Shown one piece after another: positions 1 to 55,897 of a stretch of DNA of 55,897 nt. The position numbers and the translations under genes were made by a program. The stretch is from JBDREC01 sp043820105 [NCBI: Pseudomonadota bacterium] (GTDB lineage Bacteria > Bdellovibrionota_F > JAHFAK01): NCBI GenBank assembly GCA_043820105.1, contig JBDREC010000081.1, positions 1 through 55,897 of the forward strand. The letters run 5' to 3'. Every line of letters begins with the position of its first letter. Position 1 is the stretch's first letter. The notes below the pieces were generated by a model. That model was not told where the DNA came from. It saw only the letters and a list, made by a program, of their open reading frames with translations, and made no database searches.

Positions 1-280
1 AAAATTTCGGGAAAGTTTACAAAATTTATTGCCGGCTTTTGAATAATTATTGCTCTAATGAAAAATTCTCATCGATTAACATCTTTTTTTAACTTTTATG
101 CCTATTTATTATGCAGCCAAAATAAAATCGCCTAATTTAGGAAATATAAATATGCTTGTCGTGGAATATTGGGACGAGAACCAACTCTGCTTTTCAATGT
201 TTCATGCTTGCTAATATTGAATTCTGTTTGAATATAAACCAATATGTCCTTGGGATCGATCCTAGGTCTTTTATTGTTTC

Positions 281-502
281 TTGTTGCTGGTTTTTAAAGA
301 AGGCTTGTCACTTTTTAGCGATCACAAAAATATTTTACCAAACGGGATAATTAAGAGTTATTCGGATCAATTTGAATTCATAAATAAGCTTCTTGATTTA
401 GATGTTTCAGAAATATTTACTGAAGATAATTTGAAATATATAAATGAATTTTCAAGAAATAATAGGGAGTATGGGAAAGAAATAAGAAAGGCTTTATCTT
501 AA
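281..502 (+). CDS. Short ORF of unknown function, possibly a gene remnant
   Basis: An ORF of 73 residues starting at a TTG, with the frame closed upstream by a TAG at 263. The product is rich in charged and polar residues (a DLDVSEIF segment, then KYINEFSRNNREYGKEIRK). I recognise no family. It ends 28 bp before a broken sigma-54 activator and could be the 3' end of a decayed upstream gene. No clear ribosome binding site precedes the TTG. Positions 1-280 hold nothing else I can support. Confidence 0.25.
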   Translation: MLLVFKEGLSLFSDHKNILPNGIIKSYSDQFEFINKLLDLDVSEIFTEDNLKYINEFSRNNREYGKEIRKALS

Positions 503-530
503 GCTAAAGACATGGTGAAAAGGAGATTTT

Positions 531-1945
531 ATGTCAGTATTAAGAAATGTATTAATGGTTGATGATGAAAGGATTCTCAGAGAATTTGTTAGTGAAGTCT
601 TGGGTAGCGAATATAATGTAATTGAAGCTAAAAACTATGACACTGGACTTGAAAAATACTTAAACAATAAAATCGATCTAGTTATTCTAGACATTGATTA
701 CAGGGAAGAACTAACAGGCATTGATCTTTTAAATCAAATAAAGCAAAACAATTCTTCAATTCCAGTTATAATGCTATCTGATTTAATGGAAACAGAGAAC
801 ATTGTTGAATCAATAAAACATGGCGCCTATGATTATATTTCAAAAAATCACGAAACTATTGATGAAGAATTACCCTTGAGAGTTCAATCAGCCCTACTAA
901 GAAACTTAAAAGAAAGAAATTATGAATATCTAAAAAGTGAAAAAAGGATAACAATCCAATTATCACGAAGTGCCCTCAAGTATTGCTAGCCCTTGATGAA
1001 ATTAAAGAAATCGAAGACATGAACCTTTTGATCATTGGCGAAACGGGTGTTGGTAAAACCCCAATAGCTCAATATGCAAACCGTGTAATGACAAATGGAA
1101 CTGATAGACCTTTTGTAAGAATTAACTGCGCTGGAATTTCAAAGGAAAGAATGCAAGATGAAATGTTTGGTCATAAAAAGGGAGCCTATACAGGTGCTGA
1201 GTGTGATAAAAAGGGCCTTGTGGAAATCGCTGATGGTGGTGATTTGTTTTTAGATGAAATTGGGGATTTGCCACTTGATTGCCAAGCAGATCTGCTGATG
1301 TTTCTAGACAGTGATGAATATCGTAGAGTTGGAGAAACAACATTAAGGTGTGCAAAAAACCGAATCATAGCAGCAACGAACAAGGATCTTGATAATGAGG
1401 TAAATGAAGGGCGATTTAGAAAGGATCTTTATTCTCGCCTATCGCAATATCGTGTTTCAATTCCCCCTTTAAGAGAAAGAAAAGAGGACATTCTTCCTAT
1501 CATGGAATATTATATTAATAAATATGCAGGCTTTAATAAGCCATATTCAGATGAAGTAAAAAAAGCCTACCTTGAAAATGATTTTTGTGAAGGAAATGTT
1601 CGTGAGCTTAAGGATTCTGTAAAATAGCTTTGTATCAAGGCAAAGAAAAATGTGCAGATTGAGAAAGATCATTTGAATCTTTCGGTTCAGCAACTTTTTA
1701 ATAGACCAAATAATTCAGGATCTAACAATGTTTCCTTTGATAAAAATAATATTATATCTGAAGGTCTTTATAACTATCTTGAAAAATTAGAAAAGAAGGT
1801 CTATTTAAGTCTAGTTTCAGGAGAAAGTGATATTGTTGAATTATCAAAACGCTTAGGTGTCCCTAAATCATCATTTTATAAGAAACTAAAAACATTGAAT
1901 ATAACATTGAATAAAAAGTTTGAACCTAATGACATTTTAACATAA
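531..1945 (+). pseudogene. NtrC-family sigma-54 activator, broken by three A-run indels
   Basis: The parts of an NtrC-type regulator appear in order but in shifting frames. Residues 1-120 of the first piece are a receiver (DD near 11, phosphoacceptor in VILDID, Lys in YISK). A second piece from about 941 has Walker A GETGVGKT, the sigma-54 contact loop GAYTGA and Walker B LFLDEIGD. The last piece (1652-1945) is a Fis-type helix-turn-helix. Adding one A in the run at 939-946 joins the receiver to the ATPase. One A more at 1621-1624 and one fewer at 1646-1650 read through the TAG at 1625 and give a normal linker into the HTH. A good SD (AAGGAG) precedes the ATG at 531. Either a decayed gene or homopolymer errors in the assembly. 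Confidence 0.85.
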
Positions 1946-1973
1946 TTAAATTTAAACTTGGATAGAAAAGTTT

Positions 1974-2240
1974 ATGATTAATGGTATAAACAAAAAAAGG
2001 TTAATTAATACCTTTTTTAATATGGTTAGAATAGACAGCGAGTCTGGTAATGAAGAAAAGTTTATGCTCTTTATCAAAGAGCTTTATGAAAAACTTGGAT
2101 ACTTAAAATATGGAAAAATATTTTCCTGCAATCGGGATTTTGCATTTTTCAAAGGTTTTAATTCCAAAATCAAATGCACACACACAAAAACAATAATGGG
2201 AGGTGATGATATTTGTGATTTTAAGTTGGATAAAAAGTAG
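1974..2240 (+). pseudogene. Remnant of a PepT-like M20 peptidase
   Basis: The first 36 residues match the start of peptidase T-like M20 enzymes (RLINTFFNMVRIDSESGNEE). After a stretch with no resemblance, TIMGGDD recalls the metal-site motif (ILGADDKAG) that normally lies about 100 residues later. At 88 residues against about 400 for the family, the catalytic domain is missing. This looks like an internally deleted and truncated copy, next to another broken gene. The frame is still open, so an expressed short protein cannot be excluded. Confidence 0.6.
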
Positions 2241-2274
2241 TCTTGTGGCATCTAATCACCTGTAGCTACTTTTT
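2232..2274 (+). terminator. Hairpin with T-run after the PepT remnant
   Basis: AAAAAGTAG (2232-2240, containing the stop codon of the remnant) pairs with CTACTTTTT (2266-2274) around a 25-nt loop. The large loop and A/T-rich stem make it a moderate candidate. Confidence 0.4.
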
Positions 2275-2301
2275 TGCAACTTATGTAAACATATTTAAAA
2301 G

Positions 2302-2409
2302 CGTGAATATTTTCATGAAAACCAATAAAGTTCACGAAATAGTAGTGAAAAGCGTGAAAATTGGCTTGAAAAATGCTGTTGTTCACGATTATGTTGACAT
2401 AATCATGAA
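2302..2409 (+). promoter_or_regulatory. Operator cluster and sigma-70 promoter of the Fic gene
   Basis: A near-perfect palindrome, TTCACGATTATG (2382-2393), TTGA spacer, CATAATCATGAA (2398-2409), has 12-bp arms with one mismatch. It overlaps a consensus -35 TTGACA (2394-2399). Seventeen bases on is a -10-like TAGATT (2417-2422), which puts the start of transcription at about 2429, the A of the Fic ATG. Further half-sites of the same word lie upstream: CGTGAA at 2302 and 2353, TTCATGAA at 2312, TTCACGAA at 2331 and GTGAA at 2344. The arrangement fits a repressor that binds several sites and occludes the polymerase. Confidence 0.7.
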
Positions 2410-2428
2410 TGTGTGCTAGATTTATTTT

Positions 2429-3301
2429 ATGAGTAAAACACTAAGTATATATAAAAAAATTAATTCTCTTCGGGAAAGATATTATCACGCCTGTGTTGGA
2501 AAAGAATCTTTGATAAATATTATTTCTGAAGCAGAAGTTTCAGAACAGGTTTACAATTCTAATGCAATTGAAAACTCAACTCTTTCTTTTGAAGAAACAG
2601 AAAAGATTCTTTTACAGATTGATCTTGATAGGTTCATAACAGAGCGTGAAATATTTGAAGCAAAAAACCTTGCTAGAGTTGTTGTTTATATAGATAAAAA
2701 ATCCAAAAAACAAGAGTTGAATATTGATGTAATTTTAATGCTTCATAAAATGCTTTTTTCAAATATTCAAGATGATGTTGCTGGTAGATTCAGAAAAGAA
2801 GGTGAATATGTACGTGTTGCGAATCATATTGCTTGCGCTTCTTCCGAGATCACTGATCGTCTTACAAAAATGCTTACAGAATACAATGCAAAGAAGCATA
2901 TAAATATAATTGAAAGAATTGCAAAGCTTCATCTTGTTTTTGAATATATTCATCCTTTTGTAGATGGTAATGGCCGTATTGGAAGGGTTATTAACAATTA
3001 TTTGTTAATAAGAGAAGGCTATATTCCAATTAATATAAAATTTATTGATAGAAAAAAATATTATGAAGCTTTTAATGAATTTGATAGAAATGCCAAGACT
3101 TCTATTATGGAAGAAATTGTAGGAAAAGCATTAACAAACAGCTATCATAAACGATTAGCATATTTAGAAAATAAAAAAATAATTACACTATCTGAGTATT
3201 CAAAAAAACATAAAATTTCTCACTCTAATCTTTTAAATAAGGCAAATCGCCAGACCATTGAAGCATTTTTAGAAAAAAATGTGTGGAAAATAGGGGATTG
3301 A
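2429..3301 (+). CDS. Fic-domain AMP transferase, class II, with C-terminal HTH-like tail
   Basis: Fic proteins transfer AMP (or another nucleotide part) to target proteins. The catalytic motif HPFVDGNGRIGR is complete. Near the N-terminus, SNAIEN fits the inhibitory helix motif [ST]xxxE[GN], whose Glu blocks productive ATP binding in class II enzymes, so this protein is probably self-inhibited. The last 40 residues (LSEYSKKHKISHSNLLNKA, then a VWKIG strand) look like a small helix-turn-helix with a wing. That suggests the protein may bind its own palindromic operator just upstream. There is no SD sequence, and the predicted transcription start coincides with the ATG, so the mRNA is probably leaderless. 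No antitoxin-like gene is adjacent. The length of 290 residues is normal. Confidence 0.85.
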   Translation: MSKTLSIYKKINSLRERYYHACVGKESLINIISEAEVSEQVYNSNAIENSTLSFEETEKILLQIDLDRFITEREIFEAKNLARVVVYIDKKSKKQELNIDVILMLHKMLFSNIQDDVAGRFRKEGEYVRVANHIACASSEITDRLTKMLTEYNAKKHINIIERIAKLHLVFEYIHPFVDGNGRIGRVINNYLLIREGYIPINIKFIDRKKYYEAFNEFDRNAKTSIMEEIVGKALTNSYHKRLAYLENKKIITLSEYSKKHKISHSNLLNKANRQTIEAFLEKNVWKIGD

Positions 3302-3465
3302 TTTAAGAAAGTACAAGACGGATATTTGAAGTTGGTACTATACTCGAAGGGGTATAATCAAGTGCATCAGGAACAGATCATTTATAAGCTTGGAAAATGG
3401 CTTTATATTAAGATAGATTTTCATTTATTGAACTAGAAAATAGATATAATAAATAGAGGAAAAAC

Positions 3466-3494
3466 AAAAAGCCAGTCTAAAAAGACTGGCTTTT
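3466..3494. terminator. Bidirectional intrinsic terminator
   Basis: GCCAGTC (3471-3477) and GACTGGC (3484-3490) form a stem with a 6-nt loop. It is flanked by AAAAA on the left and TTTT on the right, so it can end transcription in both directions. It lies between the Fic gene and the convergent tRNA-Asp gene. The rest of 3302-3465 shows no gene. Confidence 0.8.
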
Positions 3495-3505
3495 ATAGTT
3501 TTTTA

Positions 3506-3580
3506 CGGGAGCGACGAGACTCGAACTCGCGACCTTCGGCGTGACAGGCCGACGTTCTAACCAAACTGAACTACGCCCCC
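3506..3580 (-). tRNA. tRNA-Asp (anticodon GTC)
   Basis: On the minus strand the gene begins GGGGGCGTAG and folds as a cloverleaf. The 7-bp acceptor stem contains one G-U pair, the D arm is GTTCAGTTTGGTTAGAAC, and the anticodon stem is TCGGC/GCCGA around CTGTCAC, so the anticodon is GTC. The T arm contains TTCGAGT. The discriminator base is G. CCA is not encoded. A terminator follows directly. The 3' end faces the decayed region at 1-3.3 kb, as in islands integrated at tRNA genes. Confidence 0.95.
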
Positions 3581-3595
3581 GTTTGGTTGAGCAAG

Positions 3596-3624
3596 TATTT
3601 ATTGATTTTTTTATTACAAGTCAA
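3596..3624 (-). promoter_or_regulatory. Possible promoter of tRNA-Asp
   Basis: On the minus strand TTGACT (3619-3624) is followed after 17 nt by TAAATA (3596-3601). This puts a start a few bases before the tRNA 5' end at 3580. The -10 match is weak. Confidence 0.35.
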
Positions 3625-3733
3625 ATAAAATTTTAAAAAAAACTTTGATATTTTTTTATTTCTTTCCTATCTATTAAAGTGTATATACCAAATATATGGG
3701 AATGCTTATTAATTTTGGGTAGGTGACTTACTT

Positions 3734-5002
3734 ATGGGTCTAGAATTTAATGAAGCTCTTGATAGGATTCTTAGTAATTCTGAAGTTATAGGTACAAATG
3801 AAGTTTCTTTATTTGATCTTTATGAAAAGGCTATTTCAGAGGATTTTTATTCTGATATCGATTATCCTAAACATGATATAGCTACAGTTGATGGTTATGC
3901 TTGCAGGTTTAAGGATGTAAAATGTGTTCTAACCAGGCAGGTTTCAAAACTTAAGCTAGCTACTGTTAAGCATATTGATAACATAGAAGAATATAATCTG
4001 AATAACAAAGAATGTGTTAAGGTTAGGGCAGGGTCTAAGCTTCCTGCTTCTGCAAATGTGGTTATTCCTTTGTCTAGCACAAAGAAAAATGCACTAAATC
4101 AAATTCTTGTGTATAAAGAACATCTTAAAAATGACAATATTAAAAAAAGGGGAGATACTTTAAAAAAGGGTGAATGTGTAATTGAAGCTGGGGAAAATAT
4201 CAATGCTTCTCACATTGGCATTTTTGCACTAACAGGCAAAGCTAAAATTCCGATTTTTAAAAAACCTAAGGTTTCAGTCATTGTAATTGGGGAAGGCTTT
4301 GTTAATAGCGAAATGCATTTTTCCTTTAAGAAAAATAATAATGAATTTTACGATGCAAATGGACCCATGATTTGTTCGCTTTGCAAGCGGCTAGACGCTG
4401 ATGTGGAGTATTTAGGGACTATTAAGCCTGACAAAACAAAAATTAGAGCAAAAATACAAAAAGCACTAAAGGGTGACATTGTTATTACAACTGGATGCCT
4501 AGATAAAGGGATTAATCATTTTACCAAGGAAATCATAAAGGAATTTGTAGGTAAACTTCATGTTGATACAGTAAATATGGTGCCTGGCGGTCAGCTTGTT
4601 TTTGGGAAAACCAATGATAAAATTATTTTTGGTTTACCTGGAAACCCAGCAGCTTCAATGGTGGCGTTTTATGAACTTGTTAGGCCTTCTATTTTAAACT
4701 TAATGGGCAGAAGAGATCTTTTTTTATCAACTGAAACAGCGATATTAGAGAATACTGTAGAAATAGCACCTGGGCGAACTTATTTTTTAAGTGGTGTATT
4801 AAAGCTTGAAGATGATACTTATTATGTTTCAATAAAAAATACCTATGATTTGGATAATATTATTTCATATGTAACAGCTAATTGCCTGGTGCCAATTTCT
4901 CCGAAGGATACCTATATTAAAAAAGGTGAAAAAGTTACAGTACAGAGACTGAAGCCTCAGGCTTGGCATTATTATGATTCAATTACAAGTGGTAAGCGAT
5001 AA
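3734..5002 (+). CDS. MoeA-like molybdopterin molybdenumtransferase, diverged
   Basis: MoeA inserts molybdate into adenylylated molybdopterin. The protein (422 residues) has the family's order: an N-terminal VDGYA motif, a mid-region RAGSKLPASANVVIP, KKRGDTLKKGE, then the MogA-like domain with DANGPMI and GDIVITTG, and FGLPGNPAASMVAFYELVRP near the end, followed by a C-terminal barrel. The usual GGVSxGxxD stretch reads GCLDKGINHF, and the GDELV-type motif reads GEGFV. Activity or substrate may therefore differ from canonical MoeA. No other molybdenum cofactor gene is in the window. Its last codons and TAA stop are encoded inside an AGTGGTA heptamer array. Confidence 0.8.
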   Translation: MGLEFNEALDRILSNSEVIGTNEVSLFDLYEKAISEDFYSDIDYPKHDIATVDGYACRFKDVKCVLTRQVSKLKLATVKHIDNIEEYNLNNKECVKVRAGSKLPASANVVIPLSSTKKNALNQILVYKEHLKNDNIKKRGDTLKKGECVIEAGENINASHIGIFALTGKAKIPIFKKPKVSVIVIGEGFVNSEMHFSFKKNNNEFYDANGPMICSLCKRLDADVEYLGTIKPDKTKIRAKIQKALKGDIVITTGCLDKGINHFTKEIIKEFVGKLHVDTVNMVPGGQLVFGKTNDKIIFGLPGNPAASMVAFYELVRPSILNLMGRRDLFLSTETAILENTVEIAPGRTYFLSGVLKLEDDTYYVSIKNTYDLDNIISYVTANCLVPISPKDTYIKKGEKVTVQRLKPQAWHYYDSITSGKR

Positions 5003-5015
5003 GTGGTAAGTGGTA
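4988..5015 (+). repeat. Heptamer array AGTGGTA x4, overlapping the moeA-like stop
   Basis: Four units of 7 nt in register (AGTGGTA, AGCGATA, AGTGGTA, AGTGGTA). The moeA-like gene ends inside it at 5002. Confidence 0.85.
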
Positions 5016-5054
5016 AGAGATATATTTTTTAAATATAAAAATATAAGGGAAAAA

Positions 5055-6626
5055 ATGCAAATAAAGAAAATTTCATTCCCGGTTTTAATTTTATTAATGC
5101 TTTTTGCTGTTTCCTGTACAAAAAAAGATGAGATGAAAGAGGTGTTTTATTATGCTATGAATGGGGATATTCCTAACCTTGATCCAATATTTGCAACTGA
5201 TATGAATTCCTTAAATGTTGTTTATGACATTTTTGAAGGGCTTACTGCATACAATCCTAAAAATCTTGCTGTAATAGAAGCAGTTGCTTCTAGCTGGGAA
5301 ATTTCAAATGATAAGCGTAAATATACTTTTCACATAAGAAAAGAGGCTAAATGGTCAAATGGAGACGAGCTTACAGCTGAAGATTTTAAAAAATCATGGT
5401 TAAGGGCTATTGATCCAAAGCTAAAAGTTCCTTATGCTTATTATTTACATTATATCAAGAATGCTCGTGAATATAACCAGGGATTAATTACAAATCCTAA
5501 TTTAGTTGGTATTAAAACTGAAGGAAAATTAAAATTAATTGTTGAACTCGCTAAGCCAACTACTTTTTTTTTAGAGCTTACAGCTTTTCCAGTCTTTTTC
5601 CCAGTTCCAATGGATTTAATCAAAAAGCATAAAAACAAATGGACCCTTGCTCATAATATTATTTCTAATGGAGCCTTTAAATTAAGTAAAACCCTTCCTG
5701 TTCCAGGTTTTTTTGCTGAAAAGAATAAGCATTATTATAATGCTAAAGAAGTTTATTTAAAGGGAGTAAAATATTTCGCCCTTCAAAATGGCAAAAAAGC
5801 ATATAAAGATTTCATGGATAATAAGTATCATAAATTAACAATAGTACCACAGATTTTTCATGAAGAAGCTTCTAAGCTTAAGGAGTTTAGGGCAGCCCCA
5901 ATTTCAAGCACGATGTTTTTGCTTTTTAATACAAAGTCAAAGGCTTTGTCTCAAGTTTCAGTTAGGCGCGCTTTGATGCTTGCTATTGATAAAGAATTAA
6001 TTGTTAAGAACGTTTTGAAAAGTAATCAAATGGTGGCTCATTCCTTTGTTCCTCCAATTTTTAAGGATTATACTTCTCCTGCTAATGAAACTTATTCGCC
6101 CAAACGCGCGAAATATCTGTTTAAAAGAGCAGGGTTTTCTCAGGGCAAGAATTTTCCTAAAATAATTATAAACTACACAACTTTGGAAATGAAAAAAGAT
6201 GTTTTAAATATTATAGTAAAAGGCTGGAAAGAGATTTTGGGAATTGATGTGACAATTCAGAATATGACCAGAAAGGAATTTTTTCAAAAGCTTGGTAGCC
6301 TTGATTATGATGTTGCTATGTCTGAATGGTTTGGCGATTATCTTGACCCTTTAGCTTTTCTTGAATTGTTTATCTCAAACAGTGGAAACAATAATACTGG
6401 TTGGGCAAGTTCTATTTTTGATAGTCTTATCTTAACAGCTAATAATCAAATGAGTGATAAGCTAAGAATAAATTTATTGCAACAAGCAGAAGAGCTTTTG
6501 CTAAAAGATGCTCCGATAATTCCACTTTTCCATGGTACAAAAGATTATCTTCTTAAGTCTAATATTAAAGGTGTTTACGATAATCCTATTTTTTATCAGC
6601 CATGCAAATATATAACAATTGAATAA
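5055..6626 (+). CDS. OppA-like peptide-binding lipoprotein, copy 1
   Basis: A solute-binding protein of the peptide/nickel ABC family (SBP_bac_5), expected to be anchored in the periplasm. I chose the ATG at 5055, preceded by AAGGGA, because it gives a clean signal peptide ending in AVSC followed by TKKDE. An upstream GTG at 5010 would add 15 residues. Family hallmarks are NLDPIFATDMNS, the FEGLTAYNP region, SNGDELTAEDFKKSW and RALMLAIDKELIVKN. The length (523 residues) is normal. A homologous gene follows after 11 bp. No permease or ATPase gene is nearby, so the transporter it serves is elsewhere, or the protein acts in sensing. Confidence 0.88.
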   Translation: MQIKKISFPVLILLMLFAVSCTKKDEMKEVFYYAMNGDIPNLDPIFATDMNSLNVVYDIFEGLTAYNPKNLAVIEAVASSWEISNDKRKYTFHIRKEAKWSNGDELTAEDFKKSWLRAIDPKLKVPYAYYLHYIKNAREYNQGLITNPNLVGIKTEGKLKLIVELAKPTTFFLELTAFPVFFPVPMDLIKKHKNKWTLAHNIISNGAFKLSKTLPVPGFFAEKNKHYYNAKEVYLKGVKYFALQNGKKAYKDFMDNKYHKLTIVPQIFHEEASKLKEFRAAPISSTMFLLFNTKSKALSQVSVRRALMLAIDKELIVKNVLKSNQMVAHSFVPPIFKDYTSPANETYSPKRAKYLFKRAGFSQGKNFPKIIINYTTLEMKKDVLNIIVKGWKEILGIDVTIQNMTRKEFFQKLGSLDYDVAMSEWFGDYLDPLAFLELFISNSGNNNTGWASSIFDSLILTANNQMSDKLRINLLQQAEELLLKDAPIIPLFHGTKDYLLKSNIKGVYDNPIFYQPCKYITIE

Positions 6627-6637
6627 ATGGAAAAGGC

Positions 6638-8239
6638 ATGAAATTAAAAAACATTAAACTACACTTCTTAATCCTAATCCAAATCTTAATCACAACTCTT
6701 ATTTTATCTGCATGTACCAAAAAAGAAGAAGAAATTAAAAGTAGCTCTGAAAATATATTTCAATATGGTATGGTTGGTGATGTGCCTGATCTTGATCCAG
6801 CACTTGCGACTGATTTAAATTCTCTTTATGTAATAAATGATATTTTTGAAGGTTTAGTTTCCCTAGATCCCAAGACCTTAGATCCTAAGCCAGCTATTGC
6901 TGAGCATTGGGAAGTGTCAAAGGATAAGAGAGTGTATACTTTTCATTTAAGAAAAAACGCAAGGTTTAGTGATGGAAAATATATTACAGCTCAAGATTTT
7001 AAAGATTCATTATTAAGAGTGCTTGATAGCAAAACAGCCTCTCCATATGCCTATTTCCTTTTTTGTATCAAAAATGCAAAAGAGTATTATAATAATCTAA
7101 TTGCTAATGTTAAACTTTTGGGTATTGATGTCAAAGACACAAATACCTTGGTAATTAGCCTTACAAAACCTATTCCATATTTTTTGCAGCTTCTTTCTTT
7201 TCCTGTTTTTTTTCCAGTTCCAATAGAAGTCATTAATAGGCATCGTGACAGATGGACGAATAAAGAAAATATTGTGACTAGTGGTCCCTTTGTTATTACT
7301 GATAGAGTGTTGAATAGCTATATTTTTACAAAGACAAATAATTTTTATTGGGACAAAGAAAACATAAAAATAAAAGGAGTGAAATACCACACAATTGAAG
7401 ATCTAAATACTGCTTATAAAATGTTTTTAACAGGCAAACTTCACAAATGTACTATGATCCCACAAATGCATGTTGCAGAAGCTGGTAAATTAGCAGAATT
7501 CCGCTCCGCTCCTGTTTTTTCAACAACATTTTTTCGATTTAATACAAATAAAAAACCTTTAAATAATGAAAAAGTTAGAAGAGCATTGTTATTATCAATT
7601 GATAGAGAAAAGCTTGTTAAGTATGTTTTAAGGTCAGCTCAGGTTCCTGCAAAGGCAGTAGTTCCGCCTGTTTTTAGGTCATATAAATCTCAATCAAAAA
7701 GTTTATTTAGGCCAAAGGAAGCTAAAGTTTTGCTTGAAAAGGCAGGTTATAAAAATGGACTAAACTTCCCAAAGATTACTATTTCCTATGCTTCCCAGGA
7801 AGATAAGAAAAAAATTCTTTTAGCCATTAGAGAAATGTGGAAAAATAATTTGAATATTGAAGTTGATATTTTGAACATTGAAAGAAAGACCTTTTTTCAA
7901 AACGAACGCTCTTTGAATTATGATATTTCTTTTAACAATTGGTATGGCGATTATTTTGACCCTCTTTCTTTTTTAGAAGTATGGAAGTCAGATAGTGGCA
8001 ACTCAAGGACAGGCTGGAAAGATAAAAGATACGATGAATTTTTACTTTCGGCCTCAGAACAATTTAATTTTGAGGTGAGAAACCATATGTTAATGGAAGC
8101 TGAAAATTATCTCCTGCGGAGCGCGCCAATTGTGCCGCTTTATCATGATACAAAGGATTACTTGCTAGCAACAAATATTAAGGGTATTTATGATAATCCA
8201 TTGTATTATCAGCCAGTAAAGTATATTGAGATACAATAG
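6638..8239 (+). CDS. OppA-like peptide-binding lipoprotein, copy 2
   Basis: A paralogue of the preceding gene with the same domain order: signal peptide with lipobox LSAC followed by TKKEEE, DLDPALATDLNS, FSDGKYITAQDFKDS, RRALLLSIDREKLVKY, and C-terminal NPLYYQPVKYIEI, which parallels NPIFYQPCKYITI in copy 1. The two proteins are similar along their whole length, pointing to tandem duplication and later divergence, perhaps with different peptide preference. SD-like GGAAAAGG precedes the ATG. A heptamer inverted repeat begins 6 bp after the stop. Confidence 0.88.
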   Translation: MKLKNIKLHFLILIQILITTLILSACTKKEEEIKSSSENIFQYGMVGDVPDLDPALATDLNSLYVINDIFEGLVSLDPKTLDPKPAIAEHWEVSKDKRVYTFHLRKNARFSDGKYITAQDFKDSLLRVLDSKTASPYAYFLFCIKNAKEYYNNLIANVKLLGIDVKDTNTLVISLTKPIPYFLQLLSFPVFFPVPIEVINRHRDRWTNKENIVTSGPFVITDRVLNSYIFTKTNNFYWDKENIKIKGVKYHTIEDLNTAYKMFLTGKLHKCTMIPQMHVAEAGKLAEFRSAPVFSTTFFRFNTNKKPLNNEKVRRALLLSIDREKLVKYVLRSAQVPAKAVVPPVFRSYKSQSKSLFRPKEAKVLLEKAGYKNGLNFPKITISYASQEDKKKILLAIREMWKNNLNIEVDILNIERKTFFQNERSLNYDISFNNWYGDYFDPLSFLEVWKSDSGNSRTGWKDKRYDEFLLSASEQFNFEVRNHMLMEAENYLLRSAPIVPLYHDTKDYLLATNIKGIYDNPLYYQPVKYIEIQ

Positions 8240-8245
8240 TTATCG

Positions 8246-8348
8246 TTGAGAATTGAAAATTGATTGTTGATTATTGAAAAATTTTGATTAATTTGAATGG
8301 TTTGAAAATAATCAATAATAAACAATCAATTTTCAATTCTCAATTTAT
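8246..8348 (+). repeat. Inverted heptamer arrays forming a ~30 bp hairpin
   Basis: The left arm at 8246-8275 (7-nt units such as GAAAATT, GATTGTT, GATTATT) is matched by its reverse complement at 8314-8343. Units there and just before run AATAATC, AATAATA, AACAATC, AATTTTC, AATTCTC in register from 8307. There is no T-run, so this is not a standard terminator. Confidence 0.9.
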
Positions 8349-8368
8349 GAGAAGAAAAAGGAAAAAAT

Positions 8369-8995
8369 ATGTTTAAGGTATATTTGATTCGTCACGGCGA
8401 ATGCAAAGGCAATAAAGAAGGCTTGTTTCGAGGACGCTCTGATTTTCCATTAAATGAAAATGGTATTAGACAATCTTTAGATCTTGCTAAAGCGCTGAGT
8501 GAAAAAGATATTATGCATGTTTATTCATCTCCATTAAAAAGAGCTCATCAAACAGCAGAATCAATTTCTTTAGAATTGCATCTTCCATTAACTTCAATAA
8601 AAGATTTTAATAATATTCATTTGGGCGAGTGGGAAGGAATGCATAAAGATGTGATTATGAAAGAATATCCAAAGGAGTGGGAGATTTGGAAAGCTAACCC
8701 TGAAAAACTGCAGATGAAAAATTGTGAGACACTGGAATCTGTTGCTAAGCGGTCAAGTATGACAATAGAAAATCTTCGCTTAAAGCATGAAAATGATACA
8801 ATCGCAATTGTAACTCACAGGGCAGTTATAAAACCTCTTATTGCTAGCTTACTTGAAATAAAAGAACCATATTTTTGGAAGCTGCATATGGATAATTGTT
8901 CTTATTCCATCCTTGAATATCATAGCAGTAATTACATGCTTTCTAAGCTAAATGTAACTGATCATTTAAATGAATATGTGAATGAAATGTATTGA
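8369..8995 (+). CDS. Histidine phosphatase (phosphoglycerate mutase/CobC family)
   Basis: The N-terminal YLIRHGECKGN contains the RHG catalytic signature with the phosphorylated His at about residue 9. FRGRSDFPLNENGIRQS and YSSPLKRAHQTAESI are typical of the small-molecule phosphatase branch, and VTHRAVIKPLIASLL supplies the second catalytic His. At 208 residues it is full length. Relatives include alpha-ribazole phosphatase (CobC) and broad phosphatases. No cobalamin genes are near, so the substrate is open. It converges with the ZIP transporter gene with no gap. Confidence 0.85.
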   Translation: MFKVYLIRHGECKGNKEGLFRGRSDFPLNENGIRQSLDLAKALSEKDIMHVYSSPLKRAHQTAESISLELHLPLTSIKDFNNIHLGEWEGMHKDVIMKEYPKEWEIWKANPEKLQMKNCETLESVAKRSSMTIENLRLKHENDTIAIVTHRAVIKPLIASLLEIKEPYFWKLHMDNCSYSILEYHSSNYMLSKLNVTDHLNEYVNEMY

Positions 8996-9802
8996 TTAAA
9001 TAAATAAAAGCAAGCTTACTGCCATAACACCCATTCCCGCAATAAGTCCATAAATAGCCAAATGATGCTCGCCATATTCCCTGGCAGCTGGTAATAGTTC
9101 ATCAAGTGAAATAAAAACCATAATTCCAGCTACAAAAGCAAAACTAAAGCCAAAGATTGCAGCACTAAAAAATGTTCTTAAAATAAAATAGCCAAAAAGT
9201 GCTCCAACAGGTTCAGCTAAGCCAGATAAGAAGGAATATAAAAAGGCTTTTTTCCTGTCATTTGTTGCATAATATATTGGGACAGACACTGAAATTCCTT
9301 CAGGGATATTGTGAATAGCTATTGCAAATGCAATTGATAGACCTAAAAAGGGATCTTTAATTGCAGAAACAAAGGTAGCAAGACCTTCTGGGAAATTGTG
9401 AATAGAGATTGCTAAAGCAACAAAAAGTCCCATTCTTAAAAGTTTTGCCTTGGGAAGATTTTTATCATTGGATTTCATATCTTCAACTGAACGGATTTCA
9501 TGTGGATTTTCATATGATGGAATCATCCTATCAATTAATGCAATAAAGGCAATGCCAGTAAAAAAGGCAATTACTGTTAACCAATTTCCACGAAGTTTTC
9601 CAAAAGCTTCAACGTTGCTTTGGTTTGCTTTTGCAAATATTTCAACCATAGAAACATAAATCATAACACCTGCAGAAAATCCAAGGCTAACTGATAGAAA
9701 TTTCTTATTTGTTGTTTTAGCAAAAAAGGCAATTAGGCTACCTATGCCAGTAGCTAGGCCAGCGAATAGTGTTAATAAAAAAGCTGTCCAAAAGTTTTCC
9801 AT
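8996..9802 (-). CDS. zupT: ZIP-family divalent metal transporter
   Basis: A polytopic inner-membrane protein that takes up zinc and related ions (iron, manganese). The two metal-binding helices carry [10 protein letters not shown] and [10 protein letters not shown], the ZIP signature. I place the start at the ATG at 9802, inside a longer frame that opens with a TTG at 9814. No convincing SD is seen for either. The length (about 268 residues) fits ZupT of the GufA-like branch. The acidic/basic loop between the third and fourth segments is short and contains no His-rich stretch. Confidence 0.88.
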
Positions 9803-9882
9803 AAATAAGTACAAAATTAAGTTAATATTGATTTTAGATTAATTTAGTATTATTGGGAAAGCAATTAATTATAGGAGATAAA

Positions 9883-10545
9883 ATGCTAGAAGCAATTATA
9901 TATGATTTAGATGGAGTTATAATAGAATCTGAACCACTGTGGAGAATCGCTGAAATTGAATCTTTTAACAGCATTGGAATTGATCTGCCCATTGCTGAAT
10001 GTGAAAAGATGAAAGGTGTAAAAATTGATGAGTTTGTTTTATCTTGGTATAGTTTTTATAAATGGGATTTAAATGTACTTACAACAGAAGAAATGACCAA
10101 TAAAATTGTTGAGCGATTCATTAATCTAATAATTCAGAAAGGCAAGCAATTGCCCGGCTTAATGTATTCTTTGGAATTTTTTAAAAGCAAGGGTTACAAA
10201 ATGGCTATTGCGAGCTCTTCAAATATGAAAATAATTTTAACTGTTCTTGAAAAATTTGGGATCAAGTCATATTTTAATGAAATACATTCCGCTGAGTCAG
10301 AGGAATATGGAAAACCTCACCCCGCAGTTTATATAAATTGCGCTAAGAAATTGAATGTGGATCCAAGTCAATGTCTGGCAATTGAAGATTCTGAAAATGG
10401 AGTTTTAGCAGCAAAAGCCGCTAAAATGAAATGTATATCTGTTTCAAAAGAAGAACTTTCTTTAAATAAAATATTTTTAATTGCTGATTTTAATCTTAAA
10501 TCTTTAAATCAGATAAACGAAAACCTGCTTTTACCTATTCTCTAA
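9883..10545 (+). CDS. HAD phosphatase, beta-phosphoglucomutase-like
   Basis: The start at 9883 is set by AGGAG just upstream; the longer frame from 9853 lacks one. Motif I is YDLDGVIIESEP (nucleophile Asp and acid/base Asp), motif II is ASSSN, motif III is GKPHP, and motif IV is IEDSENGV. The helical cap between motifs I and II is of the C1 type, as in beta-phosphoglucomutase, hexitol phosphatase and 2-deoxyglucose-6-phosphatase. Length is 220 residues. The exact sugar phosphate cannot be told from the sequence. Confidence 0.85.
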   Translation: MLEAIIYDLDGVIIESEPLWRIAEIESFNSIGIDLPIAECEKMKGVKIDEFVLSWYSFYKWDLNVLTTEEMTNKIVERFINLIIQKGKQLPGLMYSLEFFKSKGYKMAIASSSNMKIILTVLEKFGIKSYFNEIHSAESEEYGKPHPAVYINCAKKLNVDPSQCLAIEDSENGVLAAKAAKMKCISVSKEELSLNKIFLIADFNLKSLNQINENLLLPIL

Positions 10546-10713
10546 GCATTTTTTCACTTATTCATTGTTCATTGTGATAATAGTGCTTTTTTTTTGCTTA
10601 GGTCCCAGTTTTTTGCTCAATAGATTTCATAAGTTATATTGGCTTATTTTCGCCGCTAACTGAATTTAGCTTATATTATTAATCATTATTCAATTTTGCT
10701 CATTGTTAGTATT

Positions 10714-10730
10714 TTGGTATCTTTATTGCA
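10714..10730 (+). promoter_or_regulatory. Sigma-54 promoter for the (DG)n lipoprotein gene
   Basis: TTGGTATCTTTATTGCA has GG and GC exactly 12 nt apart (-24/-12) and the TTGCA end. The start would be near 10742, about 57 nt before the ATG. An inverted repeat GCTAA-N6-TTAGC lies at 10655-10670. Nothing else is seen in 10546-10713. Confidence 0.55.
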
Positions 10731-10798
10731 ATATACAACTTTCTAGAGAAGGAAAAATACAATTAATCGCCTAATGTTTAATGCTTCAGGGGGAATTC

Positions 10799-11728
10799 AT
10801 GAAGAAATATAATTTTTCTTTTCTTTTTATTCTACTAAATTTTACTCTAATTAATTTCCTTTTTTTGAGTTGTGGTGAGCCAGCTGAAAAGAGAGCTGTT
10901 CTATCTAGTTTAGCTTATCCTGATGAATGTTATGTTGATTTTGAAGCAAGTGTTGAAATTGTGGAAGAGATTTATTTTAAAGTAAAATATTCTGAAGATG
11001 AAAGTTTTAAAGAAGATGCAAATAATAATAATATATATGATTATTGTGAAGAAGATCTTGTTGAAACAGAGCCTTTTGAACAAGTTGATGGCGATGGCGA
11101 CGGCGATGGCGACGGTGACGGAGACGGAGATGGCGATGGCGATGGAGACGGTGATGGCGACGGTGATGGTGACGGAGATGGAGATGGCGATGGTGACGGC
11201 GATGGTGATGGTGATGGTGATGGAGATGGTGACGGAGACGGCGATGGTGACGGCGATGGTGATGGAGATGGTGACGGTGATGGTGATGGAGACGGAGACG
11301 GCGATACTGATCCAGTAATCGTTGTTGTTTTCCAAGATTCAGATTATGATGAGCTAGTTAGCATTAAATCTGATAATGGATCTTTTGAAGAATCTTGTTT
11401 TTATGCCTACGACTGCTCTGATTTATCAGATGATGGTGTAAATAGTTATATTGATCTGGCAATTGATGAAATAATTGTTGGGTTTGGTGATTCAACATTA
11501 ATGGTTGAAATTTTTGTTGATAATATGATGTATGCATATGGTCTAATTAAAGATGGTGCCTTAACAATTGAAGATTCTGAAGTAGAAGCCCAAGATCCTG
11601 GTCTTGGCCAATCACTAAATAGAGTCATTGAAAAACCTTTAGAATTGGATGAGCAAGGCTATATTGTTCTTGATTTAAATGGTTTATATGTTTTGACTGA
11701 TCGACTTTTAAAAAGGATCAATGATTAA
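10799..11728 (+). CDS. Lipoprotein with a (Asp-Gly)36 tract
   Basis: The ATG at 10799 follows AGGGGG by 5 nt. A hydrophobic signal peptide ends in [11 protein letters not shown], a likely lipoprotein cleavage site, so the protein should be exported and lipidated. From residue 97 the codons at 11087-11305 encode 36 Asp-Gly pairs plus a final Asp, bounded by acidic EPFEQV and TDPVIVV. Asp-Gly repeats resemble calcium-binding loops of thrombospondin type 3 and dockerin proteins. The C-terminal 140 residues contain [11 protein letters not shown] (a possible disulfide) and strand-rich sequence with no family I recognise. Codon third positions vary freely (GAT/GAC, GGC/GGT/GGA), so the dipeptide appears to be kept at protein level. 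A sigma-54-type promoter lies upstream. Confidence 0.8.
11087..11305 (+). repeat. Hexanucleotide tract coding (Asp-Gly)36
   Basis: 219 bp of GAY-GGN hexamers in one frame. Any slippage by one unit keeps the reading frame. It creates long false ORFs on the other strand and in the +1 frame. Confidence 0.95.
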
Positions 11729-11755
11729 TTAGTTCCCATATCAAAACTCACTTTA

Positions 11756-11831
11756 TGTCATGCTGAATTAATTTCAGCATCCCCCATACTCAGTTGTATC
11801 AAGGGGATCCTGAAATAAATTCAGGATGACA
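11756..11831 (+). repeat. Palindromic repeat of two hairpin units, 29-nt arms
   Basis: The arms at 11756-11784 and 11803-11831 are reverse complements apart from three positions. Each arm is itself a hairpin (GCTGAA/TTCAGC on the left, CCTGAA/TTCAGG on the right). Two of the three differences are a matched pair that preserves the inner stem. TGTCATnCTGAA hairpins of this kind occur as dispersed repeats in unrelated bacteria. Confidence 0.85.
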
Positions 11832-11865
11832 ATCCCCAGATTATTAGTTTTGGGATGGATACTAA

Positions 11866-12273
11866 TTAACTGTTTTTCACTTCTGTTTGGATCTCAAACT
11901 CCGGTGGATTGAGTAATGTTCTCTTAACTGTGCACATATTTGCCACCCTAATCAAAGAATCCAAATACTTTTCAGGAAAATCAGCAGGCACTTTAATATC
12001 AATGATAACTTTTGACAAAGACATTTTCCCATCTTTTTCTGCAAACTCGTGATTTTGAGTAAGTTCTATGTTCTCAGTTGAAATACCTCTGTTTTGACAA
12101 AAGCCATTAACATAGACTCCAGCGCAAGTAGCTAGGCTTGCTAAGAATAAAGAAAAAGGTTCAGGAGCAGTGCCTTGTCCACCATTTTCCACAGATTGAT
12201 CTGTGTTGACAGTAAAACCATTAAATTCAGCGTTTACTTTTTTCCCACCGGGTAATTTTACTTTTATTTCCAT
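11866..12273 (-). CDS. OsmC-family protein
   Basis: OsmC/Ohr proteins are small cytoplasmic dimers that often reduce hydroperoxides through two cysteines. Here SLATCAGVYVNGFC and NMCTVKRTL carry the conserved Cys positions, and the FTVNTDQSVENGGQGTAPEPF segment is typical of the YhfA-like branch, for which a peroxidase role is less well established. The start at 12273 is chosen because AGGAG lies 7 nt upstream; the frame opens 7 codons earlier. The length of 135 residues is normal. The gene stands alone between a palindromic repeat and a heptamer array. Confidence 0.85.
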   Translation of the reverse strand: MEIKVKLPGGKKVNAEFNGFTVNTDQSVENGGQGTAPEPFSLFLASLATCAGVYVNGFCQNRGISTENIELTQNHEFAEKDGKMSLSKVIIDIKVPADFPEKYLDSLIRVANMCTVKRTLLNPPEFEIQTEVKNS

Positions 12274-12293
12274 TTGGGCTCCTGTTGTTACCA

Positions 12294-12405
12294 TTATTTA
12301 TTAATTATTAATTGTTAACTATTAATTATTCTATAACGCTAATTCCTAGTTCAATTTTCAGAAAATAACCAATAATTAATAAATAATAATTAATAATTAA
12401 TTTAT
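12294..12405 (+). repeat. Paired heptamer arrays (TTAATTA / AATAATT)
   Basis: The left arm at 12294-12335 has units TTATTTA, TTAATTA, TTAATTG, TTAACTA, TTAATTA. The right arm at 12371-12405 has AATAATT, AATAAAT, AATAATT, AATAATT, AATTTAT, roughly inverted to the left. The right end overlaps the stop codon of the CydA-like gene. Confidence 0.85.
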
Positions 12406-13637
12406 AGGTTCATTAAAAACTTTATCAGCACATCCATTTCATCCTCACTCCCTACAAAAGGAGTCATACCCTCAGGAGGATTCGTTAAAAGCTCTTTTAA
12501 TGTTTCTTTATCAAAATAATCATATAGCGACACCAGTTCTCCACCGCTTCCACCACCAGATCCATTTATTTTATGGCAATTGGTACATGCATTTTTTTGC
12601 ATAATATTAACTGCATTTATTGTCTTTTTATTATATTTGCTTTCAGCTGCAACATCATTTTTCTCATTTAATAACTGATTTGAGTACATATGCCCATAAA
12701 TTAGATAAGGCTTTCTTGCTCTTTCTCTTGCATATCCACCAAAAACAAAGGTTGTAAAGGCTAGAAGGCACATTAAAATTATAATTATATTTTTCAATTT
12801 ATCCTTTATAAAAAAACTAGTTATATTTAAAATTAAAATCATACTCGCTAGAATAATCATTATCCAAAAAGGATATGATGCAAGGCCTGAGATTAGACTT
12901 TTATATGCTTCTTTATTAAAATTATATATTGTTAATAGATAGCTGATTCCAGCTATTGGTTGAAGAAAAATTAATAAATTAATAACCTTTCTTGCTTCAT
13001 CTCTTGAAAAAGCATTATACTCATTTATGTTTTTAAAAGTTCTATACGAATAAAATAAAAATATTATCATTGCTGCATTAATTATGCATGGAATGATCAG
13101 ATGAAAAGCAGATGGTATCATTGATGGATTAAAAATCGCATCTATAAGGCTTAGGTTGGAAAAGTAATTACCAGGAGTCAACATAAACGAATGCACAGCG
13201 TTGATAATTAAGGCAGCGAAAATCGCCATTGTGCATGCCATTAAACCCCAAAAATTATGGAGGTTTGATTTTTTCTTAAAAGTATTTAAATAAAAAATTG
13301 AGCTAAGCATTAAAAAAAAGAAAGCTATTAATTCAAGGATTAAACCCCAGAAAAAAATTCGATATAATTTTGAGGTGAAAATCGGAAAAAGTGAAATTAG
13401 CAAAATTAAAATGCCAACACCCAAAACCCCATTTAGCTTCATCATATCTGAAATAGCTTTAACAATCTTGTAAGCAAGCTTATCATAGTTAGGCTTTTGC
13501 TTTTTGACTGCCAGCATTTCCCAATAAAAAGCAAGGCATAATGCACCAACTGCTACAAAGGCAAAAAAAACATGAACCAGAATAATAATTGCCATTATAT
13601 TTGTATTTCCTATTAAAGGGAATTGAATTGTTTGCAT
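12402..13637 (-). CDS. CydA-superfamily membrane protein fused to a cytochrome c domain
   Basis: The N-terminal 330 residues align with subunit I of cytochrome bd: FPLIGN start, H22 in LVHVFFAF (E. coli H19), E102 in LELIAFFF (E99), FNPS...FH179 (H186) and FWIM260 (M393). GGYARERARKPY at 300-311 is a weakened form of GWxxxExGRQPW. So three likely heme b ligands are kept, but the position of E107 is M110. Only 81 residues separate H179 from M260, against about 207 in E. coli, so the quinol-binding Q-loop is missing. A single CTNCH heme c site (351-355) and M391 form a C-terminal cytochrome c. There is no CydB gene nearby. SD AAGGTG precedes the ATG. It may take electrons from a c-type donor or act as an electron transfer or sensor protein. 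Confidence 0.75.
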   Translation of the reverse strand: MQTIQFPLIGNTNIMAIIILVHVFFAFVAVGALCLAFYWEMLAVKKQKPNYDKLAYKIVKAISDMMKLNGVLGVGILILLISLFPIFTSKLYRIFFWGLILELIAFFFLMLSSIFYLNTFKKKSNLHNFWGLMACTMAIFAALIINAVHSFMLTPGNYFSNLSLIDAIFNPSMIPSAFHLIIPCIINAAMIIFLFYSYRTFKNINEYNAFSRDEARKVINLLIFLQPIAGISYLLTIYNFNKEAYKSLISGLASYPFWIMIILASMILILNITSFFIKDKLKNIIIILMCLLAFTTFVFGGYARERARKPYLIYGHMYSNQLLNEKNDVAAESKYNKKTINAVNIMQKNACTNCHKINGSGGGSGGELVSLYDYFDKETLKELLTNPPEGMTPFVGSEDEMDVLIKFLMNL

Positions 13638-13793
13638 AAACTAACACCTTTTTAATTAATTAAGATAATCTTTTTTAGTTTATTATTATTAATAGTCAAA
13701 TCAAAATCTTAAGACAGATTTACACTTGACAAATCGCGCCATTTATTGTTTGGAGTTACCATGATAAGTGTTATGCTGTAAGTAGTAAATCTT

Positions 13794-13828
13794 AACCTTA
13801 CCACTTACCACTTACCACTTACCACTTA
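13794..13828 (+). repeat. Heptamer array CCACTTA x4-5
   Basis: Five units in register (AACCTTA, then CCACTTA four times), directly upstream of the SD of the porin gene. It is the reverse complement of the AGTGGTA word. Confidence 0.9.
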
Positions 13829-13843
13829 ATCCGGAGTGTGCTC

Positions 13844-15049
13844 ATGAAAAAAATCTTTCTAATTTTATCTTTTACTCTAATTGCATCATTATTACTTGCC
13901 CAAAATTCTGATAAAATAAAAACTTTTGAATATGATATTACTGGTTTTTCACTTTCTGAGATCCCTCAAGCACTGACAGAAGAATCAACGGGTTTTGAAT
14001 TTTATGGTGATATTAAGGTTGATTTTGCTTATAATACATCTCACAGCGTTTTTGATAATTCATCTTTTTATACAGTTCAGGAAACAAGTGAAAGAGATAA
14101 TGAATTTACTTTTACTGTGAACCAATCAATGTTTGGTGTAAAATTTGGTTCTTTTGTTAAAGAAGGAATTGAAATGCTTGGCTTGATAGAAGTAGATTTT
14201 TATGGAAGTAATGATTATTACTCTCCAACTCCTGAGCTTTACAGGGCCTTTATGACAGTACGGTTTCCAAAACTAGTTATTTTAGCAGGCCAAGATTATG
14301 ATACTCATTCTCGACTTAATCCAACTAGAGTAAATTATAGTTTGTTATATGGTTCTGGAAATGTGAATTATCGAAGACCTCAAATAAGGCTAGTTAAACT
14401 TTTTGGATGTGAGGTGCAGAAACTTACTTTGGCTATTGCTGCTGCTCAGACGGTGACAGGGGATCTTGATGGAAATGGTTTTTATGATGGCACAGATGTT
14501 GGTTGGCCAACAGCTCAGGCAAGAATTGCTTATGAATATAAAGTTTTTGAAGATAATAAACCTTTAACTTTGGCCTTGTCTGGACACTTTGGAACAGAAG
14601 AGCTTGACTGGGACTTAGCTGGAGCAGATGAGAAACATCATACATATTCCGCTGTAGGTGAATTTGTTTTGCCATTTGGAAGTCATCTTTATCTTCAGGG
14701 TGAAGGATTTTATGGTTCAAACCTTGATTCTTATTATGGTGGAATTCTGCAGGGAATAAATACAACTACACAATCAAATATCGTTTCATATGGCGGATGG
14801 GCTGAGCTAGGCTTAAAACCATTTGAAAAAGTAGCAATCCATATAGGTGGTGGTATAGATAATCCTATTGATTCTGATTTAAGTTCAGGTGACAGACGTA
14901 TAAACTTTACTATTTATGATAATATTTATTATTCATTTACAGAAAATTTTATTTTAGCAGGTGAGCATTTTTACAATTATACTGATTACCATCTTGGTGT
15001 AGAAGGTGATAATAATAGATTTCAGGGATCTATGATTTATAAGTTTTAA
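13844..15049 (+). CDS. Outer-membrane beta-barrel (porin-like)
   Basis: The ATG at 13844 has CGGAG 7 nt upstream; a GTG lies two codons earlier. A signal peptide (KKIFLILSFTLIASLLLAQ) is followed by a mature part with alternating hydrophobic and polar strands rich in aromatic residues. The protein ends in MIYKF, the terminal Phe typical of proteins assembled by BAM. At about 401 residues the size fits a 16-18 strand porin of the DcaP or phosphoselective type, but I cannot name the family. The segment TGDLDGNGFYDGTD at about residue 205 looks like an EF-hand-like calcium loop. Confidence 0.75.
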   Translation: MKKIFLILSFTLIASLLLAQNSDKIKTFEYDITGFSLSEIPQALTEESTGFEFYGDIKVDFAYNTSHSVFDNSSFYTVQETSERDNEFTFTVNQSMFGVKFGSFVKEGIEMLGLIEVDFYGSNDYYSPTPELYRAFMTVRFPKLVILAGQDYDTHSRLNPTRVNYSLLYGSGNVNYRRPQIRLVKLFGCEVQKLTLAIAAAQTVTGDLDGNGFYDGTDVGWPTAQARIAYEYKVFEDNKPLTLALSGHFGTEELDWDLAGADEKHHTYSAVGEFVLPFGSHLYLQGEGFYGSNLDSYYGGILQGINTTTQSNIVSYGGWAELGLKPFEKVAIHIGGGIDNPIDSDLSSGDRRINFTIYDNIYYSFTENFILAGEHFYNYTDYHLGVEGDNNRFQGSMIYKF

Positions 15050-15053
15050 TTGC

Positions 15054-15081
15054 GTACAGGATACAGAGTACAGCGTACGGC
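15054..15081 (+). repeat. Heptamer array GTACAGG x4
   Basis: GTACAGG, ATACAGA, GTACAGC, GTACGGC in register, between the porin stop and the SD of the OmpA-type gene. Confidence 0.75.
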
Positions 15082-15097
15082 CTAAGAGGAGATACAT

Positions 15098-15553
15098 ATG
15101 CGCATTTTTAAAGTAGTTTGTTTAATGATTCTATTACTATTGTTAAATTCTTGTTTTTCAAAGTGTCCAAAGCCTTGTGCTATAGAGGAAGCAGAGCCAA
15201 TTAATGTGAAATACGTGAGCTTTGAAATTATTAGATTTGATTTGGATAAGTATAATTTAACAGATGTTGAAAAAAGAAAGATTGAAAGAAATGCAAGGCT
15301 TTTAAGAGAAAATGACGATCTCAATATTCTTTTAATGGGCCATACGGATAATCGAGGAACTGACGAGCAAAATTATGAACTGGGCTTAAACAGGGCCAAA
15401 CAAGTTAAAGAATATTTAAAACTAATAGGTATTGCAGAAGAACGTTTAAATGTTGAATCAAAAGGCGCTAAAGAAAGAATTCACAACGAAAACATCTCTT
15501 CAGTCCACGCAGTAAATCGCAGAGTCGAATTTATAATTGACTTAGATTCTTAA
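15098..15553 (+). CDS. OmpA-family (Pal-like) peptidoglycan-binding lipoprotein
   Basis: AGGAG precedes the ATG. A signal peptide ends at lipobox LLNSC. After a short Cys-containing linker (CPKPCAIEE), residues 45-150 form an OmpA C-terminal domain: MGHTDNRGTDEQNYELG and NRAKQVKEYL, then NRRVEFIID, with the Asp and Arg that hold diaminopimelate of peptidoglycan. It should tether the outer membrane to the cell wall. The size (151 residues) is close to Pal, but there are no tol genes here, so a general OmpA-like lipoprotein is the safer label. Confidence 0.88.
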   Translation: MRIFKVVCLMILLLLLNSCFSKCPKPCAIEEAEPINVKYVSFEIIRFDLDKYNLTDVEKRKIERNARLLRENDDLNILLMGHTDNRGTDEQNYELGLNRAKQVKEYLKLIGIAEERLNVESKGAKERIHNENISSVHAVNRRVEFIIDLDS

Positions 15554-15554
15554 T

Positions 15555-15589
15555 ATCTTAATCTTACCACTTACCACTTACCACTTGCA
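15555..15589 (+). repeat. Heptamer array ACTTACC
   Basis: ATCTTAA, TCTTACC, ACTTACC, ACTTACC, ACTTGCA in register, just after the OmpA-type gene and running into the AAGGAGG of the next one. Confidence 0.85.
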
Positions 15590-15599
15590 AAGGAGGGTT

Positions 15600-16172
15600 A
15601 TGAAATCATTTCTGAAATATTTTATTATTACTTTCTTTATTCTTATTCTTAATCTTAATTCTAATATTTATTCCTTTACTGGTTGGATTGAAGATGATTT
15701 TCAAAAGGCTCTAACTCTGGCTAAAAAAGAAAACAAGCTTATCTTTGCTGACTTTTGGGCTGTATGGTGTTATTCTTGCCATCATGTAAATGAAAATGTT
15801 TTGCCAGAACTTGAGGCAAGAAATGCTTTTGAAGGTTTTGTTAAGGTATCATTAAATACTGATAATAAAATTAATACAGAGCTTGTAATGAAAACAAAGC
15901 TTAGTTCTTGGCCAACGTTTATTATTTATGATTCAAATGGAAAAGAGCTAAGAAGGCTTGGAGGAGAGAATACAACAAATAATTTGTCTTTATTTATTAA
16001 GGATAAATTAAATAAATCAAGCTATCAGGACTTGAGTAAAAAGATATCAGAATTTAGAGATAAAAAAAAGAAAAAAGACTGTTTAAAGTTAGCAAGTAAT
16101 TTAGCAAAATCGGAATTAAGTGATCGTAATAAAAGAAAACTCAAAAAAATGAAAAAGGAATTGGGTGTTTAA
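15600..16172 (+). CDS. Secreted thioredoxin-like protein (DsbD-gamma type)
   Basis: AAGGAGG lies just upstream of the ATG at 15600. An N-terminal hydrophobic segment (KYFIITFFILILNLNSNIYSF) should export or anchor it. The thioredoxin fold follows with FADFWAVWCYSCHHVNENV, whose CYSC is the redox pair, and WPTFIIYDSNGKE with the cis-Pro. The closest relatives by pattern are the C-terminal domain of DsbD and its free forms, which pass reducing power to periplasmic targets. A Lys-rich C-terminal tail of about 45 residues is extra. A full DsbD is encoded at 36 kb. Confidence 0.8.
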   Translation: MKSFLKYFIITFFILILNLNSNIYSFTGWIEDDFQKALTLAKKENKLIFADFWAVWCYSCHHVNENVLPELEARNAFEGFVKVSLNTDNKINTELVMKTKLSSWPTFIIYDSNGKELRRLGGENTTNNLSLFIKDKLNKSSYQDLSKKISEFRDKKKKKDCLKLASNLAKSELSDRNKRKLKKMKKELGV

Positions 16173-16241
16173 AGATCTTTTTATTATCTTAACTCCTAAT
16201 CACCTTGTTCTCTTGTTTCAGCCTAGCACCAGGTTTTGCTT

Positions 16242-17166
16242 CTAATTGCTTACAGCAATATCCAGAGACTTACTAGGCCAGTTCTTGTTATTCCCCATAT
16301 ACGGAACAAAAATATCAACAGGAGTGGGTATAAAGCTATAAAATTTACCTTTTTCATCACATGTTTGGCTTAGGGCGATATACCAGTCAAAGATTAAATC
16401 ATCAGTTTCAGTTGGTTGATCTTTGAGTTCTATATTATAAGCATTTTTATTTGAACTAAAAGTTGCATTTAAAAATCCTCTTAAATAAGTTGTGTCAGCT
16501 GAATCTTCAATTCCTATTTATTTCTAGTTGAGCTTTTGGTAAATATTTCTTTAATACCCAGGCAAAGTAACTACATGATGAAACACAATTTTGGTTAATA
16601 ATTAACTTTATCTTTCCCTTAAATGCATATGCTGAATAAAGAAAGCTTATATCTTGCTAATATTCAATGCTTTGGCCATCTATTTCTAATAAAATATCAT
16701 TAAGCTTAGGTTTAATTTCTTCTTTGGTCTGAAAATTACTAGAAATCCAGTTCACGAAATATTCAACTTTTTTATTTTCATTGCAAACAGTTCTTGGAAC
16801 AAACTTAATTGCTGGATAACGCCATTTAGCATAGTTTTCAGGCCTTAGTTTTTTGTTACCGTCAATAGTTGTGTGAAAAGCTTTATAATAGTTTGCCAGC
16901 TTTAAAAGCGCATCCCCAAAATCTTGATTAGTTTTTGCATTTTTTATGTCTGTATTAAAATTTCTTTTGACCTCAAGCCAACTTGTAGTTCTATTTTTTT
17001 TACTTTCTAGTATTTCTCCATCATATCTTTCAAGCTTTTCTAAGAGCTCTTTAACAAAGGCCTTTTTATTTATTCTATTTAATTTTTGTTCAAATGATAA
17101 ATCTTGTTTAGCAGATGTCATTGAAGTAAAAAGAAAAATAAATGAAAATAGTATGGTTTTCTTCAT
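16242..17166 (-). pseudogene. Broken secreted S41-like peptidase gene
   Basis: The 5' piece (16657-17166) encodes a signal peptide and 169 residues ending in NDILLEIDGQSIEY and a TAG. Reading on in the same frame gives FKGKIKLIINQNCVSSCSYF, which resembles the catalytic Ser region of S41 (tail-specific) peptidases, up to a TGA near 16512. Shifting frame there opens about 85 more codons (a DTTYLRGFLNATF segment, then FDWYIALSQ and VDIFVPYMG) to a TAG at 16242. At least one nonsense change and one frameshift are needed. The region downstream of the first stop therefore holds decayed coding sequence, not a new gene. Confidence 0.65.
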
Positions 17167-17252
17167 TTCTTTAGACTCTATATGGTAAAAGATATCTTAT
17201 AGTAATATATTTTAAGGATAATTGTCAATGATCGGTTTAGTCGCTGGTGGAG

Positions 17253-17366
17253 ATAGCTTGTAGCTTGTAGGGCAAATAAATTAATTATTAATTGTTAATT
17301 ATTAATTATTAATTATTCTAAAAAACGCCTTTCATCTTGTTCCCTTGCGCTCTTGTTCTCCTCTGA
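17253..17366 (+). repeat. Heptamer array with word change, plus octamers
   Basis: ATAGCTT, GTAGCTT, GTAGGGC, AAATAAA, TTAATTA, TTAATTG, then TTAATTA three times and TTCTAAA: ten units in one register (17253-17322) although the word changes halfway. A CTTGTTCC/CTTGCGCT/CTTGTTCT octamer run follows at about 17334-17360. Confidence 0.85.
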
Positions 17367-17367
17367 T

Positions 17368-18612
17368 TTATATCAAACTATCAGCCACCAAACTAGATAA
17401 AAATTCAACTTTTATATCTAACTTATAATAATCATTTAAATCTTTAAGCTGGCCATGACAATTTTCACAAGCTGTAGCTAAGATATCTGGATTTGTTGCT
17501 TTGATTTGTTCTGCTTTTACTTTGGCATTTTTGGCTCTGTATTCTTTTGGGTGGATTGCCATAGCTCCGCCTCCACCTCCACAACACCAGTTGTGTTTTT
17601 TGTTTGGTGTGAGTTCTTCAAAATTGTCTGTTAAGTGGGAAATGATTTCGCGGGCCTCATCGTAGATTCCGCCATTTCTGGCCATTTGACATGGGTCGTG
17701 ATAAGAAAACTTTCCTTGGTGTTTGTTTTTGTCAAGCTTGATTTTGCCATCTTTTAAGTACAGTGACATTACTTCCACAAAACTTGTTACTTTGAATGGT
17801 TGTTTACCCATCATGTATTTCATTACTCTAAAAGCTGTGCCGCATTCACAGATTGTCACTTCTTTTACATTCAAACGTTTTGCTTCATTAATTATTCTCT
17901 CAGCGATTTCTTTTGTCTTTTGTGGATTTCCAACAAAAGCGCCAAAATTTACAGCTTCAAAATAACTTAAACTCCATTTTTCTTTGGCTGCATTCATAAT
18001 GGCAGCTGCTGGAATGATTGAATGTTTGCCAGCTAAGGCTACATATAAAATATTGGCATCTTGAACTCCCATTGGAATAGCTTCTTTGCCTGCTTCAGAT
18101 TTCCACTTTTCAATTACTTCAGTTTCTAAATTTTTTATTCCTTTTTCAAAATTAGCTTTTGTATTATCATCCATTTTACCTTTTGCAATGGACATATCAG
18201 CAAGCATTGATAGGACTTGTGGTTCTTTGCCTGATCCTATTAACAAAAGTTTGGCAATAGACATTATCATTTGGGTGTCAATTCCAAAGGGGCAGTTAAC
18301 CATGCATCTTCTACAGCCAGTGCAAGAATAGGCTGCTTCATAAAGTTGTTCCATATCCATATCATCAAGTTTTAATGCTTCATTTATTGATGGCCAGGCT
18401 TTGCCTCTTACCTTGTAAAGATAAGTGTAAAGTTTTCTTATAAATTCATGTCTATAAACAGCTGAGTTTTTAATGTCTTTTCTTGAGGCATATACGTGAC
18501 ACGCATCAATGCAATTTCCGCATCTTGCGCAAGTTTCAAGATACATTTTCATCACAATATTTAATTTTGAATCAAATAACTTTTTAAGTTCTATTTTCTT
18601 GTTTGCATCCAT
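17368..18612 (-). CDS. DsrK/HdrD-like iron-sulfur protein with CCG domains
   Basis: The N-terminus holds two 4Fe-4S motifs, CARCGNCIDACH and CTGCRRCMVNCP. The C-terminus has cysteine-rich CCG-type domains: ICECGTAF with HDPCQMAR, and WCCGGGGG with CENCHGQ, as in DsrK, TmcB and HdrD. These bind the unusual cubane that handles disulfides or sulfane sulfur. At 414 residues it lies in the range of the family. Its ATG overlaps the stop of the membrane subunit (TAATG), so the two are one unit resembling DsrMK. With TusA and DsrE2-like genes upstream, it probably oxidises or reduces protein-bound sulfur and exchanges electrons with quinone. The true dsrAB genes are not in the window. Confidence 0.82.
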   Translation of the reverse strand: MDANKKIELKKLFDSKLNIVMKMYLETCARCGNCIDACHVYASRKDIKNSAVYRHEFIRKLYTYLYKVRGKAWPSINEALKLDDMDMEQLYEAAYSCTGCRRCMVNCPFGIDTQMIMSIAKLLLIGSGKEPQVLSMLADMSIAKGKMDDNTKANFEKGIKNLETEVIEKWKSEAGKEAIPMGVQDANILYVALAGKHSIIPAAAIMNAAKEKWSLSYFEAVNFGAFVGNPQKTKEIAERIINEAKRLNVKEVTICECGTAFRVMKYMMGKQPFKVTSFVEVMSLYLKDGKIKLDKNKHQGKFSYHDPCQMARNGGIYDEAREIISHLTDNFEELTPNKKHNWCCGGGGGAMAIHPKEYRAKNAKVKAEQIKATNPDILATACENCHGQLKDLNDYYKLDIKVEFLSSLVADSLI

Positions 18613-19331
18613 TATAATCCCCTTCTTATTCTGTTAAGAGGCATTGCAAGGAAGGTGTGCATAAATTTACTAAATGGAAAAAGTATAATAAATAAATTTG
18701 CAGTAAAGATATGCAAAACCAGCATAATATAATGTGGTGAATCTTTTATCATGTCAGGAACCATTGGTTTAAAAGTTATTAGACTATATAGGTATTCTCT
18801 GTACTCACTTACTCCAATATCAAGCCCTGATTCTGACCAGATATTTGCCCAATCGAGATGACCACCCAAAATAGAAGAAAATATTAAAAGTAATAGCATT
18901 AAATAATCTGAAGAATATGAAATCTCTCTAATGGGGCTTTTCAATCTTCTATAAAAAAAGTAAGAAGCTGAAACCACAATTGCTATTCCAATAAATCCTT
19001 TTCCTAAAAACACTTCATGGGGAATTAATTGCAGTAGCTTTATTTCTTTTATTAATTCTAAATGACCTAAGATTAAAGCAATAAAAGCAACATGAAACAC
19101 CATTAAAAAAAACCAAAAAATTGGATTTTTCATGATTATTGTAGGAAATAAAAAGGTGTCTTTTAGTGCATGTAGCATTGCAGGTCTTTGCTTTGGGAAT
19201 ATTTCAAGAGTGTGTAATTGTTTGGGAGAAGCCCAAATTCTTATTATTTGGTAAATTATCCCTGTAAAAAAAATAGCAAAAGCTAAATACACCATCGGGA
19301 TCATGGTGAAATAGTATAACTTATCTATCAT
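18612..19331 (-). CDS. DsrM/NarI-like membrane cytochrome b subunit
   Basis: Five or six hydrophobic helices. His pairs at FHVAFIALILGH and MLVLHIFTANLFI, with a late KFMH, fit the heme b ligands of NarI-type quinone-reacting subunits. SD AAAGGA lies 6 nt before the ATG. At 239 residues it matches DsrM/HmeC short forms. It should carry electrons between the quinone pool and the iron-sulfur subunit encoded next. The DsrJOP partners of the full sulfite-reduction complex are absent, so this is the minimal MK pair. Confidence 0.8.
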   Translation of the reverse strand: MIDKLYYFTMIPMVYLAFAIFFTGIIYQIIRIWASPKQLHTLEIFPKQRPAMLHALKDTFLFPTIIMKNPIFWFFLMVFHVAFIALILGHLELIKEIKLLQLIPHEVFLGKGFIGIAIVVSASYFFYRRLKSPIREISYSSDYLMLLLLIFSSILGGHLDWANIWSESGLDIGVSEYREYLYSLITFKPMVPDMIKDSPHYIMLVLHIFTANLFIILFPFSKFMHTFLAMPLNRIRRGL

Positions 19332-19349
19332 TTCGTAATCCTTTAAAAA

Positions 19350-19468
19350 TTGAGAATCGAAAATTGACAGTTGTTTATTGAAAATTAAATGTCGTTAAAA
19401 TAATCAATAATCAATAAATAACAATTAATAATTAATTGACGGATGCTAGCAACTTGCAACCAGCAACT
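19350..19468 (+). repeat. Inverted heptamer arrays with word change
   Basis: The left arm at 19350-19388 (TGAGAAT, CGAAAAT, TGACAGT, TGTTTAT, TGAAAAT) is roughly inverted to the right arm. From 19399 ten units run in one register to 19468: AATAATC, AATAATC, AATAAAT, AACAATT, AATAATT, AATTGAC, GGATGCT, AGCAACT, TGCAACC, AGCAACT. The end reaches the tusA stop. Confidence 0.9.
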
Positions 19469-19709
19469 AAACAGCTCTTCTAACCCAAAACCTAATCTCG
19501 CCATCTGCCTGCTCTGTTTTTAATATTTCATGGCCAGTGGTTGATGCCCAAGCTGGGAAGTCTGATAATGCTCCTGGATCTGTTGTTATTGCTTCAATTA
19601 CTTGACCGATTTCAACAGTTCCAATTTCTTGGCCTATTTTTACTATTGGCATAGGGCAGGGAAGACCCTTTAGATCTAATGTTTTATCTGCTTTAATTTC
19701 TTCTGACAT
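19467..19709 (-). CDS. tusA: TusA-family sulfurtransferase
   Basis: A small cytoplasmic sulfur carrier. The signature LDLKGLPCPMPIVK holds the CPxP motif, whose first Cys carries persulfide sulfur. The rest (EAITTDPGALSDFPAW, HEILKTEQADGEIRFWVRR) is the standard two-layer fold, 80 residues in all. AAGGAG lies before the ATG. It stands between a DsrE2-like gene and the DsrMK-like pair, an arrangement that fits sulfur handed from DsrE2 to TusA to a redox enzyme. Confidence 0.92.
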   Translation of the reverse strand: MSEEIKADKTLDLKGLPCPMPIVKIGQEIGTVEIGQVIEAITTDPGALSDFPAWASTTGHEILKTEQADGEIRFWVRRAV

Positions 19710-19725
19710 TTTATTTCTCCTTCTT

Positions 19726-19842
19726 ATTGAGAATTGAAAATTGATTATTGCTTATTGAAAATTAACGGTTTGAATAATTAATAATCAATAAATAACAATT
19801 AATAATTAATTCAAAATCCAAAATCCAAAATTCAAAATTCAT
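19726..19842 (+). repeat. Inverted heptamer arrays with word change
   Basis: The left arm at 19726-19764 contains GAAAATT, GATTATT and similar units. From 19773 ten units keep register to 19842: AATAATT, AATAATC, AATAAAT, AACAATT, AATAATT, AATTCAA, AATCCAA, AATCCAA, AATTCAA, AATTCAT. Confidence 0.9.
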
Positions 19843-19860
19843 AATTTACAACTAGTCCGG

Positions 19861-20400
19861 CTATACAAACAATTGCACCTTGCTCTTCTGCGCCTCAGCT
19901 AAAAAAGTAGCTACTCCACAATACTTCAAATTTGGATAATCTATCATTTCTTCTCTTTTGAATCCCATTAAGTCCATTGACATTTCGCAAATGTTTATTT
20001 GTACGTCAAGTTGTGCTGCGAGATCTAAAAGTTGTTCGACTGATTGAACATTTTTCTTTTTCATTAAACCTTTGAGCATTGCTGTTCCAGCTCCGGCCAT
20101 ATTCATTTTAGAAAGCTTGGCTTGGCTGCTACCTTTTGGAAGCATAAATCCAAACATTTTTGACATGAAGTCCTTGCCTTTTACTGTTTTCTTTTTATCT
20201 CTTAGAGAAGCTGTAGCCCAAAAGGTATAAAATAAAACTACTTTCATTCCCATCGCAGCAGATCCAGTTGCAATAATAAGACTTGCCAGGAGTTTGTCTA
20301 GATCTCCTGAAAACACAACCATTGAAACTTGATTTTCTTGACCAGGCTTTAGCTTATTTAACTGATTTTGCATTTCATTTACTTGTTTTTCTAAATCCAT
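19861..20400 (-). CDS. DsrE2-like sulfur-transfer protein (DsrE/F/DrsH family)
   Basis: The ATG at 20400 is preceded by AAAGGG; the frame opens 6 codons earlier with TTG. A coiled N-terminus (EKQVNEMQNQLNKL) leads to VSMVVFSGDLDKLLASLIIATGSAAMGMKVVLFYTFW, the Rossmann-like start of DsrE-type proteins. The conserved Cys lies in INICEMSMDLMGFK, and GVATFLAEA closes the domain. In sulfur bacteria DsrE2 proteins pass sulfane sulfur to TusA, and tusA is the next gene here. Length is 179 residues. Confidence 0.85.
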   Translation of the reverse strand: MDLEKQVNEMQNQLNKLKPGQENQVSMVVFSGDLDKLLASLIIATGSAAMGMKVVLFYTFWATASLRDKKKTVKGKDFMSKMFGFMLPKGSSQAKLSKMNMAGAGTAMLKGLMKKKNVQSVEQLLDLAAQLDVQINICEMSMDLMGFKREEMIDYPNLKYCGVATFLAEAQKSKVQLFV

Positions 20401-20528
20401 TTTATTTAGCCCTTTCAATATATAAGTATCTATATATATATATAGACATAGGCATTGTGAAGATAAAAATCAAGGAAAAAATGTAGGATTTTTAATTTTA
20501 TGGATCAGTTAATTATTTTATAATAAAG

Positions 20529-21020
20529 TTACTTGGCAAAAGCTGACTTTATTTTGGATTTGATATTTGAAAAAAAGGCTTTCCAGTTTTGTGTAAAAAA
20601 AGCCATGATTCCACCTAATATTCCTGCTGTGCCTCCACCAATTACGCAAGCTGGTTGGCCGCAATGTGGACAAACTGCAAACATTAATAAAAAACCAGTT
20701 AAGGCTATCCACCAGGCGATGAATCTAAAAAAGAATTTGTAGAAAAAACCAACATTGGAAGATTTCAATATTTCTTTGGCTTTTGAGGATTTTAATAGTT
20801 TCTTAAAATCTGAATAAGTAATTTTTTTAAGTTCTTTATTGATTTCAAAGTCAAAACTTTCATTGTTATCAAGTTTTATGTTAATTTGAAGCTTATTTTG
20901 CTTTATTTCATCAATATTAATAATGGATTTATCATTTAATTGGAATGACTTCTTAATCCATGCTTTTAATACTTCTGACCCTGAGTCAAGCTTGTGCTTG
21001 TGATTATGTACGATAAGCAC
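20529..21020 (-). CDS. Unknown membrane protein with a CPHCGQPAC motif
   Basis: Starts at a GTG behind AAGGGG. The N-terminal 100 residues are soluble and lysine-rich. A hydrophobic segment (FFFRFIAWWIALTGFLLMFAV) follows, then CPHCGQPAC, a Gly-rich second helix (GGGTAGILGGIMAFF) and a basic tail. Three Cys and one His in a short loop could bind a metal or form a redox disulfide. I recognise no family. It lies between the DsrE2-like and four-helix-bundle genes, transcribed the same way, and could belong to the same sigma-54 transcript. Confidence 0.6.
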   Translation of the reverse strand: MLIVHNHKHKLDSGSEVLKAWIKKSFQLNDKSIINIDEIKQNKLQINIKLDNNESFDFEINKELKKITYSDFKKLLKSSKAKEILKSSNVGFFYKFFFRFIAWWIALTGFLLMFAVCPHCGQPACVIGGGTAGILGGIMAFFTQNWKAFFSNIKSKIKSAFAK

Positions 21021-21040
21021 TTTTTCCCCTTACAATCATT

Positions 21041-21149
21041 GAAAATTGAAAATTGATTGTTGATTATTGAAAATTAATAAACTCTAAATTGATAATAATC
21101 AATATTTAATTAATAATTACCCTACAAGCTACTAGCTACCAGCTTGTCC
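21041..21149 (+). repeat. Inverted heptamer arrays with word change
   Basis: Left: GAAAATT, GAAAATT, GATTGTT, GATTATT, GAAAATT, AATAAAC (21041-21082). Right, in one register from 21094: AATAATC, AATATTT, AATTAAT, AATTACC, CTACAAG, CTACTAG, CTACCAG, CTTGTCC. Confidence 0.88.
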
Positions 21150-21160
21150 GAGCAAGAACC

Positions 21161-21496
21161 TTATTTTAATTTGCTAATCAAAAAAACGATTTGGTCGAAG
21201 ATTCTTTGGAAGTGTGTTTTTTTCTTAAAAGAGATTTGTTTTTTGGAATATAAGTTTTCTAATAAATCACAACACCTACTAGCAGACTTTTTTGATTTCT
21301 CAAAATGTATTTTTCTTTTTTCTTCTATTTCAGATTCAGCACCATAAGCTAAATTAATAGTCAGTTCCATGGTCTCGTTATTGAGCTTTGCCTTAAGGCT
21401 TGCATAATCTTCTTCGATCATTTTGAGATCAGATAAGAGTTGTCCAATCACATCAACTGACCGCTTATAACAATCAAACTCTTCATAAAATTTCAT
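21161..21496 (-). CDS. Small helical protein, four-helix-bundle (IVS-protein-like)
   Basis: AGGAG precedes the ATG. The 111 residues are almost entirely amphipathic helix: YEEFDCYKRSVDVIGQLLSDL, a long acidic second helix, a helix with the pair SRCCDLLENLYSK, and a basic tail. The pattern recalls the S23/IVS four-helix-bundle family, but the match is weak and I would not assign a role. A strong sigma-54 promoter lies 72 bp upstream, so it may be the first gene of a regulated operon. Confidence 0.5.
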   Translation of the reverse strand: MKFYEEFDCYKRSVDVIGQLLSDLKMIEEDYASLKAKLNNETMELTINLAYGAESEIEEKRKIHFEKSKKSASRCCDLLENLYSKKQISFKKKTHFQRIFDQIVFLISKLK

Positions 21497-21567
21497 TTCT
21501 CTAATCTCCTATTTGAAGAAAATCTTTTTTTTAACTTTTGGCTTTTTGCCTTATAAAATATAGATTT

Positions 21568-21584
21568 TGCAATAAGTGTGCCAA
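21568..21584 (-). promoter_or_regulatory. Sigma-54 promoter (-24/-12), minus strand
   Basis: On the minus strand TTGGCACACTTATTGCA: TGGCAC, five bases, TTGCA, with GG and GC 12 nt apart, a near-consensus match. Transcription would start near 21557 and run into 21496-21161 and perhaps on into the sulfur-relay genes. A GTTTCA half-site lies at its upstream edge. Confidence 0.75.
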
Positions 21585-21723
21585 ATTGGTTTCAAAAGCG
21601 GTGCTTAATAATTACAGTAGCTTAGCTCGAAAATAACAAAAAAATTATTTTAAATATGCTTACTTATTTTACTTTTTGTAAAATAATTATTTTTTACTTA
21701 ACAAGTTTGTAGAATGTGTGTAA

Positions 21724-21814
21724 AAGGGAACAAGGGAACAAGAGCGCAAGGGAACAAGGGAATGGGAAAAATATTATTATTTCTTGTTCTCATGTTCTCT
21801 TGTTCTTTTGTTCT
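21724..21814 (+). repeat. Inverted octamer arrays (AAGGGAAC / CTTGTTCT)
   Basis: The left arm has five octamers (AAGGGAAC twice, AAGAGCGC, AAGGGAAC, AAGGGAAT; 21724-21763). The right arm has four (CTTGTTCT, CATGTTCT, CTTGTTCT, TTTGTTCT; 21783-21814). The arms are inverted and end 17 nt before the symporter start. Confidence 0.88.
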
Positions 21815-21830
21815 CTAATTAGGAGAGAAA

Positions 21831-23075
21831 ATGGGAAAACTAAAACTTCATTGGCAGGTTGTAATTGCCATGGCAATTGGGATAATTGCTGGTCTTATTT
21901 TGCAGCATATTTATAATGGTGAACCAGAGGGAAGTGCGTTTGCTTTAATTTCATCTCTTGGTACTATCTTTATAAGACTTTTAAAAATGGTCATTGTTCC
22001 TCTTATTTTTACATCAATTGTTAGTGGAGTTTCAGGAATTTCTGAGGGTAAAAAGTTGGGTCGGGTTGGCATTAAGACCTTAATATATTATGTTACAACA
22101 AGTTTTTTTGCGGTCATGATAGGTCTTTTATTAACAAATTTTATTAAGCCAGGTGTTGGAGTTTCTTTTGAAAATGCCAAAAACTTTGATCCAAGTAATT
22201 TAAATACTCCAGGTTCTCCTCTTGAAATAATAATTAGAATGATTCCACTTAATCCTTTTGAAGCAGCAGCAACAGGAGATATGCTTGGAATAATTTTTTT
22301 TGCTATCTTTCTTGGTTTTGTAATTAATAAGTTAAATCCTGAACACCGTGATTTTTTGAGGAAATTATTCCAGGCTTTTTTTGAAGCTATGATGAAGATA
22401 ACTTCAGTTGTTATATTGCTTTTGCCAATAGGAGTATTTGGACTTATTACAAAAGCTGTAGCTACCTCTGGTTTTGGAGTCTTTACAGCTGTTGGCAAAT
22501 ATATGCTTACAATAGCCTCAGGTCTTACGATTCATGTATTTATTACTATTCCAATAATATTTTATCTTATTACCAGAATAAATCCTTTAAAACATTTTAA
22601 AGCAGTAAGCGAAGCAATGATAACTGCTTTTTCAACATCTTCTTCTAATGCTACTTTGCCTGTTACGATTAGGTGCGTTGAGGAAAAAGCAAAAGTTTCA
22701 AATGAAATAACAAGTTTTGTGATACCAATGGGTGCAACTGTTAACATGGATGGAACAGCTCTTTATGAATGTGCTGGTGTAATTTTCATTGCTCAAGTCC
22801 TTGGAATTGATTTAAGCCTTACTCAGCAGTTTGTGATAGTATTAACAGCCCTTTTAGCTTCAATTGGAGCAGCAGGAATTCCAAGTGCTGGCTTAGTTAT
22901 GATTTTTATAGTTACTCAGGCTGTTGGCTTTAATGATACTGACGTTGCTATGATAATTGGAACAATGCTAGCAGTTGATAGACCTCTTGATATGTTTAGG
23001 ACCGTTGTTAATGTTACAAGTGATAGTTTTGGCGCGGCTATTATTGCAAAAACTGAAGGGGAAGAGCTTTATTGA
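21831..23075 (+). CDS. Dicarboxylate/amino acid:cation symporter (DAACS, SLC1 type)
   Basis: An inner-membrane secondary transporter for glutamate, aspartate or C4-dicarboxylates. The two re-entrant loop signatures are present: TSSSNATLPVTIRC (HP1) and GIPSAGLVMI (HP2). MGATVNMDGTALYE corresponds to the NMDGT cation and substrate site of TM7, and NVTSDSFGAAIIAKTEGE forms TM8 and the tail. At 414 residues with eight helices it is complete. In the SLC1 family an Arg after the TM8 Asp marks acidic amino acid carriers; here no such Arg is evident, so the substrate is open. AGGAG precedes the ATG. Confidence 0.92.
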   Translation: MGKLKLHWQVVIAMAIGIIAGLILQHIYNGEPEGSAFALISSLGTIFIRLLKMVIVPLIFTSIVSGVSGISEGKKLGRVGIKTLIYYVTTSFFAVMIGLLLTNFIKPGVGVSFENAKNFDPSNLNTPGSPLEIIIRMIPLNPFEAAATGDMLGIIFFAIFLGFVINKLNPEHRDFLRKLFQAFFEAMMKITSVVILLLPIGVFGLITKAVATSGFGVFTAVGKYMLTIASGLTIHVFITIPIIFYLITRINPLKHFKAVSEAMITAFSTSSSNATLPVTIRCVEEKAKVSNEITSFVIPMGATVNMDGTALYECAGVIFIAQVLGIDLSLTQQFVIVLTALLASIGAAGIPSAGLVMIFIVTQAVGFNDTDVAMIIGTMLAVDRPLDMFRTVVNVTSDSFGAAIIAKTEGEELY

Positions 23076-23082
23076 AGGGGCA

Positions 23083-23106
23083 AGTGGTAAGTGGTAAGGG
23101 GTAAGT
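23083..23106 (+). repeat. Heptamer array AGTGGTA x3
   Basis: AGTGGTA, AGTGGTA, AGGGGTA, 8 bp after the symporter stop. It is inverted to the array at 23350-23405, and the sigma-54 promoter lies between the two. Confidence 0.85.
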
Positions 23107-23155
23107 AAATGTCATTTTAGTTAAATATATTACTCTGTGTGTTTTAAGGAACAGA

Positions 23156-23184
23156 TTGTTTCAAATTTTTTTTACCTGAAACAA
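23156..23184 (+). promoter_or_regulatory. Upstream inverted repeat, probable activator site
   Basis: TTGTTTCA (23156-23163), 13 nt, TGAAACAA (23177-23184). Its centre lies about 90 bp upstream of the -24 element of the desulfoferrodoxin promoter. The same TGTTTCA/TGAAACA words occur at the same distance upstream of ferritin. Confidence 0.6.
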
Positions 23185-23257
23185 AAACTGAAAAGTAAGT
23201 TTTAGAAGTTTTCGCATTAAGTGTTTAAGTTTAAAGAATATTATTAGAAATATATTT

Positions 23258-23274
23258 TTGGTATAGTTTTTGCT
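23258..23274 (+). promoter_or_regulatory. Sigma-54 promoter for desulfoferrodoxin
   Basis: TTGGTATAGTTTTTGCT: GG and GC 12 nt apart and a TTGCT end. The start would be near 23285, leaving a leader of about 130 nt that contains an array of ACTTACC-type heptamers. Confidence 0.6.
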
Positions 23275-23349
23275 AAAAGAGTAAGACAAATTAAAAGGCT
23301 AATAAATAAATTTGACTTGCAAGATAATTTAAAAAGTCGTATGTGGCAA

Positions 23350-23405
23350 TTCGTAAGTTGTAAGTAAGCACTTACCACTTACCACTTACCCCTTACCACT
23401 TAAAA
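23350..23405 (+). repeat. Heptamer array (CTTACCA) in the desulfoferrodoxin leader
   Basis: Eight units in register: TTCGTAA, GTTGTAA, GTAAGCA, CTTACCA, CTTACCA, CTTACCC, CTTACCA, CTTAAAA. It is inverted to the array at 23083. Confidence 0.9.
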
Positions 23406-23416
23406 TCGAGGTAAAT

Positions 23417-23791
23417 ATGACAGAAAGATTACAAGTTTATAAGTGTAATTTATGTGGAAACATAGTATCTGTAATGCATGCTGCAGCTGGAGAACTTGTC
23501 TGCTGTGGACAAGCAATGAATCTATTAACTGAAAACACAACTGACGCTGCAACTGAAAAGCATGTTCCCGTTGTCAAAGAATGTGATGGCAAGCTTTGTG
23601 TTAAAGTCGGTGAAGTAGCGCACCCAATGCAAGAGGATCATTATATAGAATGGATTGAAATTATTGACAATGGAAATAGCCATGTCAAATATTTAAAACC
23701 TGGCGAAAAACCTGAAGCAAGCTTTTGCAAAAAAAGTGACAATGTAATTGTTAGAGAATATTGTAATTTACATGGACTTTGGAAGAAATAA
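23417..23791 (+). CDS. dfx: Desulfoferrodoxin (superoxide reductase, class I)
   Basis: Reduces superoxide to peroxide without making oxygen. The N-terminal desulforedoxin domain binds a rubredoxin-like iron through C10, C13, C29 and C30 (KCNLCGN...VCCGQ). The catalytic neelaredoxin domain has the His set, including EKHVPV (H near 49), HPMQEDHYIEWIE and C-terminal YCNLHGLW, with Cys and His at the square-pyramidal iron. Length is 124 residues, as usual for 2Fe-SOR. GAGG precedes the ATG. It heads a redox block with rubrerythrin, and rubredoxin, its usual electron donor, is encoded 3 kb on. Confidence 0.95.
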   Translation: MTERLQVYKCNLCGNIVSVMHAAAGELVCCGQAMNLLTENTTDAATEKHVPVVKECDGKLCVKVGEVAHPMQEDHYIEWIEIIDNGNSHVKYLKPGEKPEASFCKKSDNVIVREYCNLHGLWKK

Positions 23792-23797
23792 GAATAA

Positions 23798-23849
23798 GTA
23801 TTCAGTATTCAGTATTTGGTATTCATTATACACCCTGAATACTGAATAC
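23798..23849 (+). repeat. Inverted heptamer arrays GTATTCA / TGAATAC
   Basis: Four units on the left (GTATTCA, GTATTCA, GTATTTG, GTATTCA; 23798-23825) and two inverted units on the right (TGAATAC twice; 23836-23849), between desulfoferrodoxin and rubrerythrin. Confidence 0.88.
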
Positions 23850-23897
23850 AAACCTAAGCATTATAGCATGGTAATTTGAATAAAGGAGATTATTAAA

Positions 23898-24473
23898 ATG
23901 ACTCAATTAAAAGGATCAAAAACTGAAAGTAATTTATTAAAAGCTTTTGCAGGCGAATCACAAGCTAGAAATAGATATGATTATTTCGCTAAACAGGCCA
24001 AAAAAGAAGGTTATGAGCAGATTTCAGCAATTTTTACAGAAACTGCTTTAAATGAAAAAGAACATGCTAAACGTCTGTTTAAATTTTTAGAAGGCGGTGA
24101 GCTTGAAATAACAGCAGGTTTTCCAGCTGGCAAGATTGGAACAACTGTTGAAAACTTGAAAGAATCAGCATGCGGAGAAAATTACGAATACACAACAATG
24201 TATCCTGAATTTGCAAATACTGCTGAAGAAGAGGGCTTTTCTGAAATTTCTGCTGTTTTTAAATCAATTGCAGTAGCTGAGAAACATCATGAAGAAAGAT
24301 ATCTTGATTTTGTTAAAAATATTGAAAATTGTTCTGTTTTTATAAAAGCAGAATGTGTTAGTTGGAGATGCAGGAATTGTGGATATGTTCGTGAAGGAAG
24401 CTCAGCACTTGAAAAATGTCCAGCATGTGCTCATCCAAAAGCATATTTTGAAATAACTCAGAAAAACTGGTAA
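23898..24473 (+). CDS. rbr: Rubrerythrin
   Basis: A peroxide reductase of anaerobes. The ferritin-like domain has the diiron ligands in [25 protein letters not shown] and [14 protein letters not shown]. The C-terminal rubredoxin-like domain binds one iron through CRNCGYV and [12 protein letters not shown]. At 191 residues it is a typical Rbr. AAAGGAG lies before the ATG. With desulfoferrodoxin upstream, superoxide would be reduced to peroxide and then to water. Confidence 0.95.
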
Positions 24474-24579
24474 ATTCCTTCAAAATTATTGCATATCTAA
24501 ATAATAAATTTCATTGCATTTTTCAGATTATTTTATACTATTAAAAAACTTGTTAAACACTTTATTATTTAGGTATTTT

Positions 24580-25422
24580 GTGAAAAAACATATAGATTCC
24601 GTTGAAAATGATTCCCCGGCCAATTGTCCGAAAAAGTCTTTAGAAGAGCTAGAAAATCTAAATACAAAACTTGATAAGCTGGTTGAGGAAAAAACGAGAC
24701 AGCTTCAAGATAGCATGAGGTTCAAATCCTTTTTAATGTCCTATTTAAATCATGAAGTTAGGAAACATTTAAATACAATTGTTGGATATTCATCTCTTGT
24801 TTATGAAGATTTGGCAGATGATGATATTTCCACCAAAAATAATATATCCTATATTTTATCAAGCTCAGAAAATATTTTAAAACTGATTAATGATGTTGTG
24901 GAATATAGTAGAATAGATAAAAATAAAGACCAGCCTTTTGAAGATTACATTAAAATCGAAAATTTAATTGAGATTGAAATAGATATTTATAAAAATGAAA
25001 TAATACAGAAGGGAAATGAAATATCACACGCGAAAACTAAAGACATTCCTATATTTTTAGGTGACGCCAAGCAAATTTCAAAGATTATTGGCAATATGAT
25101 CGCAAATGCTAATAAATATACAAAAAGAGGTAAGATTGAAATTGAATCAACTGAAATAAATGGCGAAGCTTGCATAACTTTCAAAGATACAGGGATTGGA
25201 ATTAGTGAAGATTATAAAAACAATTTATTTCTTGAAAAGAATTTATTTGATATGAATCTTAATCTTCCTGGTACAGGCATGCAGGTTGCTTTAGCTAAAG
25301 TGTTTACAGAAGCACATGGAGGAAGAATAGAATTTGAATCTGTTCACAAGAAAGGATCAACTTTCTGGGTTTATCTACCGATTAATGTTGATGGCAAGAT
25401 CAAGGAAAAGGATGCCAGATGA
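24580..25422 (+). CDS. Soluble sensor histidine kinase
   Basis: A coiled coil (LEELENLNTKLDKLVEEKTRQL) leads to the H-box FLMSYLNHEVRKHLN, whose His is followed by HEVR and then His where Pro is usual. The ATPase domain has the N-box NMIANANKYTKRG, G1 DTGIGIS and G2 GTGMQVALAKVFTEAHGG. The start is uncertain: a GTG at 24580 with AGG 6 nt before it, or a TTG at 24514 adding a hydrophobic stretch. No sensor domain precedes the coiled coil. Its TGA overlaps the next ATG (ATGA), so the three signalling genes here form one operon. The GATC-rich DNA-binding output is missing locally. Confidence 0.8.
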   Translation: MKKHIDSVENDSPANCPKKSLEELENLNTKLDKLVEEKTRQLQDSMRFKSFLMSYLNHEVRKHLNTIVGYSSLVYEDLADDDISTKNNISYILSSSENILKLINDVVEYSRIDKNKDQPFEDYIKIENLIEIEIDIYKNEIIQKGNEISHAKTKDIPIFLGDAKQISKIIGNMIANANKYTKRGKIEIESTEINGEACITFKDTGIGISEDYKNNLFLEKNLFDMNLNLPGTGMQVALAKVFTEAHGGRIEFESVHKKGSTFWVYLPINVDGKIKEKDAR

Positions 25423-26543
25423 CTTTCATTCAAAAAGAAAAAGTTTTGGTTATAGATGAGGATCCTATTCATTTAAACCTCATGCAAACTTATTTAAAGA
25501 GCATGAAATTAGATATGATAACTTCTGATGATGCAGTGCTTGGGCTTAAACTTTTTAAAGATAACTCACCTTTAATTGTTATTCTTGATGTTTCCTTAAA
25601 AAATAATCCAGGATATGAAGTATGTAAAAAAATGAGAGCTGCCGAAAAAGAAAGGGGTAGCTATACACCAATTATTGTTGTTACTTCATTATTCGAAAAG
25701 GAAGATTTTGTTAAAATATTTGAATCTGGAGCTGATGATTACATTCTTAAACCGTATAGGAGATATGAGCTGGAAGCAAGGATCAAATCTGCAATCAAGC
25801 TCAAACAATATCATAAGCAGATAATAGAAAAAAATGACACCCTGAAGAGACTTATTAAGGTTAAGGATGAGTTTCTTTCAATGATAACCCATGATGTTAA
25901 AAACTATATTACAGCTATAACTATTGCTTCTTCGACCTTAGCAGATGAAAAAGTTTCTGAGTCAAAAGAGGACTACATGATGCTTGCATCCATGATTGCC
26001 CGCAAATCTAAACTTGTTGGAGATGTTATTTCAGATCTGCTAACAAGCGCTAAGCAAGAACTCGGCAAAATTAATCTGAATCTTAAAAAAGTTGATATTA
26101 AAGAGCTTCTAAAGGAAATGTATGATAATTTAGTTCATGCTAACCCAGGTCTTAATCGAAATGTTTTATTAGAAGTTGAAGATAATCTTCCAGAAATAGA
26201 ATTGGATATTGCTAAAATTGACGAGGTTGTTACTAACTTATTTATTAATGCAACCAAGTTCACTCATGAAGGTGGCAGGATCTTGATACAAGCCAAAAAC
26301 TTTAATGACCATAAAATTGTTGTTAATATTGAGGATAATGGTATAGGTATTCCAACTGCAAAATTAGATTCAATTTTTGATAAGTTTGAGCAAATTTCTA
26401 AATATGATGGCAAGGGTTCTGGTTTAGGTCTTGCTATTTGTAAAAATATTATAGAAGCTCATGGTGGAGATATTTGGGCTGAAAGTGTTCCCGGTAATTG
26501 GAGTAAATTTTCATTTACTCTTTTTAAGAAGCAAAACAAATAA
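25419..26543 (+). CDS. Receiver-histidine kinase hybrid
   Basis: Residues 8-125 are a receiver with acidic D13 and D15, phosphoacceptor D57, T89 and K111. A helical linker leads to a kinase core with H158 in SMITHDVKNYITA. The ATPase domain has NLFINATKFTHEGG, DNGIGIP, a FDKFEQI F-box and GSGLGLAICKNIIEAHGG. A receiver placed before the kinase suggests that this enzyme is controlled by phosphorylation from the upstream kinase, making a relay. It is followed by a free response regulator. Confidence 0.88.
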   Translation: MTFIQKEKVLVIDEDPIHLNLMQTYLKSMKLDMITSDDAVLGLKLFKDNSPLIVILDVSLKNNPGYEVCKKMRAAEKERGSYTPIIVVTSLFEKEDFVKIFESGADDYILKPYRRYELEARIKSAIKLKQYHKQIIEKNDTLKRLIKVKDEFLSMITHDVKNYITAITIASSTLADEKVSESKEDYMMLASMIARKSKLVGDVISDLLTSAKQELGKINLNLKKVDIKELLKEMYDNLVHANPGLNRNVLLEVEDNLPEIELDIAKIDEVVTNLFINATKFTHEGGRILIQAKNFNDHKIVVNIEDNGIGIPTAKLDSIFDKFEQISKYDGKGSGLGLAICKNIIEAHGGDIWAESVPGNWSKFSFTLFKKQNK

Positions 26544-26574
26544 TAATATTAATAGTACCGAATGGAGTAAAAAA

Positions 26575-26958
26575 GTGGAAGATATTAAGAAAATATTATT
26601 AGTTGATGATGATGAAGACATTTTGTTTGCATTAAGTCACAGATTCAAATTAGATAAATTTCATGTTCTTACATGTTCTGATGCAACAAAGACTATAATG
26701 GTTGTTGAAGAAGAAAAGCCGCATTTAATTATTCTTGATGTAATGATGCCCAATATTAGCGGTTTAGATCTTATTAAGAAACTCAAAAGAAATGACCTGA
26801 CAAAGAAAATACCAGTAATTATTTACACTGCTAAACCTAAAATGAGGGATGTCTTTATTTTAGAGGGTGCTGAAGATTTAATTGCAAAACCCTTTGAATA
26901 TGATGAGCTTTTAAATAAAGTAAATAATCTTATTTTTAAGTACTGGTCAATTAAGTAG
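26575..26958 (+). CDS. Single-domain response regulator
   Basis: The GTG at 26575 follows ATGGAG by a normal spacing; an in-frame start further up would overlap the kinase gene. The 127 residues are only a receiver: LLVDDDED acidic pocket, phosphoacceptor in LIILDVMMP, YTAKP for the Thr position and IAKPF for the Lys. Without an output domain it may pass phosphate on or bind a protein target, as CheY and Spo0F do. Confidence 0.88.
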   Translation: MEDIKKILLVDDDEDILFALSHRFKLDKFHVLTCSDATKTIMVVEEEKPHLIILDVMMPNISGLDLIKKLKRNDLTKKIPVIIYTAKPKMRDVFILEGAEDLIAKPFEYDELLNKVNNLIFKYWSIK

Positions 26959-27005
26959 AAACACTTTCTTTAAATATTTCGCTTTAAGTTTATTGCTTGC
27001 ATCAC

Positions 27006-27167
27006 TTATTCCTGTTTTTCAAATTCATCTTTTCCAACTCCACATAATGGGCATGTCCAATCTTCAGGCACATTTTTCCAGGCAGTTCCTTCTTTAACTC
27101 CATTATCTGGATCGCCTTGTGCTGGGTCATAAACATAACCACATGCTATGCATACATATTTATCCAT
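27006..27167 (-). CDS. Rubredoxin
   Basis: A 53-residue electron carrier with one iron bound by C6, C9, C39 and C42 ([12 protein letters not shown] and [14 protein letters not shown]). [12 protein letters not shown] and the aromatic core (Y11, W30, W37, F49) are typical. It is the expected electron donor for desulfoferrodoxin and rubrerythrin encoded nearby. The gene is short and easily missed. A heptamer array of ten units lies upstream. Confidence 0.95.
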
Positions 27168-27193
27168 GGTAAAAGTCCTTTCGCATAAGCAGG

Positions 27194-27263
27194 GCTATCA
27201 GTTTCCTGCTATCAGCTATCAGCAAACAAAGCTGAAAGCTGAAGGCTAAAAGCTGACAGCTTA
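27194..27263 (+). repeat. Heptamer array, ten units with word change
   Basis: GCTATCA, GTTTCCT, GCTATCA, GCTATCA, GCAAACA, AAGCTGA, AAGCTGA, AGGCTAA, AAGCTGA, CAGCTTA: exactly ten units in one register while the word changes from GCTATCA to AAGCTGA. Confidence 0.9.
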
Positions 27264-27308
27264 ATTGTTAATTTTCACTTTAAATTATTATTAATAGCAT
27301 TGCTCTAA

Positions 27309-27743
27309 TTAGTCAATAAAACCTTTATCCTTTAAAAAATTTCTAACTCTATTTTTCCAAGCAAGCTCGAGATTTGATAGTTTATAAAATGCAGCGCGAA
27401 TTTCATCTGTAGGTGAAATTTCATAAAGTTGATTATACAGCTTGTAACCATGATTCTGTGAATTATAAGCTTCATGTAAAATATCTATCTCTGTAAGGTT
27501 TTCATTTGGTTTTTCATAACTAATACTTTCCTGGATTTTTAGCAGTGATTCTTTATCGTACTTATCCATGTCCTTTTTATAGATCTGCTTTAAAATTTCT
27601 TTATGCTCATATTCTTCCTGAGCCAGCTCATTAAATATTTTTATAAAATCATCTTCCTTTGATTTGCCTGCTAATAAAGAAAAATAATTATAATAAAAAT
27701 CTTCTCTTTCTATTAACTTTTTTATCAATTTCTTAGCATCCAT
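27309..27743 (-). CDS. Ferritin-like/rubrerythrin-like protein with a reduced iron site
   Basis: A 144-residue four-helix protein without a rubredoxin domain. The first helix pair has REDFYYNYFSLLAG and the metal motif EEYEHKEIL. In the second half AYNSQNHGYKLY and LSNLELAWKNRVRN lack the second ExxH, so a full diiron centre cannot form. It may bind one metal or none. AAGGGGGG precedes the ATG. It lies between rubredoxin and ferritin, in the same direction. Confidence 0.75.
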   Translation of the reverse strand: MDAKKLIKKLIEREDFYYNYFSLLAGKSKEDDFIKIFNELAQEEYEHKEILKQIYKKDMDKYDKESLLKIQESISYEKPNENLTEIDILHEAYNSQNHGYKLYNQLYEISPTDEIRAAFYKLSNLELAWKNRVRNFLKDKGFID

Positions 27744-27800
27744 TTACCCCCCCTTTCAAAGTAAGATATAGTAAATTATGAACCTGATTTATTGTTTTAC

Positions 27801-27828
27801 AGAATACTGAATACCAAATACTAAATAC
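27801..27828 (+). repeat. Heptamer array TGAATAC
   Basis: AGAATAC, TGAATAC, CAAATAC, TAAATAC in register, just past the ferritin stop (27833). Confidence 0.8.
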
Positions 27829-27832
27829 AAAA

Positions 27833-28339
27833 TTATAAATTTTGGGGTTCATTGAATACTCTTTGTCCAAGATCTTTATCTAAAACAAACACAGCTTCAC
27901 CTTTATCCCCAAAAAGTCTGAGCTTATCAATAATTTCATTTGCTGATTCTTCTTCTTCAACCTGTTCATCAATAAACCACTTTAAAAAGGATTCTGTAGC
28001 AAAATCATTTTCATCTCTTGAAAGCCTAGCGAGGTCATTTATTCTTTTTGTTACATATTGCTCATGTTCTAAAGTGTGTTGAAAAGCATTTAGTGGTGAT
28101 GACCATTCTATCTGTGGTGTTTCAATAGCTTCAAGTCTAACTCTTCCGCCTCTTGCTCCAATATAATTGAAAAATTTATCCCCATGAAATTTTTCCTCAG
28201 CTGCTTGAGCTTTCATCCATTTTGCAAAACCTTTAAGGCCAATTGAATCAAAATATGCTGACATTGATAGATATAAATAAGATGAAAAATATTCTTTATT
28301 TATTTGCTCATTAAGGGCTTTTTCCATTTTATCATTCAT
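27833..28339 (-). CDS. ftnA: Ferritin (bacterial, non-heme)
   Basis: Stores iron in a 24-subunit shell and detoxifies ferrous iron. The ferroxidase site residues lie in EQINKEYFSSYLYL, AAEEKFHGDKFFNYI and FIDEQVEEEESANEI. At 168 residues it matches FtnA, and no heme-ligand Met is obvious as in bacterioferritin. AAAGGA precedes the ATG. A sigma-54 promoter with palindromic activator sites lies upstream, an unusual control for ferritin. Confidence 0.95.
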   Translation of the reverse strand: MNDKMEKALNEQINKEYFSSYLYLSMSAYFDSIGLKGFAKWMKAQAAEEKFHGDKFFNYIGARGGRVRLEAIETPQIEWSSPLNAFQHTLEHEQYVTKRINDLARLSRDENDFATESFLKWFIDEQVEEEESANEIIDKLRLFGDKGEAVFVLDKDLGQRVFNEPQNL

Positions 28340-28388
28340 TGGTAAGTTCCTTTCATTGTTTTTATTTTATTAATTTAAAAGCAATTAT

Positions 28389-28405
28389 TGCATTTTATGT
28401 GCCAA
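28389..28405 (-). promoter_or_regulatory. Sigma-54 promoter for ferritin
   Basis: On the minus strand TTGGCACATAAAATGCA: TTGGCAC, then TGCA, with GG and GC exactly 12 nt apart. The start would be near 28378, about 39 nt before the ferritin ATG. Confidence 0.75.
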
Positions 28406-28488
28406 AAGGTGTTGGATTTTCAACATATTGTATTTATTCACAATAAATATTTTTTTGGGATGGAATGATATCAATTCACTTTGTTTTA

Positions 28489-28527
28489 TGTTTCAAGTGA
28501 AACATTATTAGGTAGATGAGTGAAACA
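28489..28527 (-). promoter_or_regulatory. TGTTTCA/TGAAACA palindrome and extra half-site
   Basis: TGTTTCA (28489-28495), two bases, TGAAACA (28498-28504), with another TGAAACA at 28521-28527. The palindrome centre lies about 90 bp upstream of the ferritin -24 element, a normal enhancer distance. Confidence 0.6.
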
Positions 28528-28584
28528 TTATTTTTATTAGCCTTAGCCGTAGGGGAAGGGGTATAATGGTGCTTGCGAAATTTA

Positions 28585-28640
28585 AATAATCAATAATCAA
28601 CAATCAATTTTCAATAATTAATAGTTAATAATCATTAGTT
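28585..28640 (+). repeat. Heptamer array, eight units
   Basis: AATAATC, AATAATC, AACAATC, AATTTTC, AATAATT, AATAGTT, AATAATC, ATTAGTT in register. It overlaps the 3' end of the ferritin-like gene that stops at 28635. Confidence 0.88.
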
Positions 28641-29102
28641 TTCTTTCATTATGTTGTCATCCCAAAGACGCTCAAAATAATTTTTATGTTCAGCTTCTTC
28701 ATTTGATAGCTGATTAAAAAGTGCTGACACATTTGCATCCTGTACTGAATTTGCAAGATCTGCATAGAGTTTTTGAGCAGCTAATTCCTTGTGCATTGCT
28801 AAGTTTACCAGATCTTGCATTGTCATATCTGCACTAGGTGCTTTATCAACAGTATAATTTGCTATTTTTAAATCTTCTACTTCTTTTTTATCAGCTGCAA
28901 TGAGAGTTGCTAAATTAATATTCATAAGCTTATTTTTATGACCTTTTTCCATATCAGCTATTTTAACAAGCTCATCAACTATAGGTTGAGAAGTGACTTT
29001 GGAAGCAAGGTCCATATAAAAATCAACAGCTTCCTGTTCCTTGTCAATCGCAAAATTTATGCAAGCCTTGATATTTTCTAGGTCAAAATTATTGTTATCC
29101 AT
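28635..29102 (-). CDS. Ferritin-like diiron protein (rubrerythrin-type)
   Basis: Two helix pairs with IDKEQEAVDFYMDL and MEKGHKNKL, then MHKELAAQKLYADL and NEEAEHKNYFERLWD, so both halves keep Glu and ExxH-type ligands of a rubrerythrin diiron site. There is no rubredoxin domain. At 155 residues it resembles the short ferritin-like proteins that act in peroxide or iron handling. GGAGG lies 9 nt before the ATG. Its last codons are encoded by a heptamer array. Confidence 0.8.
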   Translation of the reverse strand: MDNNNFDLENIKACINFAIDKEQEAVDFYMDLASKVTSQPIVDELVKIADMEKGHKNKLMNINLATLIAADKKEVEDLKIANYTVDKAPSADMTMQDLVNLAMHKELAAQKLYADLANSVQDANVSALFNQLSNEEAEHKNYFERLWDDNIMKEN

Positions 29103-29262
29103 TAAACATAACCTCCATATATTTTAGTTTTCTTGTTAACTAACCTGAAAACTTACTTGAGTCAAATTTTTTATTAATTAATGCATTTTTATATTGAAAA
29201 AACTCCGCATGTTATATATAGCATTATTAAAATATATAGATAAATGATAAATTGAGGTTATA

Positions 29263-29589
29263 ATGTCTAAAGGAAACAATAATTTAAATTTAATTCCCTT
29301 TGATGCTTTAGCAATGGCAGCTGAATGTTTGAAATGCATTGCTCATCCTCATAGATTAAGAATTATTGAACTACTACTTTTGGGAGAATTTAATGTTGAT
29401 CAGATTACTGAAAAAACAGGATTGTCACAGCCCGTAACCAGCGGGCACTTGAGATTAATGCATGGCAAAGGTTTGCTTGCAAGTGAAAGAAGAAATAGAT
29501 CTGTTTACTATAGTGTGAAAAACCCACAACTTAAAAATATTATTCAAAATATACGCTCTTCAGCTGGAACTTGTGTAGTAAATAATTAA
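29263..29589 (+). CDS. ArsR/SmtB-family regulator
   Basis: A winged helix of 108 residues: HPHRLRIIELLLLGEFNV, recognition helix SQPVTSGHLRLMHGKG, wing ASERRNRSVYYSV. Cysteines C22 and C25 near the N-terminus and C104 at the C-terminus could sense redox state, sulfane sulfur or metal, as in SqrR/BigR and SmtB relatives. GAGG precedes the ATG. It lies 10 bp before a sigma-54 activator gene and then cysE, so the three are probably co-transcribed. Confidence 0.88.
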   Translation: MSKGNNNLNLIPFDALAMAAECLKCIAHPHRLRIIELLLLGEFNVDQITEKTGLSQPVTSGHLRLMHGKGLLASERRNRSVYYSVKNPQLKNIIQNIRSSAGTCVVNN

Positions 29590-29599
29590 GGAATATTTT

Positions 29600-30949
29600 A
29601 TGATTGAGATAGATAAATCAAAAATATTTAATACCTTTGTTGATCACATTTCAGACGGTATTTATGTTGTTGATAAAAACATGAAAATTGTTTTCATTAA
29701 TCAAAGGGCAAGACAGCTTTTTAACATAGATCCCGATGATTTCAGCATGATCGGAAAACATTGTCATGATTTCTCAAAAGGATTTCTCTGTTCTTTTACA
29801 GGTTCATTGTGTAAAACTGTAAAAGATGGCATAGAGTTTGAAAACATTCAAATTAAAGTAGTTATTGGAGATATAAAAGAAAAAATATTGTTACACTCCT
29901 CAAAAAAAATTCTTGATGGTGACAATAATATTATTGGAGCTATTTCTATAATTAAAGCTTTAATTAATACTGAAATCCTTTATACGGTTCTTCCTAATGA
30001 AATCGGATTCCAAAATATTATTGGTAAAAATATTAAAATGCTTGATATGTTCCATTCTATCAAACAAGTTGCCCCAACTGATGCTTCTGTTTTGTTGCTT
30101 GGAGAATCAGGAACAGGTAAGGAACTTGTTTGTGAAGCGATTCATAAGCTTTCAGCCAGAAAAGAAGGGCCACTGATAAAGATTAATTGTTCGGCTCTTT
30201 CGGAAAACATTTTAGAAAGTGAACTTTTTGGGCATGTTAAAGGAAGTTTCACAGGGGCTTTAAGAGACAAAGTCGGCAAGTTTGAACTTGCCCAATCCGG
30301 GACAATTTTTTTAGATGAGATAGGGGAAATTAACGATAAGGTTCAGATAAAGCTTTTAAGGGTTTTGCAGGAAAAGGAGATTGAAAAGGTTGGGGATAAT
30401 AAGACCATAAAAATTAATGCACGTATTATTGCTGCTACTAACAGAGATTTACGTAAGGCTTTAACTCAAAAATTTTTCAGGGAAGATCTTTATTACAGAT
30501 TAAGTGTCTTTCCCATTAGTGTTCCACCTTTAAGGCAGAGAATTGATGACATTGCTTATTTGACAGAGCATTTAATCAGAAAATATGCAAAAATACATAA
30601 TAAAAATATTATTATTCCATTGTCAATTCAGGATATTTTTAAAAGATATTCCTGGCCCGGAAACGTCAGACAGCTTGAGCATACTATTGAATACGCTATA
30701 ATCAAAAGTAAAGATGAAACCATTACCTTTAATGATTTGCCTTCTGATATTACTGAGTCAGGTCAATTGTTTTTATCAAAAGAGGAAAATAATCCTGAAA
30801 ATTATCCTGATGCTGACGAGTCAAAGGTTTTAATGGCTTTAGAACAATTCAAATGGAATAAATCTCGTACCGCACAAAGTCTTGGAATAGGTAGGACGAC
30901 CCTTTGGAGGCTAATGAAAAAATATGAAATTGAAGATAATGATAAATAA
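29600..30949 (+). CDS. PAS-domain sigma-54 activator with a Cys cluster
   Basis: Domains in order: PAS (about 8-115), AAA+ (about 135-370) and Fis-type HTH (about 405-445, RTAQSLGIGRTTLWRLMKKY). Walker A GESGTGKE, sigma-54 loop GSFTGA and Walker B GTIFLDEIGE are intact. The PAS domain carries C55, C64 and C71 (GKHCHD, FLCSF, SLCK), which could bind a cofactor or sense redox state. It is intact, unlike the activator at 0.5-1.9 kb. Sigma-54 promoters stand before the desulfoferrodoxin, ferritin and 21.5 kb genes in the same block, so it is the leading candidate for their activator. Confidence 0.92.
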   Translation: MIEIDKSKIFNTFVDHISDGIYVVDKNMKIVFINQRARQLFNIDPDDFSMIGKHCHDFSKGFLCSFTGSLCKTVKDGIEFENIQIKVVIGDIKEKILLHSSKKILDGDNNIIGAISIIKALINTEILYTVLPNEIGFQNIIGKNIKMLDMFHSIKQVAPTDASVLLLGESGTGKELVCEAIHKLSARKEGPLIKINCSALSENILESELFGHVKGSFTGALRDKVGKFELAQSGTIFLDEIGEINDKVQIKLLRVLQEKEIEKVGDNKTIKINARIIAATNRDLRKALTQKFFREDLYYRLSVFPISVPPLRQRIDDIAYLTEHLIRKYAKIHNKNIIIPLSIQDIFKRYSWPGNVRQLEHTIEYAIIKSKDETITFNDLPSDITESGQLFLSKEENNPENYPDADESKVLMALEQFKWNKSRTAQSLGIGRTTLWRLMKKYEIEDNDK

Positions 30950-30980
30950 AGTTAGTTCAAATATATAGAAAGGTAATATA

Positions 30981-31871
30981 ATGGATTTAGAAGGTATAAG
31001 CAAGATAACCAAGGATATTATTGATACCTATGAAAAATTTGGCGGTGTAAATAGAATTGATAGGGAAAATTTGCCTTCTCCAACCCAGGTGATTAAGTTG
31101 CTTAAAAAAATACATACTCTTTTATTTCCAGGTATTTTAGGTGAACAAGTTCCAGGAAAGGGCAATATTTATTTTTTCATTCAATCCCTGCTTGATAATA
31201 TTTATCTTGATCTGCAGGAACAAATTAAAAAGTGTGTTAAATTTAGATGTAAAATGGATAACTGTGATTCCAGGGCTTGCCAGCAATTGGCTGAAACTTA
31301 TAGCCAAAACCTTCTAAATAAGCTTCCGGAAATTAGGCAACTTCTTAAATTGGATATACAGGCAGCTTATGATGGTGATCCTGCTGTAAAATATGATGAA
31401 GAGATTATTATGTGCTACCCAAGCATCAAGGCACTTGCTACTCATAGGATTTCACACGAGCTTTATAAGATGGAGATCCCATTAATGCCTAGAATTATGT
31501 CAGAATGGGCACATAGTGCAACAGGTATTGATATTAATCCAGGAGCCTGTATCGGAAAAAACTTTTTCATGGACCATGGTACAGGTATTGTTATTGGTGA
31601 AACCTGCAAAATTGGTGACCATGTTAAAATCTACCAAGGCGTGACTTTAGGCGCTCTTTCTTTTAAAAAGGATAAAGATGGAAGGGTTAAAAAGGGCGGA
31701 CAGCGCCATCCCACTATTGAAGATAATGTAACAATTTATGCTAACGCCACGATACTAGGTGGTAACACTATTATTGGAGATGGTTCTGTGATTGGAGCTA
31801 ATACGTGGGTTGTGAAATCAATACCAAAAGGAAGTCGAATAACAATAAGCGTTAACCAAGATCATGTTTAG
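30981..31871 (+). CDS. cysE: Serine O-acetyltransferase (EpsC/CysE type)
   Basis: Makes O-acetylserine, the substrate for cysteine synthase. The C-terminal half is the left-handed beta-helix with MDHGTGIVIGETCKIGD, the GVTLGALSF loop and GNTIIGDGSVIGANTWV hexapeptides. HSATGIDINPGA is the serine-site region. The long N-terminal helical part contains KFRCKMDNCDSRACQ, three Cys typical of the EpsC-type branch. AAAGG precedes the ATG. Placement after a sigma-54 activator in a redox block suggests that cysteine supply is raised under stress. Confidence 0.92.
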   Translation: MDLEGISKITKDIIDTYEKFGGVNRIDRENLPSPTQVIKLLKKIHTLLFPGILGEQVPGKGNIYFFIQSLLDNIYLDLQEQIKKCVKFRCKMDNCDSRACQQLAETYSQNLLNKLPEIRQLLKLDIQAAYDGDPAVKYDEEIIMCYPSIKALATHRISHELYKMEIPLMPRIMSEWAHSATGIDINPGACIGKNFFMDHGTGIVIGETCKIGDHVKIYQGVTLGALSFKKDKDGRVKKGGQRHPTIEDNVTIYANATILGGNTIIGDGSVIGANTWVVKSIPKGSRITISVNQDHV

Positions 31872-31931
31872 CAAACCTTCTTAAAATATATTTATACAAA
31901 AACTAAAATCTCAAAAGCTCGAATTTACAAG

Positions 31932-32123
31932 TTAAATATGATGTTTTTGTAAGTTTTCAAATGATCGATCATAGCTAAGTTCGCCTTCTTTTGTAAAAAA
32001 ACAAGCCGGATACTCTCCATTTTGTCTATGATATCGGACACATTCACAACAATTGTGTTTTCTTGAGCATGGTTCATATGTGCAATTGCAGCCAACAATC
32101 GCTTTATTATTATTACACTTCAT
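31932..32123 (-). CDS. Small Cys-rich protein, DUF6485-like
   Basis: A 63-residue protein with nine Cys: GCNCTYEPCSRKHNCCEC and YPACFF. The order CxC-x5-C-x5-CC-xC-RYHR-xxGE-xPACFF is that of a small metal-binding family (DUF6485 as I recall), common in anaerobes and of unknown role. It probably binds zinc or iron-sulfur. It converges with cysE. Confidence 0.8.
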   Translation of the reverse strand: MKCNNNKAIVGCNCTYEPCSRKHNCCECVRYHRQNGEYPACFFTKEGELSYDRSFENLQKHHI

Positions 32124-32306
32124 TTTCTTAAATCCTTTCAGATATTATTTACTATATGCTTAATATTAAAAGAAAAAATTAGCAAATAAAAATTTTATTT
32201 TTTATTCTTGACTTGATTATTTTTTTCTAATAGAAACTTTTTTCTTTCGGGTTAAAGTGTTTTTCAAATCATAAATATCATTGAAATCTAAGTTTATTTT
32301 TCTAAG

Positions 32307-32516
32307 TTATCCACAACTGTGGAAAAAGCATGCAATAAAAAAAAGGCTATAATACTAATTTTTTGCAATACCGGAAAACTCCCATTATATCAGCTGGTTC
32401 CGGGTTTATTGCTAAGTGATTAAATTTTATTCAATTTGGTAAAAGCCTTATCATTATTGAAAAAAATCCATTTTTACTATCATTTTTAAGCAATTTATCC
32501 ACACTTTTGTGGAAAA
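32307..32516 (+). promoter_or_regulatory. DnaA-box cluster in a 560-bp gap, oriC-like
   Basis: Perfect DnaA boxes TTATCCACA at 32307 and 32495, each facing an inverted TTTTCCACA (minus strand, 32318-32326 and 32508-32516). Between them, GCAATA-CCGGAA (32365-32376) is inverted to TTCCGG (32398-32403) and TATTGC. The surrounding sequence is very AT-rich, with long T and A runs. No gene is seen in 32124-32680. No dnaA, dnaN, gidA or rpmH lies nearby, so an origin is possible but unproven; DnaA-controlled transcription is the alternative. Confidence 0.5.
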
Positions 32517-32682
32517 CAATAAGTGGGCAAAAAATCACCATTAATTATAGCTAATAAGCTTTGGTTTTTAGATGATAAATACTACATTAAATGTTCAAAA
32601 AGGATTATAATTCTTTTGACAAAATACTAGATTTAATAAATATTGGTAGTCTTTAAGAGATTTTATTATAAATGGATTATTG

Positions 32683-32949
32683 ATGTTATTCTATTCTAAA
32701 CCCCAATTACTTGAATTTTCACATAAATCAAAAAGCCAATGTGTTTCTGGAACATCAGCAAGTCAAGATTCCTCATGTGATACTGGCACACATTTTGAAT
32801 TGTTTGGTGATTGTGATAATGGAAGTGGAAATGATGCTAGCTGTTTGCCAGGCGGAGCAGCGGGATCGTCTTGTTCAACTGGATATGGAAATGATAATGG
32901 CTGCTATGTTGGAAATGGCTGTGGTTCAGGGTCTAGTCCATCATTATAA
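32683..32949 (+). CDS. Cys/Gly-rich peptide, RiPP-precursor-like
   Basis: 88 residues with a leader-like start (LFYSKPQLLEFSHKSKSQ) and then six CxxG units at roughly regular spacing: CVSG, CDTG, CDNG, CLPG, CSTG and CYVG, followed by NGCGSG. The core is rich in Gly, Ser and Asn. The YSKPxL leader followed by repeated Cys-Gly cores is typical of precursors matured by radical SAM enzymes, but no such enzyme lies in the window. The start may be ATG 32683 or TTG 32680. A -35-like TTGACA is at 32616. No strong SD. Secreted Cys-rich repeat protein is the alternative. Confidence 0.55.
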   Translation: MLFYSKPQLLEFSHKSKSQCVSGTSASQDSSCDTGTHFELFGDCDNGSGNDASCLPGGAAGSSCSTGYGNDNGCYVGNGCGSGSSPSL

Positions 32950-33045
32950 TAATATTATTGCCAAATACCCTTCACTTTTCTTGACAGATCCATATAACTT
33001 AGGCTATATAGGCTTTTTTAAATAAACTTTGAAAAGAGGTGCAAC

Positions 33046-33450
33046 ATCGAATCTCGAGAAATGGTATATTTCGCATATTTAAAAGCTGCAGAAAAAAACG
33101 CAATTGATCCTGTAATAATTGAAATTAGCAAACTATCAAGTATTGCTGATTATTTTTTAATTGTTAGTGCAGAATCTGATAGACAAGCAAAAGCCATTGC
33201 TGATGAAATCGCCAGTGGATTTAAGAAGGAAAAGAAAATTATGGCCTTAAGCATAGAAGGCCTGGAGGGCTTAAACTGGGTCTTATTAGACTATGGCCAA
33301 GTCATTGTTCATATTTTTCTTCCACACATTAGAGAATATTATAATCTTGAAAAACTTTGGGCAGATGCTCCCAGACTTGATATCAAGTCCCTGTCAAAAG
33401 AACTCGTTGTTAGAAAAGACATGTCAATCCGAAACGTTTCAACACCTTAA
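33046..33450 (+). CDS. rsfS: Ribosomal silencing factor RsfS
   Basis: RsfS binds uL14 of the large subunit and blocks subunit joining in starvation. The conserved core is present: VIIEISKLSSIADYFLIVSAESDRQAKAIADEI, GLNWVLLDYGQVIVHIF and REYYNLEKLWADAP. The first ATG (33061) lies 20 nt from the only SD (AGAGG, 33035-33039). An in-frame ATC at 33046 sits 6 nt after the SD and would add IESRE, matching the ESxE start of other RsfS proteins. I therefore propose an ATC start. No ATG, GTG or TTG lies between 33061 and the upstream TAA at 33019. Confidence 0.88.
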   Translation: MESREMVYFAYLKAAEKNAIDPVIIEISKLSSIADYFLIVSAESDRQAKAIADEIASGFKKEKKIMALSIEGLEGLNWVLLDYGQVIVHIFLPHIREYYNLEKLWADAPRLDIKSLSKELVVRKDMSIRNVSTP

Positions 33451-33509
33451 GTGTTTAATAATATAGCTTGTAAATTCAATATTAATTTTATATGTTTTTT
33501 TTACATTAA

Positions 33510-33545
33510 CCCGTGCCCGTGCCCGTTACCGTTACTGTTACCGGC
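33510..33545 (+). repeat. Hexamer array CCCGTG/ACCGTT
   Basis: Six 6-nt units: CCCGTG, CCCGTG, CCCGTT, ACCGTT, ACTGTT, ACCGGC. One of the few arrays here that does not have a 7-nt period. Confidence 0.75.
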
Positions 33546-33593
33546 ATCTGCAGCGAGCATATAAAAATAAAAACTTAATAAAGGTTTGAAAAT

Positions 33594-34154
33594 ATGAATA
33601 AAAAAATATTATTTATAGTTTTATTAATAAGCTTATTAATTAGCACTCTTTGTTTTCCTCACGCTACAAAATATAAAGAAAATTTAAAATTTTCTAGCTT
33701 AGTTAATGATGCTATAGAAATTGTTTATGCTGAATGCACTTTAATTAATAAAGACACACAAGATGGCCCTAGATTTGCTTACTACAATTTCAATGTAATC
33801 GAATCTTTAAAGGGAGACTTAGAAAGCAATGATAGCTTTACCTTAAAAATTATATATATTGGAATTTCAGCAAAAGACTCTTTGCCAGACTTTCAGCTTG
33901 GCCAGAAATACCATCTTTTCCTTAAGAAAAAACAAAAGATAAATGATGGCTATCCTTATCTATTGGCAGGTGGTTTTAATAGAGGGGTCATTAAGTCTTT
34001 AGAAAGCAGTGCTGCAGCTTATTTAAAGGCTTCTGCAAAATATAGTGCTTTCTCAAAAGAGGATCTTGAAAGTGTTTCTATTTTAAACGAATTATATAAA
34101 GAAGGTATAAGTTCAAGAAATCTTAAAGACTTAATTAGGAAATTAAATGATTAA
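33594..34154 (+). CDS. Secreted protein of unknown function, TIMP-like pattern
   Basis: A signal peptide (KKILFIVLLISLLISTLCFPHA) is followed by a domain of about 110 residues with the pattern AIEIVYAECT...FNVIESLKGDL...FTLKI...FQLGQKYHLFLKKK...GGFNRGV. This order of strands recalls the OB-fold inhibitor (NTR/TIMP) domains often encoded next to bacterial metalloproteases. It overlaps the matrixin gene by 8 nt, so the two are made together. The C-terminal 50 residues are helical. A role as chaperone or inhibitor of the protease is inferred only from context. Confidence 0.6.
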   Translation: MNKKILFIVLLISLLISTLCFPHATKYKENLKFSSLVNDAIEIVYAECTLINKDTQDGPRFAYYNFNVIESLKGDLESNDSFTLKIIYIGISAKDSLPDFQLGQKYHLFLKKKQKINDGYPYLLAGGFNRGVIKSLESSAAAYLKASAKYSAFSKEDLESVSILNELYKEGISSRNLKDLIRKLND

Positions 34155-35910
34155 ATTACAAATAAATAAAAAACTAAAATTGATTTTTTTTCTGTCTTTT
34201 TTATTCTTTATCTATTTTTCCAAACTTATCTTTTCTTTTGGCCTGCTTGATGCAAGAGAAGACGGCATTGTGCAACCTGGAATTTGGGAAAATGGAATAG
34301 TTGAAATTTATGTGACAGGAGATTTACCTGATCTTGACAATGAGATTGAGCTACTTGATGAAATTATTGAAGCATGGAATGATGTTGAAACCTCTGATAT
34401 TACTATTATCAATCATGGAGAATTAACTGATTCAACTATTGATCCGCTTGATCAAAGCGATGGGTATAATGTTGTTTATTTTGATGATGATGGATCTGTT
34501 ACAGAATCAATTGGTGGAGATGCAAATTCAATATTAGGCTTTGCCTATCCTTTTACTAATTCTTCAGAAACAGAAGCTTATTTTTATGATTCTGTGATTG
34601 TTCTAAATGGAACTTTGGTTGATGAAAGTTCATTTATTTCAACATTTTTACATGAATTTGGTCATTTGCTTGGCCTTGATCACACTGCCAATATTCCAGA
34701 AGATTCAGACTGGGAAGAATTATCAACAATGTTTTCATATAATCTTTCTTCTGAACAGTCGACTCTACACCGTGATGACGAAGCGGCTATTTCCGCGATT
34801 TACCCAAACGCAGCCTTTCATGAAGACTGGGGCGCTTTATCTGGTGTTGTTCAAGATGAATTTGGAATTCCACAATTTGGTGTAGCTGTAATAGCTTATG
34901 ATGCAACAACAGGACAACCAATAACTTCAACTTTAACAGGTATGCCTCTATATTTTTCTAGTTCATACGAAGTAGCTGGGCTTGGTAATTGGCTTTTACC
35001 AATTCCAAGTGAGCATCAAGTTATGCTAAAGTTAAAATGTGGACCGTGGGGACTTGATGGAAATATTATTGATGAAGCAGGAGGCTCTGGGATTGGTTCA
35101 GCAGATTTTGGGAAAATCAATGGTTATCTTGATAATCCTCTTGAAAGAGAGGGCTTTGATTTAGGATGCCCAGAAGAATGGTATCCAAATAATCCAACTG
35201 AACAAGGAGCTTATATAATTACAGTTGATGAAAATACAGTTAAAGAAGATATTAATTTTACCACCTGGTATGCCTACGATAACTCTATCAGAGTTTCTAT
35301 TTATACTGATTGTCCAGACAGGTTTGCATTATCAGTTTTAATTGGTGAAGACTACAGTGATCCTGATGCGACTATACTATTAACTCATGGTACTGATTCA
35401 GATGATGTTAATGTTTATTATGAGGCTGAAATTGATGATACATATGAATCTTATCTTCCACCTAGCAGTACACAAAAATGGTTTTTAAAGGTACAGGGCA
35501 ATATCTCTGCGTGTTCTTACAAAACCTTATTAAATTTTATGGTTAAACATGGCAATAATATTTATTTGCCAACTGACATTGCTGATTATCCAAAATCAAT
35601 TAGCACAGGCGCGAATTATTTTGAAATAGATGGATCTCAGGTTCTTACCTCAGCAACCGCCGTTCAGTTTGATAAAGAACTTACCTTTGAAGCTGCGCCA
35701 ACAACTGATACTACCTCTGATGTAACAGTTGGCGATATAGGTGAAACATCAGAAAATTCTGATGGAACTACCCAGACAACTAGTGGATGCATGGGATGTT
35801 TTATTGACTCAAAAGCAACAAGCAGCAAAAGTGATTTAATCTTTTATTTTCTATTATTTTTATCTATTTTTCTTATAAGAGTTTATCTTAAAAAAACGAA
35901 AATTGTTTAA
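34147..35910 (+). CDS. Secreted matrixin-type zinc metalloprotease with C-terminal anchor
   Basis: A signal segment (KLIFFLSFLFFIYFSKLIFSF) and then a zincin domain with the full motif HEFGHLLGLDH, whose three His bind zinc, and the Met-turn in LSTMFSYN. A long region of beta-rich, Asp-rich sequence follows (SGVVQDEFGIPQFGVAVIAYD looks like a carboxypeptidase-regulatory or SdrD-type repeat). The end is a tripartite tail: GCMGC, a hydrophobic helix and basic KKTK, as in MYXO-CTERM-like sorting signals. 587 residues. The likely site is the cell surface or outside. Confidence 0.85.
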   Translation: MIKLQINKKLKLIFFLSFLFFIYFSKLIFSFGLLDAREDGIVQPGIWENGIVEIYVTGDLPDLDNEIELLDEIIEAWNDVETSDITIINHGELTDSTIDPLDQSDGYNVVYFDDDGSVTESIGGDANSILGFAYPFTNSSETEAYFYDSVIVLNGTLVDESSFISTFLHEFGHLLGLDHTANIPEDSDWEELSTMFSYNLSSEQSTLHRDDEAAISAIYPNAAFHEDWGALSGVVQDEFGIPQFGVAVIAYDATTGQPITSTLTGMPLYFSSSYEVAGLGNWLLPIPSEHQVMLKLKCGPWGLDGNIIDEAGGSGIGSADFGKINGYLDNPLEREGFDLGCPEEWYPNNPTEQGAYIITVDENTVKEDINFTTWYAYDNSIRVSIYTDCPDRFALSVLIGEDYSDPDATILLTHGTDSDDVNVYYEAEIDDTYESYLPPSSTQKWFLKVQGNISACSYKTLLNFMVKHGNNIYLPTDIADYPKSISTGANYFEIDGSQVLTSATAVQFDKELTFEAAPTTDTTSDVTVGDIGETSENSDGTTQTTSGCMGCFIDSKATSSKSDLIFYFLLFLSIFLIRVYLKKTKIV

Positions 35911-36003
35911 TTCATATTGTTGACACTTTTGGCTAATTTTGTAAAAGGTGATTGCGTGCTTTATGAATGTAAGCTTTTAGCTTTGTTAGAAAGAGGTGAA
36001 GTT

Positions 36004-37749
36004 TTGCCAAAAAGAATATTTCTATTAATAATCTTAGCTTTTTGTTTTTCAATTAGTGTTTATCCAGCTGAAATTGTTAGCCTTAAGTCACAAAATGCTA
36101 ATTTGAATGAGGCCTTATTAAATGTTACCTTTGAGTTTGAAATTAAAGAAGATTTCCATGTTAATTCAAATAATCCAATTCAAGAGTTTCTAATTAAAAC
36201 TGAGCTTAGTCTGCAAAATTGTGAAAAAATAAAGCCAAGCGAAATAGTTTATCCTAAGGGACACCTTATGAAACTTGATTTTTCTGATGAGAACTTATCC
36301 TTATACGAAAAATCTTTTATAATTAAATTAAAGGCAGAGTTTCAAGGAATTATTGAGAAATGCGTTTTTAGTCTAAATTACCAGGCTTGTGACGCTAGTA
36401 ATTGCTATCCTCCCGCTAATTTAGAAATTGATCTTGATGCCAAAATTTTAGGATCCTTGCAAGCTGTTAACTTTAAGAAAGATAAGACAAGCCAAGACGG
36501 TAGTTCTGCAAAAGCAGTATCAAGCCTTAATAATGAAGCTTCATCTGATATCAGTAAGTTTGAGGATATTTATAATAAAAATATTGTATTATTGTTTTTA
36601 CTTATTTTTTTAGCAGGACTTGGCCTAAATCTTACTCCCTGTGTTTATCCTCTTATACCAATTACTGTTAGCTTTTTAGGCTCTCAGGCAAATAAGAATA
36701 AAAGATTGAAAATTTTAATATCTTTTTCTTATTTTACTGGAATTGTAATTACTTACTCGCTTTTAGGCCTACTGGCTTCAGCTACTGGCGCTGTATTTGG
36801 CTCATTACTGCAAAACACTTATGTTTTAGTAATACTTGCCTTGCTTGTGGCCTTTTTTTCATTAAGCATGTTTGGTCTTTATGAAATAAGACTACCAACT
36901 GGTTTTCTTAGTAGGTTTGACAATTCTGGTTTGCTTGGTGCACTAATAATGGGAGCTACAGCTTCTTTTATTGCAGCCCCATGTGTTGGGCCAGTAATAG
37001 CTACTTTGCTAATATTTATTGCAAAACTTAATAATCTAATGCTTGGGTTTTCTTTGTTTTTTGTTTTAGCCATTGGGCTTGCATTGCCATATTTAGTTTT
37101 AGGTTTATTATCTTCACACTTGAATGAATTGCCTAAATCAGGTGTTTGGATGGTATCTATTAAGAAATTTTTTGGCTTTTGTTTGCTCGGAGTTGCTTTT
37201 TATATAGTAAAACCAGCTATTGGTGATGTGCTATTTAATTTAATATTATTTGTTTTAATTGCAATAACTTTAGGATATTTTATTTTAATTGATAAGGCTA
37301 TTTACATGATACTAAATTCAAAAATTAGTAAACTTTTATTGGTTATAATTTTATGTGTTTCTGCTTATTTTCTTTTTGTGAATCAAAGTATTGAATTTGA
37401 TGATACCTGGTCAGTAAGTGAGGAAGGAATTATTGAAGAATCAATAAGCAATAATAAAAAAATTATGATCGATTTTTATGCAAGCTGGTGTATGGCTTGT
37501 AAGGAGCTAAATAAAGTTACTTTCTCAAACGAAGATGTTAAAAAAGAATTCGCGGATTTTGTGAAAATTAAAGTTGATATGACCAAGGGAGGCAGTGCTT
37601 ATGATCAGGAGCTTCAATATAAGTATAATGTTAAGGGTTACCCAACTTTAGTTTTTATCGACTCTAAGGGTAAAGAACGAAAAGACCTTAAGGTCGTTGG
37701 TTTTAAGACACCTGAAGAGTTTATTGAAATTATTCAACAGATTCAGTAA
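36004..37749 (+). CDS. dsbD: Thiol:disulfide interchange protein DsbD
   Basis: Carries electrons from cytoplasmic thioredoxin to the periplasm. I choose the TTG at 36004, behind AGAGGTGA, which gives a proper signal peptide; the frame extends 29 codons upstream. The alpha domain has the Cys pair in QACDASNCYPP. The membrane domain has LTPCVYPLIPIT and AAPCVGPVIATL. The C-terminal thioredoxin has YASWCMACKELNKV and KGYPTLVFID. Complete at 581 residues. A free DsbD-gamma-like protein is encoded at 15.6 kb. Confidence 0.92.
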   Translation: MPKRIFLLIILAFCFSISVYPAEIVSLKSQNANLNEALLNVTFEFEIKEDFHVNSNNPIQEFLIKTELSLQNCEKIKPSEIVYPKGHLMKLDFSDENLSLYEKSFIIKLKAEFQGIIEKCVFSLNYQACDASNCYPPANLEIDLDAKILGSLQAVNFKKDKTSQDGSSAKAVSSLNNEASSDISKFEDIYNKNIVLLFLLIFLAGLGLNLTPCVYPLIPITVSFLGSQANKNKRLKILISFSYFTGIVITYSLLGLLASATGAVFGSLLQNTYVLVILALLVAFFSLSMFGLYEIRLPTGFLSRFDNSGLLGALIMGATASFIAAPCVGPVIATLLIFIAKLNNLMLGFSLFFVLAIGLALPYLVLGLLSSHLNELPKSGVWMVSIKKFFGFCLLGVAFYIVKPAIGDVLFNLILFVLIAITLGYFILIDKAIYMILNSKISKLLLVIILCVSAYFLFVNQSIEFDDTWSVSEEGIIEESISNNKKIMIDFYASWCMACKELNKVTFSNEDVKKEFADFVKIKVDMTKGGSAYDQELQYKYNVKGYPTLVFIDSKGKERKDLKVVGFKTPEEFIEIIQQIQ

Positions 37750-37767
37750 AACAAGGTTTATTAGAAA

Positions 37768-38622
37768 ATGGTAAAAAAGTCATTACCAGCAATAGTCGAT
37801 AGTCTTCATCGATATCTAGCTGAAGTAAAGCAATACCCTTATCTTTCAAGGGAAGCAGAAAGTAAGCTAGCAAAACAATATTATGATGGTGGTGATCTGG
37901 ATGCAGCTCAGAAACTTGTTCTTTCTAATTTGCGTTTGGTTGTGAAAATAGCACATGAATATTCTAAAACAGGGCATCGCTTGATGGATTTGATACAAGA
38001 GGGAAATATTGGTTTAATGAAAGCTGTTAAAGATTTCAATCCTTATAAAGGAGTTAGGTTATCTACCTATGCTCAATGGTGGATAAAAGCTTACATTCAT
38101 AATTATTTAATGAAAAATTTTTCGCTTGTTAAAATAGGTACAACCCAAAATCAGAGAAAACTTTTTTATAAATTATCGCAAGAAAAGAAAAGATTAGAAG
38201 CTTTAGGGCTTGAATCAAGTATTAAGCTACTTGCAAATAATCTTGATGTAAAAGAAGCAGAAATACAGGAAATGGAAATAAGGTTGGCTTCAAAAGACAT
38301 TTCTTTAGATACTCCAGTTTCGGATGATGAATCAATTTCCTTATTAGATTTACAGTCTGATAAAAAAACAGACATTGAAAAAGAAGTTTCCAAAGATGAA
38401 GTTAATGAAAAGTTTAATGAAAAACTTGCTGAATTTTCCAAAACTCTAAATAATAAAGCTTTATATATCTATAAAAATAGAATGCTAGCAGAAGAACCAA
38501 TGACCTTACAAGAAATCGCAGATAAATACAGCATTACAAGAGAAAGAGTAAGACAAATCGAAGCAAATATCCTAAAAAAGCTAAAAAAATTCATTGGAAA
38601 TGAAGTCGAGGAATATAGGTAG
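37768..38622 (+). CDS. rpoH: Sigma-32-type sigma factor
   Basis: Region 1.2-2: RYLAEVKQYPYLSREAE and LVLSNLRLVVKIAHEY, DLIQEGNIGLMKAV and LSTYAQWWIKAYI. The stretch QNQRKLFYKLSQEKKRL is the RpoH box, which sets this apart from RpoD and RpoS. Region 4.2 is TLQEIADKYSITRERVRQIE. At 284 residues it is the size of RpoH. It follows dsbD by 18 bp and precedes ispG. It directs heat-shock and protein-quality genes. Confidence 0.9.
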   Translation: MVKKSLPAIVDSLHRYLAEVKQYPYLSREAESKLAKQYYDGGDLDAAQKLVLSNLRLVVKIAHEYSKTGHRLMDLIQEGNIGLMKAVKDFNPYKGVRLSTYAQWWIKAYIHNYLMKNFSLVKIGTTQNQRKLFYKLSQEKKRLEALGLESSIKLLANNLDVKEAEIQEMEIRLASKDISLDTPVSDDESISLLDLQSDKKTDIEKEVSKDEVNEKFNEKLAEFSKTLNNKALYIYKNRMLAEEPMTLQEIADKYSITRERVRQIEANILKKLKKFIGNEVEEYR

Positions 38623-38627
38623 CACTA

Positions 38628-38652
38628 AATTAATTGTTAATTATTAATTATT
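38628..38652 (+). repeat. Heptamer array TATTAAT
   Basis: AATTAAT, TGTTAAT, TATTAAT, TATTTTA between rpoH and ispG. Confidence 0.7.
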
Positions 38653-38669
38653 TTACACACGGACTTAAA

Positions 38670-39728
38670 ATGAAAAACCGCAAACCAACAAAAGAAATCA
38701 CTCTCGGAAATATTAAAATTGGTGGAAATAATCCAATTGCCATTCAATCAATGACAAATACAAAAACCTCAGACTTAAAAAGCACCTTAAACCAAATCAA
38801 GAAACTTATAAAAGCTGGAGTTGAAATAATACGAGTATCTGTGCCTGATAAGGACTCACTTGCTTCATTAAAGGCCATTAAGGCAAACATAGATATCCCT
38901 TTAATTGCTGATATTCATTTTAAGCATGAGCTAGCCATTGAAGCTTTAAAAAATGGCGCTGATTGTGTTCGAATTAATCCCGGCAATATTGGGGGAATTG
39001 ATAAGTTCAAGGAAGTCATAAGGGTAGCTAAAGAATATAATAAGGCTATCAGAATTGGTGTAAATTCAGGTTCTTTGGAAAAAGAATTATTGGAAAAATA
39101 TAAAAAACCATGTGCTCAGGCTATTTCAGAATCAGCCCAGGGCTATGTCAAATTTTGTGAAGAATTAGAGTTTTATAATTTTAAGGTTTCTTTGAAGTCT
39201 TCTGATCCTATTGAAACTATTGAGGCTTGTGAAAGATTTTCGCTGGCTTGTGAATATCCACAACACATTGGGATTACTGAAGCTGGTCCCTTATTTTCAG
39301 GTTCTATTAGGTCATCAATTGGCTTAGGTATTTTATTGAATATGGGTATAGGTGATACCTTAAGAGTTTCATTGTCAGCTGATCCTGTATATGAAGTAAA
39401 AGCAGCATATGAAATCCTAAAAGCTTTAAAGCTTAGAGATTATGGTGCAACAATCATTTCTTGTCCAACATGTGCAAGATGTAACATTGACATTGAAAAA
39501 ATATCTAAAGAAGTTGAGGAAAAACTGTTTTATCATAAAAAGCCAATTAAAGTAGCAATAATGGGTTGCATTGTAAATGGACCAGGTGAAGCCAAAGAAG
39601 CTGACATAGGTATTGCCGGAGGAATTGGGGAGGGGCTTTTATTTAAAAATGGTAAAGTTGTTAAGAAAGTTTGTGAAGACAAGCTTGTGGAAACTTTAAT
39701 AAAGGAAATAAATAAAAATGAAGATTAG
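38670..39728 (+). CDS. ispG: 4-hydroxy-3-methylbut-2-enyl diphosphate synthase (IspG/GcpE)
   Basis: Seventh-step enzyme of the non-mevalonate isoprenoid pathway. The ATG at 38670 fits the family start (KPTKEITLGNIKIGG). NPIAIQSMTNTKT and LIADIHFKHELA form the TIM-barrel half. SCPTCARC with the later Glu of IMGCIVNGPGEA supplies the iron-sulfur site. At 352 residues it is the short bacterial form without the plant-type insertion. Dxr and UppS of the same pathway are encoded at 44-47 kb. Its TAG stop is the first triplet of a TGGTTGC heptamer array. Confidence 0.93.
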   Translation: MKNRKPTKEITLGNIKIGGNNPIAIQSMTNTKTSDLKSTLNQIKKLIKAGVEIIRVSVPDKDSLASLKAIKANIDIPLIADIHFKHELAIEALKNGADCVRINPGNIGGIDKFKEVIRVAKEYNKAIRIGVNSGSLEKELLEKYKKPCAQAISESAQGYVKFCEELEFYNFKVSLKSSDPIETIEACERFSLACEYPQHIGITEAGPLFSGSIRSSIGLGILLNMGIGDTLRVSLSADPVYEVKAAYEILKALKLRDYGATIISCPTCARCNIDIEKISKEVEEKLFYHKKPIKVAIMGCIVNGPGEAKEADIGIAGGIGEGLLFKNGKVVKKVCEDKLVETLIKEINKNED

Positions 39729-39760
39729 TTGCTGGTTGCTGGTTGCTGGTTGCTGGTAAG
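39726..39760 (+). repeat. Heptamer array TGGTTGC
   Basis: TAGTTGC, TGGTTGC three times, TGGTAAG. It begins exactly at the ispG stop codon. Confidence 0.88.
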
Positions 39761-39774
39761 AAGAAAAGGAAGTT

Positions 39775-41001
39775 ATGGAGAATATGGTTAAACCTGAAAT
39801 TAATTCGCCGGCTGGTGATTATTTAAGAATGGAAATTGCCTTTCATTATGGGGCTGATGCTGTTTATTTAGGGGGTAAGCTTTTTAATTTAAGAGCAGGA
39901 GCAAAAAATTTTGAGATTGTTGAAATTAAAAAAGCTATAGAATTTGCACATTCCATTAATAAAAAAGTCTATGTCCTGGCAAATATTTTTGCTCGTGATG
40001 ATGATTTTGAGCAGATTGAAAGTTTTATTTCACATGTGGCGGAATATAATCCAGATGCTTTTATTGTTTCTGATTTAGGAGTGCTTTCACTGATAAAAAG
40101 AATTTGTAAGGTGCCTGTGTTTATTAGTACGCAGGCTAATACTACAAATTCAGAAACAGCCAAGTTTTATAAAGATATTGGAGTTAAAAGAATTATTCTG
40201 GCAAGAGAATTGAGCTTTAAGCAAATAGAAAAAATTAAAAAATCCTGTGATATTGAAGTTGAAGTTTTTGTGCATGGGGCAATTTGTCTTTCCTATTCTG
40301 GAAGATGTTATTTAAGTGATTACATAGACAATAGATCAGCCAATAGAGGTGAATGTTCCCATGTATGCAGAAGAAAGGTGTTTTTCAACCTTGATGATCC
40401 TTCTAAGGGTCAATTTGAAATTGAAAGTGACGCAAGAAACACTTATGTTTTAAATTCAGCTGATATTAAATTAATTGAAGAGATACCTATGCTGATGGAC
40501 ATAGGAGTTGATTCCTTTAAAATAGAAGGAAGAATAAAATCAGAATCTTATGTGGCTGTCACTGCTGCTGCTTATAGAAATGCAATTGAAGCACATAATA
40601 AAAAAGAGCAGTTTAATGCAAACTTTTGGAATGAAGAATTAAAAAGAGTAAATATTAAAGGTTATAATAAGGGATTTTTCTATGGAGAGCCTGATTCTGG
40701 AGGGATATCTGATTTAATACCTCCAAAAGATACTAAGACAGATTATTTAGCTTTAGTAAAAGATATTAAAGATGACTATGCCCATATTTTATCAAAAAAT
40801 CAGTTCAAATGTAATGAGGAAATATTTTGCTTTAATGGTAATGAAGAATATAAAAAAACAAAAGTTCTGGAAATAAAGAGTTTAAAAAACGTTGAGATGG
40901 ATGTTGCAAATCCTGGCTTAGAGCTTTTAATTAAGACAGATAAGCCGGTAAAAAAATTTAATATTTTAAGAAGTAGGGGAGGTTTGGATAAAAAAACTTG
41001 A
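39775..41001 (+). CDS. U32-family peptidase-like protein (TrhP/RlhA type)
   Basis: PEINSPAGDYLRMEIAFHYGADAVYLGG and RAGAKNF open the TIM-barrel domain. The hallmark EVFVHGAICLSYSGRCYLSDYI follows with CSHVCRRK, four Cys that bind iron-sulfur in this family. FKIEGRIKSESYVA is also typical. Members of this family hydroxylate tRNA (TrhP, formerly YegQ) or 23S rRNA (RlhA) with prephenate. Length of 408 residues fits TrhP better. AAAGGAAG precedes the ATG. Confidence 0.88.
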   Translation: MENMVKPEINSPAGDYLRMEIAFHYGADAVYLGGKLFNLRAGAKNFEIVEIKKAIEFAHSINKKVYVLANIFARDDDFEQIESFISHVAEYNPDAFIVSDLGVLSLIKRICKVPVFISTQANTTNSETAKFYKDIGVKRIILARELSFKQIEKIKKSCDIEVEVFVHGAICLSYSGRCYLSDYIDNRSANRGECSHVCRRKVFFNLDDPSKGQFEIESDARNTYVLNSADIKLIEEIPMLMDIGVDSFKIEGRIKSESYVAVTAAAYRNAIEAHNKKEQFNANFWNEELKRVNIKGYNKGFFYGEPDSGGISDLIPPKDTKTDYLALVKDIKDDYAHILSKNQFKCNEEIFCFNGNEEYKKTKVLEIKSLKNVEMDVANPGLELLIKTDKPVKKFNILRSRGGLDKKT

Positions 41002-41063
41002 CATTCTGCGGTGATGAAAATCTACTTGGGGGGTTAGGGGAAATGGATGAAAATGAAAATGAA

Positions 41064-41105
41064 AATAATCAATAATCAATAATCAATAATTAATAATTAA
41101 TGAAT
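41064..41105 (+). repeat. Heptamer array AATAATC
   Basis: AATAATC three times, AATAATT twice, AATGAAT, preceded by GAAAAT hexamers from about 41049. Confidence 0.88.
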
Positions 41106-41145
41106 TTAGAATATAAGAATTATAAATTGAAATGGAGGAAATGCT

Positions 41146-43254
41146 TTGAAGGAAAGAGAAAGGATAAAAAAGTTAGCTCGTTTAAATAAAGCCTCAGCTA
41201 AGCTTAATTTGATGAAAGATAAAGAAAAATTTTTGGATGAAGTGCTAACTCAAGCTCATAATATCTTTAAATACAATAGCTGTGCAATTTTAAGAATAAA
41301 TGCTTTAAAAAATAATTTATATATAGAAAAACAAATAGGCTATAATCCTAAAGTAGAAAAAATACTTATTAAAATTGGTGAAGGTATAACAGGGCAGGTA
41401 GCTCAAAATGGAAAGCCTATTATTGTATCTGATGTTACAAATGATAAAAGATATATTAAAGGTATTAATGGGGGCTTATCTGAAATGGCTGTTCCTATGA
41501 AGTATAAAAATAGGCTTATTGGTGTTATGGATGTTGAATCAACTGAGAAAGGTTTTTTTAACAAAGAAGATTTGGAATTATTTAATATTTATTCTCATCA
41601 AGTTGCTTCTGCCTATTTAAATGTTGATCTTTATGATGAACTCCAACGGAAGAATGAATCATTAGAAAAAAAGCTAAAAGAAGTTGAGGTAATGAATAGA
41701 ATTGCAAAGCGAATTAATTCTAATCTGGACTTAGATGTTTTACTTAAGCAAATATTAAGACTTTGTCATGAAGCTTTAAAGTTTTCAAAAGCAGGTATTT
41801 TACTATTTAATGAAAAAAAAGACGAGCTAGAGCTTGTTTCTAGTTATGGGTATAAGCTTAAAGAGGTTTCAGATTTAAAGATAGCTAAGGGAAAGGGTAT
41901 TACTGGTTGGGTTGCCAAAAGCGGTGATCCTTTGTTAATAAAAAATGTTAATGAGAGTAAACGTTTTATTGGTGATAAAGAGAATATCTATTCTTCAATG
42001 GCAGTTCCCTTAATAGTTAAGAATAAACTTATCGGAGTTTTAAATGCAGATTCTGTTCAACCTAAGGTGTTTACTGATTCCGATTTAGAATTTTTTACCT
42101 ACTTTGCATCACATGTTGCTATTGCTATTCAAAACGCTGAATTGTTTCTAGAAGTTAAAGATAAAAATAAAATTTTACACAGCAATATTTCAGAAATAGA
42201 GAAAATGAACCTGGAGTTAAAGGACTATTCAAATAAGGTAAAGACAGCCAATAAAGATCTGCAGAAAAGAATGAAAGATCTAGTTTCATTAACTGATGCT
42301 TCAAAGGCTATTAGTTCAAGCCTTAACTTAGATAGTACTTTGTCAAGTATCATGAAAATGTCTACAAGGATAATTAACGCCTCTGCTTCAATGATTAAGG
42401 TTATTGATAAAGAAACAAATGAAACAAAAATTAAGGTTCATTATAGTCCAATTATCAAAAAACTATCTAATAGTATGAAAAGCTCAAAAGTTCCGAAGAT
42501 TAGACGTGAGCTTTTAAAGTCTATTTTATCCTTTCCCTTGATTGTTGGAGATAAAACAATTGGATCTTTTGAAATTGGTAGTATTGAAATTGATGCTTTT
42601 GATGAAAGCGAGAAAAATATTCTGCAAACTCTCGCAGGCCAAGGTGCTGTGGCAATAGAGAATGCAAGGCTATTTGAAGATATACAAAGAACATATTACG
42701 AAACCATTAAATCTCTAGTTCATGCATTAGAAGCAAGAGATGCTTATACAAAGGGGCATTCTGAACGTGTTACAACTCTATCATTAAAAATAGCACGAAT
42801 CCTCAAATTATCTAAAGAGGACCTGCGAGTTTTAAATTATGCTGGCATTTTACATGATATTGGAAAAATTGGTATAGCTGATAGTGTTTTAAATAAAAAA
42901 GAAGCTTTAACTGCTGCTGATTGGGAGATTATTGAAAAGCATCCATTTTTTGGCGATACAATTCTTGGCCCAATTAAATTCTTAGAAGAAGCTCAGGATA
43001 TTATTCTTCATCACCATGAAAGGCTTGATGGAAAGGGCTATCCCCATGGTCTAATTGGAAAGGAGATCCCCATTGCTTCAAGAATTATTGCAGTTGCCGA
43101 TTCTTACGATGCAATGACATCAAAAAGAGTTTACAGAACGTCTATGAAGAAAAAAGAAGCAATTGATGAAATCAAGAAAAACAGCGGATCACAATTTGAC
43201 CCAAATGTAGTAAAAGCTTTTCTTAAGGTTATTCAACCAGGTTCTATGAAATAA
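41146..43254 (+). CDS. GAF-GAF-GAF HD-GYP signalling protein
   Basis: Cyclic di-GMP phosphodiesterase. The start is a TTG 7 nt after GGAGG. Three GAF-like domains (about 25-165, 185-340, 375-515) are separated by coiled-coil linkers; the first two each end in AVPxxxKNxLIGVxxxxS-type strands, the third is shorter. The HD-GYP domain (about 525-695) has HSERVTTLSLKIA, LHDIGKIGIAD, KHPFFGDTIL, HHHERLDGKGYPHGL and ADSYDAMTS. All metal ligands are there. It should lower cyclic di-GMP in response to a ligand or redox signal. No cyclase is in the window. Confidence 0.92.
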   Translation: MKERERIKKLARLNKASAKLNLMKDKEKFLDEVLTQAHNIFKYNSCAILRINALKNNLYIEKQIGYNPKVEKILIKIGEGITGQVAQNGKPIIVSDVTNDKRYIKGINGGLSEMAVPMKYKNRLIGVMDVESTEKGFFNKEDLELFNIYSHQVASAYLNVDLYDELQRKNESLEKKLKEVEVMNRIAKRINSNLDLDVLLKQILRLCHEALKFSKAGILLFNEKKDELELVSSYGYKLKEVSDLKIAKGKGITGWVAKSGDPLLIKNVNESKRFIGDKENIYSSMAVPLIVKNKLIGVLNADSVQPKVFTDSDLEFFTYFASHVAIAIQNAELFLEVKDKNKILHSNISEIEKMNLELKDYSNKVKTANKDLQKRMKDLVSLTDASKAISSSLNLDSTLSSIMKMSTRIINASASMIKVIDKETNETKIKVHYSPIIKKLSNSMKSSKVPKIRRELLKSILSFPLIVGDKTIGSFEIGSIEIDAFDESEKNILQTLAGQGAVAIENARLFEDIQRTYYETIKSLVHALEARDAYTKGHSERVTTLSLKIARILKLSKEDLRVLNYAGILHDIGKIGIADSVLNKKEALTAADWEIIEKHPFFGDTILGPIKFLEEAQDIILHHHERLDGKGYPHGLIGKEIPIASRIIAVADSYDAMTSKRVYRTSMKKKEAIDEIKKNSGSQFDPNVVKAFLKVIQPGSMK

Positions 43255-43267
43255 ATATATTTTAGCA

Positions 43268-43391
43268 CTAGTGTCCCAACGTTATTCAAATAATTTCAAC
43301 TGGTTAGAATTGTGGGCAAGTGAAATATTGTGCTCATCGCCCGCAAGCAGCTGTAAAATTGGGGTTTTCATGAAAAAGGGAACACTGGAAA
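43268..43391 (+). other. Short segment with inverted ends, possible remnant element
   Basis: CTAGTGTCCC near 43268 is close to the reverse complement of GGGAACACTGG near 43380. The inner sequence has no ORF. The rest of the gap 43392-43716 holds a 22-codon ORF (separate entry) and a GATTAT hexamer run near 43470-43498. Confidence 0.25.
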
Positions 43392-43509
43392 ACTGTATTT
43401 TATGTAGAAGCATTAATTAATTTTCAAACTTTTTCCCATTGTTTCAATAAGTAGTCAAAATTTAAAAGATTATGATTATGATGAAGATTATGATTAGGAA
43501 GGAAAATTA

Positions 43510-43578
43510 ATGAAGCTTGTAAAGCATTTTCATGATTTGAAAAAGCTCATCATTGTAATATTGGTATTTTTCTTTTGA
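43510..43578 (+). CDS. 22-residue membrane peptide ORF, probably a decayed gene start
   Basis: An ATG with AAGGAAAATTA before it opens MKLVKHFHDLKKLIIVILVFFF, a basic start and a hydrophobic helix, then TGA. Past the stop, a frame with SAQEPIEISKNRKYNKSK continues, separated by another stop. Either a tiny membrane peptide or the 5' remnant of a small secreted protein. Confidence 0.25.
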   Translation: MKLVKHFHDLKKLIIVILVFFF

Positions 43579-43716
43579 TATCAATTTGAAACAATAGAGC
43601 ACGTCAAAACAGGAAGCTGATTCAGCACAAGAACCAATTGAAATTTCAAAGAATCGAAAATATAACAAATCGAAATAATAGCTGAAAGCAAAAGGCCGAT
43701 TACTGTTAGTTAAGTT

Positions 43717-44322
43717 CTAAGAATTAGCTTCTTTGTATTTTTTGCTGATCAAGAAAAGATCATAGATAATTGTTACAATTTTTCTGTCATAACCCATTGT
43801 CACAAGAGTGTTGATAATCGCTGATCTATAGCCAATTGAAATAATTGATTTAAGCGTTGATTCTTCATCTGAATTAAAATGTTCAAGGATTCTGAAAAGA
43901 AGCGCTGTTGGATCATCCATTTCTTTCAAAGCTTCAATTTCATTTTTGTCAATATTCAGCAGGGAGGATTCTTCTAAAACTATTAATATATCTTTCTTAA
44001 AATCTTCAACACCATCTCCGTGAATTTTGAGATCAAGGTTTGGTTGTCCTGTGTTTCTATAAAGTTGTTTTAAAGCAAAAATTGGAAGAAAAATCTGAGT
44101 TTCAGCGTAATCAAAAATTGCATAAATTTCTTCAAAATCCATACCAACATCTACTTTGAGTTTTCGAATAACCTGAGAACAAACGGTTGTAGCGCTGTTT
44201 AAATAGTCATTACCACTTAAATTATCATCCAGTGATCCACAAACTCTTGTTTGTTCATCAGCAAATAAAACCGATGATATAAAAATTAAAATCAGAATTG
44301 TTAATTTAATAAGTCTTGACAT
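43717..44322 (-). CDS. Exported protein of unknown function
   Basis: AGAGGT precedes the ATG. A signal peptide (LIKLTILILIFISSVLFA) is followed by about 180 residues, mostly helical, starting with CGSLDDNLSGNDYLNSATTVCSQV (two Cys that may form a disulfide). IFAL, EALKEMDDPTALLFRILEHFN and YDRKIVTIIYDLFLI show no family I know. No neighbour gives a clue; dxr lies 170 bp downstream. Confidence 0.6.
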   Translation of the reverse strand: MSRLIKLTILILIFISSVLFADEQTRVCGSLDDNLSGNDYLNSATTVCSQVIRKLKVDVGMDFEEIYAIFDYAETQIFLPIFALKQLYRNTGQPNLDLKIHGDGVEDFKKDILIVLEESSLLNIDKNEIEALKEMDDPTALLFRILEHFNSDEESTLKSIISIGYRSAIINTLVTMGYDRKIVTIIYDLFLISKKYKEANS

Positions 44323-44489
44323 AAAATTACCTCTTAAAGTTAGTTTTTAGTTTCAGCTCTGTTTTTGAGTTCTATCCCTTACCGTTACAAAGAGGCTCAA
44401 TTTCCTATTGAGTTTTAATATCCTCCCTAAAAACGCAAGTTATTCTATATAATTTATAAAGAATAATCTTCATATATATTGCTATTTTT

Positions 44490-45665
44490 TTATCGAATAT
44501 TGCTAAATTTCTGTTTGATTATTGATTTCGCTTCATTTCGTGCCCATTTGTCAAGCCTTATTACTTCTTCAATACTCTGTGTATCAAATGGGGACTGAAT
44601 ATTCATAGCTGCTTCAATAATATCTGGAATATCAAGAAATTTAATTTCCTCTTTTAAAAAGGCATCTCTTGCTACTTCATTGGCTGCATTCATAATTGCT
44701 TGTACGGAAGTCTTAGAATTTATCGCTTCTTTTGCAAGGCCTAGACACTTAAAAGTTTTAACATCAGGTTTTAAAAAATGCATGCTTGAAATCGTTGCCA
44801 GGTCAATTGTAGAAAAAGCCTTATCTATTCTTTTTGGATAATTAAGTGCAAAAGCTATGGGAAGCTTCATATCACAAGCAGCCAGTTGTGCTATCATGGC
44901 CCCATCACAAAACTCAACTAAAGAGTGAACTAAACTTTCTGGGTGAATTAATATATCTATTTGATCTGCTTTTATATTAAATAACCATTTGGCTTCAATA
45001 AGCTCTAGACCTTTATTCATCATTGTTGCTGAATCAATTGTTATTCTACTTCCCATATTCCAATTAGGGTGACTTAGAGCTTCTGAGACTGTAACATTTT
45101 CTAGTTCCTCAGCTTTTTTGGATCTAAAAGGACCTCCTGAAGCTGTAAGAATTATTCTTTTTAATTCACTTTTTGAATGTCCTTGAAGGCATTGAAAAAT
45201 CGCACTATGTTCAGAATCAACAGGTAAAAAGTTGATTTTAGTTTCCTTTAGCATGTCCATGATAATATGGCCAGCAGTAACTAAAACCTCTTTATTTGCA
45301 AAGGCAATATCTTTTTGTGCCTTTATTGCTTCAACAACAGGTCTTAGGCCATAAGCACCAACCATTGCTGAAACAACCATTTCGCAACTATCAATTGTCG
45401 CTATTTTGCAATTTCCATCATTTCCATATATTATTTCTGTTTCATTATGGTTAATTTTATTTTTAAGCTCATCTTTCAAATGAGCATTATAAATAGAAGC
45501 AAAAGGGGGTTTGAATTCATTAATCTGAGAAGCAAGTTCATCAATATTATTATAGGCACTTAATCCAACAACTTTAAATTTATCTGGATAAGTTCTTATA
45601 ATTTCCAGGCAGTTTTTTCCAATAGATCCAGTAGATCCAAGTATTGATATGTTTTTTTGAAGCAT
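44490..45665 (-). CDS. dxr: 1-deoxy-D-xylulose 5-phosphate reductoisomerase
   Basis: Makes 2-C-methyl-D-erythritol 4-phosphate with NADPH. NISILGSTGSIGKNCLEII binds the cofactor. The metal and substrate site includes PVDSEHSAIFQCLQG, ASGGPFR, the NWNMGSRITIDSATMMNKGLE segment and HPESLVHSLVEF. I take the ATG at 45665; the frame opens with a TTG three codons earlier. At about 391 residues it is complete. It is the last gene of the rpsB-to-dxr run, where many bacteria also have the rseP protease; that is not seen here. Confidence 0.93.
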   Translation of the reverse strand: MLQKNISILGSTGSIGKNCLEIIRTYPDKFKVVGLSAYNNIDELASQINEFKPPFASIYNAHLKDELKNKINHNETEIIYGNDGNCKIATIDSCEMVVSAMVGAYGLRPVVEAIKAQKDIAFANKEVLVTAGHIIMDMLKETKINFLPVDSEHSAIFQCLQGHSKSELKRIILTASGGPFRSKKAEELENVTVSEALSHPNWNMGSRITIDSATMMNKGLELIEAKWLFNIKADQIDILIHPESLVHSLVEFCDGAMIAQLAACDMKLPIAFALNYPKRIDKAFSTIDLATISSMHFLKPDVKTFKCLGLAKEAINSKTSVQAIMNAANEVARDAFLKEEIKFLDIPDIIEAAMNIQSPFDTQSIEEVIRLDKWARNEAKSIIKQKFSNIR

Positions 45666-45677
45666 TGAAGACAAACT

Positions 45678-46505
45678 TTAGCCCAGGATAAATATATTAA
45701 TATAGACGTACATACAAGGCGCTGCAAAAACAAGTGAATCAATTCTGTCTAAGAAGCCGCCATGACCTGGAAGGATATTGCCAGAGTCTTTTACGCCATA
45801 AACTCTTTTAATAAATGATTCACTTAGGTCTCCAAATTGACCAAAAACTGAACAAATAGTGGCTAAAATTATTGCATGTTTTAAAGAAAGTGCTGAAAAG
45901 AAGACAACTTTAAAAGCTATTGCTGAAGCTATTGCAGCAATGAAACCACCGATTGCTCCTTCCCAGGTTTTATTTGGACTGACCATTGGATGAAGTTTTA
46001 TTTTTCCAACTAAATAACAACCTACAAAATGAGCACCAGTATCAGTGAGCCATACAATAATGAGTAATAAAAAAATAAATTGTAAGCCATTTTCTAAATA
46101 ACGAATATGAGATATAGAACCAAAAAGTAATGCAACATAGACAAAACCAAATACTAGAGAGTAGAATTTGGTAATATTATCTTTTTCAACTTTCATTACA
46201 ACAATGAAATATATGAATAAACAAATTAAGAATAATGATAAAGAAATAATTTCTGCATCATGAGGTAAAAGCAAAATATATATTAAATAGATAAAAGTAC
46301 TAAAAACTGTTGTTAATTTTCCAAGAGTTTTATCAGCTTCTTCTGTTAGTACCATATTATAATATTCCCATAAAGCTAGGGCAACGACAAGTGTTATTAG
46401 TAAGCCAAATAGGATAGGTGGTGTTAATAAAGCATATAAAACAACTACAGGTATGCCAATAACTCCTGTTAATACACGTTTGGTTAGTGCATTGAGATTT
46501 TCCAT
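45678..46505 (-). CDS. cdsA: Phosphatidate cytidylyltransferase (CDP-DAG synthase)
   Basis: An inner-membrane enzyme making CDP-diacylglycerol. Seven or eight hydrophobic segments end in the signature GDLSESFIKRVYGVKDSGN and PGHGGFLDRIDSL, which binds magnesium and substrate. KTWEGAIGGF is also conserved. At 275 residues it has the family size. The ATG is preceded by AGGAG. It lies between uppS and dxr, the usual order. Confidence 0.92.
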   Translation of the reverse strand: MENLNALTKRVLTGVIGIPVVVLYALLTPPILFGLLITLVVALALWEYYNMVLTEEADKTLGKLTTVFSTFIYLIYILLLPHDAEIISLSLFLICLFIYFIVVMKVEKDNITKFYSLVFGFVYVALLFGSISHIRYLENGLQFIFLLLIIVWLTDTGAHFVGCYLVGKIKLHPMVSPNKTWEGAIGGFIAAIASAIAFKVVFFSALSLKHAIILATICSVFGQFGDLSESFIKRVYGVKDSGNILPGHGGFLDRIDSLVFAAPCMYVYINIFILG

Positions 46506-46554
46506 AAATCCTCCTATGGACGTTTATCGTTTATTATTTTTATTTTTCAAACTT

Positions 46555-47286
46555 TTATATTTTTCCAAATCTGCGTTCTCTATTCTTAAAAGAGTTGATT
46601 GCATCTGTCAAATCATCTTTTGTAAATTCAGGCCACATTTTTTCTGTAAAGTAAAGTTCAGAATAGGCTAATTGCCAGAGTAAAAAATTACTAATTCTAT
46701 AATCACCACCTGTTCTTATTAAAAGATCAGGATCTGGAATGTCTTTTGTGTATAGGTGCTTTGAAATAAAATCATAGTCTAGCTCATCTGGGTTTAGCTC
46801 TGAATTCTTATGCTTTTTTATTATCACTTTAATGGCATCACTTATTTCTTCACGACCAGAGTAGCTAAGAGCTAGAACAAGCGTTAAACCCTTATTGTTT
46901 TCTGTGAGCTTGATTGTTTTATCAAGTTCTTCTTTAGATTCCCTGGGGATTTTTGATAGTTTTCCAATGGCTTTAACTTTTATGTCATTATTCATAAAAG
47001 TTATTCTTTCAACCCTTATATATCTTTTAAGAAGTTTCATCAGAAAGCTTACTTCAATTTTTGGTCTTGACCAGTTTTCCGTTGAAAAAGAATATAAAGT
47101 TAGGTATTTTATGCCTAGATCAGAAGCAAAAGTTACTATATTCCTAACAGTTTCAACACCTTTAATATGCCCTTTTATACGTGGCATGCACTTGTTTTGA
47201 GCCCATCTGCCATTTCCATCCATGATAATGGCTATGTGTTTTGGGATATTTAAATTATTAGTGTTTTCAGGATTGTTTGTGACCAA
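46555..47286 (-). CDS. uppS: Isoprenyl transferase (undecaprenyl diphosphate synthase)
   Basis: HIAIIMDGNGRWAQ carries the catalytic Asp. TLYSFSTENWSRP and the C-terminal DPDLLIRTGGDYRISNFLLWQLAYSE complete the cis-prenyltransferase signatures. It makes the C55 lipid carrier for cell-wall synthesis. The start is a TTG directly after the frr stop (TAA TTG), with GGAAG just upstream. Length of 243 residues is normal. Confidence 0.93.
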   Translation of the reverse strand: MVTNNPENTNNLNIPKHIAIIMDGNGRWAQNKCMPRIKGHIKGVETVRNIVTFASDLGIKYLTLYSFSTENWSRPKIEVSFLMKLLKRYIRVERITFMNNDIKVKAIGKLSKIPRESKEELDKTIKLTENNKGLTLVLALSYSGREEISDAIKVIIKKHKNSELNPDELDYDFISKHLYTKDIPDPDLLIRTGGDYRISNFLLWQLAYSELYFTEKMWPEFTKDDLTDAINSFKNRERRFGKI

Positions 47287-47844
47287 TTAGACTTCCATTA
47301 TTTCAGCTTGTTTTTTTGTAGTAATTTCATCAACTTTTTTAATGTATTCGCCTAGGATCTTTTGAACTTGATCTTGTCCTTTATGGTTTTCGTCCTCTGT
47401 AATATCTTTATCGTTCTCCATTTTTTTTAGGGAATCATTGCTGTCTCTTCTGTGTTGTCTTAAACTAACTTTACATTCTTCGCCCATTTTATTGACAAGC
47501 TTTGAAAGTTCTTTTCTTCTTTCTTCTGTGAGATTTGGAATGGCAATTCTAATAATTTTACCATCACTTGACGGATTCAAACCAAGCTCTGATTTTAATA
47601 TAGCCTTTTCAATCGAAGCAAGTGCCGTAAGATCCCAAGGTTGAATAATAATTAATTTAGGTTCTGGGGTAGAAATATTCGCCATATTTTTCAGTGGAGT
47701 TCTTGCTCCGTAATAGTCAACTGAAATACCGTCTAATAATGCAGCTGATGCTTTTCCTGTTCTAAGTTTTGTTAGGCTCTGCCCAAAGTGGGTTAAGGAA
47801 AATTCCATTTTATCTTTTATTTCATCATAAACAAGATTAAGCAT
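47287..47844 (-). CDS. frr: Ribosome recycling factor
   Basis: Splits post-termination ribosomes together with EF-G. The three-helix core is clear: LRTGKASAALLDGISVDYYG at the N-terminus, IIIQPWDLTALASIEKAIL, and RIAIPNLTEERRKELSKLV. 185 residues. AGAGGTGA precedes the ATG. It lies next to uppS and pyrH in the common order. Confidence 0.95.
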   Translation of the reverse strand: MLNLVYDEIKDKMEFSLTHFGQSLTKLRTGKASAALLDGISVDYYGARTPLKNMANISTPEPKLIIIQPWDLTALASIEKAILKSELGLNPSSDGKIIRIAIPNLTEERRKELSKLVNKMGEECKVSLRQHRRDSNDSLKKMENDKDITEDENHKGQDQVQKILGEYIKKVDEITTKKQAEIMEV

Positions 47845-47928
47845 AGGTCACCTCTTTAAAATATAAAAAAATTATTGATAATTATTAAGCCTGGTTTTTT
47901 ATTTCCAAGCATAAGCTTAAATGATATT

Positions 47929-48642
47929 TTATTTAACTGTAGTTCCAATATCTTCACCCATAATTATTTTATTAATGTTTCCTTTAACAAGGAGATTAAA
48001 AACCTTTAGGGGAATATTGTTTTCTAAACATAAGGATGCTGCAGTGGCGTCTATTACTTTTAATTGATCTTTAATAACTTGCATAAACTCAAGTGATTTA
48101 AACATTTTGGCATCACTATATTTAACTGGGTCTTTATCATAGACACCATCTACTTTTGTTGCTTTTAACAAAAGGTCGGCTTTAATTTCCGCGGCTCTAA
48201 GGGCTGCAGCTGTATCTGTTGTAAAAAAAGGATTACCTGTTCCAGCTGAGAAGATTACAACCTTATTAGCATTCAAATATTGGCAAGCTTTTTCTGTTGA
48301 AAAAACTTCAGCTATTGGAGACATGTTGATAGCACTCATAACAACAGAATTTATATTGATGGATTGAAACGTTTGTTTTAAAGCTAAGCTGTTTATAACT
48401 GTTGCAAGCATACCCATGTGGTCGCCAGTAACTCTGTCTTGACCTTGAGCTGAAGCTTCCATTCCTCTGAAGATATTACCACCACCAATTACAATGGCAA
48501 CTTGACATTGCTTTATGACAACTTCTTTTATTTCACAGCAGATTCTATTAATAAATTCAGAATCAATTCCAGTACCTTTATCCCCGCTTAAAGCTTCACC
48601 ACTGAGCTTTAGAAGTACTCTTGAATACTTTGGATTAGTCAC
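47929..48642 (-). CDS. pyrH: UMP kinase
   Basis: Phosphorylates UMP to UDP. RVLLKLSGEALSGDKGTGID, VIGGGNIFRG and GDHMGMLATVINSLAL are diagnostic, and FSAGTGNPFFTTDTAAALRAAEI completes the amino acid kinase fold. It starts at GTG, with GGAGAA of the tsf end as SD, 2 bp after the tsf stop. 237 residues. Confidence 0.95.
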   Translation of the reverse strand: MTNPKYSRVLLKLSGEALSGDKGTGIDSEFINRICCEIKEVVIKQCQVAIVIGGGNIFRGMEASAQGQDRVTGDHMGMLATVINSLALKQTFQSININSVVMSAINMSPIAEVFSTEKACQYLNANKVVIFSAGTGNPFFTTDTAAALRAAEIKADLLLKATKVDGVYDKDPVKYSDAKMFKSLEFMQVIKDQLKVIDATAASLCLENNIPLKVFNLLVKGNINKIIMGEDIGTTVK

Positions 48643-48644
48643 TT

Positions 48645-49244
48645 TTATTCTTCTCCAAGTTTGAATCTTGCAAATCTTTTTACCGAGATTTTTTCACCAA
48701 TTTTTAAAAAGCTTTCTTTGATTCTTTCTTCAACAGTAATTTTATCATTTTTAACAAATGGTTGTTCTAAAAGACAGACTTCCTGGTACATTTTTTTCAC
48801 TTTGCCTGCAACGATGTTAGGAATGATATTTTCTGGTTTTCCCTCATTCTTTAATTGTGTAATAAAAATTTCTTTTTCTTTTTCAATATAATCTACTGGA
48901 ACTTTATCACTTGATAAAAAAGGAGGATTTAAAGCTGCAATATGCATAGCAATGTCTTTTCCCAGTTCATCAAAGTCCTCTGTTTTTGCAACAAAATCTG
49001 TTTCACAATTTAGTTCTAATAGAACACCAACTTTTCCACCTGGATGTATATATGATAATACTTTGCCTTCTTTTGTTTCTTTGCTTTCTCTTTTAGCAGC
49101 TTTTGCTAAGCCTTTTTCTCGAAGTATTATAATTGCCTTTTCAAAATCACCTTCAGAATCCTGAAGTGCTTTTTTGCAATCCATCATGCCTACACCTGTT
49201 TTTTCTCTTAATTCTTTTACTAATTTTGCAGATATTTCAGCCAT
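48645..49244 (-). CDS. tsf: Elongation factor Ts (short form)
   Basis: Exchanges GDP on EF-Tu. LVKELREKTGVGMMDCKKAL is the N-terminal signature and ELNCETDFVAKTEDF the core one, with KKMYQEVCLLEQPFVKND in the second half. At 199 residues it is the short form with a single core subdomain, against about 283 in E. coli. AGGAG precedes the ATG. Confidence 0.95.
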   Translation of the reverse strand: MAEISAKLVKELREKTGVGMMDCKKALQDSEGDFEKAIIILREKGLAKAAKRESKETKEGKVLSYIHPGGKVGVLLELNCETDFVAKTEDFDELGKDIAMHIAALNPPFLSSDKVPVDYIEKEKEIFITQLKNEGKPENIIPNIVAGKVKKMYQEVCLLEQPFVKNDKITVEERIKESFLKIGEKISVKRFARFKLGEE

Positions 49245-49284
49245 TTGAAACTCCTAGGGTACTATTAATAATTTGCAGATTGTT

Positions 49285-50142
49285 TTATTCTTCGTTTTTT
49301 TCGTCAGTAGATTGATTAAGGGGATCTGTTTGTTCTTCTATAACTTTTTTATCTTCAGCTTTTCTTTTTGCAACAATTTGAGGTTCTTTTTCATGAGATT
49401 CTTCAACTTTCTTTTTCTTTTCTGGTCTGGCTTGCTTTTGTCCCCTTATTTTCTTTTCAAAAACCTTAGAGCCATCATTACAAGCTTCAGTAATTTTACT
49501 GATAAATAACCTAATTGACCTTATTGCATCGTCATTTCCAGGTACAATAAAATCAATAACATCAGGATCACAGTTAGTATCAGTTAATGCGATAACAGGA
49601 ATACTTAGTTTTCTAGCTTCAGCGATTGCAATTTTTTCTTTATTTGGATCAACAATAATAATAGCTCCTGGAAGTGCTTTCATGTCTTCAATACCTGAAA
49701 GAACTCTTTTAAGTTTATCAACTTCTCTGTTCATTTTTAGAACTTCTTTTTTCTTTAGTCTATCAGCTACACCATCAGCTAATTGTTTTTCCATAGTTTG
49801 CATTCTGTTGATTGAATTGCGAATAGTAGAAAAATTTGTAAGCATTCCACCAAGCCATCTGTGTGTAACAAAATTCATATTACATTTTGCAACTTCTTCC
49901 TGGATTGTTTCGCTAAATTGTTTTTTGGTTCCAACAAATAATACTTTGTTTCCTGAAGAAACTGTATCAACTACAAAATCAAGAGCATTTCTAAATAGTT
50001 TTGCTGATTTTCTCAAGTCAAGAATATGAATTCCATTTCTAGATCCAAAAATATAAGGTTTCATTTTTGGATTCCATCTCTGTGTGATATGGCCAAAATG
50101 TGTACCAGCTTCTAGCATCTCTCTAATTGTAACGTTCGCCAT
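49285..50142 (-). CDS. rpsB: 30S ribosomal protein S2 (uS2)
   Basis: ETLEAGTHFGH-type start (EMLEAGTHFGHITQRWNPKM), LFVGTKKQ, HRWLGGMLTNF and PGAIIIVDPNKEKIAI, then PVIALTDTNCDPD and IDFIVPGNDDAIRSI. The last 55 residues (RGQKQARPEKKKKVEES onward) are a charged low-complexity tail beyond the usual end. AGGAG lies before the ATG. First gene of the rpsB-tsf-pyrH-frr-uppS-cdsA-dxr run. Confidence 0.95.
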   Translation of the reverse strand: MANVTIREMLEAGTHFGHITQRWNPKMKPYIFGSRNGIHILDLRKSAKLFRNALDFVVDTVSSGNKVLFVGTKKQFSETIQEEVAKCNMNFVTHRWLGGMLTNFSTIRNSINRMQTMEKQLADGVADRLKKKEVLKMNREVDKLKRVLSGIEDMKALPGAIIIVDPNKEKIAIAEARKLSIPVIALTDTNCDPDVIDFIVPGNDDAIRSIRLFISKITEACNDGSKVFEKKIRGQKQARPEKKKKVEESHEKEPQIVAKRKAEDKKVIEEQTDPLNQSTDEKNEE

Positions 50143-50243
50143 CTAAAATTCTCCTAAAATAGTTACTTAAATCTTTTATTTTATTTTCTCTAAAAGTCGT
50201 TTTAATAAATATAAAACCCAATAATTTTAAATTCTTAAAAACA

Positions 50244-50278
50244 TTTTGAATTTTGAATTTTGAATTTTCAATTATTTA
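50244..50278 (+). repeat. Heptamer array TTTTGAA
   Basis: TTTTGAA three times, TTTTCAA, TTATTTA in register, upstream of rpsB. Confidence 0.85.
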
Positions 50279-50321
50279 GACGTGCCTTTTAGCTTATAAT
50301 ATAATAGAATGTCAAGATTTT

Positions 50322-50939
50322 TTAAACTTCAATTTCCCTGTTTATATAGTCATCTCTATAGGCAAGAGGCTTATTTAGTATTTCTGAAATTACTATGCCA
50401 TAAGCTAATTCATTCTTTATTGAGGGAAAGGGTGTATTGTTTTTATTTTTAGATGCTTTCTTTTTTAGAGGTTCTTTCTGTAACTCTATATTATGAAAAG
50501 GCTTTAAGGGTTCTCTAAACTCATCATCATTTTCTGGATTATTATTGAGATTTGCTTCCATATCAAGCTTTTGTTCTTTTATTACTGTTTCGTAATTATC
50601 AAATTCCTCTTCATCTTCTTTTGGAAGAAACATTTCTAAAACCTTTTTTTCAAAAGCAGTCTTTGGGTAATCAGGTTTTTCTTCAAAAATATGTTTTTTG
50701 TGAGTATCTTTTATGGCTTCTTCTTGATCTTGATAATAGGGGGCTTGATCTTCATTGTTATCTGCTTCATAGTCGTATTCGCTTTCATCTTCTTTGGTTG
50801 AAGCTGCATCTTGAGTTTGCCTATCCTGATTTCCCTTATAAGGATCACGTTTTGCTCGTTTTAGTAATTCTTTAACAAAACCACCAAAAACAACTATGAG
50901 TATAATCAATATGCTTAATATGTCGTCAAATTTATCCAT
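50322..50939 (-). CDS. Membrane-anchored acidic protein with a SEILNKP tail
   Basis: One N-terminal helix (ILSILIILIVVFGGFVKELL) is followed by a long acidic low-complexity region (about 35-140) and a conserved-looking end, LAYGIVISEILNKPLAYRDD. Similar A-x-V-x-SEIL-x-x-P-x-A-x-R tails occur in uncharacterised proteins of several phyla. It stands 66 bp downstream of the flotillin-like gene and is transcribed the same way, which suggests a partner in membrane organisation. SD is weak. Confidence 0.6.
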   Translation of the reverse strand: MDKFDDILSILIILIVVFGGFVKELLKRAKRDPYKGNQDRQTQDAASTKEDESEYDYEADNNEDQAPYYQDQEEAIKDTHKKHIFEEKPDYPKTAFEKKVLEMFLPKEDEEEFDNYETVIKEQKLDMEANLNNNPENDDEFREPLKPFHNIELQKEPLKKKASKNKNNTPFPSIKNELAYGIVISEILNKPLAYRDDYINREIEV

Positions 50940-50972
50940 TTATTAATAGTTAACCTTTTTGATTAGTGTTTA

Positions 50973-51000
50973 ATTAAAAAATTAAAAAATTAAAAAATTA
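50973..51000 (+). repeat. Octamer array ATTAAAAA x3
   Basis: ATTAAAAA three times and ATTA, ending at the floA stop region. Confidence 0.75.
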
Positions 51001-51004
51001 CTAT

Positions 51005-52000
51005 TTAATCATTCCCAGAATCTTCCTTCTTATCTGTTGATTGTGAAATTGATTGCCTCATATTTGTGTCTGCTTGAACATTTTTAAATTTTAAATAGTC
51101 CATAATTCCAAGGTTTCCTGATCTGAATGCTTCAGCCATTGCCAGTGGCACCTGGGCTTCTGCTTCAACTACCTTTGATTTCATCTCAATGACTCTTGCT
51201 TTCATTTCTTGTTCTTGAGCAATCGCCATAGCTCTTCTTCCTTCTGCCTTTGCTTGCGCTATTTTTTTATCAGCTTCTGCTTGAGCTGTTTGTAGTTGTG
51301 CTCCAACATTTTGTCCTACATCAACATCTGCTATATCAATTGATAGAATTTCAAAGGCTGTCCCTGCATCAAGTCCTTTTGCTAATACATTTTTCGAAAT
51401 TGAATCTGGATTTTCAAGTACTGCTTTATAGTCTATTGCTGAGCCTATAGTAGTAACAATACCTTCACCGACTCTGGCTACAACAGTATCTTCTCCAGCC
51501 CCTCCTACGAGTCTTTCAATATTTGCTCTAACTGTAACTTTTGCCAATGCTTTTAGCTGAATTCCATCTTTAGCTACAGCTGCAATTATTGGAGTGTGTA
51601 TAACTTTTGGATTAACTGACATTTTAACAGCTTCCAGCACATCTCTTCCTGCTAGATCAATGGCTGCTGCTCTATCAAATTTTAAATCTATATTTGCTTT
51701 ATCAGCGGAAATTAAAGCCATTATAACCCTTGGGACATGCCCACCTGCCAAATAATGTGCCTCTAGTTTTTCAATGGGAATATCTAGGCCTGCTTTAACT
51801 GCATTTATTCTTGGTTCAACAATTATTTTTGGTGGAATTTTTCGAAGTCTCATTCCAATTAAAGAAATAAGCTTAACATTGGCTCCTGATGCCCAAGCAG
51901 CTATCCAAAGCTGAACAGGAATTATCCAGGTAAAGGTGATTAAAAAGAAAAAGAAACCAACTAAAATTGCTCCTACCAGGAAGCCTGAGCTTACGACCAT
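51005..52000 (-). CDS. floA: Flotillin-like protein FloA
   Basis: Scaffold of functional membrane microdomains. AAGGAGTT precedes the ATG at 52000; the frame runs 33 codons further, but that part is a heptamer array. A membrane segment ([23 protein letters not shown]) is followed by [19 protein letters not shown] and the SPFH-like body, then an EA-rich coiled coil ([23 protein letters not shown]). 331 residues, as in FloA. Often next to an NfeD gene, which is not present here. Confidence 0.93.
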
Positions 52001-52018
52001 TGTGAACTCCTTTTTATA

Positions 52019-52078
52019 AGTGGTAAGTGGTATGTGGTAAGTGGTAAGTTTAGGCTTACGACTTACGGCTAATAACTT
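52019..52078 (+). repeat. Heptamer array AGTGGTA then ACTTACG
   Basis: AGTGGTA, AGTGGTA, TGTGGTA, AGTGGTA, AGTTTAG, GCTTACG, ACTTACG, GCTAATA in one register, upstream of the floA start. The second half is inverted in sense to the first. Confidence 0.88.
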
Positions 52079-52152
52079 AATATATTCAAAAGAAATCAAT
52101 ATAGTTGCATTAAATGAAAAGGAAAGAAAAAAATGAAATTAAGTTTTTTCTT

Positions 52153-52743
52153 TTATGGAATATAATGGTAGCCTTTTCCGTATATTTTAATAAGATCACA
52201 GTTTTCACTTTTAATTTTATCATTGAAATCTACAACTATTCCATTGGCATTTCCATCTTGATCACTCATAAAAGCAAAATAAAAAAGATTGCTAATTGCA
52301 TTTGGAGCTAATTTCCTGGATAGGCTACTGGCAATTCTTTGTAATCTTGTGAACTCTTGAGTAAAATAGGGAACTACAAATAAAGAAAAAGAATATAGAT
52401 CTCCTAGGTCTTTTAATAAGAGTTTGATTAGGCTTTGGTAACATGGAAAAGGATTTATATCTGTATTGAATAGATCACCATTTGGATCAAGAGATTCTGC
52501 ATTTAAATAATATTCAGTTAAATTGCTTAATTTTAGATTTTCATATTCTTTGCCATTAAAACGAATTGTTTCTATTTTTAAATTTTTAGGAATTGATGCT
52601 TTCCATACTTCTTCAGTCAATAAGTCAGCAAGCTCATTTCCTTCATTTGTTACCATGTCACATAGAATTGCAGACTGTGGAAATATATTGGATATTGTTA
52701 GAATAAGGAAAATACAAATCATATAATTGTTCAAATATTTCAT
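52153..52743 (-). CDS. Exported protein of unknown function
   Basis: A signal peptide (MICIFLILTISNIFPQ) and about 175 residues with no family I recognise. GLN-type helices (EFTRLQRIASSLSRKLAP) precede a tail with FAFMSDQDGNANGIVVDFND, a possible calcium loop (DQDGNANG). Two or three Cys are spaced widely. Its size and export resemble the protein at 43.7 kb, but the sequences are not clearly related. Transcribed away from pta. Confidence 0.55.
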   Translation of the reverse strand: MKYLNNYMICIFLILTISNIFPQSAILCDMVTNEGNELADLLTEEVWKASIPKNLKIETIRFNGKEYENLKLSNLTEYYLNAESLDPNGDLFNTDINPFPCYQSLIKLLLKDLGDLYSFSLFVVPYFTQEFTRLQRIASSLSRKLAPNAISNLFYFAFMSDQDGNANGIVVDFNDKIKSENCDLIKIYGKGYHYIP

Positions 52744-52891
52744 AATAATTATCCCTAAAAAAAAATTTTCTCCTTTATATCATACAATAACGCCCGGTGT
52801 CAAATGAAATCTGGGTGAAAACATTTGACTTTTTAGCATTAATCTGAAATTCAAGCCCACATTAAGTGCTAGTGGTAAATTATAAGTAATA

Positions 52892-52926
52892 CTTAACACT
52901 TACCGCTTACCACTTACCACTTATTT
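52892..52926 (+). repeat. Heptamer array CTTACCA
   Basis: CTTAACA, CTTACCG, CTTACCA, CTTACCA, CTTATTT in register, just upstream of the pta SD. Confidence 0.88.
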
Positions 52927-52942
52927 TACTGGAGGTTACCAA

Positions 52943-53938
52943 ATGGACATTATCTCAAAATTTAAAGCATTAGCTAAATCAAATAAAAAAAGAATCGTCC
53001 TTCCCGAAGGTTGTGAACCAAGGACAGTCGAAGCTGCTTCTATTATTACAAAAGAAGGGCTTGCTGAAGTTGTGTTACTTGGAAAAAGGGAATATGTTGA
53101 GAAAACAGCAGCTGATCATAATATTAATATTTCAGATATTACTGTCATTGATCCTGAAACTTCTGAAAAGCTCAATGAATATGCAAATACCTTTTATGAA
53201 TTAAGAAAACATAAGGGTGTTTCAGAAAATGATGCTATTAAGACCTGTAAGGATGAAATTTATTTTGCAACCATGATGGTGCATGCAGGTGATGCTGATG
53301 GCTTTGTTTCTGGTGCTGAACATTCAACTGGTGATACAATTAGACCACCTTTACAAATTATTAAGACGAAGCCTGGCATTAATTCTATTTCCTCATCCTT
53401 TGTAATGATTGTTCCAGATTGTGACTTAGGTGATGATGGCATGTTCATTTTTGCAGATTGTGCAGTTAATCCAAATCCAACAGCTGAACAGCTTGGTGAA
53501 ATCGCTGTGGCTTCTGCTGAAACAGCTCGTGTACTATGTCAAATGGATCCAAGGGTTGCCATGCTTTCATTTTCAACAAAAGGTTCAGCTAAACATGAAT
53601 TAGCTGATAAAGTTATTAAGGCAACAGAAGTGGCTTTAAGCATTAATCCTGAACTTAAAATTGATGGCGAGTTTCAAGCTGACGCAGCTATCATTCATTC
53701 TATTGGAGTTAAAAAGGCTCCAGGAAGTAAAATCGCTGGTCAAGCAAATGTCTTAGTTTTCCCAGACCTTCAATCAGGAAATATCGCATATAAATTAGTT
53801 CAAAGACTTGCAAAAGCAGAAGCTGTTGGCCCAATATTACAAGGCTTGAATAAACCAGTTAATGATTTATCAAGAGGTTGTTCAGTTGAAGATATAGTTA
53901 ATGTCACGGCAATTACTGCAGTTCAGGCACAGGGATAA
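52943..53938 (+). CDS. pta: Phosphate acetyltransferase
   Basis: Interconverts acetyl-CoA and acetyl phosphate. KRIVLPEGCEPRTVEAA opens the PTA/PTB fold. DGFVSGAEHSTGDTIRP binds substrate, and GDDGMFIFADCAVNPNPTAEQLGEIA and GEFQADAAI are signature segments. At 331 residues it is the single-domain form without the N-terminal regulatory part. GGAGG precedes the ATG. ackA follows after 94 bp. Confidence 0.95.
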   Translation: MDIISKFKALAKSNKKRIVLPEGCEPRTVEAASIITKEGLAEVVLLGKREYVEKTAADHNINISDITVIDPETSEKLNEYANTFYELRKHKGVSENDAIKTCKDEIYFATMMVHAGDADGFVSGAEHSTGDTIRPPLQIIKTKPGINSISSSFVMIVPDCDLGDDGMFIFADCAVNPNPTAEQLGEIAVASAETARVLCQMDPRVAMLSFSTKGSAKHELADKVIKATEVALSINPELKIDGEFQADAAIIHSIGVKKAPGSKIAGQANVLVFPDLQSGNIAYKLVQRLAKAEAVGPILQGLNKPVNDLSRGCSVEDIVNVTAITAVQAQG

Positions 53939-53944
53939 GGGACA

Positions 53945-54014
53945 AGTGGTAAGTGGTAAGTGGTAAGTGGTAAGTGGTAAGTGGTAAGAATATTCTTACC
54001 AGCAACTAGCAACT
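53945..54014 (+). repeat. Heptamer array, ten units: AGTGGTA x6 then AGCAACT
   Basis: AGTGGTA six times, AGAATAT, TCTTACC, AGCAACT, AGCAACT: exactly ten units in one register between pta and ackA, with a small TAAGAATATTCTTA palindrome at the word change. Confidence 0.92.
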
Positions 54015-54032
54015 TAAATAACGGAGTAAAAA

Positions 54033-55424
54033 ATGTTAATACTAAGCATAAACTCAGGCAGTTCTTCTGTTAAATTCATGCTATATGATTTTTTTAAGAA
54101 GCAGGCTTTGGCGACTGGATCAGTTGAACGAATTGGCATTGGTGATAGTTTTATTAACTATCACGCGATAGATGCTTCTCCTATTAAAATAAAAAAAGAA
54201 TGTGCTACACATAAAGAAGCAATTGAAGCCTTTATGGATACAGTTCTAGATTCTGAAATTGGTGTATTAGACGATCTTAATAAGATTAATGCTGTTGGAC
54301 ATAGAGTGGTTCATGGTGGTGAAAAATTTAAAAAATCTGTTTTAATTACTCCTGAGCTTATTCAAACTTTCAAAGATCTTTATGATTTAGCTCCTCTTCA
54401 TAATCCTCCTAACGTAGCTGGTATTGAAGCTGCAATGGAAGTTTTCCCTCAGGCAAAACATATGGCTATTTTAGATACAGCATGGCATCAAACAATGCCT
54501 GCCCATTCTTATATGTATGCTCTTCCTTATGAGTGGTATACAGACTATGGAATCAGAAGATATGGGTTTCATGGAACATCTTATCTCTATGTTGCAAAAA
54601 GAGCAGCCTTATTATTAGGCAAAGATCCATTGAAATGTAATTTGATTATTTTACACATTGGTAATGGTGTTTCAGCTTGCGCTGTAAAAAATGGCAGGTC
54701 ATATGATACGAGCATGGGCTTAACTCCATTGGAAGGTTTAATCATGGGAACAAGAGCTGGAGATCATGACCCAGCTATAGATTTTTTCATGATGGAAAAA
54801 GAAAATAAAAGCCCAAAAGACATGAATAATATTTTAAATAAAAATTCAGGAATACTTGGTATTACAGGTAAATATACAGACAGAAGAGATGTGGAAAACG
54901 CAGCAGAAGATGGTGATGAAAGGGCAAAGCTTGCAATTGAAATGGAAGCCTATAGAATTAGAAAGTATATTGGCTCTTATATGGCGGCCATTGGTGGCGC
55001 AGATGCAATTGTTTTTACAGCAGGTGTTGGTGAAATGTCTTATGTTATCAGAGAAAAAGCATTGCAAGATCTTGAGTTTATGGGAATTAAAATTGATCTT
55101 GTTAGAAATGCTTTAGCAAGAACTAGAAATGCTGAGACAGCCATTTGTACTCCTGATTCAGAGGTTAAGGTTTTTGTTATTCCAACTGATGAAGAAAGAG
55201 TTTTTATTGAAGATGTAGTCGCTATATTAGAAAATCGCTATGATGAACACACAAAATTTAGATATAGATTCCAATCACCAAGTTATGTAAATGAACAAAG
55301 AGAGCAAGAATTCAAAAAAGAATGCCGTTCAAATCCAGCTATGAGACCAATGCAGGTAAGACCTGTTGATTATCTGGATGAAGATGTTATTCCTGACCAT
55401 AAAATCACACCACATACAGATTAA
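54033..55424 (+). CDS. ackA: Acetate kinase with C-terminal extension
   Basis: Makes ATP and acetate from acetyl phosphate. LSINSGSSSVKFMLYD, GHRVVHGGEKF, AILDTAWHQTMP, YGFHGTSYLYVAKRA, HIGNGVSACAV and DTSMGLTPLEGLIMGTRAGD are the family signatures, and FTAGVGEMSYVIRE lies near the usual C-terminal part. After the normal end (IPTDEERVFIEDV) come about 65 more residues (RYRFQSPSYV, NPAMRPMQVRPVDYL), not found in E. coli AckA. 463 residues against about 400. With pta it gives substrate-level ATP. Confidence 0.95.
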   Translation: MLILSINSGSSSVKFMLYDFFKKQALATGSVERIGIGDSFINYHAIDASPIKIKKECATHKEAIEAFMDTVLDSEIGVLDDLNKINAVGHRVVHGGEKFKKSVLITPELIQTFKDLYDLAPLHNPPNVAGIEAAMEVFPQAKHMAILDTAWHQTMPAHSYMYALPYEWYTDYGIRRYGFHGTSYLYVAKRAALLLGKDPLKCNLIILHIGNGVSACAVKNGRSYDTSMGLTPLEGLIMGTRAGDHDPAIDFFMMEKENKSPKDMNNILNKNSGILGITGKYTDRRDVENAAEDGDERAKLAIEMEAYRIRKYIGSYMAAIGGADAIVFTAGVGEMSYVIREKALQDLEFMGIKIDLVRNALARTRNAETAICTPDSEVKVFVIPTDEERVFIEDVVAILENRYDEHTKFRYRFQSPSYVNEQREQEFKKECRSNPAMRPMQVRPVDYLDEDVIPDHKITPHTD

Positions 55425-55449
55425 AAAGCTAACACCAATTATTTTTTAT

Positions 55450-55649
55450 GAAAATCTCAGGGAAGTTATTTTAAAAAGGGCATGCGCCCCAGTCGGCCCA
55501 CTCGGTCGGAAAAAGCTATTATTTTCTAATTTTTAAAGAGCTTTATTCTTACGCTTTTAAAAATAAGAAAATAATAACTTTTTCCTCCTTAGTTAGGCCT
55601 CCTTCCTGGCTTTTTATGCCCTTTTTAAAACAACTTCCCTGAGATTTTC
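55450..55649 (+). repeat. 200-bp foldback element (MITE-like)
   Basis: The outer arms (about 33 nt from 55450 and the same length ending at 55649) are inverted copies with one mismatch. A second inverted pair lies inside: GGAAAAAGCTATTATTTTCT near 55508 and its complement near 55590. A TTAT lies on both sides (55446-55449 and 55650-55653), a possible target duplication. No ORF. From 55650 to the end I see only AT-rich sequence with AATCAT/AATCCT hexamer runs near 55755-55785. Confidence 0.75.
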
Positions 55650-55897
55650 TTATATAAAAAATACGGATCATCTCCAATTTGAATACCTAAACAATAGAGC
55701 AGCAGTTTTCAGTTAAATCTGAGAAGAAGAACACAAAAAATCATTAACCTCATCTTAATCCTAATCATAATCATAATCCTAAGATTAATCCAATGGTTTC
55801 ATGTATAGAAATATTTATTTCAATTTTAATATCATGGAATAGATAGAACAGTGTTTTATATTTTCAGAATAATTATTCTTGGTGGGTACTCAAAATG

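Follow-up and report, generated by a model that had tools for sequence, protein, structure and literature searches.

Intergenic arrays of 7-nt tandem repeats in a 56-kb bacterial contig: period, outward polarity and a probable origin by local slippage and mutation

The window analysed here, i.e. the whole stretch of 55,897 nt of contig JBDREC010000081.1 (assembly GCA_043820105.1, JBDREC01 sp043820105), includes moeA, tusA, a gltP-like gene, ispG, floA, pta and ackA. Its 57 ORFs, picked from 74, set 47 gaps with a total of 8,531 nt, and short tandem arrays of 7-nt units lie in many of these gaps. The arrays, some of which form inverted pairs, are as follows (strand given as + or -, or as none assigned).

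4987-5017, +: AAGTGGT array giving moeA its stop codon
8246-8277, +: TTGANNN array that follows a stop and serves as the G-type arm of a long hairpin
8307-8345, -: AATAATC-type array before a start, complementary to the 8246 array; C-type arm of the same hairpin
12293-12401, none: ATTAATT and AATAATT arrays, inverted pair (hairpin)
13797-13828, -: (CTTACCA)n array in a divergent gap, 9 nt ahead of a start codon
15055-15084, +: TACAGNN array with drifting words
15563-15586, -: (CTTACCA)n array at the start of ORF 15585-16172
17254-17317, none: TAGCTTG array, then ATTAATT array; junction without register
19399-19436, -: AATAATC array (TTGANNN family), tusA lying upstream
19726-19846, none: ATTGAAA and AATAATC inverted pair continuing into AATTCAA; the sole one of five blocks treated below to keep AAT at the word change (3 of 7)
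21038-21070, +: ATTGAAA array with a gene start 17 nt away
23075-23105, +: AAGTGGT array on the gltP-like gene's stop
23369-23402, -: CTTACCA array before the following start; inverted partner of the 23075 array
23797-23849, none: AGTATTC and CTGAATA inverted pair (hairpin)
27208-27261, none: GCTATCA and AAAGCTG inverted pair, the single C-first inverted pair of the window
27798-27841, -: TACNNAA array overlapping a stop
28585-28630, -: AATAATC array adjoining a stop (28635)
39728-39757, +: (GTTGCTG)n array immediately at the stop of ispG
41064-41101, -: AATAATC / AATAATT array
50243-50273, +: ATTTTGA array, an exception to the outward rule described below
52017-52049, +: AAGTGGT array upstream of floA, whose start was re-set in the present analysis
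52876-52923, -: CTTACCA array ahead of the pta start
53931-53988, +: AGTGGTA array running from the stop of pta into the gap between pta and ackA

The identity between positions 7 nt apart in the 47 gaps was 0.359, whereas Markov shuffles gave 0.304 (z 9.0). Echoes of the period were present at lag 14 (z 5.6) and lag 21 (z 5.7), and the neighbouring lags 6 and 8 gave z values of 4.1 and -0.3, respectively. The scoring of 10,371 nt of extended gaps gave 31 period-7 segments (1,024 nt) versus 2.1 in shuffles, and 0 to 7 segments for each of the other periods from 4 to 13. In the coding sequence of the window, lag-7 identity was 0.275 and only eight period-7 segments were found in 45,114 nt; therefore, the arrays are mostly intergenic. 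Several word families occur within this one 56-kb window, and the units drift strongly inside arrays. The initial annotation, which described short period-7 arrays with many different words, was right in this respect; its figure of more than 20 gaps was slightly high, since a tighter threshold gave 23 arrays across 18 gaps. Meanwhile, heptamers were dominant in samples of Petroclostridium, one Aminicenantes-phylum genome and Prevotellaceae, and no such dominance was found in samples of several other groups. In 501 kb of the complete chromosome of Petroclostridium sp. X23 there were 24 period-7 arrays versus 0 to 4 at the other periods from 3 to 13, with 14 at period 14; in 420 kb of genome G155 the corresponding numbers were 6, 0 to 1, and 4. 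Period 7 thus stands far above the other periods both in the window and elsewhere. Over the sequence scanned, the initial annotation therefore withstands the refuting condition it had set itself, a period 7 no stronger than the rest. The word AAGTGGT was also seen on five viral contigs.

The arrays tend to sit at gene edges. As had been noted before for moeA, ispG and others, they lie in or against stop codons: an array begins inside a stop or within 3 nt of it at 6 of 29 edges in the window (1.7 expected), at 10 of 38 in Petroclostridium (2.1 expected) and at 18 of 38 in Bacteroidota (11.1 expected). Read outward from gene edges, G exceeds C in the window, in Petroclostridium and in one Aminicenantes-phylum genome; this polarity was not seen in the Prevotellaceae sample. 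In the window, C exceeds G on the gene strand in 10 of the 11 arrays nearest a start, and the orientation of words is fixed, AAGTGGT being outward in 7 of 7 cases and TTGANNN in 8 of 9. Simple slippage does not account for this outward polarity. The provision of stops in all three frames (7 being 1 modulo 3) was considered as a selected function and rejected, with no consistent excess over shuffles: words with a stop on at least one strand numbered 22 of 23 in the window (19.8 in shuffles), 33 of 35 in Prevotellaceae (29.1) and 20 of 28 in Petroclostridium (22.1).

Where two arrays face each other in one gap, long stems can result, and that at 8246-8343 has 32-nt arms and an inverted-repeat score of 29.5, where none of 20 shuffles exceeded 13. 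An inverted repeat that scored higher than each of its 20 shuffles was found in 7 of 19 array gaps and 5 of 24 array-free gaps of the window, in 2 of 12 and 3 of 36 in Prevotellaceae, in 6 of 18 and 10 of 33 in a second Bacteroidota set, in 6 of 11 and 14 of 46 in Petroclostridium (most of the six having arms outside arrays), and in 1 of 2 and 0 of 7 in L116. The hairpin was accordingly rejected as the general unit, being present in only part of the array gaps. Heptad hairpins were G-first versus C-first in 5:0 cases in the window, 8:1 in Petroclostridium, 1:2 in Bacteroidota and 3:1 in all others. Part of this asymmetry is general, because other hairpins are mildly G-first too (111:67, groups summed and ties dropped). 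Same-gap inverted pairs gave G-first to C-first ratios of 6:1 in the window, 10:2 in Petroclostridium, 7:1 in Bacteroidota and 3:0 in L116 (one gap); binomial values for arm order are too optimistic, because word families rather than arrays are the independent units.

The initial annotation had further claimed that an unbroken 7-nt register runs across unrelated words in five 70-nt blocks. We sliced these blocks into sevens and read the identity of adjacent units at the word change. The units agree at 1 and 2 of 7 positions in block 17253, at 3, 2 and 3 around the change in block 19399, at 1 in block 27194 (with 3 and 3 around its odd second unit), at 2, 0 and 2 around the change in block 53945, and at 3 in block 19773 through the common AAT. 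The register is therefore lost (0 to 2 of 7) at four of the five blocks. In the array flanks, in-phase identity equals background, as do the six other phases; because a segment is by definition closed at a mismatch, the value for the first flank unit is lowered. Of 885 distances between 6-mer copies outside one array in the window, 156 were divisible by 7 (17.6%, where chance gives 14.3%), and 151 had residue 2. The counts for Petroclostridium were 807 out of 5,175 and those for Bacteroidota 224 out of 1,750, so that such distances are mildly over-represented in the window and not at all in Bacteroidota. The junctions, the flanks and these distances do not support a register over unrelated words, the window excess of 156 in 885 speaking to the contrary.

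Similarity decays with distance inside arrays. For units 1 to 6 apart, identity was.867,.817,.789,.772,.649 and.567 in the window,.870,.842,.802,.746,.695 and.647 in Bacteroidota, and.850,.831,.776,.699,.600 and.625 in Petroclostridium, in each case measured on arrays from a caller that favours similar neighbours. A simulation of unit duplication or loss with substitution gave.874,.809,.764,.730,.696 and.666, at a fitted ratio of 0.08 that was judged by eye to be the best of seven tried. In simulated arrays of at least six units (n = 173), the first and last units agreed at no more than 4 of 7 positions in 47%. Thus, contrary to what had been proposed, the observed decay can be reproduced by duplication and loss of 7-nt units plus substitution.

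In protein comparisons, AckA of the window reached at most 71% identity, to Ca. Aminicenantes, Pta at most 67% over full length among 119 genomes of one class, and IspG at most 55% among 31, 149 and 5 genomes. By these identities no close relative was found for comparing orthologous gaps with the window, and the following differences come from Prevotellaceae. In gap A, L033 is longer than L032 and L034 by 14 nt, i.e. two units. In gap B, a single gap picked after the alignments had been seen, the array is absent in L032 and L034, and L033, L035 and L040 have three different words, each of which, read by eye, prolongs its gene's own TAA context. Apart from the 14 nt of gap A, spacer lengths mostly differ by numbers that 7 does not divide, with word and length altered together.

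Several explanations compete for these observations. Identical words recur between gaps in 15 of 248 pairs in the window (2.8 in letter shuffles), 22 of 371 in Petroclostridium (2.5) and 32 of 585 in Prevotellaceae (3.2), the last being raised by orthologous sites. Between genomes, identical words were found in 1 of 805 pairs for window and Prevotellaceae (1.2 in shuffles), 8 of 644 for window and Petroclostridium (2.8) and 0 of 980 for Prevotellaceae and Petroclostridium (1.4); words at most one mismatch apart made up 60 of 644 (38.2) and 124 of 980 (47.4) in the latter two comparisons, with no excess in the first (25 of 805 against 33.8). Such recurrence above independent seeding, also of near-identical words between some genomes, asks for dispersal, convergence or selection. 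A dispersed, oriented family, in which recombination or a mobile process spreads a few genome-specific words among the gaps, often as an inverted pair, is a less likely account: it would fit the recurrence within genomes, the fixed orientation of AAGTGGT and TTGANNN, the same-gap inverted pairs above the 90th percentile of non-cognate pairs (5 of 8 in the window, 10 of 15 in Petroclostridium, 2 of 15 in Bacteroidota), and the L116 gap at 1850-2120 with three copies of a longer unit that contains heptamers. However, inspection by eye showed no shared loop or flank in 12 Petroclostridium stretches, and the words of gap B track the local stop codon. In addition, recurrence need not imply copying, because one-mismatch words are in excess between genomes also. 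Selection for RNA elements, with the hairpins and G-free leaders acting as terminators or as leader or 3'-end structures, appears rather improbable. Long stems such as 8246-8343 and the excess of C over G in arrays nearest starts argue for it, whereas strong inverted repeats also occur in array-free gaps, and at 13797 and 52876, both in divergent gaps, arrays lie just ahead of starts, a position that calls for no terminator.

The first idea of the initial annotation, a protein or RNA bound at 7-nt intervals that fixes the spacing and leaves the sequence free, is very unlikely. The sharp period and the mild window excess of 7-divisible distances are in its favour, but identity past the array ends is at background at every phase, the register is gone at four of the five junctions, and orthologous gaps of Prevotellaceae vary in unit number and word or have no array at all, so the spacing constraint is unsupported. 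At telomeres, the strand running outward is G-richer. The outward G polarity and the head-to-head pairs might therefore be seen as a trace of RNA-templated repeat addition by a telomerase-like reverse transcriptase, and tandem-repeat synthesis has a precedent in DRT10, which makes 9-nt repeats in one system and other lengths elsewhere (PMC12632851). Against this highly improbable route, no RVT_1 match was found in three of four array-rich genomes (G021, G023 and G155, the last a 2.3-Mb contig), matches were found in G020 and G028, whose sampled stretches show no heptamer excess, and the gap B words track local sequence; the RVT_1 distribution thus leaves a reverse transcriptase unsupported as the array maker. 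An assembly artefact, for which no supporting sign was found, has a negligible chance, as the period is equally sharp in the complete Petroclostridium sp. X23 chromosome and an identical array stands at one site in three separate Prevotellaceae records.

The arrays are probably intergenic heptamer simple-sequence repeats produced by local slippage with a 7-nt step together with mutation. In this account sequence is duplicated locally, preferably in steps of 7 nt and most likely through strand slippage during replication, and tandem arrays would so be built and resized out of the sequence already there, the seed in some cases being the stop-codon context of a gene, and point substitutions would afterwards make the units drift. 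Arrays would persist mainly between genes because a 7-nt step disrupts reading frames. In the window genome and some others, arrays at gene edges have the G-richer strand outward, and two that meet in one gap can form hairpins. Slippage as the process, and any cause given for the value of 7 or for the polarity, we infer from sequence comparisons. Slippage alone gives no reason for 7 over 5, 6, 8 or 9, and a sequence-specific function is not required to explain the arrays. Of the earlier interpretation, the copying mechanism with a 7-nt step fits the findings; the insufficiency of slippage, the register over unrelated words and the constraint on spacing do not. The data separate what the words leave unexplained (period, polarity and position) from what the words do explain. 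Orthologous gaps with another word, two extra units or nothing make the birth of arrays observable among sister species, and the question of why 7 becomes testable in laboratory strains.

Long simple sequence repeats of bacteria were reportedly surveyed in 2007 by Mrazek and others. As that survey is reported in passages of PMC4679880 and PMC4692102, heptamers outnumbered every other class of longer repeats in most genomes covered; PMC4692102 also cites heptamers of Calothrix. For this dominance only a proposed reason appears in the part of PMC4679880 concerned, namely slippage with 7 nt as the length in contact with the polymerase. With tandem 7-nt units above chance, mostly intergenic, and preferred word families, the window arrays belong with these LSSR/STRR repeats and have in common with them the 7-nt unit arranged head to tail. 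Unlike them, the window units drift strongly and fall into several word families in 56 kb, and orthologous gaps of Prevotellaceae change word. The TAACTGA direct repeats of Beggiatoaceae are described as intergenic heptamers near starts with other heptamers mixed in, and two Cyanothece strains as differing mostly through 7-nt-step indels (both in excerpts of PMC4679880); Beggiatoaceae favour the one word TAACTGA, which is absent from the array list of the window. In Nostoc, the P6b element of the tRNA-Leu intron is a hairpin stem of 7-nt repeat motifs, two of which interchange, and its length varies by repeats, as excerpted from PMC4476775. Those heptamers sit in the group I intron of one tRNA gene, unlike the window arrays; no tRNA-Leu group I intron was found in the window, where the only tRNA found is tRNA-Asp.

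The closest parallel in layout is offered by the G-quadruplex-forming heptamers GGGAATC of Xanthomonas and GGGGA(C/T)T of Nostoc. As the relevant sections of PMC4692102 describe, upstream repeats of the GGGAATC type are on the non-coding strand, mostly no more than 50 bp from the ORF, downstream ones are on the coding strand, also within 50 bp, some overlap stops, and convergent inverted pairs are common in Xanthomonas (70 and 75 cases). The abundance of heptamers, the polymerase-step idea, mixed words and the outward polarity of quadruplex-forming words are already in print. The outward polarity of heptamers without G runs and the change of word at orthologous gaps were found in no paper among the matches listed in the open-licence literature. 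The window arrays share the heptamer unit and have the G-strand outward from ORF edges within 50 bp; in contrast to the quadruplex heptamers, AAGTGGT and TTGANNN of the window and AGTGAAT of Petroclostridium have no three-G run per unit. Runs of at least three G occur only in two units each at 23075 and 53931 and in one at 23369 (other strand), and in this respect the window arrays differ from quadruplex repeats. Because a three-G run does not recur from unit to unit, the main words should not form the proposed quadruplex; such runs are present in the AGTGGGG arrays of Petroclostridium and in one GGGNATT array of G155. A speculative and rather doubtful extension is that one copying process with a fixed 7-nt step, so far undescribed, is common to bacteria of several phyla; it would start at gene edges from a local seed (often the stop codon) and proceed outward with the G-richer strand leading. 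The Xanthomonas and Nostoc repeats would be one case of it, with the quadruplex as a side effect, and a heptad hairpin would arise wherever two such arrays met head to head. Here the same outward layout as in the quadruplex case is carried by words mostly without its G runs, and its occurrence with quite different words in unrelated bacteria hints at a general 7-letter copying process rather than a special word.

In the gaps of the window, which are bounded by 57 ORFs picked from 74 (47 gaps, 8,531 nt in total), identity at lag 7 is 0.359 vs 0.304 in Markov shuffles (z 9.0; 47 gaps), and this period-7 signal is echoed at lags 14 and 21. No lag-7 excess was found in the coding sequence of the window. 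As scored segments, 31 period-7 arrays (1,024 nt), i.e. head-to-tail runs of 7-nt words, were detected compared with 2.1 in shuffles, and the remaining periods from 4 to 13 gave 0 to 7 segments each. The sequence AAGTGGTAAGTGG by itself occurs 15 times on both strands of the window and was never seen in 100 shuffles. The claim of the initial annotation that 7-nt tandem arrays lie between genes is upheld by the lag-7 identity and the array count. Two gaps with heptamer arrays fall among the consecutive genes for DsrK/TmcB-like, DsrM/TmcC-like, TusA and DsrE2-like proteins at 17368-20418. Other repeats of the window include two period-8 arrays in a single gap at 21724-21816, AAGGGAAC and TCTTGTTC, resembling a diverged inverted pair, and a 24-nt coding repeat (11087-11305, in the ORF at 10781-11728) encoding Asp-Gly pairs, with the frame judged by eye.

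Inside the arrays, unit identity drops with distance in units, along near-equal curves in the window, Bacteroidota and Petroclostridium. A drift model of unit duplication or loss plus point substitution, with one fitted ratio (seven were tried), matches the observed fall, the first point of the decay curve being partly determined by the array caller, which prefers similar neighbours. Under this model, the first and last units match at 4 or fewer of 7 positions in 47% of 173 long arrays. The objection raised to slippage in the initial annotation is thus answered, because duplication or loss with substitution gives the observed drift. Our best reading, which we regard as probable, is that local duplication in 7-nt steps would make the arrays, that substitution would act on their units alongside it, and that the products would be tolerated in intergenic sequence, without need of a sequence-specific function.

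The initial annotation had also proposed one 7-nt register running through unrelated words at five sites of ten units. When each site was divided into 7-nt pieces, neighbouring units at the word changes matched at 1 and 2 of 7 positions (17253), 3, 2 and 3 (19399), 1 (27194) and 2, 0 and 2 (53945); only the site at 19773-19842 shares AAT at its word change (3 of 7) and never falls lower. Past array ends, in-phase identity was about the same as at the six other phases. The proposal is not supported, and on the whole the register belongs to individual arrays. For repeated 6-mers that do not share an array, the distance is divisible by 7 in 156 of 885 cases (window), 807 of 5,175 (Petroclostridium) and 224 of 1,750 (Bacteroidota), where chance is 1 in 7. 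The mild excess in the window counts slightly for a protein or RNA that binds every 7 nt, still an improbable reading, and slightly against duplication in 7-nt steps; old arrays that have since decayed may have left it behind.

Identical words are repeated over the gaps of one genome and little across genomes. Allowing at most one mismatch, words are shared in excess between Petroclostridium and the window (60/644 vs 38.2) and between Petroclostridium and Prevotellaceae (124/980 vs 47.4), with no excess between the window and Prevotellaceae (25/805 vs 33.8). This recurrence is the chief fact beyond the reach of local slippage alone.

Turnover is visible at orthologous gaps of Prevotellaceae, identified through flanking sequence in five sampled loci (L032-L035 and L040). 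In one gap, L033 is longer by exactly 14 nt with the same word, L032 equals L034 in length, L035 holds a short broken piece and L040 a different word. A second gap lacks the array in L032 and L034 and carries CTTTAAC in L033, TTAAGAA then TCACTCT in L035, and GTAAACT in L040; in these three, the initial units extend the TAA context of the own gene's stop. In a third, L033, L034 and L040 have arrays with differing words, and L032 and L035 have other sequence. One more array is identical across L033, L034 and L035 (upstream flank 98.6-99.4% identical), so not every site changes fast. The gap before ackA, which holds an AAGTGGT array in the window, has an array above threshold 8 in 5 of 17 Bacteroidota loci inspected (L034, L035, L040, L043 and L051; at least three words) and none in the other 12; one of these, L032, has sequence there that is related to that of L034 but has diverged from it. 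The remaining spacer differences are mostly not multiples of 7, because words and lengths changed together. The pta-ackA products of the window (52943-55424) are up to 67-71% identical to proteins of Aminicenantes and of the class these belong to, and its IspG is at most 55% identical to anything searched; judged from these identities, the contrast may reflect transfer, or an unplaced lineage.

Arrays touch stop codons more often than under random placing in the window (6/29 vs 1.7 expected), Petroclostridium (10/38 vs 2.1) and Bacteroidota (18/38 vs 11.1), and the moeA stop codon falls within an array. Contact with start edges was not above random (1/29, 1/32 and 11/36, with 1.8, 1.9 and 10.9 expected, respectively). 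With our own gene list, in which the floA start was shifted to 51970 (its family match starts at residue 44), 10 of 11 start-nearest arrays of the window have C above G on the gene strand (none the reverse, 1 tie), and 13 of 19 stop-nearest arrays have G above C (4 the reverse, 2 ties). Both counts agree that G exceeds C going outward from the gene. When genes were called automatically and only edges no more than 30 nt away were counted, the rule holds at 6/7 starts and 13/14 stops in the window and at 4/5 and 15/17 in Petroclostridium; no such rule was found in Bacteroidota (7/16 and 10/18). It weakens without the distance limit (window 7/9 and 14/20; Petroclostridium 10/15 and 20/29). G155, a genome of the same phylum as the Aminicenantes genome G001, follows it at 4/4 starts and 5/5 stops within 100 nt, and at 5/7 and 5/6 at any distance. 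In array-free control gaps, start edges lean the opposite way (G above C in 2/16 in the window and 37/235 in Petroclostridium), and stop edges have G above C in 4/16 and 122/215, so the stop-edge lean of Petroclostridium is partly general. The AAGTGGT family points outward at 7 of 7 edges and the TTGANNN family at 8 of 9, a count that leaves out the array at moeA and those whose seed is equally frequent on either strand; since few word families are independent, support for polarity is weaker than the counts imply.

The complementarity of two arrays in the same gap exceeds the 90th percentile found among non-cognate pairs for 5/8 cases in the window, 10/15 in Petroclostridium and 2/15 in Bacteroidota, which we attribute to the meeting of two outward arrays. 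Inverted repeats above 20 shuffles occur in 7/19 array gaps and 5/24 array-free gaps of the window; hairpins are thus only part of the picture. A strong non-heptad hairpin (arms ATGCTGAA / TTCAGGATGAC) lies between convergent genes at 11729-11865, and the last gap (55425-55690) has a very long inverted repeat, MITE-like or a long hairpin, the entire gap having fold energies of -134 and -157, one per strand.

Among the groups sampled at array threshold 9, period 7 is dominant in Prevotellaceae (18 arrays, with 17 at period 14 and 0-3 at the remaining periods), in other Bacteroidota (28, next to 19 and 17 at periods 8 and 14) and in Petroclostridium sp. X23 (13 in a sample of 101 kb). A 501-kb sample of Petroclostridium, scored at threshold 12, contains 24 period-7 arrays vs 0-4 for other periods from 3 to 13. 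G155, whose phylum we take to be Acidobacteriota, has 6 in 420 kb vs 0-1 for other periods from 3 to 13. Desulfurella, other Firmicutes, Spirochaetes, Caldiserica, Caldithrix and Synergistaceae each gave 0 to 2 period-7 arrays in the loci sampled, without a clear excess. The heptamer trait is patchy and spans more than one phylum. Almost all Petroclostridium arrays come from the sampled stretches near 0.5 Mb and 3.1-5.1 Mb (L101, L104, L130, L132-L134, L136); L047 and L126 have a single array each, and the remaining sampled stretches none at threshold 11. Period-8 arrays, some arranged as inverted pairs, occur in Bacteroidota loci L043 (1422-1525, 3040-3153), L051 (7557-7604), L061 (16333-16403) and L078 (13137-13214), and some lineages may have a repeat step of 8. 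In locus L116 (1850-2120), an array is followed by a longer unit in three copies, which contain short heptamer arrays. The viral contigs L093 (1-118) and L095 (6830-6938) both contain (CCACTTA)n, adjoined in L095 by (TAGTGAG)n, at or near the stretch end, as though assembly had halted at the repeat.

The arrays belong to an already known kind of repeat, because heptamer layout and 7-nt stems have been published. Quadruplex-forming heptamers of Xanthomonas and Nostoc show outward polarity, stop-codon overlap and convergent inverted pairs, with few pairs in Nostoc (PMC4692102), and a Nostoc intron stem is made from two alternative 7-nt motifs (PMC4476775). As far as that account of the quadruplex heptamers goes (PMC4692102), the layout is the same, whereas the words of the window are mostly without G runs. 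The present analysis adds this known layout built from such words, together with the quantified drift and the change of words at orthologous gaps.
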